DNA of 47,624 nt from positions 1-47,624 of the forward strand of contig QKCF01000117.1 of the NCBI GenBank assembly GCA_003246935.1. Reading direction: 5' to 3'. A model generated the notes under the pieces. That model did not search any database, was not told the DNA's origin, and saw only the letters and a list, made by a program, of their open reading frames with translations. The position numbers and the translations under genes were made by a program. The DNA is from Sunxiuqinia sp. Its GTDB lineage: Bacteria; Bacteroidota; Bacteroidia; Bacteroidales; Prolixibacteraceae. Below, piece after piece: positions 1 to 47,624 of this stretch; the first letter of the stretch is position 1, and each line of letters begins with the position of its first letter.

Positions 1-21
1 CAACGGTAACCAAATTTTGTG

Positions 22-600
22 TCATGATTGAGCTTCAGATAACGATTGGAATATTTCATGGGCAATCCAGGCATCGGTTGCAGCATAAGCCTGCTGACCT
101 TCAGAGAGAACATCGGCCTCCCAATTGGTAAGGCGTTGCGATTTGGAAATACGAACGCCGAGTACAATACCGGCGATCTTTTTCAAACTGAAATCCTGGA
201 TACCAAAATCTTTTACTTCCTCCTGCAATTCAATAAAGCCCCCCGGTTTGAAAAAACTCAAACGCTGCAAAGCTTTAATATCGTCGCGAATAGCCACTCC
301 CACTTTTGTAATTTCCGGGTTGGAAAGAATTGCTTTTACTTCCAGGCTTAATCCGGTTTTGTGGAGTTGAAACAGAAAAGCACGATCGGCTGTCGACAAC
401 TGCAATAGAGCGACCTTATTTATCTGACCACGCTTAAATGATGGTTTCGTTTCAGTATCAAAACCTAAAATTTCGGCGTTCTGTAAATATTCTGCTGCTT
501 CTAATACCAATTCATAAGAATTGACGACAGTTATTCTACCATCAAATGATTTTGACGGCAAAATATCCAATTCTTCTTTTGTTATACTTTCCTGAAACAT
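22..600 (-). CDS. 3'-5' exonuclease domain protein (RNase D / DEDD-like)
   Basis: 192-aa ORF; ILGFDTETKPSF, LLQLST, VGVAIRDDIKAL and YAATDAWIAHEI match the DEDD exonuclease pattern. Confidence 0.85.
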   Translation of the reverse strand: MFQESITKEELDILPSKSFDGRITVVNSYELVLEAAEYLQNAEILGFDTETKPSFKRGQINKVALLQLSTADRAFLFQLHKTGLSLEVKAILSNPEITKVGVAIRDDIKALQRLSFFKPGGFIELQEEVKDFGIQDFSLKKIAGIVLGVRISKSQRLTNWEADVLSEGQQAYAATDAWIAHEIFQSLSEAQS

Positions 601-646
601 TCAATAAAAACAATTATAAACCAGAACGATATGCTTTCGAAAATTA

Positions 647-1294
647 CTATTCGAGCGGATTATTAAACAAGTTATTTAACCAATCCGGTTTTGACAAGTC
701 AATGTCATCATCTTCTTCGTTCTGTATTTTCACTTCATTTTCAAATTCTATATCGCTGTAAACCAAGCTATGGATTGCACGCATCGCATTTACCAACTTC
801 TGTCCCCAATAATTTTTGAAATTATCGACGCATTCCCATAATGCTTCCTGCATCACAAACTCATCGCCGGTGCGATACGATAGCGCAAAGTCTTTCAAGT
901 CTTGGTATATGTCGGCTAAATTTTCCGAAATACTAGCAGTCAAAGGAACTTCGCTAAACTGCATATCCCTGTCGAAAATCTCCTGATAGTCGTCATACTC
1001 GCCCAGCATATTCATAATACGCTGTTGTAGATAGTTGTAATCAACCTCACTCACAAATTTCTCCAACACAATCTCTTCTGTGCTTTCAAAATCGGGCAGC
1101 ATGCTTGCCTTCAAATAAACCAATGGCAAAATTTTCTGAATCTTACCTAGCATATCCCTTGTTTCAAGGGAGCCGGCAGTTTCAATAAATTTACAATACT
1201 CGTTGGCAAGCGTTACAAATTCAATGACTTGCTTGGAGTACACCAACTGATTTAATTGATCTTCTGACATAGTTTCACTTAATCTACGGGGCAA
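647..1294 (-). CDS. DUF5063-like conserved hypothetical protein
   Basis: 215-aa ORF with acidic C-terminus, resembles the Bacteroidota DUF5063 family. Confidence 0.6.
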   Translation of the reverse strand: MPRRLSETMSEDQLNQLVYSKQVIEFVTLANEYCKFIETAGSLETRDMLGKIQKILPLVYLKASMLPDFESTEEIVLEKFVSEVDYNYLQQRIMNMLGEYDDYQEIFDRDMQFSEVPLTASISENLADIYQDLKDFALSYRTGDEFVMQEALWECVDNFKNYWGQKLVNAMRAIHSLVYSDIEFENEVKIQNEEDDDIDLSKPDWLNNLFNNPLE

Positions 1295-1437
1295 AAGTAA
1301 TAAGTTTTGCCATTAAAACCCGAAATAAATTAGATCGAATCGGATAAGCAACTGTCAATTAGTATTGATTTAAAAAAGGATGAGCGTTCAGAGGCCTTAG
1401 CATCAGCGAATAGATGACTTATTGCCGCTGAAATTCG

Positions 1438-1908
1438 CTAACGCATGGCTTCGTCGGCAATCTTACCCTGATAATTCTTAATCCAGCTAACCAGCGAATC
1501 AGTCTGTGAATGGTTCAACCGGGCATCTTTGTGAATAAGTTGGTAAGACTTTAACGGCATCTTCCCCGCATCAACCTCCTTTCGGATATCCTCGAGCGCA
1601 CTTATCTGGTCAATCGGATTTATCGCTCCCCATTCCGAAAAATTTAATTCCCCTTTGCCTTCAGTAATATGGTGATTGATATACCAAGAGATTGGAGAAA
1701 TACGATGATACCATTGATAATTTGTTTGATTCGAATGGCAATCCATGCAAGCATGATCCAAGATAGTATGAACCGACTCTGGAACATTAGTCTTATGGTA
1801 TAAATGATTGCCGCTAGCCGCCTCTTCATTCTTTACCGGTTGAAAAAGCTGAAGGATGACGATTACTATTGGGAAAAAGATAAGTAGGAAACGAGTTTTT
1901 TTTGTCAT
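1438..1908 (-). CDS. haem-binding domain protein (single CxxCH, N-terminal membrane anchor)
   Basis: ORF with N-terminal hydrophobic segment and DHACMDCHSNQTNYQWY motif. Confidence 0.75.
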   Translation of the reverse strand: MTKKTRFLLIFFPIVIVILQLFQPVKNEEAASGNHLYHKTNVPESVHTILDHACMDCHSNQTNYQWYHRISPISWYINHHITEGKGELNFSEWGAINPIDQISALEDIRKEVDAGKMPLKSYQLIHKDARLNHSQTDSLVSWIKNYQGKIADEAMR

Positions 1909-1953
1909 TTTATACGTTGATTTCTACAATCCGGAGCTTGATTCAATCGGAGA

Positions 1954-2337
1954 TTACTGCTTCAATAAACTTGATGTTTCAGTTTTAATCCACTCCACTA
2001 ATAATTCTGATTCTTCCTGAGTTAATGCTGCTTCCGGATGCTTTTCGACTAATTTAGCAGGAGGCATCTTGGCTCCTTCAACCTCTTTTCGGGCTTCATT
2101 CCACGAAGCTATCTTCTTGAATTTATCGAGCTGTTTTAAAGTCGAAAAGTTTAAACCCTCTTTGGCCTTATCACTTCTGCCCTCGTCATTGTGACACCCA
2201 AAACATTTGTTTTCAAATACAACTTTTACCTGTTCTGGCATCGAATAAGTGATTTTCTGATCATCGCCTTTCGTTCCTGTTGCATAAGTTGCGGCAGACA
2301 TTACTAATAGCCCTAAAATAACGTTCAATCTTTTCAT
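1954..2337 (-). CDS. periplasmic cytochrome c-like haem-binding protein
   Basis: Signal peptide followed by NKCFGCHNDEGRSD (CxxCH). Confidence 0.7.
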   Translation of the reverse strand: MKRLNVILGLLVMSAATYATGTKGDDQKITYSMPEQVKVVFENKCFGCHNDEGRSDKAKEGLNFSTLKQLDKFKKIASWNEARKEVEGAKMPPAKLVEKHPEAALTQEESELLVEWIKTETSSLLKQ

Positions 2338-2447
2338 GGTAATTATTAATTGTGTTTAGAACTGAATTATCGGAACTATTAACTGCTAAGCCTCCGAAAT
2401 TGTTTAGCCGCCAAACATGATAAAAATATTGTCCCTACCTATCTATC

Positions 2448-3760
2448 TTATTTCCGTTCGTCCAAGGCTGCTTTGTAAACACGGATTGCCCGTTCCCTCG
2501 CCATTTTGTAGTCAACAATCGGTTTAAAGTAAGCCGCAGTGCCGTACTCGGGCACCCATTTTCTGATGTAAGCGAATTCGGGATCGAACTTTTGCTGCTG
2601 CAGTTCCGGATTGAAGACCCGGAAATAGGGTGCTGCGTCGCAGCCCGAACCAGCCGCCCATTGCCATCCACCATTGTTGGAAGCCAACTCAAAATCGAGC
2701 AGTTTTTCAGCAAAATAAGCTTCCCCCCAATGCCAGTCAATCAGCAAGTGCTTGCATAGAAAGCTTGCTGTTACCATATGCGCACTCGATTGTGCATATA
2801 GCCCGTTGCATTCAACTCGCGCATCCCGGCGTCAACCAGCGGGTAGCCGGTAGTACCGTCACACCAACGCGCAAAATCCTTCTCTGAATTCTGCCACTGG
2901 ATGAAATCATAAGCTGGTTTAAACGATAATTTTGCAGCATGAGGGAAATGCCACAAAATATCCATGTAAAAGTTTCGCCAAATCAACTCATTCAGAAAGG
3001 TGGCTGAATGCTTCACTGCTAAGGCTGTTAGTTTCCGGATGCTAAGCGTTCCAAAACGTAAATGCACTCCCAATCTGGAAGTTCCGTTTACTGCTGGGAA
3101 ATCACGATTGTCTGCATATGCTTTCAATAACGACGAATCAATCTCCAAGGGCGGGACCTCGTAAGGGCCGTGCTTAAATCCCAAATCCGGATGATGGTAT
3201 TGCTTCAGTGGTTTTGTTTGAAACACGTTGCCCAACATTTCTTCCGAGGGGAAAGACTGGTAGTCATTCTCAGTTAACTTAGAGAGCCACTTTTTGCTGT
3301 AGGGCGTAAAAACCGTGTAAGGCGTTCCATCAGCCTTTACCACGTCGTTTTTGTGATAGATAACCTGATCCTTAAATGCTAGCAAGCGGATTCCTTCAGT
3401 CTCTAACAACTCATAAATTGCTTTATCCCGCTCCCGCGCGTATGGTTCATAATCCTGGTTTGTAAAAACTTCAGTAAAGGCATATTCCGTCATCAATCGT
3501 TTAAAAGCATCGTCGGGCGTTCCGTGATAAATCCACAGCGTACTCCCCTGCTCTTCCAGCAACTGCTGCAACTTTTGCACTTCATGCAAGATGAAAGTAA
3601 CCCTCGAATCTTCCTGCTCCAGATTATTCAGAATATTTGTATCAAAAATGAAGATTGGCAAAACCGGCTTTCCAGAGTTAAGGGCTTGGTATAAGCCGTG
3701 ATTATCGTCCAAGCGCAGATCGCGCCGAAACCAAAATACCACAATCTCGTGATTATCCAT
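2448..3760 (-). pseudogene. deoxyribodipyrimidine photolyase (cryptochrome/photolyase family), split by a frameshift
   Basis: ORF 2771-3760 (VFWFRRDLRLDDNHGLYQAL ... MRELNATGYMHNRVRIW*) and ORF 2448-2777 (MVTASFLCKHLLIDWHWGEAYFAEKLLDFELASNNGGWQWAAGSGCDAAPYFRVFNP) are consecutive parts of one photolyase in different frames. Confidence 0.85.
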
Positions 3761-4099
3761 TCGTATTGAATCAAGTTAAGTTGGTATGAACGCTTCTTAA
3801 ATTATAACAAAGAACAGCGAACTTTTGCTTCGGTTCTTGAATACGCGTCAAACTAAACACACAAGGCACGTACAGAAATTACTTCCCGGAGCATTGGCTG
3901 AGCTAAGCACGCTTGGAAACGCATTCTAAAAAATGAAAGCCAATTTCCATTTATTCATGCTTCAATCGCCTCTGATCACAAAGTATGTTTACCGTTTGGG
4001 CAAGCAGACCCGCTTTCCCGTATTCATTCAGCAACATTTTTTCCAATCAGATAGGTCAAGTGTTCTTCGACCTGCAGCACTTTTGAATCCATTTTTATA

Positions 4100-4117
4100 A
4101 GTTTGATGGATCAAACT
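4100..4117. promoter_or_regulatory. perfect 18-bp dyad AGTTTGATGGATCAAACT upstream of the threonine aldolase gene (possible operator)
   Basis: 8-bp arms, 2-bp centre, 32 bp before the start codon. Confidence 0.35.
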
Positions 4118-4148
4118 GATTACAATTTAACCTGAAATACATCCCGAA

Positions 4149-5174
4149 ATGACAAAAAGAGGATTTGCAAGCGATAACAACGCGGGTGTACACCCGGCCA
4201 TCTTAGACGCAATTGCAAAAGTAAACGAAGGCCACATGGTTGGCTATGGCGGTGATCCGGTGACCCGGCAAGCTGTCGACCGTTTCAAACAAGAGTTTGG
4301 CGACGATATCGAAGTTTTCTTCACTTTTAATGGAACAGGAGCAAACGTACTCTCGCTCTCGAGTTTGACACAAAGCTTTAACTCCATTATTTGTGCTGAT
4401 ACGGCGCACATACAGGTTGACGAGTGTGGCGCCCCTGAAAAACTAACAGGCTGCAAGTTAATTCCCGTTCCAAGCCGCCAAGGCAAAATTTATCGGGAAG
4501 ACATTAAAACGCATTTGCACGGTTTCGGATTCGAACACCACGCACAACCTGGCGTAATTTCCATTTCGCAGGTCACTGAATTAGGCACACTCTATTCAGT
4601 TGAAGAAATTAAAGTGATCACCGATCTGGCTCATGAACACGGTATGTTTGTGCATATGGACGGAGCCAGAATAGCCAATGCAGCTGCAGCACTGAATCTG
4701 CCGTTCCGCGCCTTTACCCGAGATGCCGGCATTGATGTACTCTCGTTTGGAGGAACCAAAAACGGTATGATGATGGGCGAAGCGGTTATCTTCTTCAATG
4801 CGGAACAAGCCCGAATGACCAAGTATATCCGCAAGCAAAGCATGCAGCTGTTTTCGAAAATGCGCTTCATCAGCGCCCAGTTTCTGGCTTATTTCGAAGG
4901 CGAACTGTGGAAACAAAATGCTGACCATGCCAACAAAATGGCCTTGCTGCTGGAACAAGAGGTGGCTAAAGTTAATGGCGTAGCCTTAACTCAAAAAACA
5001 CAAGCGAACGGTGTTTTTGCCATCATCCCGGCCAATATCATTCCGAAGTTGCAGGAGCAATATTTCTTTTATATGTGGGACGAGTCGCGCTCCGAAGTGC
5101 GTTGGATGACTTCTTTCGACACAACAGAAAACGACATTTACGGATTTGTGAACGCGCTAAAAGCTTTATTATAA
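4149..5174 (+). CDS. low-specificity L-threonine aldolase / beta-eliminating lyase family
   Basis: 341-aa ORF; FASDNNAGVHPAIL, HMVGYGGDPVT, VHMDGARIANAA, SFGGTKNGMM (PLP lysine). Confidence 0.88.
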   Translation: MTKRGFASDNNAGVHPAILDAIAKVNEGHMVGYGGDPVTRQAVDRFKQEFGDDIEVFFTFNGTGANVLSLSSLTQSFNSIICADTAHIQVDECGAPEKLTGCKLIPVPSRQGKIYREDIKTHLHGFGFEHHAQPGVISISQVTELGTLYSVEEIKVITDLAHEHGMFVHMDGARIANAAAALNLPFRAFTRDAGIDVLSFGGTKNGMMMGEAVIFFNAEQARMTKYIRKQSMQLFSKMRFISAQFLAYFEGELWKQNADHANKMALLLEQEVAKVNGVALTQKTQANGVFAIIPANIIPKLQEQYFFYMWDESRSEVRWMTSFDTTENDIYGFVNALKALL

Positions 5175-5903
5175 ATGCCACTCTTTAACTATTACCCCAA
5201 TAGAAACAGGCTCGACGGCGATCTCGACAAAAAGATCTTCCGCTACAGCATGGTGTTCCCAGCCCTGTTCCTGCTGGGGTTTTGGTTGGTCTTTCTGATC
5301 GAAAACATTCTCGATAACGATTTTGCCCGCCTCGGCATCTTTCCCCGAACACTCGAAGGCTTACGGGGAATTATACTTTCTCCGTTCATCCACGGCAGTT
5401 TGGAGCATATCGTTGCCAACTCGATTCCGTTTTTCATTTTGTCGGTGGCGTTGTTCTATTTTTACCGTAGTCTGGCCTGGCGTATTTTCATTCTCATATA
5501 CCTACTCTCTGGGCTATGTGTATGGATCGGCGCTCGAGAGGCCTGGCATATTGGGGCCAGCGGCCTGATTTACGGTCTGGGATCATTCCTGTTCTTCAGC
5601 GGCATTCTCCGTAACGACGTAAAACTGTTAACCATCTCAATAGTCGTAGTTTTCCTCTATGGCGGAATGTTTTGGGGAATCTTCCCGATTAAACCCGGCG
5701 TATCATGGGAAAGCCACCTTTGGGGCGGAGCCAGCGGACTTGTGCTCAGCATCTTTTACAGGAAGCAAGGCCCTCAGCGAACCCGCTACGAATGGGAAGA
5801 TGAAACTGATGACGAAGAAACTTCCCTTCCTGAAATAACAGCAGAGGAACAGACTCATTTGGTGGATGATAAGAATAAAAATGAAGAAATTGAAAAAAGC
5901 TGA
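5175..5903 (+). CDS. rhomboid family intramembrane serine protease
   Basis: Multi-TM ORF with GASGLIYGLGS (catalytic Ser) and ESHLWGGASG (catalytic His). Confidence 0.88.
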   Translation: MPLFNYYPNRNRLDGDLDKKIFRYSMVFPALFLLGFWLVFLIENILDNDFARLGIFPRTLEGLRGIILSPFIHGSLEHIVANSIPFFILSVALFYFYRSLAWRIFILIYLLSGLCVWIGAREAWHIGASGLIYGLGSFLFFSGILRNDVKLLTISIVVVFLYGGMFWGIFPIKPGVSWESHLWGGASGLVLSIFYRKQGPQRTRYEWEDETDDEETSLPEITAEEQTHLVDDKNKNEEIEKS

Positions 5904-5934
5904 TTTAAAGATCATAGCCACTCAGGAAATTTTA

Positions 5935-5942
5935 TAACTTTG
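5935..5942 (+). promoter_or_regulatory. Bacteroidota -7 promoter element TAACTTTG upstream of nusB
   Basis: Matches TAnnTTTG, 35 bp before the ATG. Confidence 0.5.
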
Positions 5943-5976
5943 CCCCTTCTTAAAAAAGATAATAGTTCTATACAAC

Positions 5977-6930
5977 ATGATTAGCAGAAGAATTATCCGC
6001 ACCAAAGTATTACAGGTTCTTTACGCCTTCTATACGTCTCCGGAGAGATCGATTAACCAAACCGAAAAAGAACTCTTTTTCAGCATTCAGAAAACTTACG
6101 ACCTTTACCATCATTTATTTCAACTAGTTGTAGAAATCGCGGATCACGCTAACTCGATTATCGAGCTTCGCAAAAAGAAGCACTTTCCAACAGAAGAAGA
6201 TTTAAATCCGAACACACGGTTCATCAGCAACCACCTGATTTATCAGCTTAGAAATAACAAAGCTTTGCTGAAAAACCTGGAGCAGTCTAAGTTGAGCTGG
6301 TCGAACGAGCCCGAGCTTATTAAGAGACTTTATACAGAGCTGGTTAATTCGGAGTTTTACACCGAATACATGAGCAAGGCAGAGCGTACTTATGCCGATG
6401 ACAAGAAGGTCATCGAATTGCTTTTTGCTGAAATTATTTTGCAATCGGAAGAGCTTTTCTCGATCCTGGAAGAAGAAAGCATCTACTGGAATGACGATAT
6501 TGATTTTGTGATCAGCATGATCATCAAAACCATCAAAAAACTCAAAGAAATTTCAAACGAGAATTCGTCACTGATGCCTCTATTTAAGGATGATGAAGAC
6601 GAAGAATTCACCAAAAACCTGTTCCGCAAATGCGTGGTTAACCACGACGAATTGAAAAAGGTTGTGGAACAACATACCGAAAACTGGGACGTAGAGCGTA
6701 TTGCTTTCCTCGATAACCTCATCATGGAAATGGCCATCTCCGAGTTCCTGTACTTCCCATCGATTCCTACGAAAGTTAGTTTGAACGAATACATCGAGCT
6801 ATCGAAATATTACAGCACCGCAAAAAGCCGTAACTTCATCAACGGTATTCTGGACAAGGCCTTGAAAGGACTGAAAAAAGAAGAACGTATCCTGAAGGCA
6901 GGTCGCGGTTTGATCGGAGAAATGGACTAA
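5977..6930 (+). CDS. nusB: transcription antitermination factor NusB (long Bacteroidota form)
   Basis: RRIIRTKVLQVLYAFY N-terminus and C-terminal DNLIMEMAISEFLYFPSIPTKVSLNEYIELSKYYSTAKSRNFINGILDK. Confidence 0.9.
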   Translation: MISRRIIRTKVLQVLYAFYTSPERSINQTEKELFFSIQKTYDLYHHLFQLVVEIADHANSIIELRKKKHFPTEEDLNPNTRFISNHLIYQLRNNKALLKNLEQSKLSWSNEPELIKRLYTELVNSEFYTEYMSKAERTYADDKKVIELLFAEIILQSEELFSILEEESIYWNDDIDFVISMIIKTIKKLKEISNENSSLMPLFKDDEDEEFTKNLFRKCVVNHDELKKVVEQHTENWDVERIAFLDNLIMEMAISEFLYFPSIPTKVSLNEYIELSKYYSTAKSRNFINGILDKALKGLKKEERILKAGRGLIGEMD

Positions 6931-6935
6931 TAAAG

Positions 6936-7361
6936 ATGAGAGTTTCACTCCTGCTTTTATTTGCAATCGCATTTGTAGCCTGTCAACCTTCAGCAAAACA
7001 AGCTGAAACAGGAACCGCGCCGAAAGGTGATCCAAAATTTGGCATTCAGAAAGAAATCCATAATTTTGGTGCCGTTCATGCCGGAGAGCTTCTGTCATAC
7101 AGTTTTAAGTTCTCAAATGATGGGGGTGGTGAATTGCGAATAGACAGCGTAGAAACCGATTGCGGGTGTCTGGAAGTTAGTTTTCCACACCAACCGGTGA
7201 AAGCGGGAGAAGACAATTATATCGAAGTACTATTCAACTCGGCCGGTGAAGTTGGAAATGTGCTGAAACAAATTCACGTCTACACAAACGCGAACAAAAA
7301 GGCACAGGATTTGATGATAACGGCGAAGGTCGAAAACGAATTGATAAACATTTATAACTAA
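6936..7361 (+). CDS. DUF1573 domain lipoprotein
   Basis: Lipoprotein signal (FVACQPS); IHNFGAVHAGELLSYSFKFSNDG ... VETDCGCLEVSF. Confidence 0.85.
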   Translation: MRVSLLLLFAIAFVACQPSAKQAETGTAPKGDPKFGIQKEIHNFGAVHAGELLSYSFKFSNDGGGELRIDSVETDCGCLEVSFPHQPVKAGEDNYIEVLFNSAGEVGNVLKQIHVYTNANKKAQDLMITAKVENELINIYN

Positions 7362-7373
7362 ATAGAAAAAACA

Positions 7374-7688
7374 ATGAATTACTTATTAATGGCTCCGCAA
7401 CAAGGAACTGAACAGAATCCACTGATGACTTTCCTTCCAATGATTTTGGTTGTCGTGGTATTCTACTTTTTCATGATCAGACCTCAGATGAAAAGACAAA
7501 AGGATTTAAGAAAATTCCGTGAAAGTCTGGCGAAAGGTGATAAAGTTGTAACAACCGGCGGTATCTACGGTAAAGTAGCTGACATCAAAGAAGGTTACAT
7601 TTTACTGCAGGTAGACGACAATGTTAAGTTACGCGTTGATAAGTCAGCTGTTGTAAAAGACATGACTGACGTTCCACAGCAAAAATAA
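7374..7688 (+). CDS. yajC: preprotein translocase subunit YajC
   Basis: FYFFMIRPQMKRQKDLRKFRESLAKGDKVVTTGGIYGKV. Confidence 0.93.
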   Translation: MNYLLMAPQQGTEQNPLMTFLPMILVVVVFYFFMIRPQMKRQKDLRKFRESLAKGDKVVTTGGIYGKVADIKEGYILLQVDDNVKLRVDKSAVVKDMTDVPQQK

Positions 7689-7741
7689 ATTGACATTATC
7701 AGAAATACGAAAGGGCCGACGTTTTAGTCTGCCCTTTTTTT

Positions 7742-7749
7742 TATCTTTG
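7742..7749 (+). promoter_or_regulatory. -7 promoter element TATCTTTG upstream of the YbbR-like gene
   Basis: Matches TAnnTTTG just upstream of the TTG start. Confidence 0.4.
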
Positions 7750-7762
7750 AAATCGTGAAAAA

Positions 7763-8749
7763 TTGTTCGATAAGATACACGAGCTCTACCAAAAGCTACG
7801 GGCCAAAGACGACCGACGGGTGGTGGTTTTTCTCGTATGCCTTGTCATTGCTACTGTATTTTGGTTTTTAAATGCATTGAACAAAGAATACACAGTCGAC
7901 TTAACCTTTCCTGTAAAATACACCAATTTACCTAAGAATAAGATTCTGGCTAGTTCACCACCCGATCAATTCACATTGAAAGTTAATTCGTGGGGATTCA
8001 CCATTCTTCGCCACAAACTGAGCATGGCTTTCTCACCCTTGGTTTTCAATGTTAATGAATTTACTTCCGGGCAGATGGAGAATTCACCGAACTCGAACTT
8101 CCGGATCGGCACGCGACAATTCATCAATCGCCTGTCAAACCAGGTTAGCAACGAATTGAAAATTATCGAAATTCAACCAGACTCCCTGTATTTTAACTTC
8201 GACAGACTTGTCAGCAAAAAAGTAAAAGTTAAACCCAATATCACTTACGACCTCAAAAAACAATACTATGTAAGTGGGGAAATAACAACCGAGCCCGATT
8301 CTGTTGAGATTTCGGGAGCTGAATCAATTTTGGACACGACCTTTTTTGTCCGTACTAAAGCGCAACATTACAAAGATCTGGATAAAGATATTCAGAGAAA
8401 TGTATTGCTCGAAACTTCCAAAGACTACAAAGTAGAGCCAACGCGGGTTATTTTGAAGATTCCCTTGGAAGAATTCACCGAAAAACAGGTACTGGTACCA
8501 ATTACGGTTACCGACGTGCCCGAAAATGTTAATGTGAAGCTTTTCCCGGATAAAGCCAAAGTGAGTTTTATGGTCGGCTTAAGCCACTTTTCAGATGTAA
8601 CTGAAAAAGATTTTAAACTGACAGTGCCGTACTCGGCTATTGAAAACAAAAAAGAAATTCTAAAAATCAGTTTAAACGCTGAACCACCTAATATCTTGTC
8701 TGTTGCTGTTAATCCGGAAGAGGTTGAGTACCTAATTGAAATGAAGTAA
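7763..8749 (+). CDS. YbbR/CdaR-like domain protein
   Basis: N-terminal TM and repeated beta-rich YbbR-like segments; apparent TTG start; lies between yajC and coaE. Confidence 0.75.
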   Translation: MFDKIHELYQKLRAKDDRRVVVFLVCLVIATVFWFLNALNKEYTVDLTFPVKYTNLPKNKILASSPPDQFTLKVNSWGFTILRHKLSMAFSPLVFNVNEFTSGQMENSPNSNFRIGTRQFINRLSNQVSNELKIIEIQPDSLYFNFDRLVSKKVKVKPNITYDLKKQYYVSGEITTEPDSVEISGAESILDTTFFVRTKAQHYKDLDKDIQRNVLLETSKDYKVEPTRVILKIPLEEFTEKQVLVPITVTDVPENVNVKLFPDKAKVSFMVGLSHFSDVTEKDFKLTVPYSAIENKKEILKISLNAEPPNILSVAVNPEEVEYLIEMK

Positions 8750-8751
8750 GC

Positions 8752-9339
8752 ATGATTAAAGTTGGAATTACCGGAGGAATTGGCAGCGGGAAATCTACGA
8801 TCTGCCAATTTTTCAGATCTATTGGCATTCCTGTTTTCGAAGCTGACATTGAAGCAAAAAAATTAGTATCCAACTCCGAGTCTATCAGATACCAACTCAA
8901 AGCATTATTTGGCAGCGATATTTACCTGCCCAATAAGACCATTGACCGAAAAAAGTTAGCCTCCCTGATCTTTAATTCACCACCTTTACTGCAAAAAGTA
9001 AACAACATCATTCATCCCGAGGTGCGCAAATACTTCGAAACCTGGTGCGAAAAGCAGCAAACGCCTTACATCATACACGAAGCAGCGATCATGTTCGAGA
9101 GTGGCTTTTATGAAATGATGGACTACACAGTATTGGTTACCGCACCGGAGGAAATCCGCATACAACGGGTGATGGAGCGTGAAAAAACTGACGCCGACAG
9201 CGTTCGGGCGCGCATGGAAAAACAATGGAAAGATGAAAAGAAAGCAGAACTCGCCGATTTTATCATCCGAAATGATGGCACAGAATTGGTAGTTCCGCAG
9301 TTAGTAAAACTGGATAAACAATTTAGAACACATGGGTAA
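8752..9339 (+). CDS. coaE: dephospho-CoA kinase
   Basis: [30 protein letters not shown]. Confidence 0.95.
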
Positions 9340-10087
9340 ATTTGCAAAATGGATCGCCGGCGGACTAGGCTGGATTATCACTGGAAGCCCGTTAGGCGGG
9401 GTTATTGGATTTGCCATCGGCTCCTTGCTTGATAACGAAAATCAACCACAAAACGGAAACAGATATCAAACGTACGGTTCGGGTAACGGACATGCCACAC
9501 AAACAACAACAGGGGGCTATGTAATGAGCCTGTTAGTTCTGGTTGCAGCTGTCATGAAAGCCGACGGTAAGGTATTGAAATCAGAATTAAACTACGTCAA
9601 AGACTTCTTTGTACGCTCTTTTGGTGCCGACTCGGCACAGGAAGCCATTCAGTTGTTACGCAACTTGCTGAATCAAAATATCCCGGTAAACGATGTATGC
9701 GGCCAGATTCAGCAAAACATGGACTATTCGTCACGTCTGCAGTTGCTGCACTTCATGTTTGGCATTGCACAAGCCGATGGGCAGGTTGATGTGACCGAAG
9801 CAAACTTGATCACCCAAATAGCTCAGCAAATGGGCATCACCGACAAAGATTTCGAGTCAATCAAATCGATGTTTATTGCCAATACTGAAGCAGCCTATAA
9901 GATTTTGGAGATTGAGCCAAACGCAACCAACGAGGAAATCAAAAAGGCTTACCGCAAGATGGCGATGAAATACCACCCCGACAAGGTGAGCTACCTGGGC
10001 GAAGATTTCCAGAATGCCGCGAAAGAAAAATTCCAGAAAGTGAACGAAGCGTACGAACAACTGAAAAAAGAGCGTAGCTTCGCCTAA
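9332..10087 (+). CDS. TerB + J-domain protein (DjlA-like co-chaperone)
   Basis: [19 protein letters not shown] TerB-like region and C-terminal [15 protein letters not shown] domain. Confidence 0.88.
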
Positions 10088-10105
10088 AATATTCGCAATA
10101 CACAC

Positions 10106-10936
10106 ATGCAATACATTAAAGTAACTTTTACGTTGGATCCGGACAACGAAGTAAACCGGGAAATTCTGACCGCTTACCTTTCGGAACTGGAGTTTGAAAG
10201 CTTCGACGAGACCGACGAAAACCTGAATGCCTTCTACCCGGTTGGCAAAGTTTCAGCAGAAACTATTCAGGCTGTTCTGGATGAAGTTCCGTTTTCGGTT
10301 TCGTTTACAGAAGAGGAAATGCCCGATATTAACTGGAACGAAGAATGGGAGAAAAACTATTTTCAACCTTTACTGATCGGCGACGACTGCCTGATCCGCG
10401 CTCCTTTTCATACCGAATACCCAAGCGTAAAATATGAGATCGTGATCGAGCCTAACATGGCCTTCGGCACCGGCAACCACGAAACCACTTCGCTGATGAT
10501 TGAGCACATCCGCGAGCTGAATATGGAAGGTGAAACCGTACTCGACATGGGCTGTGGCACCGGCATTCTGGGCATCTTCGCATCGATGTGCGGCTGCGAA
10601 TCGGTGACAGCCATTGATATTGACAGCTGGGCTTTTGAAAGCGTGGTTGAAAACTGCCGCCTCAACAACATCGACAACATGGAGGCCTTTATCGGCGATG
10701 CCTCGCTGCTGGGCAACAAACAATACGATGTTATTTTGGCCAACATCCAAAAGAACATCATCCTGCAGGACATTGAGAAGTACAACAGCGTGCTGAACGA
10801 AGGCGGGATCCTAATTGTTAGCGGTTTCTATAAAGACGACCTGGAAGACATTGTTGCCAAGGCTTCGGAATTGTTCCTTCGCAAACTCGAAATCAAAGAA
10901 AAGAACAACTGGATTGCCTGTGCTTTCGAAAAATAA
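10106..10936 (+). CDS. prmA: ribosomal protein L11 methyltransferase
   Basis: FGTGNHETTSLMIEHI and VLDMGCGTGILGIFASMCG. Confidence 0.93.
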   Translation: MQYIKVTFTLDPDNEVNREILTAYLSELEFESFDETDENLNAFYPVGKVSAETIQAVLDEVPFSVSFTEEEMPDINWNEEWEKNYFQPLLIGDDCLIRAPFHTEYPSVKYEIVIEPNMAFGTGNHETTSLMIEHIRELNMEGETVLDMGCGTGILGIFASMCGCESVTAIDIDSWAFESVVENCRLNNIDNMEAFIGDASLLGNKQYDVILANIQKNIILQDIEKYNSVLNEGGILIVSGFYKDDLEDIVAKASELFLRKLEIKEKNNWIACAFEK

Positions 10937-10962
10937 GCCGGACAAGCCATTTCAGCATATCA

Positions 10963-10998
10963 AAAAAGGAAGAGCGGAAACAACTGCTCTTCCTTTTT
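10963..10998 (+). terminator. rho-independent terminator after prmA
   Basis: AAAAAGGAAGAGC / GCTCTTCCTTTTT perfect 13-bp stem, 10-nt loop. Confidence 0.85.
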
Positions 10999-11013
10999 CG
11001 TTTTTCGGGCTAT

Positions 11014-11321
11014 CTTCCGCCTATGCATTTGGCTCCCGTAAGCGCAAATGGCTTCCGCCGATGCCAAATAAACAACTCACTATGCATTTCAGCTTCCGCA
11101 GCTACTAAATTCATTTCCGCCGGTGCATTCGAGGCTTCGGTTCATGCAAAGCAGACTTCCGGGTATGCATTATCACCTTCCGCCTGTTTATTTTCGCCTA
11201 CTCCCGGTGCAATACAAGCTTCCGCTAATGCAATATTCGCTGCGGTCGATGCAATATGACCTTCTGCGATTGCCCAATAAGTTTCCGCTTGTGCAATGAG
11301 GCTTCCGCCTCCGTCGAATGG
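11014..11321. repeat. degenerate tandem array, 15 units, period 21 bp (array 1), consensus CTTCCGCnnRTGCAWW+5n
   Basis: Unit starts at 11014, 11033, 11052, 11073, 11093, 11114, 11135, 11156, 11177, 11198, 11219, 11240, 11261, 11282, 11302; exact 21-bp steps from 11093 to 11282. Column 4 C in 15/15; columns 11-13 (TGC) each 13/15. Confidence 0.9.
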
Positions 11322-11427
11322 TTTTCTACCTGTTCTGAACCCGTTAAAATCGGTTCACCCCAGGCATCCTGCTATTCAATAGGAACCAGGCAGTCAATTT
11401 CGGACGTCACTGCTATTCAGGTACAGC

Positions 11428-11928
11428 TTAAAACTTGGTCCGCTCGAACTCATGAACTTCCAGATCGCGGATCTCGCGGCCATCAATTACAAAGCGAACG
11501 GCTGTGCAGCTTTTATGAAACCCCTTGTTGCCTGCTGCCCCCGGATTGATGTGCAGACAATTAAATTTCTTATCGTAAATCACCTTTAAAATATGCGAAT
11601 GGCCGGCAATAAATAGCTGCGGGGCTTTGGTTTGCATCTCCCTGCGAATACGGGCTTCGTAGCGGCCGGGATAACCGCCAATATGCGTCATCAGCACATC
11701 CACTTCCTCGGCAAAGAAGCGTAGCGTTTCGGGGAACATGCGGCGTAAAATGTGGCCATCGATATTACCGTAAACAGCCTTCAACGGCTTAAAAGCAGCC
11801 AGCTGATCGGCCAGCTCCACCGTACCAATATCCCCCGCATGCCACAACTCATCCACCTCTTCCAAAAACTTCAGCGCCTTCTGGCTAATCATCCCATGCG
11901 TATCGGATATCAATCCAATCTTCTTCAT
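11428..11928 (-). CDS. YfcE/MJ0936-type metallophosphoesterase
   Basis: IGLISDTHGM, HAGDIG, VYGNIDG, FIAGHSHI, CLHINPGAAG motifs. Confidence 0.9.
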   Translation of the reverse strand: MKKIGLISDTHGMISQKALKFLEEVDELWHAGDIGTVELADQLAAFKPLKAVYGNIDGHILRRMFPETLRFFAEEVDVLMTHIGGYPGRYEARIRREMQTKAPQLFIAGHSHILKVIYDKKFNCLHINPGAAGNKGFHKSCTAVRFVIDGREIRDLEVHEFERTKF

Positions 11929-11992
11929 TATTTATCTTTTCGTTGGTTTGAACGCCTAAAAATAGTTTATTTTAGTCCCAAAAACAGAACAA

Positions 11993-12487
11993 ATGAAACG
12001 AGTTGTAATTGTCAGGCATGCGAAAGCCGTTCCTTACGGGTACGACGATGACTTTAACCGGAGTTTAAAAGACAGCGGAAAGGAAGATGCCGCTCTTTTA
12101 AGTGAAAAGCTGAAGGAACTTCAGGTTTCTCCGGATCTGATTATTGCGAGTCCGGCCAAACGAGCCTACAAAACGGCAAAGATTTATGCCAAAACCTATG
12201 ACTATGCCAAGGAAAACATCCAGAAAGAGGAGGACCTTTACGACGGTTTGACGACGATGGATTTTATTGACCTGCTGCATAGTTTAGCAGCCGACATTGA
12301 AACCGTTTTTGTATTTGGCCACAACCCAACGGTTCATTATTTGGTGAATAACCTGGTGCGCTTTTTCAACAGCGACACCCCCACTTGCTCGACTGCCGTT
12401 ATTGAGTTTGAAGTTGATCAGTGGAAGAAAGTTTCGTCGCGCGAAGGTAATCTGGTCATGCACCTGAAACCTCGCAGTTACCGCTAA
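11993..12487 (+). CDS. SixA-like histidine phosphatase
   Basis: VVIVRHAKAVPYG RHxx motif, SPAKRAYKTAKIY, FGHNPTVH. Confidence 0.88.
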   Translation: MKRVVIVRHAKAVPYGYDDDFNRSLKDSGKEDAALLSEKLKELQVSPDLIIASPAKRAYKTAKIYAKTYDYAKENIQKEEDLYDGLTTMDFIDLLHSLAADIETVFVFGHNPTVHYLVNNLVRFFNSDTPTCSTAVIEFEVDQWKKVSSREGNLVMHLKPRSYR

Positions 12488-12497
12488 AACAACCGAC

Positions 12498-13178
12498 ATG
12501 CATTTATTTTACACCCCCGACCTCGAGGGATCGAGCTATACTTTAAACGAACATGCCGTTCGCGTGCTAAGGCTTCAGGAGGGCGACATCATCCAGTTGA
12601 TTGACGGGAAGGGTAACTTCTCGAATGCAAAGATTACCGAGGCGCACCCCAAACGGATCGTAGATACCCAAACCGAATATGGTAAGCGCAAAAGCTGGCT
12701 TCATATTGCAGTAGCGCCAACAAAAAACATCGATCGGTTGGAGTGGTTTTTGGAGAAAGCCACTGAAATCGGCATCGACGAGATTACGCCGATCCTGTGT
12801 GAGCACTCGGAACGCAAAGTGATTAAAGACGACCGCCTGGAAAAAGTGATCGTTTCCGCGATGAAACAATCGCTGAAAGCCTACCTGCCCAAATTAAACC
12901 CGTTGACTCCGCTGAGCGAATTGATGGATACCAACTTTGAAGGAAAGAAATTTGTAGCCCACTGCTACGAACAGGATAAGCGCCAATTGAAGAATGAAGT
13001 TGCCGGCAGCCTGGCAAGCCTCGTTATAATTGGTCCTGAAGGCGATTTTTCGGAGAGTGAAGTCGATGAGGCGATGGCTAAGGGCTTTATTCCGGTTAGT
13101 TTGGGTGAAAGCCGTTTACGAACCGAAACTGCTGCCCTTGTTGCCTGCCACACCTGTAATTTATTGAATGAAGATTAA
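12498..13178 (+). CDS. rsmE: 16S rRNA (uracil(1498)-N(3))-methyltransferase
   Basis: SERKVIKDDRLEKVIVSAMKQSLKAYLPKL, IGPEGDFSESEV, LGESRLRTETAAL. Confidence 0.93.
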   Translation: MHLFYTPDLEGSSYTLNEHAVRVLRLQEGDIIQLIDGKGNFSNAKITEAHPKRIVDTQTEYGKRKSWLHIAVAPTKNIDRLEWFLEKATEIGIDEITPILCEHSERKVIKDDRLEKVIVSAMKQSLKAYLPKLNPLTPLSELMDTNFEGKKFVAHCYEQDKRQLKNEVAGSLASLVIIGPEGDFSESEVDEAMAKGFIPVSLGESRLRTETAALVACHTCNLLNED

Positions 13179-13181
13179 ACC

Positions 13182-14417
13182 TTAGATTTGCGCTAAGGCT
13201 TGCTCAATGTCTGCAATCAAATCGGCTGCACCTTCAATACCAACCGATAGGCGCATCATGGTCGGACGAATGCCTGCCGCAATGCGTTCTTTTTCCGGAA
13301 ATTCCACGTAAATCGTCGAATATGGATGAATGATCAGCGATTTGTTATCGTTCAGGTTGGTTGCCCGGCGGATAATCTCCAGTTTATTCATAAAGCTAAA
13401 GCAAGCTTCCTGCGACTCCAGGTCGAAGGTCATCACCGTTCCCGGTATACCCGAAAACTGTTTCACGGCCAACTCGTAACCAGGCGTTCCTTTCAGCCCC
13501 GGATAGGTTACTTTCTTTACCTTCGGGTGTTTTTGCAAAAATTCGCCCAGCGCCAAACAATTGTTGTAGCAACGCTCCACGCGCAACTCCAGCATATCCA
13601 GCCCCATAATCTGGTAATGTGCCGTATGAGCCGTCATGGAAGCACCGGTGTTGCGATAATAGTTCTTCCGCAGTTTGGATATGAAAGCATCTTTGCCAAA
13701 CTTCTGTGCAAAGGCTGCCGTATTCGGGTTCTTCGACCAATCGTACAAGCCATTATCCAGAATAACACCACCAAACGAAGTAGCGCCGCCCGAAATAAAT
13801 TTGGTCGTCGACATCACCTCAACGTGTACACCCAACTTTTTCGAGTTTAACACAACCGGGGGCGTAATCGTGCTGTCAATCATCAACACAATACCATGCT
13901 TATTGGCAATTGTCACCAAGGCTTCGATATCGGCAATCTCCAGCTGCGGATTGGTAACTGTTTCGAAATAAATCAGGCGGGTATTTTCGTCAATCAAAGC
14001 CTCAACGGCCTCCGTGTTGGTCGTGTCCACGAATCGTGTTTCCAGCCCATAGTTGGGTAAACTTTCGTTGAATAAAGCGAATGTATGACCAAACAACTGG
14101 TTTGCTGCAATCATATTGTCGCCTGCTTTACACTGCGACAGGACGGTATTTGTAATCGCCGCCATTCCGGAAGCAACGGCTAAAGCCTGATGAGCGCCGG
14201 TCAGGGTCTTCATCTTTCGCTCGAAATATTCCAACGTTGGGTTACTTGTGCGGGAATACACGTGCGCAGGCAGTTCGCCGCTGAAGTTAGCTGCAATATC
14301 CTCCGACGATGCAAAATCGAAAGCAATGGACTCGTAAATCGGCATATCCAATGCACGGTGCGGATCATCTTTCGGAAAAGGAATATTCAGCGACCGGGTC
14401 GTAAAACTTTTTTCCAT
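13182..14417 (-). CDS. Cys/Met metabolism PLP-dependent enzyme (methionine gamma-lyase / O-acylhomoserine sulfhydrylase-like)
   Basis: YSRTSNPTLEYFERKM, VEVMSTTKFISGGATSFGG, RLSVGIEG; start set at MEKSFTTRS. Confidence 0.85.
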   Translation of the reverse strand: MEKSFTTRSLNIPFPKDDPHRALDMPIYESIAFDFASSEDIAANFSGELPAHVYSRTSNPTLEYFERKMKTLTGAHQALAVASGMAAITNTVLSQCKAGDNMIAANQLFGHTFALFNESLPNYGLETRFVDTTNTEAVEALIDENTRLIYFETVTNPQLEIADIEALVTIANKHGIVLMIDSTITPPVVLNSKKLGVHVEVMSTTKFISGGATSFGGVILDNGLYDWSKNPNTAAFAQKFGKDAFISKLRKNYYRNTGASMTAHTAHYQIMGLDMLELRVERCYNNCLALGEFLQKHPKVKKVTYPGLKGTPGYELAVKQFSGIPGTVMTFDLESQEACFSFMNKLEIIRRATNLNDNKSLIIHPYSTIYVEFPEKERIAAGIRPTMMRLSVGIEGAADLIADIEQALAQI

Positions 14418-14640
14418 TCTTGAATTCTGTTTTTTATAGGTAATCGAAAGCGGCAACCGAAATCGCCACCCGCAAAAATAACAGCGCTACGGCGAATTGG
14501 TTTCGAAATTATCTACGACTTATCCATAAAAACACAATTGAACAACTCGCAAAGTCCGAGATTCCAACTGACAGGATAGGTGAATTGTTAATACAACAGA
14601 CAAAATCACTTGCCGTTCACAGATTTCGCAGCAATCTTTT

Positions 14641-14648
14641 TATATTTG
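14641..14648 (+). promoter_or_regulatory. -7 promoter element TATATTTG upstream of the DUF4159 gene
   Basis: Perfect TAnnTTTG 19 bp before the proposed ATG at 14667; argues against the longer ORF start. Confidence 0.5.
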
Positions 14649-14666
14649 ATTTTCGACCCGAAAGCT

Positions 14667-15323
14667 ATGAAACGACTATTCTTCCTACTCATATTACTAA
14701 GCTCAATTCAGCTCGCCCGGGCACAAGCCCCCACCCTGAAAATAGGCCTACTCAAGTACAAAGGCGGCGGCGACTGGTACGGCGATCCAACAGCCCTTCC
14801 CAACCTGATGCGCTTTTGCAATGAGCACCTGCACACCAACTTTGCCGCCGATCCGGCAATTGTTGAACCGGGAAGCGCAGATCTGTTCAACTACCCCATG
14901 GTTCATTTAACCGGTCACGGTAATGTGATTTTCTCAAAGGAAGAATGCAGCAACCTGAAACTCTATTTTGAAGCAGGAGGTTTCCTGCATATCGACGATA
15001 ACTACGGCCTCGATAATTACATCCGTCGCGAAATGAAAAAGATTTTCCCGGATCAGGATTTCGTTGAGCTACCGGCCGACCATCCTATCTTTCATCAAAA
15101 GTTTGATTTCCCCCATGGGCTGCCCAAGATCCACGAACACGATGGCAAACGGGCGCAGGCTTTCGGGCTTTTCATTGATGGCCGTCTGGTCTGTCTGTAC
15201 ACCTATGAGTCAGATATCAGCGATGGCTGGGAAGATCCGGCAGTGCATGGTGACCCCGCTCCCATTAGGGAAAAGGCTTTAGAGATGGGAGCCAATATTG
15301 TATCGTATGTTTTCAGTAATTAA
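14667..15323 (+). CDS. DUF4159 domain secreted protein
   Basis: Signal peptide MKRLFFLLILLSSIQLARAQ, LLKYKGGGDWYGDPTALPNL, GGFLHIDDNYG. Confidence 0.85.
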   Translation: MKRLFFLLILLSSIQLARAQAPTLKIGLLKYKGGGDWYGDPTALPNLMRFCNEHLHTNFAADPAIVEPGSADLFNYPMVHLTGHGNVIFSKEECSNLKLYFEAGGFLHIDDNYGLDNYIRREMKKIFPDQDFVELPADHPIFHQKFDFPHGLPKIHEHDGKRAQAFGLFIDGRLVCLYTYESDISDGWEDPAVHGDPAPIREKALEMGANIVSYVFSN

Positions 15324-15335
15324 TCAGAAACAGCT

Positions 15336-15911
15336 ATGAAAATCTTAGGAATAAACGGCAGTCCCCGCCGTAACGGAAATACAAAAATATTGATTGAAAC
15401 TGCCTTTAAGCCGCTTGAAGAAGCTGGATTTGAAACAGAATTATTTCAACTTGGAGGCAAGCCGGTACATGGCTGTACAGCCTGCGGTAAATGCCGGGAA
15501 GTCAAAGATCAAAAGTGCCACATCAAAAATGATGTGATTAACGAATGTATTGCGAAAATGATCGAAGCTGATGCTATCATTCTGGGCTCCCCCGTTTACT
15601 TTGCCGATGTAACCACCGAGATGAAAGCGTTGATTGATGTTGCCGGCTATGTAACCCGCGGAAACGGTCACCTACTGAAACGTAAAGTTGGTGCTGGCGT
15701 GATTTCAGTACGACGAGGCGGCCAACTGCACACTTTCGAGTCCATCAACAACTTCTTCCTCATTAACCAGATGATTGTTCCCGGATCGTCCTACTGGAAC
15801 TTTGCCTACGGAAAGAATCCCGGAGACGTAATAAACGACGAAGAAGGCATGCAGACAATCCAAACACTCGGTGAAAATATGGCCTGGCTACTGCAGAAGC
15901 TAGCCGACTAA
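15336..15911 (+). CDS. flavodoxin-family NADPH-dependent FMN reductase
   Basis: [50 protein letters not shown]. Confidence 0.9.
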
Positions 15912-15932
15912 AACCTCCAAACCAAAGAAGCC

Positions 15933-16508
15933 ATGACCGACCAAAGCAAAATTGTTTTCCTTTTAAAAAACCTGGGACGGGCACTAATTTATGCCATCGT
16001 CATCGGTGTGGCTTATTACCTGTTCAAAGAATATATTGTAAGCGAGAATCAGGAAGTGTGGCTCAATAAATTTTACAGCAATGCTCCCCTGATTTACCTC
16101 ATCTATACCGGCTCTGAAGTCTTCTTCGGCTTATTTCCGCCCGAATTTTTTATGCTTTGGGCTTATCACAAAGGTGAAGTCATACAGTACGTGCTTAACC
16201 TGACCTTTTTTGCAGGCATATCCTACGGAGCCGGTTATCTCGCATTCTTTATAGGGCGCTTTCTTCGTAAAACCGTTATTTTCCGGTATATGAGCCGCAA
16301 GTTCTTCATGAAGTACTGGCCGATGTTTCGAAAGTATGGCTCTGTATTGATTATTGCAGCGGCACTGACCCCCCTTCCTTGGGCGCTGATCAGCATGTTG
16401 GTCGGCTCAACCGAATACCCGTTAAAGCGCTTCACCCTCTTCGCCCTTTTTCGGATTCTTCGTTTTGCTTTTTACGGCTATATTATTTTCCAAACCCACC
16501 AGTTTTAA
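15933..16508 (+). CDS. multi-TM protein, DedA/VTT-like
   Basis: FFGLFPPEFFMLWAYHKG and C-terminal PLPWALISMLVGS membrane-domain pattern. Confidence 0.5.
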   Translation: MTDQSKIVFLLKNLGRALIYAIVIGVAYYLFKEYIVSENQEVWLNKFYSNAPLIYLIYTGSEVFFGLFPPEFFMLWAYHKGEVIQYVLNLTFFAGISYGAGYLAFFIGRFLRKTVIFRYMSRKFFMKYWPMFRKYGSVLIIAAALTPLPWALISMLVGSTEYPLKRFTLFALFRILRFAFYGYIIFQTHQF

Positions 16509-16585
16509 ACCCTATCGGTTCTTCGTTGTTTATTCCTTCAGTATACAGAACTACTGATACAGACAAACACAAAGCGAAAACCTAA

Positions 16586-16888
16586 ATGCTGGATAAACTC
16601 AAAGTACACTGGCAAGTCGAAAGCAATTTTCAGCTGGCAATTATCTTTTTCGTCTTCTCAATTAGCGGCAGTTCAACACTTGTTGTACGTCAATTCATCT
16701 TCGAATTCATTCATGTTAACCCCGATTGGCCGTTCCTGCTGAAGGCCGCTATTTATTTGGTAACCATCGTGCCTATTTACCAAGCAAACCTGTTGGTTAT
16801 CGGTTCAATATTGGGCCAATTTCGGTTCTTTTGGCGTTTCGAAAAAAAGATACTAGGGCGTTTGGGAATTAAACTGAAGTCAAATTAA
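16586..16888 (+). CDS. small membrane protein (DUF6787-like)
   Basis: 100-aa ORF with two hydrophobic segments, short spacing to msrA. Confidence 0.5.
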   Translation: MLDKLKVHWQVESNFQLAIIFFVFSISGSSTLVVRQFIFEFIHVNPDWPFLLKAAIYLVTIVPIYQANLLVIGSILGQFRFFWRFEKKILGRLGIKLKSN

Positions 16889-16889
16889 A

Positions 16890-17501
16890 ATGATGAAACA
16901 ATTAACAATCCTGATTTTACTAACTCTATTTTCATTTCAAGCCATGTCGAATTCAAAAAAAACAGAGATCGCCACATTAGCCGGAGGCTGCTTTTGGTGT
17001 ACTGAAGCAATATTCAAAGAACTGAAAGGCGTAATATCAGTCACATCGGGTTATTCCGGTGGCGATATTGTCAATCCATCTTATCGGGAAGTTTGCACCG
17101 GGCGAACCGGACACGCCGAAGCAGTGGAAATTGAATTTGATCCGTCGGCAACCAGCTTCTCAGAGATACTGGAAGTTTTCTTCGCGACACACAACCCAAC
17201 AACACTAAATAAGCAAGGTGCCGACATTGGCACACAATACCGATCGGCGATATTTTATCACAGCGAGCAGCAAAAACAAATTGCCGAAGCCGTAATCAAG
17301 CAGCTAAACGATGAAAATATTTTTGGACCTCCAATTGTAACCGAAGTAAGCCCGTGGAAAAACTTTTTTAAAGCCGAGGACTATCATCAAGATTATCTGG
17401 CTAACAATCCGGGCCAAGGTTATTGCCAGTTTGTGATTATTCCGAAGCTTGAGAAATTCCGCAAGATCTTCAAAGACCGGTTGAAAAGCTCGGTTAAATA
17501 A
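16890..17501 (+). CDS. msrA: peptide-methionine (S)-S-oxide reductase
   Basis: LAGGCFWCTEAIFKELKGVISVTSGYSGG, YRSAIFYHSEQQK. Confidence 0.95.
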   Translation: MMKQLTILILLTLFSFQAMSNSKKTEIATLAGGCFWCTEAIFKELKGVISVTSGYSGGDIVNPSYREVCTGRTGHAEAVEIEFDPSATSFSEILEVFFATHNPTTLNKQGADIGTQYRSAIFYHSEQQKQIAEAVIKQLNDENIFGPPIVTEVSPWKNFFKAEDYHQDYLANNPGQGYCQFVIIPKLEKFRKIFKDRLKSSVK

Positions 17502-17531
17502 AGGAAGATTTATGCATCAAAACCTGCGACT

Positions 17532-17930
17532 ATGAAAAAGATATTATTGGCAATTATAATTGGCATGATCGGTTCCTCGGCGATGGCTCAGCGCGAATTT
17601 TCGATGACCGAAGGTGATACAACTTACGTGATGAAGCGGTACGTATTTATGCATTTACTTTCCGGAAGTGAGCGCAGTCAGGACTCAGCAGAAGCGGCAC
17701 AACTTCAGGCAAAGCATTTAGCACACCTGAACAGACTGGCTGAAACAGGCAAACTGGTTGTTGCCGGCCCGTTTGAGGGAGGTAATGAATATCGCGGCCT
17801 TCTGATCTTCGACGTTGAAACCGTTGACGAAGCGTTAAAACTTGAGGGCGAAGATCCGGCAGTGAAGGCCAACCGGCTAAAGATGCAGGCTTTTTACTGG
17901 TGGGGAGCAAAAGGCACAAAGCTCCCTTAG
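17532..17930 (+). CDS. YciI-like family protein with signal peptide
   Basis: Signal peptide, LAHLNRLAETGKLVVAGPFEGGNEYRGLLIFDVETVDEAL. Confidence 0.8.
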   Translation: MKKILLAIIIGMIGSSAMAQREFSMTEGDTTYVMKRYVFMHLLSGSERSQDSAEAAQLQAKHLAHLNRLAETGKLVVAGPFEGGNEYRGLLIFDVETVDEALKLEGEDPAVKANRLKMQAFYWWGAKGTKLP

Positions 17931-17937
17931 CCTCTTC

Positions 17938-19158
17938 TTAGTTTTTCAAAACCGACTCAACTTCTGCTAAACTTCCGTCTGTTTCTGCAGGTTCAAGGTT
18001 CAGGATCCTGGCAAACAGCGGATACAAATCAACATTCGGGAAGCTTTCAGACACATAGCCCTCTTTAAGCGCCGGCCCTGAACCGTAAAAAATAGCATGA
18101 ACATCCGTATCCGACGGATCGTAACCATGCGTCCCGCCGTTTACGAAGTGTGTATTTTTCCAGAACAAGGCATAAGCACTGTCGGCCACACACACATAAT
18201 CCAGAATTCGGTTGCTTTCGGTATAATGAAAGGAATCGGGCATGGTCTCTTTCGAATAAACCTTCATGTGCGGAATACTCGACAAAACACTCCAAACCGT
18301 ATCGGTATACTGTTCAAACGGCTTCAGCATAACCAGCGGATTACCTCCACGGATACTTTCGACCCAATCTTCGTGCAGGTATTCTGCCAATGCAATGCTT
18401 TTATCTTTTGTAATCTGCCCCATTCCATGATCGCTCAAAAACACCAAATTGATTGAATCAGCATTGGGCAATTGATTTATCTTGTGGCAGAAAACACCCA
18501 CTAGGCTATCTAATCGTTCAACGGTTGTTTTCGTGTCCTTTGCAAACGGCCCTTCCAAGTGGCCGATATGATCAGGCTCATCAAAGTACCATAGAATCAG
18601 GTGTGGACGAATCCCGCTTGGTAATTGCAACCAGCTGAAAACGGAATCTATGCGGTTTTCATAGGTTACTGTTGCATCATATTTCTTCCAAATTGAAGGA
18701 TACACACCTTTGATGGGCGCTTCGGAACCGGGCCAGTAGTAACAGGCCGTTCTTAGCCCTTGATTTTCTGCAGTCACCCAAATCGGTTCTCCCAGATAGA
18801 AATCGGGATTTTGCACTGCTTTGCGGTCGCTCAGTTTGTAATCACCAATAGCCGGATCGGTGAAAGTATTTAATACAATACCATGATGCTCGGGGTAAAG
18901 TCCTGTTGCTATCGTATAATGGTTTGGAAAGGTCTTGCTCGGAAACGACGGAATCAGCGATTTTGCCTTGACGCCTACCCGTGCAATAGAATCCAGATTT
19001 GGAGTATTGTACATATTAGAATAATCCCAGCGAAAACCATCCATCGACAAAACAACTAGGTACGGAGCATTCTCTTTTGATTTTTCTTTTGTCGGGGTGT
19101 GGCAAGCAGTTAAAAGCCAAACTGCCAATAATCCAAGAACAGTAACTTTCATTTTCAC
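17938..19158 (-). CDS. ectonucleotide pyrophosphatase/phosphodiesterase (alkaline phosphatase superfamily) lipoprotein
   Basis: LLTACHT lipobox, VLSMDGFRWDY, PSFPSKTFPNHYTIATGLYPEHHGI, FLSDHGMG. Confidence 0.9.
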   Translation of the reverse strand: MKMKVTVLGLLAVWLLTACHTPTKEKSKENAPYLVVLSMDGFRWDYSNMYNTPNLDSIARVGVKAKSLIPSFPSKTFPNHYTIATGLYPEHHGIVLNTFTDPAIGDYKLSDRKAVQNPDFYLGEPIWVTAENQGLRTACYYWPGSEAPIKGVYPSIWKKYDATVTYENRIDSVFSWLQLPSGIRPHLILWYFDEPDHIGHLEGPFAKDTKTTVERLDSLVGVFCHKINQLPNADSINLVFLSDHGMGQITKDKSIALAEYLHEDWVESIRGGNPLVMLKPFEQYTDTVWSVLSSIPHMKVYSKETMPDSFHYTESNRILDYVCVADSAYALFWKNTHFVNGGTHGYDPSDTDVHAIFYGSGPALKEGYVSESFPNVDLYPLFARILNLEPAETDGSLAEVESVLKN

Positions 19159-19255
19159 GACAATTTCAATTTTAGCTGAAGCAAGTATTCCTGTTTTTGC
19201 CGTGAAACTAACTAATAAATATTAGAATGATGTTAATTGCAGTTTAAACAAGTGT

Positions 19256-20146
19256 TCAGTTCCAAAGTTTATTTACAAGGACATCGCGAAATCCTTCGTA
19301 ATGTTCTACAAACCGCACATTAGCTGGTAGTTTAGGGGCATTTAGCGGAATCTGCATACCACTTACGACAATTGGCTTTCGCCCGAAGACCCGGGCTAGC
19401 TCTTCCAAATAGACCTCCAGATTCTCTTTTTCAATCGCATTCACAAACGAAGTAACAACCAAGCTCAGACGGTCGGCTATTTGCTTCAATAAAGAACTCA
19501 GATCTTCCAACGGAACATTCTGCCCTAAATAGATACTTTGGTAACCGGCACTCAACGCTAAATATTGACTATATAACAATCCAAGCTCATGCCATTCATT
19601 TTCGGGGAGCAAGAACAGAACCGTTTTACCGTTTTCTGGAATTTTAAGTCTGGCAGTTTCTACAATAAAGCGCTGGCGTACCAAATTTGAGATTAGATGC
19701 TCCTGTGCCGGAAAAAGGCTTCCGATCTGCCAGTATATACCGACCTTTCGGAATAACGGGAAGATCACTTCCGTCACCAGTTTTGCAAAACCCATTTTTT
19801 GCTGAAGCTCATCAAGCAATGCTTCAAATTTAATGATATCGAAATTGATAATATGAATGATCAACTGATCCAGATAGTCGTCTGCCGAACTAACTTGCTG
19901 ATTCAATTTCAGCACCTCTTCGTGAATACGCTGCTCGCCATAAGAAGCCACCTTCGAGATCTTATGTCCCCGCTTAACCAGCGCTGCCACATTCAAAAGC
20001 AGTTTCAGCTCTTCATCGCTGTAAATACGAATATTCGTACTAGTTCTTTCAGGAACCAAAAAACCGTAACGCTTTTCCCAAATACGGATCGTGTGGGCTT
20101 TTATACCCGACAGTGCTTCTAAATCTTTAATTGTGTAGTAATTCAT
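19256..20146 (-). CDS. MerR-family regulator with C-terminal cobalamin-binding region (CarH/LitR-like)
   Basis: YTIKDLEALSGIKAHTIRIWEKRYG (MerR HTH), WQIGSLFPAQEH (W-x9-EH), EWHELG then SAGYQSIYLGQNVP. Confidence 0.85.
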   Translation of the reverse strand: MNYYTIKDLEALSGIKAHTIRIWEKRYGFLVPERTSTNIRIYSDEELKLLLNVAALVKRGHKISKVASYGEQRIHEEVLKLNQQVSSADDYLDQLIIHIINFDIIKFEALLDELQQKMGFAKLVTEVIFPLFRKVGIYWQIGSLFPAQEHLISNLVRQRFIVETARLKIPENGKTVLFLLPENEWHELGLLYSQYLALSAGYQSIYLGQNVPLEDLSSLLKQIADRLSLVVTSFVNAIEKENLEVYLEELARVFGRKPIVVSGMQIPLNAPKLPANVRFVEHYEGFRDVLVNKLWN

Positions 20147-20191
20147 AAAGCAATCCCTTCTTCATCCGGTAACTTAAGCTCTTTTGTAAAA

Positions 20192-20219
20192 GTTTAGCCT
20201 TTCGGTTTAAAAACTAAAC
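20192..20219. promoter_or_regulatory. candidate MerR operator: GTTTA repeats plus inverted TAAAC
   Basis: GTTTA at 20192 and 20205, TAAAC at 20215-20219, about 45 bp upstream of the merR start in a divergent intergenic region. Confidence 0.3.
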
Positions 20220-20368
20220 AAATCAACCTAAATAACATGCGCACCAAAATATTGTTTTAGTAAAAGTTGATATTGCTACGACCAAAATATTGGTGCAATT
20301 AGCTACGAAGCTGTATATTCGGAATGAAATTCAGTCAAAACAATTGAAGAGGACCAAAATACAAACGC

Positions 20369-22420
20369 ATGAAATTTGCCGATTCTTCTTTTTTGTATGC
20401 TTTAGCGTTGGTAATCATTCCAATACTTATCCATTTCCTGCACTTCAAACGTTATAAAACAGTCTACTTCAGCCAGGTTAGCTTTCTGAAAACACTACTT
20501 AACGAATCGCGCAAGAAGAATAACCTGAAGCAGCTAATCATGCTGCTATGCCGGATCTTCACCATTGCCGCCGTCGTAATTGCCTTTGCACAACCCTATA
20601 TTCCGCTTAACTCAACAGCTAAATTGAGTACCGAAAATACTGTTGGCATCTATATCGACAACTCATTTTCGATGAACAGTCAGGGAGAAAAAGGAACCCT
20701 ATTGGAAGCGGCAAAAGCCAAAGCAATCGATTTAGCGAAGAGTTTTTCACCAGGCACCAACTTCATGCTACTTACCAACAATGGCGATCCAAATCAGCGC
20801 TTGAGTTTGAACAGAGAACAGCTCATTACACGAATAGGACAAGTGAAAAGCAGCGCATCGGCGATGGAAATGAGTGAAGCAGTCCAAATTCTGCAAAATG
20901 AAATTGAAGCTCAGTTTCCGAAGGCTTCATCGCTGGTATATATCTTGTCCGATTTTCAACAACGGTTTTCCGACCTTGATAAATTCACAACAAAGGATCA
21001 ATCTGAGGTATATCTGTTGCCTTTCCACCAGCCGGAAGTGAATAACCTGCTCATTGATACTTGCTGGCTTAACTTCCCGGGGCGATTGAGTAACCAAATC
21101 GAGACGGTGACGGTTCGTATCACTAACCAATCGGCCAGAGCGTACAGTAATGTGCCTTTGAGATTGTTCGTAAACGACTCGGTAAAGGCCTTGACTGCGG
21201 TGAACCTGCAAGCTGGAGAAAGTATCGAAAAAGAACTTTCGTACCAAAACCTGAAAGAGGGAATCCACAACTGCCGAATCGAACTGAATGATTACCCAAT
21301 CACCTACGATAACACATTCTACTTTAGTTATGAAGTTGCCGGCCAGATTAAAACATTAGCCGTTGCCCAACAAGGAGAAAAAGGAAGCGAATGGCTCGAT
21401 AAACTATTTGAAGGCAGTGATCAGGTTACCTTAGATCAAATGACATACGGCCGCCTGCAACTAAGCCGGCTTAGCAATTATCAATGTATTTTTCTGTTGA
21501 ATCTTCCGGCGCTTTCCGAAGGACTGCAAACAACATTGACCGACTTTGTTGAGAACGGCGGAAGTTTGGTCGTCTTCCCGGGCGAAGAGATCGACTTGAA
21601 TTCGTATAACCGCCTTTTCGAGCATCTGAAAGCCGCGAATCTAGGGACGCTCAATAATACCAAGCTGAAAGTAAGCCAACTAAATTTGCAAAACCACTTG
21701 TTTGCTGAAGTTTTCGACAGGCAATACGACCGACTCAATTTACCTGAGATCCGTGAATCGTATCGCACTACTATTCCCGTTCAAAGCCTTTCGACTACAG
21801 TATTGACCAATAATGATGGTAGTGTTGCCTTGCGGGAGTCTAATTTTGGACAAGGACGATTATACCAGTTCAATTTTCCGTTGACTTATGATGCTACCAA
21901 CTTCTATCAACACCCGCTGTTTGTCCCCATCATTTTTAACATGGCTCTACACAGCTATTTTCCGCAAACCATCCAGTATCAGGTTCTGGATAACAAAAGC
22001 CTGACATTACAGGTCTACAATCAAAACCTGTCTGATCTTCCTGTGTATTTACAGGATTATAAGGGCGACTTAAACGTGCAACTACCGGTAACAACCACCA
22101 ATCATGATCAACTTCGTTTTAACCCGGACGAATTCATTCAAACTGCAGGCTTTTACCGCCTTGCCCAAGATCAACAAACAATTGCTCCCCTGGCCTTCAA
22201 TTATAACCGCAATGAGTCGGATATGAGTTTTTACAATCAGGAAGAGCTAAATGATATGGCGGAGCAAGAGGGTACTTTTCAGGTGTACAATACAGAAGCC
22301 CCCGACTGGCTCGGGCAATACGAAGCAGAGGCAAACCTGATTGAATTATGGAAATACTTTTTGCTCGCTGCGTTACTATTCGCCATTGCAGAACTGTTAA
22401 TCATCCGTTTCTGGAAATAA
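20369..22420 (+). CDS. BatA-domain / VWA-like membrane protein
   Basis: N-terminal MKFADSSFLYALALVIIPILIHFLHFKRYKTVYFSQVSFLKTLL (BatA), DNSFSMNSQG, C-terminal TM. Confidence 0.85.
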   Translation: MKFADSSFLYALALVIIPILIHFLHFKRYKTVYFSQVSFLKTLLNESRKKNNLKQLIMLLCRIFTIAAVVIAFAQPYIPLNSTAKLSTENTVGIYIDNSFSMNSQGEKGTLLEAAKAKAIDLAKSFSPGTNFMLLTNNGDPNQRLSLNREQLITRIGQVKSSASAMEMSEAVQILQNEIEAQFPKASSLVYILSDFQQRFSDLDKFTTKDQSEVYLLPFHQPEVNNLLIDTCWLNFPGRLSNQIETVTVRITNQSARAYSNVPLRLFVNDSVKALTAVNLQAGESIEKELSYQNLKEGIHNCRIELNDYPITYDNTFYFSYEVAGQIKTLAVAQQGEKGSEWLDKLFEGSDQVTLDQMTYGRLQLSRLSNYQCIFLLNLPALSEGLQTTLTDFVENGGSLVVFPGEEIDLNSYNRLFEHLKAANLGTLNNTKLKVSQLNLQNHLFAEVFDRQYDRLNLPEIRESYRTTIPVQSLSTTVLTNNDGSVALRESNFGQGRLYQFNFPLTYDATNFYQHPLFVPIIFNMALHSYFPQTIQYQVLDNKSLTLQVYNQNLSDLPVYLQDYKGDLNVQLPVTTTNHDQLRFNPDEFIQTAGFYRLAQDQQTIAPLAFNYNRNESDMSFYNQEELNDMAEQEGTFQVYNTEAPDWLGQYEAEANLIELWKYFLLAALLFAIAELLIIRFWK

Positions 22421-22572
22421 CAAACGGTCAATTCTTCTTTAGTATAAGATTTTTTAAGAGATCAACAATAAGATTACTCATTAGAGAATCCTATTATTGA
22501 ACAGGCTAACTTGCTTTGCTATCAGCCGGAAATTCACTAATTCTGTATAAAATCTCTTAAACAGTTTTTGCT

Positions 22573-23790
22573 ATGGATACAAAGAATCCAAAATACTTTA
22601 TGGATCGCGAAGATCAGTTTGGAGCACATAATTACCATCCGCTTCCGGTTGTACTGGAACGTGGTGAAGGTGTTTATGTTTGGGATGTAGAAGGAAAAAA
22701 GTACTATGACTTCCTCGCTGCGTATTCGGCCGTTAACCAAGGTCACTGCCACCCGAAGATTGTAAATGCCTTAATTGAGCAGTCGCGTAAATTAGCACTA
22801 ACCTCCAGAGCTTATTACAACAATGTGCTTGGCGAATGGGAAGAATATGCAACAAAGCTGTTTGGCTACGACAAAATGCTACCGATGAACTCAGGAGCCG
22901 AAGCCGACGAAACTGCACTGAAACTAACTCGCAAGTGGGCCTACAAAGTAAAAGGAATCCCTAAAAACGAAGCTAAAATTGTGGTATGTAATGGAAACTT
23001 CCATGGCCGTACCATCACCATCATTTCCATGTCATCCGATCCGGATGCTTACAACGACTACGGCCCTTATACGCCTGGATTCATCCATATACCTTATAAC
23101 GACATTCCCGCTTTGGAAAAAGCACTGAGCGATCCCAACGTTGCCGGCTTTTTGGTTGAACCAATACAGGCTGAGGCAGGTGTTTACCTACCGGAAGACG
23201 GTTACCTGAAAACAGCTGCTGACCTGTGCAAAAAGTACAACGTGCTGTTTATCGCGGATGAAGTGCAAACCGGATTAGCTCGAACCGGTAAGATGCTGGC
23301 CTGCGACCACGAAGGCGTACGTCCCGATATATTGGTGCTGGGCAAAGCCATGTCTGGCGGAATGTACCCGGTCTCTTGTGTTTTGGCCGACGATGAAATC
23401 ATGCTGACAATCAGACCGGGCGAACACGGTTCGACATACGGAGGAAATCCGATTGCTGCGAAAGTTGCGGTTACTGCCTTGGAAGTTATTCTCGAAGAAA
23501 GGTTGGCCGAAAATGCGACCCGAATGGGCGAATTATTCCGCAATGAAATGACATCTGTAAAATCAAATTTCATCGAGATTGTGAGGGGAAAAGGCTTACT
23601 GAACGCTATCGTGATCAAGCCAACAAACGGCAAAACAGCTTGGGATGTTTGCCTGGAGATGAAAGAAAACGGCATCCTGGCCAAACCTACACACGAACAC
23701 ATTATTCGCTTCACACCGCCATTAATTATCAACGAAGAACAAATGCGTGATGCTATCGCTCGTATCAAAAAGACTTTTGCCGAAATGTAA
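22573..23790 (+). CDS. rocD: ornithine--oxo-acid transaminase
   Basis: [76 protein letters not shown]. Confidence 0.93.
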
Positions 23791-23816
23791 GTTTATCGAA
23801 GCAAAATATAAGAACG

Positions 23817-23846
23817 AAAAAAAGGAGCTCATGAGCTCCTTTTTTT
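23817..23846. terminator. bidirectional terminator between convergent rocD and the CDF transporter
   Basis: 30-nt perfect palindrome AAAAAAAGGAGCTCATGAGCTCCTTTTTTT. Confidence 0.88.
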
Positions 23847-23870
23847 GTGTCTTTTGTAAAACTGTTTTTC

Positions 23871-24785
23871 TCAGCATCCCTCTCCCCCTTCTGTACAATT
23901 AAATTCGAACTGAAGAGTGACATGATTGATGAAAAACTCGTCGTGCAGGATCTCGTCCATTGCCTCGTCAATTTCACGCGTTTCCGACAGGTGTATATCT
24001 GAATCCAATTCCACATGGGCCTCAAAATGGATCGTATGGTCTGTGAGCCGCCATATGTGGATATGGTAAATCTGTTTAACTCCGTTAACCGTCTCCAGTT
24101 TTTGTTTCACCTCTGCCGGATCAATCGACGCAGGAGCAAACTGCATCAATATTTCTGTCGACTCTTTCAATAATTTGAAAGTATGCAGAAGTAGATAAAT
24201 ACTTATCAAAAGAGTGACGAGGGGGTCAATCCAGGTCCAGCCCCAGGCCCAAATAAACACAGCTCCAACAATTACTGCCAGGGATGTAAGTGCATCACCC
24301 AGCAGGTGCAAATAAGCTGCCTTAATATTTAGGTTTTGATGATGGTCGCCGTGCAGAAGAAATACAGAAAAGCCATTGGCAAGAAAACCTAACACCCCCA
24401 AGCCCAACATCCATTTAAAATCAACGACTTTAGGATCGGTAAAACGGTCAATAGCTTCAATCATCAGGTAAAATGAAATCGCGATCAGAACCAGAGCGTT
24501 AATAAAAGCAGCCAGAATTTCAGCGCGTTTATATCCGAAAGAGTGTTTTGCTGTTTTTTCCCGACGTCCTAATCGATCGGCAATGTAAGCCAAAAGAACA
24601 GCAACACCGTCACTTAAATTATGAATAGCATCTGATATCAATGCCAAACTACCACTAATAATACCGCCTATCACCTGAGCTACTGTAATCACAATATTCA
24701 GTAAAAAAGTTATTCCCAGGCTGTTATGCGAATGGTAATGGTGATGTCCGTGATCGTGTCCCATGATCAATAATATTTGAAGCAA
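23871..24785 (-). CDS. cation diffusion facilitator (CzcD/ZnT-like) transporter
   Basis: His-rich N-terminus GHDHGHHHYHSHN, LALISDAIHNLSDGVAVLLA, LLGDALTSLAVIVGA. Confidence 0.93.
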   Translation of the reverse strand: MLQILLIMGHDHGHHHYHSHNSLGITFLLNIVITVAQVIGGIISGSLALISDAIHNLSDGVAVLLAYIADRLGRREKTAKHSFGYKRAEILAAFINALVLIAISFYLMIEAIDRFTDPKVVDFKWMLGLGVLGFLANGFSVFLLHGDHHQNLNIKAAYLHLLGDALTSLAVIVGAVFIWAWGWTWIDPLVTLLISIYLLLHTFKLLKESTEILMQFAPASIDPAEVKQKLETVNGVKQIYHIHIWRLTDHTIHFEAHVELDSDIHLSETREIDEAMDEILHDEFFINHVTLQFEFNCTEGGEGC

Positions 24786-24950
24786 TAATTTTACCGAAAA
24801 CTAGTCAAAACCGCGCATTATCGGGTATGTCAATCCGCAAAACAGAAACTAATTCAGAATTTATTTAAACTCGATATAAATAAAACGGTCAGATTTCCCT
24901 ATTTACACGGCCCTTGTCAAAATAAAGTTTTACGACTTCGGCTGAGCAAC

Positions 24951-24958
24951 TATATTTG
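24951..24958 (+). promoter_or_regulatory. -7 promoter element TATATTTG
   Basis: Perfect TAnnTTTG 19 bp before the ATG at 24977. Confidence 0.5.
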
Positions 24959-24976
24959 TAATACAATAGTAATTCA

Positions 24977-25669
24977 ATGAAGATTAGCTTTATTTTAGTT
25001 GAGCCTGCAGTTCCTGAAAATGTAGGAGCTGCAGCCCGTGCAATGAAAACAATGGGTTTCTCTGATATGCGTCTGGTCAATCCGTGTGACCATCTAAGCG
25101 ATCCGGCCAGGTGGTTGGCTCATGCATCAAACGAGATTCTGGAAGGTGCAACGGTATTCAATAGCTTGGAAGAGGCTGTTCAAGATCTTGATTTCATCAT
25201 CGGAACATCGGCCAAACAGCGATTAGTGAAAGAAGATTATTACTCGACCCGTGATATCGTGCCTCTAATACAAACAAAAGGAACAGCAGTACAGCACATC
25301 GGTATTATATTTGGACGTGAAGACAGCGGACTTCGCAATGAGGAGCTCCGCCGTTGCGACATGGTAACCACAGTACCCTTACAAACAACCTATCCCAGTT
25401 TAAACCTCGCCCAGGCAATTATGCTTTATGCTTATGAACTGAGTCAGCTACACGAAACGGGGGCTCAAACGACAACCAGAGAGATAAACGAAAATGGTTT
25501 TCGGGCGCTCAAAGACAAAACAAGCCGATTGTTGCTGGAATTGGATTTCAAAGAAGAATCTGCTATTTACCCACGCATTCTGGAACGACTGAATCTGTTG
25601 GGCGAAAGCGATATTCACCTGTTGCATTCCATCTGCAATAAGTATTTTGAAAAAAAGAGCAACACCTGA
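24977..25669 (+). CDS. SpoU/TrmJ-type RNA 2'-O-methyltransferase
   Basis: FILVEPAVPENVGAAARAMKTMGF, IIFGREDSGLRNEEL, YPSLNLAQAIMLYAYEL. Confidence 0.92.
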   Translation: MKISFILVEPAVPENVGAAARAMKTMGFSDMRLVNPCDHLSDPARWLAHASNEILEGATVFNSLEEAVQDLDFIIGTSAKQRLVKEDYYSTRDIVPLIQTKGTAVQHIGIIFGREDSGLRNEELRRCDMVTTVPLQTTYPSLNLAQAIMLYAYELSQLHETGAQTTTREINENGFRALKDKTSRLLLELDFKEESAIYPRILERLNLLGESDIHLLHSICNKYFEKKSNT

Positions 25670-25722
25670 TGCAACATTCGTAAATCAGCTGTCGTCTTTC
25701 AAACGGATTAAGCTGTTAAACC

Positions 25723-26280
25723 TTGGAAACACAGTATAAAAACATTCATCAAAACATTATTGACCAATGCAGGTTGGGTAGCCGCGAAGCGCAATTCGAG
25801 CTCTATAAATTGTACTACAAATCGATGTACAACACAAGTTTCAGAATTGTAGGCAATACCACCGACGCGGAAGATGTAATGCAGGAATCGTTTTTAAGTG
25901 CTTTCAACAAGTTGGACAGCTATGAGGGAAAAGTTAGTTTTGGTGCCTGGCTAAAAAAGATTGTAGTCAACCGTTCATTGGATTATTTAAAAAAGCGACG
26001 GGTTATTTTCGAGGAGATCAACGAGCGGATTATAGAAGAAGAGCCCAATCCCCGAATGGAAATTCGAGAAATAGACATGAATAAGCTTAAAGCAGCAGTG
26101 ATGAAGTTACCTGAAGGCTATCGTGTCGTGTTGAGTCTATACCTGCTCGAAGGTTACGACCACGATGAGATTGCAGAGATTTTGAACATTACCAATGTGT
26201 CGTCGCGGACTCAATTGTTGCGAGCAAAACGCAAATTGCGTGATTTACTAGTTAAGGACGAGCTGTTTTCCTTCAATTAA
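25723..26280 (+). CDS. ECF-type RNA polymerase sigma factor
   Basis: Sigma2 region NTTDAEDVMQESFLSAFNKL, sigma4 region YDHDEIAEILNITNVSSRTQLLRAKRKLR. Confidence 0.92.
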   Translation: METQYKNIHQNIIDQCRLGSREAQFELYKLYYKSMYNTSFRIVGNTTDAEDVMQESFLSAFNKLDSYEGKVSFGAWLKKIVVNRSLDYLKKRRVIFEEINERIIEEEPNPRMEIREIDMNKLKAAVMKLPEGYRVVLSLYLLEGYDHDEIAEILNITNVSSRTQLLRAKRKLRDLLVKDELFSFN

Positions 26281-26873
26281 TGTGGAATGAAAATACAGAA
26301 GCCATGAAAGATTTTGACGACATACTGGAAAACGCAATTCGCGAGAACAAAGCATTTTTCGAAGACGATGCTCCCGAGGGTCATTTCGAGCGGTTTGCGC
26401 AGAGGTTGGAACAGCAAAAAGTGAAGCCATTTCGTAACCGGAGAAAAATTTATCTGCAAATTGCAGCTGCTGTTGCCTTTGTTCTGCTGCTGGGAAACCA
26501 GGTTCGTATGTACTTGCAACAATCAAAAGCACCCGAGGCAGTCTCCTTAAGCAGTGTTTCGCCGGAATATGCAGAAGCGGAGTTCTATTATACTTCAGCA
26601 ATTGATCAGGGAATGGAACATTGGAATAAGCTGACAGCCGACGGAATAATATCACCGGACGAACAGCAAATGATGCAGGAAGAAATCAACGATTTCAATT
26701 CAACCTATGCCCGACTGCAAAAAGATCTGGCGGCGAACCCGGAAGACGAGCGGGTGATTAACGCCATGTTGGAGCTGTATCAAACCAGGTTGGCCATTAT
26801 CAACCTGATTATTGACAAACTGGAAGAAGTAAAAAAACAAAAAGCGTATAACCATGATGAAAGTGAAATTTAA
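26280..26873 (+). CDS. putative anti-sigma factor / single-TM protein
   Basis: Overlaps the sigma stop (TAATG); one central TM (YLQIAAAVAFVLLLGN); true start may be ATG 26304. Confidence 0.65.
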   Translation: MWNENTEAMKDFDDILENAIRENKAFFEDDAPEGHFERFAQRLEQQKVKPFRNRRKIYLQIAAAVAFVLLLGNQVRMYLQQSKAPEAVSLSSVSPEYAEAEFYYTSAIDQGMEHWNKLTADGIISPDEQQMMQEEINDFNSTYARLQKDLAANPEDERVINAMLELYQTRLAIINLIIDKLEEVKKQKAYNHDESEI

Positions 26874-27891
26874 ACTATTACTGGCACTATTAGCATTCTT
26901 GCCGCTGGCTTTACAGGCAGCAGAATACAATAAAACAGTGCACGAGGGCTTCAGCAAGTCGCTGATTACTGCGTTAAATGTCAGCAACAAGTTTGGAGCT
27001 ATTGAAATCAATGATTTTGGAGGAGACTCGATAACAGTTGACGTTACCATAACCGTTGAAACCAATAGCGAAGGCCGTGCCGAACAATTGATGAGCCTGA
27101 TTGACATCAACATTTTTCGCAGCGGGAGTTTGTTGAATGCGAAAACAGTTATCGACAACGACTTTAAATCGAAAGAGAACTTCTCGATCGATTATAAAAT
27201 CAATATCCCGAAAGACCGGGCATTGACTATCGCCAATAAATTTGGAAATGTAGCTGTTCAGGCACTTGACGCGCCGGGCAGTTTCGATATTGCCTATGGT
27301 AATATAACCGCAGGCACCTTGAATTCCCCGGGCGATGGCGTTCAATTGGAACTGGCTTACGGAAAAGCCGACATTGAATCAGTGAACAAGATGTCTGGAG
27401 AGATTAAGTATTCCAAATTATTCTTTGGGCAAGCGGGCGATTTATCAGTCGAATCGGCTTATTCAGGCATCAACATTGACGAACTGCAGTCGTTGCACCT
27501 GGAATCAAAGTATGACGATGTGAAACTAGGCAACGTTAATAAGATTAATGCCGAATCGAAATACACCAACTACAAAATCGAAGAGCTGACCGGCGAAATT
27601 GACATCGAAACAGCTTACGGCTCGGTGAACGTAGGAAAAGTATCGCCAAACTTTAAGACGATCAACATTTCGAATACCTATGGTGGCGTATCTTTGGGCA
27701 TGGAAGGTCTCTCCTACCTGATTGATGCTGAATGCGACTATTGCGATGTGAAATACCCAGCCGACCAATTCCAGGGTAATCGCTCTAAAGACAACGCCAA
27801 ACTTACCGTGCAGGGTAACATTGGCTCGACTACAGGAATGCAAAAGGTAGTCATAAGAAGCCGTTACGGTGGCATTAAATTAAGTTATTAG
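26854..27891 (+). CDS. secreted DUF4097-like beta-helix protein
   Basis: Signal peptide plus repeated AYGNI / KYDDVKLGNV / AYGSVNVGKV segments. Confidence 0.7.
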   Translation: MMKVKFKLLLALLAFLPLALQAAEYNKTVHEGFSKSLITALNVSNKFGAIEINDFGGDSITVDVTITVETNSEGRAEQLMSLIDINIFRSGSLLNAKTVIDNDFKSKENFSIDYKINIPKDRALTIANKFGNVAVQALDAPGSFDIAYGNITAGTLNSPGDGVQLELAYGKADIESVNKMSGEIKYSKLFFGQAGDLSVESAYSGINIDELQSLHLESKYDDVKLGNVNKINAESKYTNYKIEELTGEIDIETAYGSVNVGKVSPNFKTINISNTYGGVSLGMEGLSYLIDAECDYCDVKYPADQFQGNRSKDNAKLTVQGNIGSTTGMQKVVIRSRYGGIKLSY

Positions 27892-27913
27892 CACTACATT
27901 TTTTAGAACATAT

Positions 27914-27943
27914 AACCGCAGGTAAGCCACCTGCGGTTTTTTT
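27914..27943 (+). terminator. rho-independent terminator of the sigma/anti-sigma operon
   Basis: AACCGCAGGT-AAGCC-ACCTGCGGTT followed by T run. Confidence 0.9.
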
Positions 27944-27986
27944 AGCATCAAACTCAAACTGCTTAACTCGCCTTACGAATTCGTTC

Positions 27987-28172
27987 ATGGCGAAAGGAAC
28001 AGATTTAAAAAATCTTTGCCATATTGCGGACTCTCCAACCGAAATGATCGGGAAGATCCGGTTCCTGTTAGAACAGGAATTTGGGGAAGAAAAAATTAGA
28101 AAGCGAAAACTGAATTTGGAAACATTGCACGCCAATGAACTTAATGCACAAAAAATTATTGAGCTTTTATAG
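27987..28172 (+). pseudogene. possible C-terminal remnant of a family-4-type glycosyltransferase
   Basis: CHIADSPTEMIGKIRFLLEQEFGEEKIRKRKLNLETLHANELNAQKIIELL resembles GT4 C-termini; no upstream portion because a terminator lies immediately before it. Confidence 0.4.
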
Positions 28173-29562
28173 CCTCTTCGTCATTTGCTTTTTACCTGTA
28201 GTAACCAAGGCCCAGCCTGTTCAAATAACATTTGATTTTCCGGCATTACGCGATAGTCAGCTTATTGTAGGAAGCTACTATTTCGGTGGGCTGTATGTTA
28301 AAGATACCGTTCAGCTCGACAAGCACGGGATGGCAGTACTGAAGAAAGACAGCACACTGGCTCAGGGGATTTACCAGATTTATTTTAACGCGGATGAGCA
28401 TTACGACTTTCTGCTCGCCGACGATCAGCAGTTTTCCATCAAGCTGGATGAAGGCTCGAACCGACCGACCATTGACGGTGCTACAGAGACGACTCAATTT
28501 CAGGATTACATCAACTATTTGGCGAAACAAAAAGCCAGGTTTGCTGAGTTATCTGCAAGGCAACACCAACTAAAGAACCAACCGGATTCGCTGGCTTTAA
28601 TAAAAAATGAAATTCATCAGCTGGATCAGGATGTGAAAAAGTACCAGTTTGAAAAAGGGATGCAAAACAGAGATAAACTCATTGGGAAAGTATTGCTGGT
28701 GAATCACCAGACGGAGCTTGACCCGACACAGATTCCCGCAAAAGATCAAGCCAACGACTCGTTAAAATGGGTGTATGAGTATAACTTCCGCAAACAGCAT
28801 TACTGGGATTATTTCGATTTGAGTGACCTCGCCTTGTGGCACACACCTTTCGTCAAGGAGCGTCTGGACGAATACTTCAACAAGGTACTTCTGCAAACAC
28901 CCGACAGTGTTCTGCCCGAAACAATAGCCCTGATCGAACAGAACCGGGACAACCCCGAACTATTTCAAAATATCACTTCATACCTGGTAAATAATACAAT
29001 CCAGTCGAAAATGATGGGTATGGAGAATGTGTTTGTTGCCTTGGCCAAGCGCTATTACCTGGGCGGACAAGCCTTTTGGGCCGACGAAAAAACCATGGAC
29101 AACATCCGCCGCGAGGTCGCACTACGCCAAAATAACCTGCTTGGCAATAAAACACCCGACTTGTTGCTTGAGGATGCTGACGGCGAATTTAGCAGCTTGT
29201 ACGAAAGCCCTACGCCCTACACCTTGCTGGCATTTTGGGAACCGGGTTGCAACCACTGCAAAAAAGAAATCCCCAAGCTTTACGACGAACTATTCTTAAA
29301 AGCAAGCCCTTCGCAGCTATCAGTTTATGCGGTTTATACCATGACCGACAAAAAAGAATGGACCGATTTTATAAATGAACACGGGTTGAGTGGATGGCAA
29401 AACCTTTGGGACCCCAAGCAGATTTCCGAAATGAAAGCCCTGTACGGCATTCGCACAACGCCCTCCTTCTTTTTACTCGACAAGGATAAAAAGATCATCG
29501 CCAAACAGCTGGACGTTGCCGGATTGCGCCATTTCCTGAAAGTGAAGGGAGTAATCGAATAA
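28144..29562 (+). CDS. TlpA/thioredoxin-like protein (DUF4369/DUF5106-type N-terminus)
   Basis: Signal peptide, FWEPGCNHCKKEIPKLYDE CxxC motif, YGIRTTPSFFLLDKDKKI. Confidence 0.85.
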   Translation: MHKKLLSFYSLFVICFLPVVTKAQPVQITFDFPALRDSQLIVGSYYFGGLYVKDTVQLDKHGMAVLKKDSTLAQGIYQIYFNADEHYDFLLADDQQFSIKLDEGSNRPTIDGATETTQFQDYINYLAKQKARFAELSARQHQLKNQPDSLALIKNEIHQLDQDVKKYQFEKGMQNRDKLIGKVLLVNHQTELDPTQIPAKDQANDSLKWVYEYNFRKQHYWDYFDLSDLALWHTPFVKERLDEYFNKVLLQTPDSVLPETIALIEQNRDNPELFQNITSYLVNNTIQSKMMGMENVFVALAKRYYLGGQAFWADEKTMDNIRREVALRQNNLLGNKTPDLLLEDADGEFSSLYESPTPYTLLAFWEPGCNHCKKEIPKLYDELFLKASPSQLSVYAVYTMTDKKEWTDFINEHGLSGWQNLWDPKQISEMKALYGIRTTPSFFLLDKDKKIIAKQLDVAGLRHFLKVKGVIE

Positions 29563-29656
29563 ACGCGTCGTAGCCTGGCTGAAGGTTCGCCACCGCCAAC
29601 ATCAGGAAAAGAACAAAGCCCCAATTGAAATGTTAAAGATTTGAGGAGAATGAAAA

Positions 29657-29929
29657 ATGGAAAGAGATAAATTTAAAAACTTACGATACCGTCTGATGGA
29701 GGTCGAAAGCTGGCCTCTGAAATACATGTTCAAGTTTATTACTCCGAACGAGGACGGCAAGGTTGAACAGGTAAAAGCCCTGCTTCCCGATAAAGGCGAA
29801 CTATCATTCAAGCACACTTCGAGCTTAAAATATGTAGCCATTACTTGTGTGGCAATCATGAATAATGCAGACGAAATTATCGACATTACCGAAAAAGCCG
29901 ACCGCATTGAGGGGGTGCTGATTCTGTAG
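29657..29929 (+). CDS. DUF493 (YbeD-like) protein
   Basis: WPLKYMFKFITPNE and SSLKYVAITCVAIMNNADEIIDITEKADRIEGVLIL. Confidence 0.8.
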   Translation: MERDKFKNLRYRLMEVESWPLKYMFKFITPNEDGKVEQVKALLPDKGELSFKHTSSLKYVAITCVAIMNNADEIIDITEKADRIEGVLIL

Positions 29930-30053
29930 TATATCCCTTCCTGGCCCATTTCAAACCGCTACTGCGTCATCCTGTTTAAAGACGAAGAGCCGGCACTCGG
30001 AAACCAATGCCCCGCCATGCTTTTATAACTTTTATTGCGACCCGTTTTTATTT

Positions 30054-30533
30054 TTAATTACAAATTCTCTTAAACGCGTAATGTATTCTCAAAACTTTGA
30101 TGATGTACATTAGAACGAATAGTATCCCCATCGCGAATAATAAAGTCTCAAACTCAGTTTCAATTCTTTTGCTGAGCAAATAAACCATCAATAAAAAACC
30201 TACGATCATTAATATAGCAAAGACTGGTATTGAATAAGTTAGACTGATTTTATTTTTTTCTATTGAACCAGTAATCGATAAGGGTAGATTTGTTCTTGTC
30301 GTCAAAATAATGCGTTCAGTTTCTAACTTGAAGCCTTGTCCATTACGTTCGCCAGAAAATGAAACTCTCATAGACCGCTTAAAGTCTTTCCAAAAACTTA
30401 ATGAAAACAAAGAAAAAGGGAAGATATATAGTTTAGCCCTATCCTCCACAGAAATCAATCTCTCCGCAAGCGCCCTTTCGAGTTCGGACTTTCTTTTCTT
30501 TGATATTAATTGCTCTTTATAAATAATAACCAT
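30054..30533 (-). CDS. hypothetical protein with two C-terminal TM segments
   Basis: 160-aa ORF from MVIIYKEQL; IPVFAILMIVGFLLMVYLL and LLFAMGILFVLMYII; AT-rich, no recognised family. Confidence 0.5.
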   Translation of the reverse strand: MVIIYKEQLISKKRKSELERALAERLISVEDRAKLYIFPFSLFSLSFWKDFKRSMRVSFSGERNGQGFKLETERIILTTRTNLPLSITGSIEKNKISLTYSIPVFAILMIVGFLLMVYLLSKRIETEFETLLFAMGILFVLMYIIKVLRIHYAFKRICN

Positions 30534-30796
30534 TTGCTTTTGGTTTAAATGGGCTGCAACTCGCAAACAACAGCGCCATGTATTGTAATATTGCCTGTCT
30601 CATTTGCAGAGATCTTGTTATACATCCCAAACGGAGGATTAACAACACCTAGTTAGATTTCGCCCGAATTTACAACCATTCATAATATTATTTTTCACTT
30701 CTAGTGAAATTGTAGACAATATAAATAAGGTGCTTTCGTAGCTTACCTAATAGTAAATCCAGTTTATAATACAGATCCAGTTATTCTGAGCCCTTT

Positions 30797-31048
30797 TTTC
30801 GATGTCCATCGTCGCTGTGGAATAGTCCACAACTTCTATTTCCAATTCCTCCATAAATATTTCCTATCTCATAAGCTATATTTCGCAGGAAGAATCTATA
30901 ATTTCCTGCTCCATAATCATGCTCACCTTAGCCAGAGAAATTATTTACAAGTCCACAGAGTTGGTGGGATAGTCCATCATCATCATTTCCTTGGTCAGCG
31001 TCTTTCTGGAATGTTCCATAAGAACAATTTCCGAAGAAAAGCAAAATA
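30797..31048. repeat. degenerate tandem array, 12 units, exact 21-bp period (array 2), consensus TTTCCnnnTCCATnA+n
   Basis: Units at 30797, 30818, 30839, 30860, 30881, 30902, 30923, 30944, 30965, 30986, 31007, 31028, all 21 bp apart; columns 9-12 TCCA exact in 6 of 12 with near matches elsewhere; three units carry TGGAA/TGGGA instead of TTTCC. Confidence 0.8.
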
Positions 31049-31101
31049 GTTAATGCAATAAATCCGGTCAGTCTCAGGATTGAAAAGAAAATAAATTACA
31101 A

Positions 31102-33282
31102 CTATTCATTCGCAAGATAAAGCACTTTTACTTTGTATTTCTTTCCCGTTTCAGCGTTGGTGAGCCTTACAAAATAAATCCCCGGATGGTAGCCATCCAG
31201 GTTCATTGAGATGCGGTCAGTACCGTCGATACTATAATTCAGCGGATAAGCATTACCCAGCAAATCGAACAATTCAGGATTTTCGTACTGCCCGTCCTGC
31301 TCGAAGCGAATGGTCAGCTCTTGCCCATAGGCCAAAGGATTGGGGAAAGCCACCCATTTTACATCCTCATTTTCAAACGGATTATACTCTTCAGTATCGT
31401 CGTGGTAACATACCAACGCTTCCATTACAGCCGAAGATCCGGCTGTTGAATTGGCTTTCTCCGGATAGCTGTACCAATCGCCTCCATCGCGGATAAAGAA
31501 CGAATTGCTGCTGCTTGTACGATCAGCCAGATAAACGGCAAACTCGTCATTAGCTCCAAGATTTTCGATGGACCACGACAGGTAAAATTCGCTACCGGCG
31601 GCCACTTCGCGGTCGAACGAGAAAAAGTTCATTGTCCCCTCATTCACTCCGGTCAGCTCAAAATCCTGGCTATACAATAATTCTCCCGGGACGCTCCCAC
31701 CCTGGTAAACTGAGATCGTCAACCGGGCATTTGCAGAACTTATAAACGATTGGGCTACTCCGAGCCCCAACCCTTGTATTTTGCAAGTATCGCCGAACGC
31801 AAATAACTCGGCAAATTCGGTAAACCCATAGGCATTAGTGCCCCCGTAGTAACCATCGGCTTCGTTAGCGTTGTTGATCAAAGCAGCCGAATGCTCGTCG
31901 CTATCAATCAAATTGGTCACCATTGTACATTGCTCGGTCGCGGCATATGGATTATAGCCTGAAACAGAAGTAGACCCTTTGTCGTTAGGATCGAGCCAGG
32001 CTTTCAATTGTTGGTCGCTTCCGGAATAATAATCCCACGCATAACTGAATTGCGAAAAATAATCACTAACAGGACTCGAACAGGTTGCATCGCCACCGAC
32101 CAGCGAGCCACGCACCCGCATGCGCTGGTCAATCAGGCTGGCTCCCGACGATCCAGCCTCAGTTGTCCCCTCATCCCATTCACCAATCTTCCAAAACGAA
32201 CCAGTTACATAATCGCTGGTATAAGATGATCTGGTCGGCGAATTCCTGTCAACAGCAACCTTCTTGATATCTCCCAGTGGGTGATGAATGGAAACCGTGG
32301 AATCAGGCACATTCGATGAACGATCCCACCCAAGATAGTAAGGCTGAAAGCTTTGGGGAGGTGCCACACTCATCTCCACCAGCGAAAAATCCAAATCGGA
32401 TGACGTAGCCTTCAGACTACTTCCACTTAATGAACTCAATATTTCACCATCGATACTTTTGCAATAAGGCGATTCGTAGTTAAAAAGAAAAACGCTCACA
32501 GCCGCATCACTGTCATCCACAATGCAGTGATGAGCCGTGTAAACATAGGGCGTACCATCGCGTTCGGTATTATTCAACAAACTGCCGGTACACAGTTCGG
32601 TGCCACCAATTAAGATTCGGCAAACCGCATTCGCGGCCTCGCGATATTGATCAAGATAATCGCAATTCACATTCACGTTGCACGATCCCGACTCCCCCAG
32701 TGGCCTGCGACCTCCACTCCAGGCTTTCAAGCCAACAAAATCGTGGTTGACCGATTTCAATTGAAGCTCGCCTGAAAATGCAGCGTCTACAGGCTCTTCG
32801 TACTGTAATACCAGCTTGTCGCCGACAACCGGCAACGTAGCCAACTTTAAATCAGCTTTGTTATTCTCATCGGTAAAAGCGCCTAGCAAGTCAGTGCCGT
32901 CTTCCGAAAACAAGAACAAACGAGCGCCCTCCGGTAATCGATACCGATCGAACACCACGTTGAGCGATAAGGCCCCGGGAGACGATAAACGCAATTGCCA
33001 CACCCGATAATCACCCGTATCGTACCATTGACCAGAGTTATTCAGGTTGAAATCAACAGGAATAGCATAGGCAAACCGAAATGATTTAAGTGTATTTGTT
33101 TGTTTTTGCAGCCGTTGTACCAACTCAATCTCTTCCGCAGGAATCGATAATTCCTCGAAAGCATCAGCACGAGCTGATTTTACAACCTGAATAGAAATCG
33201 GCTTTCCACCGTGCGATAGCTGTGCCCGCACCGGGGAAAACACCAATAGCAACAAAAACAGAGGTAGGCATCGAATAAGCAT
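31102..33282 (-). CDS. secreted trypsin-like (lysyl endopeptidase-like) serine protease with T9SS C-terminal sorting domain
   Basis: Signal peptide; TAHHC, SDLDFSL and GSSGASL triad motifs; C-terminal WVAFPNPLAYGQELTIRF...GYHPGIYFVRLTNAETGKKYKVKVLYL. Confidence 0.88.
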   Translation of the reverse strand: MLIRCLPLFLLLLVFSPVRAQLSHGGKPISIQVVKSARADAFEELSIPAEEIELVQRLQKQTNTLKSFRFAYAIPVDFNLNNSGQWYDTGDYRVWQLRLSSPGALSLNVVFDRYRLPEGARLFLFSEDGTDLLGAFTDENNKADLKLATLPVVGDKLVLQYEEPVDAAFSGELQLKSVNHDFVGLKAWSGGRRPLGESGSCNVNVNCDYLDQYREAANAVCRILIGGTELCTGSLLNNTERDGTPYVYTAHHCIVDDSDAAVSVFLFNYESPYCKSIDGEILSSLSGSSLKATSSDLDFSLVEMSVAPPQSFQPYYLGWDRSSNVPDSTVSIHHPLGDIKKVAVDRNSPTRSSYTSDYVTGSFWKIGEWDEGTTEAGSSGASLIDQRMRVRGSLVGGDATCSSPVSDYFSQFSYAWDYYSGSDQQLKAWLDPNDKGSTSVSGYNPYAATEQCTMVTNLIDSDEHSAALINNANEADGYYGGTNAYGFTEFAELFAFGDTCKIQGLGLGVAQSFISSANARLTISVYQGGSVPGELLYSQDFELTGVNEGTMNFFSFDREVAAGSEFYLSWSIENLGANDEFAVYLADRTSSSNSFFIRDGGDWYSYPEKANSTAGSSAVMEALVCYHDDTEEYNPFENEDVKWVAFPNPLAYGQELTIRFEQDGQYENPELFDLLGNAYPLNYSIDGTDRISMNLDGYHPGIYFVRLTNAETGKKYKVKVLYLANE

Positions 33283-33478
33283 AATCTCGACTTGCGTTTA
33301 ATCAAAAATAGGCAATTCAGTTGGAATAAGCAGATGTTTGTGTCACTCAAAATAGTGAGCCACATTATTCGTCCTCATTTCTGTCCCAAGCTAAGCCTGT
33401 AAAACAGGCTTTCGACAGTACAAATACTTCAAATGAATTTAACCTGAGTAAGCTTATCTTTCTTTATTTTTGATGAAT

Positions 33479-33892
33479 ATGAAAGTACTTGTAATGTATG
33501 TAAACCGCTTTAGCTACAAAACAGCGGAGAAAAACCTGGAAAGTGTTCAGGACTTGGACGAAACGAAAGAGTTTACTGATGCCATTCTTGCGTTTATCCA
33601 AGTTGAAGAAAAGGATGAAGAAAAAGATGTCGGCAGTAGAGAAAAGAAGTTGGTTAATCACCTAAAGTGGACAGCCCGCAAGAACGAAGCGAACCGGATT
33701 ATACTGCACTCATTTGCCCATTTATCCGAGTCGAAAGCGTCGGTTCCCTTTACCCACGAGCTCTTCAATCTGGCTGAAAAGCGACTGCAAAACGCGGGGT
33801 ACGAAACTGCCCAAACACCTTTTGGCTACTTTCTCGATTTACAGATCGATGCGCCGGGCTTCTCGCTAGCCCGCATTTGGGCCGATTTATAA
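33479..33892 (+). CDS. stand-alone archaeal-type threonyl-tRNA synthetase editing domain protein
   Basis: MKVLVMYVNRFSYKTAEKNLE, NEANRIILHSFAHLSESKA, AQTPFGYFLDLQIDAPGFSLARIWADL. Confidence 0.82.
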   Translation: MKVLVMYVNRFSYKTAEKNLESVQDLDETKEFTDAILAFIQVEEKDEEKDVGSREKKLVNHLKWTARKNEANRIILHSFAHLSESKASVPFTHELFNLAEKRLQNAGYETAQTPFGYFLDLQIDAPGFSLARIWADL

Positions 33893-34602
33893 TCAATCTC
33901 CCAAGCTATTCGCTGTTTAGGCGAAACTTGGAACTTAAAACTTGGAATTTGAAACTTGTCAATCTACATAGCCATTTCGAACTACCAACGAATCAACTGG
34001 GACTGGTTAATCATTCGGTTCTTTTGCCATTCGAGCCGAAGGACGGCCAACGATATTCTGCAGGATTGCATCCCTGGGATTTAGATGAGGCAACTGATGA
34101 TAACTGGCTGCAGATGCTTGAGGTAATTATTCAAAACCCGCAAGTATTAGCCATTGGCGAATGCGGTATCGACCGTAGTTTAGAAACTCCGATCGACCGA
34201 CAAATTGCCTGCTTTCTGCCGCACGTTGAATTAGCCGAAAAGTATTCAAAGCCGGTGATTTTACACGCTGTTCGCAGCTACTCCGATCTGTTGCAACTCA
34301 AAAAGAAACAGAACGCAACTACACCTTGGATCCTGCATGGTTACCAAGGGAATACTGAAACCACAAAACAACTGGCCAAGTACAATTTCTGCTTTTCAAT
34401 TGGAACTGCGCTTTTGAACGATCGTCAAAAATTGAATCAAAGCTTAGCTGAAATCCCACTAAATCAGCTCTTTTTCGAGACAGATGAAAGTACCGTAAAT
34501 ATTGAAAGTATTTATATTTTTGCCGCAGAACAGTTAAACATTCCCTTGCAGAAATTGCAAAAGCAGGTATTTGACAACTATCAACGAATTTTTGGATCAT
34601 GA
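33877..34602 (+). CDS. TatD-family metal-dependent hydrolase
   Basis: LHSHFE, GLHPWDLDE, IGECGIDRSL, PVILHAVRSYSDL, FFETDES; true start uncertain (possibly TTG near 33949). Confidence 0.82.
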   Translation: MGRFIINLPSYSLFRRNLELKTWNLKLVNLHSHFELPTNQLGLVNHSVLLPFEPKDGQRYSAGLHPWDLDEATDDNWLQMLEVIIQNPQVLAIGECGIDRSLETPIDRQIACFLPHVELAEKYSKPVILHAVRSYSDLLQLKKKQNATTPWILHGYQGNTETTKQLAKYNFCFSIGTALLNDRQKLNQSLAEIPLNQLFFETDESTVNIESIYIFAAEQLNIPLQKLQKQVFDNYQRIFGS

Positions 34603-35321
34603 AGAACTGGCAGGAACGTACCCTTTTGATGTTGGGTGAAGAAGGATTGGCAAAATTAACCAACGCACATGTTTTAGTGGTTGGACTTGGAGGTGTAGGC
34701 GCTTATGCAGCTGAGCAAATTTGTCGCGCGGGTGTAGGTAAAATGACAATTGTGGATGGCGATGTGGTTGAAGCAACAAACCGCAACCGACAGCTTCCTG
34801 CACTCATCAGCAACGACGGTAAACCCAAAGCTGAAATCATGGGAGAACGTTTTCGCGATATTAACCCCAATATGGAAGTAAAGGTCATCAACGAGTATCT
34901 GAAGGATGACCGAATGATTGAGATTCTTGAATCCGATCAGTTTGACTATGTTGTTGATGCCATTGACACACTGGCGCCCAAGGTATTCCTGATTTATCAC
35001 AGTGTACAACGCAATATACCTATTGTGAGCTCGATGGGAGCCGGCGGGAAGTTTGATCCTTCATTAATTCAAAACTCCGACATCTCAAAATCCTACAACT
35101 GCAAACTAGCTCGCATGCTGCGTAAACGCCTCTACAAACTGGGCATTCGCAAGGGAGTTCAGGTTGTGTTTTCACCCGAGGAGGTAGATAAAGACCGGGT
35201 TCGTCTTGAAGAAGGACGTAACAAAAAATCGGCTGTTGGAACTATCTCGTACATGCCGCCGCTTTTCGGATGTCACATTGCATCAGTTGTGTTGCGAAAT
35301 TTGCTTGGAGAAAAGTGCTAG
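34599..35321 (+). CDS. tcdA: tRNA threonylcarbamoyladenosine dehydratase (ThiF/TcdA family)
   Basis: RTLLMLGEEGLAKLTNAHVLVVGLGGVGAYAAEQICRAGVG, DAIDTLAPKVFLI, SSMGAGGKFDPSLI. Confidence 0.92.
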   Translation: MKNWQERTLLMLGEEGLAKLTNAHVLVVGLGGVGAYAAEQICRAGVGKMTIVDGDVVEATNRNRQLPALISNDGKPKAEIMGERFRDINPNMEVKVINEYLKDDRMIEILESDQFDYVVDAIDTLAPKVFLIYHSVQRNIPIVSSMGAGGKFDPSLIQNSDISKSYNCKLARMLRKRLYKLGIRKGVQVVFSPEEVDKDRVRLEEGRNKKSAVGTISYMPPLFGCHIASVVLRNLLGEKC

Positions 35322-35364
35322 CTGGTACAATTGTTGATGTAAAATATATAGAAAAACCTGAGCT

Positions 35365-36102
35365 ATGAAAAGACCATTTGTTTCACTCTCGCTTGTAGCA
35401 ATTGCCATTGTAATGCTTCAATCTTGTGCTGGTCCGCAAGCAATCACAAAGTTGTTACCGGAGCGAGAGGCAGACAAATGGCTTTACGGAGAGGCTTTCC
35501 TGTCCGATTCTATTTACGGAATTTCATACGAAATAGGCTTCGACCGCATCCTGGATGGTTGTTATCTGTTCGATTTTCATATTACCAACCACTCGAATCT
35601 AGCCTTAGTAGTTGATCCAGCTGAATTCAAATGTCAATCTTTTGACCAGCTGATGAACCCCAAAACAGCAGAAATACCCGCTATTGATCCGGAAAAAAAG
35701 ATTTTGCAATACGATATGGGCATTGCTCAGAACGAATCCGTTGCCAAACACCATATTGGCAATGTTCTGGTTGGTATAGGTGCTGCCATTGCCGCCAATG
35801 CGATCATTGGAACAGATAATCCACGCAACGATAATTTGCGATGGGCCGTCACAGATGGTATAATGGCGACTGCAGTTACGGCCAGCGACCGCGCTCAATT
35901 TGAAGCACAGGACTTAAGGCAGCTCAAAGACGCATGGGCAAATAACACCATCCGCAAAACAACCCTCGACACCAATTATGCAATGCACGGAAAGGTATTC
36001 TTTCCGGCGACACCAAGTGCAGCTTACATCAAACTTTTCATCCCTGTGGATGATCAAACGCTCGAATTTGACTTTAAACAAGTTAAGGTCCCTGCTCAAT
36101 AA
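35365..36102 (+). CDS. hypothetical lipoprotein
   Basis: Lipobox LQSCAG, 245-aa ORF. Confidence 0.6.
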   Translation: MKRPFVSLSLVAIAIVMLQSCAGPQAITKLLPEREADKWLYGEAFLSDSIYGISYEIGFDRILDGCYLFDFHITNHSNLALVVDPAEFKCQSFDQLMNPKTAEIPAIDPEKKILQYDMGIAQNESVAKHHIGNVLVGIGAAIAANAIIGTDNPRNDNLRWAVTDGIMATAVTASDRAQFEAQDLRQLKDAWANNTIRKTTLDTNYAMHGKVFFPATPSAAYIKLFIPVDDQTLEFDFKQVKVPAQ

Positions 36103-36414
36103 ATTTTGCTGTTTGCAGAAACAAGCTTTCTTGGCATTTTGATATCCTATTTTTATTTTTTCTAAATAAGACGTTGCGATTCTTAAAACTATTTTCTACG
36201 TTTGTTGTGAAATATCACGAAAACGGATGAATAACAGCCACACATATCTACATTCTGCAAACATCGCTTCTATGATGTTTACTGCTGTTTTCATGCCATC
36301 CATGTCTATGTGCATGCGATAGCCTTCATTCGGTATTCTGTGAGTACGGATTGAAGGCGTTCAAGATTTTTCCCAATAAATTTCCAATCGTTTTATTTTC
36401 AAAAATAGAAGGCT

Positions 36415-37758
36415 ATGCCCGAGTGTATTGTACGGTTTAGCGGTGACAATTTGAAGAAACCGCGTATTATCAGTAGTCTGGTAGCTTTGCTTACCAAATC
36501 CAATGAGAAGCATCTTTTAGTCGTATCGGCTCCGCGTGAAATACAGGATTTGTTGACACAAGGCCTGTTACCATTGCGTTCATCATCCGGAAATCCACAG
36601 ATTCTGATTTCCCAGATAAAAGACGAAGTTGACAAAATAAAAAAAGAATATGGACTGAGTGAGTGTCCCAAACTGACAGAAGCGCTCAATAAATTGGACA
36701 TTCTGTTGCAAGGAATTCATTTCACTGGCGACTTCTCCCCTGCCTTGCAAGATCAAGTCATTTCGTTTGCAGAAAAAATTTCAACGATACTTTTAGCTGC
36801 CGTACTGGAACAAAACAAGCTGAAGTCACAAATTATCTTCCCCGAAGAACTTGGCTTGGTGGTCAGCGAGGAATTTGGCAACGCCAGTATCTACCTTGAA
36901 GAATCCCAAACAGCTATTAAAGCCCATAATTTTGGTGCAATCACCTTGGTTCCGGGTTCCGTTGGTAAAACCCAGAAAGAAAAAATTGCCCGTATCGGAG
37001 ACCGTGCTGCTGATTATACCGCGGCTGCCTTGGCCTCTATATTCAACACGGATCGTCTGGAGCTTTGGCAAATTCGCACCCCTTTTAAAACTGCCGATGA
37101 AGACTTTGTCGAGAAGGCCGATTATATTGAAAGCTTAACGTATGCTGAAGCTTCCGAATTGTCCTATTTCAATTACTCAGGGATTCACCCACGTATTGTT
37201 GAACCTTTGATTGATAAGCACATTCCGATATTGGTATACGATCTGCAAAATGATCAAAAAATTCTTCGTACGCGTATTAACTCTCAAAGCATTGTTTCGC
37301 CTCACATCGTCAAAAGTGTTGCTCATACCGACGATATTGCCATTTTAAAACTAAATGGCCCCGGAGTTGGATTCAAACCTGGTATTTTAGCCAAAGTAAC
37401 AAGCGCATTTAATAAGAACCATATCAATATCCGATCTGTTATTACTGCACAAACCAGCATCAATATACTAATAGACAAAGCCGCTGTGAGCCGTGTAAAA
37501 CAATTAACAGAAGATCTTAATCTACCATCGGTAAGCAATGTAGAAATTGCCGATAAAGTTTCACTGATTGCGATTGTCGGACATGGGATGCAGGCTCACC
37601 ACGGCATTTCAGCCCAATTATTCGCGGCTGTCGCTAATAACAAAATCAATGTATTGCTGAGTGGTTCAGGTGCATCGGACTTGGTTAGCTACTTGGTGAT
37701 CGATGAGAATGACAAACCCAAAGCGATCAAGGAAATTCACAAGACCTTCTTTAATTAA
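36415..37758 (+). CDS. divergent aspartokinase-like protein with C-terminal ACT region
   Basis: Amino-acid-kinase fold (IGDRAADYTAAALASIF, SLTYAEASELSYFNYSGIHPRIVEPLIDKHIPILV) and ACT-like ILKLNGPGVGFKPGILAKVTSAFNKNHINIRSV. Confidence 0.75.
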   Translation: MPECIVRFSGDNLKKPRIISSLVALLTKSNEKHLLVVSAPREIQDLLTQGLLPLRSSSGNPQILISQIKDEVDKIKKEYGLSECPKLTEALNKLDILLQGIHFTGDFSPALQDQVISFAEKISTILLAAVLEQNKLKSQIIFPEELGLVVSEEFGNASIYLEESQTAIKAHNFGAITLVPGSVGKTQKEKIARIGDRAADYTAAALASIFNTDRLELWQIRTPFKTADEDFVEKADYIESLTYAEASELSYFNYSGIHPRIVEPLIDKHIPILVYDLQNDQKILRTRINSQSIVSPHIVKSVAHTDDIAILKLNGPGVGFKPGILAKVTSAFNKNHINIRSVITAQTSINILIDKAAVSRVKQLTEDLNLPSVSNVEIADKVSLIAIVGHGMQAHHGISAQLFAAVANNKINVLLSGSGASDLVSYLVIDENDKPKAIKEIHKTFFN

Positions 37759-39099
<1,341 letters not shown>

Positions 39100-39114
39100 G
39101 TTGAAATAAGGATA

Positions 39115-39139
39115 CCCCGGAGTTTACGTAACTCCGGGG
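39115..39139 (+). promoter_or_regulatory. GC-rich hairpin between metY and metA without a U-tract
   Basis: CCCCGGAGTT-TACGT-AACTCCGGGG. Confidence 0.6.
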
Positions 39140-39164
39140 ATCAATTAAATAAAAGGAATTTGTT

Positions 39165-40082
39165 ATGCCATTAAATATTCCGGATAAATTGCCAGCGATT
39201 GAAATGCTGCTGAAGGAGAATATCTTCGTAATTGACCAAACGCGAGCGTCTCAACAGGATATTCGCCCTTTGCGCATTGCCATCTTAAACCTGATGCCGC
39301 TCAAAATCACGACTGAAACGGATTTACTTCGGGTGTTGTCGAACTCGCCGTTGCAGATTGAAATTGAGTTCCTGAAAATAAAGGACCACGAACACAAACA
39401 CACATCAGCCGAGCATATGGCCATGTTTTATAAAACCTTCGACGAAATTAAGTCGCAAAAATTCGATGGCATGATTATTACCGGAGCTCCGGTAGAACAT
39501 CTTCCTTTTAACGAAGTTACGTATTGGGGCGAGATTCAGGAAATCATGGATTGGTCGCTGACGAATGTAACCTCCTCATTGTTTATTTGTTGGGCATCAC
39601 AAGCGGCTTTATTTCACTTCTACGGAATTCCAAAGTATCCGCTGGACAAAAAGATGTTCGGGGTGTTCAAGCATCACATTTCAGACCGAAAAATACCGAT
39701 CTTCCGTGGCTTTGACGATGAATATTATGTGCCACACTCTCGCCACACAGAGGTAAGAGCTGAAGATATCAACAAGGTAGAAGGCTTAGACATCATCTCC
39801 AGTTCTGATGATTCGGGGGTAAATATGGTTATGGCAAAAAATGGCCGTCAGATTTTCATTACCGGTCATGCAGAATACTCGCGGTTGACGCTAAATGATG
39901 AATACAAGCGCGATGTTTCGCGAAATCTTCCGATTGAGATTCCTGTGAACTATTACCCGAACGACGATCCAAGCCAGAAGCCAATCTTGAGATGGCGCTC
40001 AGCTGCAGACCTGTTGTTTACTAACTGGCTGAACTACTACGTTTACCAGGAGACGCCTTACGATTTGGACGATATTAAGTAA
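39165..40082 (+). CDS. metA: homoserine O-acyltransferase (MetA family)
   Basis: PLRIAILNLMPLKITTETDLLRVLSNSPLQIEIEFL, GAPVEHLPFNEVTYW, ICWASQAALFHFYGI, TGHAEYSRLTL. Confidence 0.95.
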   Translation: MPLNIPDKLPAIEMLLKENIFVIDQTRASQQDIRPLRIAILNLMPLKITTETDLLRVLSNSPLQIEIEFLKIKDHEHKHTSAEHMAMFYKTFDEIKSQKFDGMIITGAPVEHLPFNEVTYWGEIQEIMDWSLTNVTSSLFICWASQAALFHFYGIPKYPLDKKMFGVFKHHISDRKIPIFRGFDDEYYVPHSRHTEVRAEDINKVEGLDIISSSDDSGVNMVMAKNGRQIFITGHAEYSRLTLNDEYKRDVSRNLPIEIPVNYYPNDDPSQKPILRWRSAADLLFTNWLNYYVYQETPYDLDDIK

Positions 40083-40112
40083 GCTAAAAATTGCTGCTGA
40101 TTGAATAAAATT

Positions 40113-40151
40113 AAAGCCTCTCGTGGTCCTTCAACCGCAGGAGGCTTTTTT
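40113..40151 (+). terminator. terminator after metA
   Basis: AAAGCCTC...GAGGCTTTTTT stem with internal GGT/ACC pairing. Confidence 0.75.
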
Positions 40152-40197
40152 GTTCTTTCAAAATTTCGTTAATTTTAGAAAAACAAAAACTTCAAGA

Positions 40198-40854
40198 ATG
40201 ACAAGTCAAAAAAAGATAGCTGTTGTTTTATCCGGTTGTGGAGTCTACGATGGCGCTGAAATTCATGAGGCAACGCTCACCATGCTTGCCATTGCTAAGT
40301 TGGGAGCAAGCTACACCATCTTCGCCCCGAACATTACACAATATCACGTCGTTAACCACCTGACTGGTGAAGAAATGGACGAAACCCGCAATGTGTTGGT
40401 TGAATCTGCACGAATTGCACGTGGTAAAATTTCGGATCTGAAGGATTATGATCCGGCTGATTTCGATGCAATCGTGTTTCCCGGTGGATTTGGAGCGGCT
40501 AAAAATTTGAGCACATTCGCATTTGATGGACCAAACTGCACCGTCAAGGAAGATGTTGTTAGTGCTGTTAAAGCTACAGCCGACGCAAGAAAACCGATCG
40601 GAGCTCTATGCATTGCTCCTGCCGTTATTACACGCATATTGGGCAATATTGATGTAACGATAGGCGATGATCAGGGAACCGCCCATGCAATTGAAAAAAT
40701 GGGCGGGAAACACATTCGATCCACCCATGGCGAGATTGTAATCGACCGAAATTATAAGGTCGTTACAACCCCATGCTACATGCTCGACGCAACAATTGAT
40801 CAAATTGAGATCGGCGCAAAAAATGTCATCAAAACAATCCTAACGATGTGCTAA
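40198..40854 (+). CDS. elbB: isoprenoid biosynthesis glyoxalase ElbB (DJ-1/PfpI superfamily)
   Basis: KKIAVVLSGCGVYDGAEIHEATLTMLAIAKLGA, VFPGGFGAAKNLSTFA, PIGALCIAPAVI. Confidence 0.93.
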   Translation: MTSQKKIAVVLSGCGVYDGAEIHEATLTMLAIAKLGASYTIFAPNITQYHVVNHLTGEEMDETRNVLVESARIARGKISDLKDYDPADFDAIVFPGGFGAAKNLSTFAFDGPNCTVKEDVVSAVKATADARKPIGALCIAPAVITRILGNIDVTIGDDQGTAHAIEKMGGKHIRSTHGEIVIDRNYKVVTTPCYMLDATIDQIEIGAKNVIKTILTMC

Positions 40855-40858
40855 TAAC

Positions 40859-40901
40859 TAATTGTGCTTCTGAATAGACTACATACTCAGAAGCACAATT
40901 A
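40859..40901. terminator. convergent terminator hairpin between elbB and the thioesterase gene
   Basis: TAATTGTGCTTCTGA / TCAGAAGCACAATTA perfect 15-bp stem. Confidence 0.75.
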
Positions 40902-41327
40902 TCAAAAATTTACAACACCTTTTGCATCGCTTAATTTAAGGTGCTCGTACAGTTGTTTTCTGATTACATCAGGAATTCTTGTTGACTTTTGCTCTTTAAA
41001 GTCATAATGAACAAGGACCGTTTTACCGCGAGCTCCAACGCGTCCCTTTTGATAGGCCTCCTGCACAACTTCAAACGACGAATTTCCAATTCGCTCTATC
41101 CATGTTCGGATCTCCACATCTCCGTTATAATACATCTGTGAAACAAAATCAACTTCGAAGCGCGCCAGAATTAAATTCCAGTTTTTAACAGTTTGCTCCG
41201 GATTAAATATGCTAAAAAGCGGATTTCTAGCTAATTCAAACCAAGTCGGCATCACGGTATTATTCACGTGACCCAGCCCATCAATCTCACCAAACCTGGG
41301 AGTAATCTTCATCGAAAACATAGGCAA
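40902..41327 (-). CDS. acyl-CoA thioesterase (hotdog fold, YbgC/FatA-like)
   Basis: TPRFGEIDGLGHVNNTVMPTWFELAR, RFEVDFVSQMYYNGDVEIRTWIERIGNSSFEV. Confidence 0.88.
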   Translation of the reverse strand: MPMFSMKITPRFGEIDGLGHVNNTVMPTWFELARNPLFSIFNPEQTVKNWNLILARFEVDFVSQMYYNGDVEIRTWIERIGNSSFEVVQEAYQKGRVGARGKTVLVHYDFKEQKSTRIPDVIRKQLYEHLKLSDAKGVVNF

Positions 41328-41695
41328 TAATTTAGGTTAAAGGAAGAACTTCACTCACACAAAAGTCAGTTACACCATCGTTACTGTCATTTTCACGGTT
41401 TGATTTGATAGTTTCTGATTTCCGCTTTTGGGAGTCAAAACAGATCGGAACAATGTTTCGGCTGTTTAATTGGTGAGTTACACTTGGTTTTAGGTAAAAT
41501 TCATAAAAAAATCCATTAACGACTTTAAGATCTTTTTATAATATTGGCTTTTAATGTAATTTCTTAACATTTAATTCAGATTCGACTGATCTTTCATTAA
41601 AACGGGTTTAAATAAGCGGCTTTTTCCGGGCCTGCCTGCCTATTTTTTTATCTTTACGTTTCATTTTTCAGAGCAATTTATACTATTTCTTCATT

Positions 41696-43006
41696 ATGAA
41701 ACAAATCAAATACGTTACGCCCGAAGAGGCTGTAAAAGTTATAAAATCCGGAGATCGTGTTCACCTTAGTAGTGTGGCTGTTACGCCTCATACGCTAATA
41801 AAGCCTATGGTTGAGCGTGGTCGGAACGGCGAACTTTACGATGTAAAAATTCAGCACATCCACGTTGAAGGAAACTTGGAATATGCAAATCCTGAATTTG
41901 AAGGGATTTTCGTTTCTGAGCAGTTTTTTGTTGGTGGAAACTTGCGTAAGCAAACGCAAGCAGGATATGCAGACTATATTCCTGTATTCCTGAGTGAAAC
42001 ACAAAAATTGATCCGTGAAGGTTACTGCAAAGTAAACGTAGCGATGGTTATGTGTTCTGTTCCTGACAAACATGGATACGTTTCATTGGGTACATCTGTT
42101 GACGCAACTTTGGCTGCAATTGAGACTGCTGATGTAGTTATCGCAGCAGTTAACCCGAACGTTCCACGTGCTTTTGGTGATGCGATGATTACCATCGACG
42201 ATATTGACATCTTCGTGGAAGATGATATCGAATTGTACGCTCACGGAATGGCTGAGTTGTCGGAAACTGACATCCAAATCGGTAAAAACGTTGCTGAATT
42301 GGTTGAAGACGGCGCTTGTTTGCAAATGGGTATCGGTGGAATCCCGAACGCTGTATTAGCTCAATTAGGCAACCACAAGGACTTAGGTGTACACACTGAA
42401 ATGTTCGCCGATGGTATCCTTCCATTGGTTGAAAAAGGAGTCGTAACCGGTAAACGTAAAAATCTGGATAAAGGTAAAATGGTTGCCTCGTTCCTGATGG
42501 GGACAAAAAAACTTTACGACTTCATTGATGACAACCCTCGCGTTGCGATGATGGACGTTGGTTACACTAACAGCGTTGCTGTAATCCGCCAGTTGGACAA
42601 ATTGACCGCTATTAACTCTGCATTGGCAATCGACTTAACCGGCCAGGTTTGTGCGGATTCAATCGGTATCAAACACTACTCTGGTGTTGGTGGTCAAATC
42701 GACTTTATCCGTGGAGCAGGTTATTCAAAAGGAGGTAAACCAATTATCGCCCTTCCTTCTGTTACAGCAAAAGGAGTTTCTAAAATTTCTCCGATCTTGT
42801 TACCAGGATCAGGCGTTGTTAGTACTCGTTCAAATATGCACTGGGTAGTTACTGAATTTGGTGCAGTTAACCTGTATGGAAAAACATTACAAGAACGCGC
42901 TAAATTGCTGATTTCAATTGCTCACCCTGACCATAAAGATTCTCTTGACCAGGCGGCCTTTGAACGGTTCGGATCTCACTTCCACTTTGTAAAAAAAGAA
43001 TACTAA
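41696..43006 (+). CDS. acetyl-CoA hydrolase/transferase family CoA-transferase (4-hydroxybutyrate- or propionyl/succinyl-CoA transferase type)
   Basis: GDRVHLSSVAVTPHTLIKPMVERG, LQMGIGGIPNAVLAQL, HTEMFADG, GGQIDFIRGA. Confidence 0.88.
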   Translation: MKQIKYVTPEEAVKVIKSGDRVHLSSVAVTPHTLIKPMVERGRNGELYDVKIQHIHVEGNLEYANPEFEGIFVSEQFFVGGNLRKQTQAGYADYIPVFLSETQKLIREGYCKVNVAMVMCSVPDKHGYVSLGTSVDATLAAIETADVVIAAVNPNVPRAFGDAMITIDDIDIFVEDDIELYAHGMAELSETDIQIGKNVAELVEDGACLQMGIGGIPNAVLAQLGNHKDLGVHTEMFADGILPLVEKGVVTGKRKNLDKGKMVASFLMGTKKLYDFIDDNPRVAMMDVGYTNSVAVIRQLDKLTAINSALAIDLTGQVCADSIGIKHYSGVGGQIDFIRGAGYSKGGKPIIALPSVTAKGVSKISPILLPGSGVVSTRSNMHWVVTEFGAVNLYGKTLQERAKLLISIAHPDHKDSLDQAAFERFGSHFHFVKKEY

Positions 43007-43012
43007 AATAAA

Positions 43013-43043
43013 AAAGGCAAGCACTCTCGGAATGCTTGCCTTT
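43013..43043 (+). terminator. terminator hairpin after the CoA-transferase gene
   Basis: AAAGGCAAGCA / TGCTTGCCTTT. Confidence 0.8.
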
Positions 43044-43203
43044 AACTTAAAACAGAATACCTGACTTATGTAGATATGGCAACATGAATACATAAGTTTT
43101 TTCGACTTATTTTTTCGAATATTTATCTGTTTTGTTTTAAAACAATAACTGAATTTTATTGCGTTATATATTTTAATATTATTCACATTAATTACTCATT
43201 AAA

Positions 43204-43605
43204 ATGAAAATATCTCACATTGAACACATTGGAATCGCTGTAAAAAGCTTAGAAGAAGCTATACCTTACTATGAGAAGGTATTAGGTCTGAAATGCTACA
43301 ACGTAGAGGAAGTAGCTGACCAAAAAGTAAAAACAGCTTTCTTCAAAGTAGGAGAAGTAAAAATTGAATTATTGGAATCAACAGATCCTGAAGGCCCAAT
43401 CGGTAAATTTATCGAGAAAAAAGGACAAGGTATCCACCACTTGGCTTTCGCTGTTGACGGCGTAGACGAAGCATTGACTGAAGTTGAAGCTAACGGCGTA
43501 GCACTTATCGACAAAAAAGCCCGTAAAGGCGCTGAAGGATTGAACATTGGTTTCTTGCACCCAAAATCAACTTTAGGTGTATTAACTGAACTTTGCTGCG
43601 AATAA
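43204..43605 (+). CDS. mce: methylmalonyl-CoA epimerase
   Basis: [58 protein letters not shown]-type VOC motif, [15 protein letters not shown]. Confidence 0.93.
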
Positions 43606-43624
43606 TTTCTGTACTCCTCAATCT

Positions 43625-45199
43625 TTGAATGAAATAACGATGAACAATCAAGACAAAATCAAACAACTTATCGAACTTCGTAATGAAGCGAAACTCGGTG
43701 GTGGTGAAAAAAGAATTGAAAAACAACACGAGAAAGGTAAATATACCGCTCGTGAACGTATCGAGATGCTTTTGGACGAAGGTAGTTTCGAGGAATTTGA
43801 CATGTTCGTTAAACACCGCTGTACCAATTTTGGTATGGAGAAATCTAAATTCTTAGGTGATGGTGTCGTAACTGGACAAGGTACGATCGACGGACGTCTA
43901 GTATACGTTTTTGCTCAAGATTTCACCGTATTTGGTGGATCATTGTCGGAAACATTTGCCGCAAAGATTTGTAAAATCATGGATATGGCACTGAAAATGG
44001 GTGCGCCGGTTATCGGTATTAACGACTCAGGTGGTGCTCGTATTCAGGAAGGTGTAACTGCATTGTCTGGTTATACTGAAATTTTCCAGCGCAACATCAT
44101 GGCGTCAGGTGTTATTCCTCAGATTTCTGCAATCTTTGGTCCTTGTGCTGGGGGTGCAGTTTACTCTCCTGCTCTGACTGACTTTATCATGATGACCAAA
44201 GAACAATCTTATATGTTCGTTACTGGTCCTAAGGTGGTAAAAACGGTAACAGGCGAAGTTGTAACTGATGCACAGTTGGGGGGTGCTTCGGTACACGGTT
44301 CTAAATCAGGTGTTTCTCACTTTATTGCAGAAGACGAACAAGAAGGTATTTCTTTACTCCGTAAGTTATTGAGTTACTTACCACAAAACAACCTGGAAGA
44401 TGCTCCAATTTATCCTTGCGACGATCCAATCGATCGTTTGGATGACTCATTGAATGAAGTAATTCCTGACAATCCAAATAAACCATACGACGTAAAAGAC
44501 GTAATTCACTCGATTACTGACTACGGCGAGTTCCTTGAAGTACACCGTAACTATGCACAAAACATTGTTGTTGGTTTTGCTCGTTTCAATGGTATCTCTG
44601 TAGGTATTGTAGCTAACCAGCCAAATTATCTGGCGGGTGTATTGGATATAAATGCTTCTCGTAAAGCTGCACGTTTCGTACGTTTCTGCGACGCATTTAA
44701 CATTCCATTGGTAACATTGGTTGATGTACCTGGATTCTTGCCTGGTACAGCTCAGGAATACGGTGGTATCATCACACACGGTGCTAAATTGTTGTTTGCT
44801 TACGGTGAGGCTACTGTTCCTAAAGTAACAGTTATCCTGCGTAAATCTTACGGTGGTGCTTACTGTGTAATGAGTTCTAAACACTTACGTGGTGACTTGA
44901 ACTACTCATGGCCAACCGGAGAAATCGCAGTAATGGGACCTAAAGGTGCAATTGAAGTACTTCAAAGCAAGAAAATTGGCGCGATTGAAGATCCAGCAGA
45001 ACGCGCGAAATTTGTTGCAGAAGCAGAACAAGAATACAAGGATAAATTCGCAAACCCATACAATGCAGCTCAATATGGTTACATCGACGATGTAATCGAG
45101 CCACGTAACACTCGTTTCCGTATTATCCGCGCATTACAGTCTTTAGCAACTAAAAAGGACATGATGCCTCCTAAAAAGCACTCCAATATCCCATTATAA
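43625..45199 (+). CDS. mmdA: methylmalonyl-CoA decarboxylase alpha / acyl-CoA carboxyltransferase subunit
   Basis: [90 protein letters not shown]. Confidence 0.93.
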
Positions 45200-45208
45200 A
45201 ACAAGATC

Positions 45209-46090
45209 ATGCAAAGAAAATTCAAACCTTTATTTGCCGGGATCATTGTTTTACTATTCGTAGCCACCTCACATGTGCTCTTCGCACAGGGGGCTTCGGA
45301 TTTGAAATTTAATGAGATCCTGGTACACAACGAATCGAACTTCATGGACGAATATGGTCAAAGAAGTTCTTGGTTGGAGATTGTGAACTCGTCTTATAGC
45401 AAGGTAAATATCGGAGGATGTTATTTAACCGATGATAAGGAAAACCCAACAAAATATTGGGTACCTAGCAACTCACAGGAAACACTTTTGTCTCCACGCG
45501 GATTTACCGTATTCTTCGCTGATGGAAAACCTTCTCGTGGTATTTTTCACTTAAATTTCCAGCTCGAAGAAGGAAAAACGATCTATCTGTTTGATGCTAA
45601 TGGCCGTACATTGATTGATGAAGTCAAAGTTCCGGTAGGTCTGGCTCCTGATTACGTGTACTACCGCGAATCAATCGATTCAGACCAATGGGCAACTTCG
45701 GATAAATCAACACCTCTGTCAGACAACGACCACAGCCGTAAAGCTTCAGCTGGTGAAAAGTTTGTTCAACATGACCCTAGCGGTGTTGGAATGGTTGTTA
45801 TTGCCATGTCAGTCGTGTTCTGCGCTTTAGCCATTCTGTTCTTATTTTACATGTTCATTGGTAGAACATTTCACAAGAAGAAGAAAGTTGCTGCCGTTGA
45901 AGGAACAGCTGTTGCTACCGATGATCAGCTTTCAGGAGAACTTAATGCCGCTATCGCTATGGCTCTACACCTCCATTTTGAAGAGCAACACGATTACGAA
46001 AATACCGTGTTGACCATCAAGAAAGTGGCAAGAGCATACTCTCCATGGAGCTCTAAGATCTATACACTAAGAAAACATCCACGTCTATAA
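45209..46090 (+). CDS. lamin-tail-like domain fused to OadG-type decarboxylase gamma subunit
   Basis: Signal peptide, KFNEILVHNESNFMDEYGQRSSWLEIVNSSYSKVNIGGCYLTDD, then TM (MVVIAMSVVFCALAILFLFYMFIG). Confidence 0.82.
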   Translation: MQRKFKPLFAGIIVLLFVATSHVLFAQGASDLKFNEILVHNESNFMDEYGQRSSWLEIVNSSYSKVNIGGCYLTDDKENPTKYWVPSNSQETLLSPRGFTVFFADGKPSRGIFHLNFQLEEGKTIYLFDANGRTLIDEVKVPVGLAPDYVYYRESIDSDQWATSDKSTPLSDNDHSRKASAGEKFVQHDPSGVGMVVIAMSVVFCALAILFLFYMFIGRTFHKKKKVAAVEGTAVATDDQLSGELNAAIAMALHLHFEEQHDYENTVLTIKKVARAYSPWSSKIYTLRKHPRL

Positions 46091-46099
46091 ACCTTAAAT

Positions 46100-46540
46100 A
46101 TGAAAAAATATAAATTTACCATAAACGGTAACGAATACGAAACGGAAATCCTTAACATTGAGGATAATGTTGCCGAGATCGATGTTAACGGTTCTATATA
46201 TAAAGTAGAACTGACAACTGAAATCAAAACCCAAAAAACACCAAAACTTGTACGTCCTAAGGCTGTACCTTCAACAGACTCACACCCTTCTGTTGCAAAA
46301 ACAAGCAGTCCTTCTGCACCTAAAGGTTCTGGTACAATCAAATCTCCGCTACCGGGAACCATCCTGGATATCTTCATCAAAGAAGGAGATGAAGTTAAAC
46401 GTGGTCAGAAAGTATTGATGCTTGAAGCCATGAAAATGGAGAACAATATCGAAGCAGACAAAGACGGTAAAGTTGTAGCCATTCATAAGCAAAAAGGTGA
46501 CGCCGTAATGGAAGGCGACATCTTAATTACTATCGAATAA
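46100..46540 (+). CDS. mmdC: biotin carboxyl carrier subunit of the decarboxylase
   Basis: GTIKSPLPGTILDIFIKEGDEVKRGQKVLMLEAMKMENNIEAD. Confidence 0.93.
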   Translation: MKKYKFTINGNEYETEILNIEDNVAEIDVNGSIYKVELTTEIKTQKTPKLVRPKAVPSTDSHPSVAKTSSPSAPKGSGTIKSPLPGTILDIFIKEGDEVKRGQKVLMLEAMKMENNIEADKDGKVVAIHKQKGDAVMEGDILITIE

Positions 46541-46553
46541 AAGGAGATAAAAA

Positions 46554-47624
46554 ATGGAGACATCTTTTCTGGATTTCATCATAGAACACCTGGGACAATT
46601 TCTTCAGTTTACTGCCTTTGCTAACCTTACGGTAGGTCACTTAATCATGATCGCTGTCGGTTTGGTATTTATCTATTTGGCAATTGCTAAAGAATTTGAA
46701 CCCATGCTGCTTATACCGATCGGATTCGGTATTATTGTCGGCAACATCGCTTTCTCCCCCGGATTCAAAATTGGAGTTTACGAGTCCGGCAGTGTACTTA
46801 ACTACTTGTACTTTGGGGTCGCACAAGGGGTCTACCCTCCTCTAATCTTCCTCGGCATTGGCGCCATGACTGACTTCTCAGCGTTAATTTCAAATCCAAA
46901 GTTGATTTTGATTGGGGCTGCCGCTCAGTTTGGTATTTTCGGTGCGTATTGTACGGCTTTGGCCTTAGGTTTCAGTCCTACAGAAGCTGGTGCTATCGGT
47001 ATCATTGGTGGTGCTGATGGTCCAACTGCTATCTTTATTTCATCGAAATTGGCTCCGGATTTGATGGGTGCCATTGCAATTTCGGCATATTCATACATGG
47101 CATTAGTTCCTGTGATCCAACCTCCTATTATGCGTCTTCTGACAAGTAAGAAAGAGCGTGTAATTCGCATGAAGCCACCACGTGCCGTTTCGAAGAAAGA
47201 AAAACTGATCTTTGCGATCTCCGGAATGTTGCTAACCACTTTCATTGTACCCAGTGGCCTACCTCTTTTAGGTATGCTTTTCTTCGGGAACCTGTTAAAA
47301 GAAAGTGGTGTAACAAAACGTCTGGCAGATACGGCAAAAGGCCCGCTGATCGATATCGTAACAATCTTGTTAGGTTTAACAGTAGGTGCTTCAACTCAAG
47401 CAACTACTTTCCTTACTATGAAATCAATCGGTATTTTTGTGTTAGGAGCGTTCTCGTTTGTCATTGCAACAGCAGCCGGTGTGTTGTTTGTAAAGTTCAT
47501 CAACTTATTCCTGAAAGAAGGTAATAAGATCAACCCGCTGATTGGTAACGCTGGTGTATCAGCTGTTCCCGACAGTGCTCGTGTATCTCAGGTTATTGGT
47601 TTGGAATACGATAAAACAAACTAC
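46554..47624 (+). CDS. mmdB: Na+-translocating decarboxylase beta subunit (OadB/MmdB), truncated by window end
   Basis: METSFLDFIIEHLGQFLQFTAFANLTVGH..., AIGIIGGADGPTAIFISSKLAP, open to window end (absent from the ORF track because it has no stop). Confidence 0.92.
   Translation, partial: METSFLDFIIEHLGQFLQFTAFANLTVGHLIMIAVGLVFIYLAIAKEFEPMLLIPIGFGIIVGNIAFSPGFKIGVYESGSVLNYLYFGVAQGVYPPLIFLGIGAMTDFSALISNPKLILIGAAAQFGIFGAYCTALALGFSPTEAGAIGIIGGADGPTAIFISSKLAPDLMGAIAISAYSYMALVPVIQPPIMRLLTSKKERVIRMKPPRAVSKKEKLIFAISGMLLTTFIVPSGLPLLGMLFFGNLLKESGVTKRLADTAKGPLIDIVTILLGLTVGASTQATTFLTMKSIGIFVLGAFSFVIATAAGVLFVKFINLFLKEGNKINPLIGNAGVSAVPDSARVSQVIGLEYDKTNY

Follow-up and report, generated by a model that had tools for sequence, protein, structure and literature searches.

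Plasmid iterons and centromere repeats are phased protein sites that recur approximately every two helical turns and carry a cooperative complex. TIGR and CRISPR arrays consist of short conserved blocks alternating with variable ones. The REP/BIME elements and their RAYT transposases present short extragenic palindrome-like words, clustered, sometimes in alternating orientation and mostly flanked by convergent or same-direction genes; they form large families, in which a genome has only one consensus sequence or a few, with GTAG or CGTC tags at the foot of the unit, and have been proposed to be targets of the proteins gyrase, IHF and Pol I (PMC2817692, PMC3733652). In Porphyromonas gingivalis, the BrickBuilt minisatellite-MITE occupies many intergenic loci as tandem 23-nt units with conserved and non-conserved positions; it is one near-identical family of one species group, with a leader and a tail bearing inverted ends (PMC4596501). 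Heptamer STRR (TAACTGA repeats) are intergenic tandems of exact 7-bp units, and intergenic heptamer repeats have been reported from some Bacteroidetes too (PMC4679880). In the part consulted, a survey that looked for periodic repeats across 7006 prokaryotic genomes puts its emphasis on heptamers and mentions no 21-bp class (PMC6344855). Our literature search, which covered few subscription journals, returned no published description of such a class.

The window analysed here, 47,624 nucleotides from Sunxiuqinia sp., is one entire contig (C226) of a draft genome of 4.03 Mb in 492 contigs, 86% complete. It contains two arrays of 21-bp units, A1 and A2 (Table 1). REP/BIME, BrickBuilt, heptamer repeats and TIGR arrays are each partly alike, and each fails in at least one defining feature tested. 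As with REP/BIME, the words are short, extragenic and clustered, some alternate in orientation or may be palindrome-like, and 18 of the 19 arrays of the census described below are flanked by convergent or same-direction genes. However, the words are array-specific, there is no tag, and a fixed distance of two helical turns separates successive words. On both strands, GTAG and CGTC occur twice and once, respectively, in the 312 bp of A1, and zero times and twice in the 241 bp of A2, with no recurrence per unit. Nor are there many copies per genome: BLAST detects nothing related to A1, whether in its own genome or in the 60 related ones (61 genomes in total), and a family with GGAAT/ATTCC words has one to three BLAST copies in each genome possessing it. 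BrickBuilt is also an intergenic tandem of Bacteroidota with conserved and variable positions and many loci, but the arrays have many unrelated words, period 21 (the only one in A1 and A2) and strongly diverged linkers, and the one family aligned between genomes, that of array C85, stops where the array stops.

Heptamer repeats are likewise intergenic tandems, and 21 is three times seven. However, a heptamer origin is ruled out by arrays of period 41, not a multiple of seven, and by the z-scores of A1 and A2, far lower at period 14 (4.6 and 4.0) than at 21 (17 and 9.9). No 7-bp unit is present in A1 or A2; among periods 12-35 only 14, 28 and 35, with the common factor 7, are elevated besides 21. 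In contrast to iterons and centromeres, A1 and A2 have no replication or partition gene beside them among the ORFs that were examined, and the arrays lie scattered over chromosomes. Unlike TIGR and CRISPR arrays, they have linkers of approximately 7-12 nt, and many arrays with different words occur in one genome. TIGR-Tas was rejected, as PF01798 (Nop-domain Tas candidate) has no match in the 86% of the own genome that is available.

Arrays A1 and A2

Table 1. Features of the window. Coordinates are positions of the whole stretch.
Feature	Coordinates	Strand	Details
prmA-like methyltransferase gene, left of A1	10106..10936	+	Pfam PF06325
prmA hairpin, intrinsic-terminator-like	10963..10998	+	A1 starts directly after
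Array A1, approximately 14 units, consensus CTTCCGCnnnTGCAatatnng	11014..11325	+	period-21 z = 17
Metallophosphoesterase gene, right of A1, convergent with prmA	11428..11928	-	Pfam PF12850
Array A2, 11 units of 21 bp, consensus TTTCCnnnTCCAtaattataa	30800..31040	+	period-21 z = 9.9
Trypsin-like protease gene with T9SS sorting tail, A2 at its 3' end	31102..33282	-	PF13365 and PF18962, both scored slightly under the Pfam cut-off

The initial annotation described two period-21 arrays with a YTTCC anchor followed by second blocks, and both the arrays (z of 17 and 10 against shuffles) and their anatomy are confirmed. The unit pattern, as read from the units, is CTTCCGCnnnTGCAatat in A1 and TTTCCnnnTCCAt in A2, where TGGAA at times takes the place of TTTCC. 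Column information at period 21, scored over ten units, is 194 bits in A1 (59 +/- 9 in dinucleotide shuffles) and 148 bits in A2 (54 +/- 9), and none of 1000 shuffles equals either value. The next-highest spot of the window has 108 bits, and the maximum in 100 block-shuffled windows is at most 97. Tandem Repeats Finder overlooks both arrays, even with a score threshold of 30. The 21-bp register of A1 is regular only from 11093 to approximately 11302, the units of its left part being 17-24 bp long.

A1 lies between convergent genes and starts approximately 16 bp beyond the prmA terminator hairpin; a similar hairpin follows prmA in the sister species G001, which has no array there. A2 lies immediately beyond the stop codon of the minus-strand protease gene. 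It is the weaker array, and its column unevenness is not significant (P = 0.42). Dyad symmetry is absent from A1 (P = 0.85) and present in A2 (P = 0.0005). Folding of the RNA is no better than that of shuffles in both A1 (z = +0.8) and A2 (z = -1.4), and RNA hairpins were thus rejected for this pair. All six frames of A1 contain stop codons. One frame of A2 is free of stops, and no ORF with a start codon and at least 30 amino acids was found in it.

Period, words and spread

The 61 genomes of the order were searched for five copies of TTCC at a fixed spacing, with one mismatch permitted. In the own genome, a search for TTCC at spacing 21 yielded two more array loci (C85 and C145) and the low-scoring contig C251, whose repeats look like coding-type ones. 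At spacing 21, matches were found in 18 of 61 genomes and comprise many distinct arrays, whereas spacings 20, 22 and 24 matched in four, one and seven genomes; those at 24 are mostly 8-mer, 12-mer or coding-type repeats. Thus, for the same word, the period is specific. Short tandem repeats of heptamer type are known in cyanobacteria, and similar ATTCCAG/ACTCCAG repeats occur at many places on several contigs of the relative G004.

We scanned 84,980 species, each represented by one genome, for six TTCC at spacing 21; since word and period are fixed by this design, the scan bears on spread, not on specificity. Among the matches listed, those that are neither coding by a crude ORF test nor heptameric include at least 20 in Bacteroidota, at least 11 in Bacillota, at least four of Acidobacteriota type and a few others. 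The Bacillaceae and their relatives are represented by Lysinibacillus, Bacillus, Sporosarcina and Lentibacillus (L134, L142, L148, L152, L179); most of these arrays are classed as non-coding, L134 as coding by the same test. Many arrays among the matches listed stand at contig ends. Assemblies may break within arrays, and counts from draft genomes may therefore be too low.

An unguided census of periodic arrays covered 2.0 Mb of four relatives, three of which were picked for their TTCC-search matches, together with the three contigs of the own genome that carry arrays. It contains 19 non-coding arrays above threshold, and the best period is 21, 22, 41 or 42 in 17 of them, whereas coding repeats have periods of 15, 18, 24, 27, 45 and others. 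The two remaining arrays, both weak, have period 31, which was rejected as a true period, the pooled correlation at lag 31 being negative. At least one 41-bp array consists of alternating units of 20 and 21 bp, and in some arrays there are repeats of a higher order, 42 and 105 bp long. When lag correlations are pooled, those at 20-22, 41-43 and 62-63 are strongly positive, whereas those at 10-11, 31 and 52-53 are negative. Thus the unit is two helical turns and not one: the fundamental unit is one turn of word and one turn of linker. In 200 kb of G019, a genome with no TTCC matches, only weak matches were found, with best period 22. In 250 kb of E. coli K-12 there was no clear non-coding array; the strong matches lie inside annotated genes, and one 41-bp match has z = 5.5.

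The initial annotation suggested that A1 and A2 are members of one dispersed, unnamed family. The dispersal holds: an unnamed class with one architecture and array-specific words extends over the own genome and widely over the order, and its period of 21 is specific. The common family does not. When unit profiles are compared at every offset and on both strands, A1 and A2 match only as well as arrays without relationship do (z = 0.8, rank 73 of 190 pairs), whereas pairs that truly belong to one family have z = 7-9. TTCC does not mark a family either, as census words are unrelated between arrays (e.g. CGAGTA, TTTAAAnTGCC), and a reversed control word (CCTT order) matches arrays in several genomes. 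What A1 and A2 have in common is architecture. The A2 profile comes closest to those of four GGAAT/ATTCC arrays, a weak resemblance (z = 2.6-3.4), so that A2 may be a weak member of this dispersed family.

Copies, orientation and position of the arrays

Information is unevenly distributed between columns in most arrays (P < 0.03 in nine of 12). In A1, A2 and one further array, linkers of adjacent units are no more alike than those of distant ones, and thus there is no sign of recent tandem duplication in these three. Entire arrays have been copied. The C85 array can be aligned to an array of G003 over 230 bp and 11 units without gaps (73% identity), the flanks being unrelated, and more copies of this family occur in G002, G003 and G032. 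Between family copies at non-homologous loci of different species, 91% of positions are identical in the core phases and 61% in the linker phases (Fisher P = 6e-9), which shows that the words of this family are constrained. The core is TKC-N6-GMA. Its two sides vary independently of each other, which is typical of degenerate half-sites for a protein and not of paired RNA. Two TTCCTTAAC arrays of G025 have a common short leader and first unit and diverge afterwards.

In the G003 array at 2559, seven units carry CGAGTA in forward orientation, followed by several more with its complement, the phase being unbroken. The forward and inverted halves of the CGAGTA array of G003 (L066:2540-2872) join at CGAGTAcTACTCG. 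Dyad symmetry is significant in 16 of 60 arrays, with three expected. The RNAs of C85, C145 and the G003 array at 2559 fold far more stably than shuffles, with z from -6.1 to -7.5. In C145 (L020:880-1170), TTTCCCnnGGGAAA palindromes are spaced by 41-42 bp, and the whole array is one large inverted repeat (z = -7.5 as RNA). Rfam gave no match at the gathering score. Two GGAAT/ATTCC arrays of G003 (C1:382646-384770, L085, and C1:3125597-3127160, L310) each lie approximately 1 kb from a RAYT-type repeat cluster. Such a cluster is found at one place only in 0.8 Mb of this genome, and one cluster flanks a Y1 transposase gene.

The initial annotation had also raised a correlation with gene position, and one was found. 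Ten of the 19 census arrays lie between convergent genes, eight between genes of the same direction and one between divergent genes, whereas 55 of 474 background gaps of at least 150 bp are convergent (P = 1.5e-5). A similar preference is reported for REPs (PMC3733652). A1 and A2 are missing at the orthologous gene ends of three sister species.

Candidate functions and alternative origins

The leading possibility, to which we assign a probability of about 0.4, is that the arrays are copied rows of degenerate half-sites for a putative DNA-binding protein, spaced by two turns along one face of the helix at transcript ends, and act in a manner similar to REP/BIME. Each array would present one short degenerate recognition word per two helical turns, so that successive sites fall on the same side of the DNA, and the turn of linker between words would drift freely. 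As different arrays carry different words, there would be several proteins, or one of loose specificity. A cooperative complex could assemble on the phased sites at gene 3' ends, chiefly where two genes converge, and act there as a block or a buffer to transcription and supercoiling, as is thought for gyrase-binding REP/BIME clusters; the arrays would be copied to new loci as whole units. Phased protein sites on one face fit the period, the division into word and linker, the inversion that keeps phase and the excess of dyads. The specificity of the period, the uneven columns, the conserved core of the C85 family, the dissimilar adjacent linkers and the bias to convergent genes also count in favour. 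On the other hand, the diversity of words makes one protein unlikely, and a protein for each word would be costly. The absence of A1 and A2 from three sister species means that neither meets a conserved need of its neighbours. Moreover, convergent gaps may merely tolerate insertions, because promoters are absent there, the column unevenness of A2 is slight, and TTCC matches had guided the choice of three among the four genomes scanned without a set word.

The main rival, somewhat less probable, is a selfish minisatellite or MITE-like element, whose recombinase or transposase would read the phased word during copying and thereby keep word and phase with no gain to the host. Relocation of entire arrays between unrelated loci, their lineage-specific presence and the 23-nt minisatellite within a MITE of P. 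gingivalis (PMC4596501) are consistent with this, and the two G003 arrays near the rare RAYT-type cluster, one with a Y1 transposase gene, give a hint in the same direction. However, an informal look at the ends of the aligned C85 family showed no terminal repeats or target duplications, and A1 has no second copy. Y1 transposases (Y1_Tnp) are present in 49 of the 61 genomes, irrespective of whether these have TTCC arrays, and RAYT was therefore rejected as a general cause. Neutral minisatellites, produced through slippage or through enzymes cutting in helical steps and now decaying, would explain why the period tracks the helix regardless of the word, as well as the 42- and 105-bp higher-order repeats. 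This origin is improbable, as word and linker evolve at very different rates, adjacent linkers are unrelated in all three arrays tested, and phase is kept through changes of orientation.

Transcribed arrays might instead form repeated hairpins in 3' untranslated regions, as the folding of C85, C145 and the G003 array suggests. But the same folds arise from palindromic DNA words, half-sites vary independently and not as pairs, Rfam gives no match and neither A1 nor A2 folds better than shuffles, so that we consider an RNA element quite improbable. Selection for DNA bending, since any helix-phased repeat can curve DNA, would account for the freedom of the word, and indeed G009_302 and G032_340 are strongly curved in a wedge model (dinucleotide values of Bolshoy and others). 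However, the model gives A1, A2, C85 and G003_382 no more curvature than their shuffles, and several of them have less; the pooled half-period correlation is negative; curvature is not generally raised among the arrays, and this explanation is very improbable. Hardest of all to credit are decayed genes for seven-residue protein repeats. Although 21 bp make seven codons and A2 has its stop-free frame, that frame holds no started ORF of 30 residues, the 41-bp arrays with units of 20 and 21 bp cannot encode protein, and for A1 the stops in all frames refute the idea.

Extended beyond this window, the reading as phased protein sites leads to a proposal that we hold more tentatively: a general intergenic class of Bacteroidota, Bacillota and others, with a conserved two-turn spacing and a free word, which would be read by several cognate proteins, or by a single one of loose specificity, that form a phased nucleoprotein structure at transcript ends. 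BLAST and ordinary repeat finders overlook such arrays, because conservation is limited to approximately half of the unit and different arrays have different words. If the period is a selected trait, the arrays would be a bacterial analogue of satellite DNA in which spacing rather than sequence is conserved, and the factor reading them would be an unrecognised part of bacterial chromosome organisation or transcription termination.
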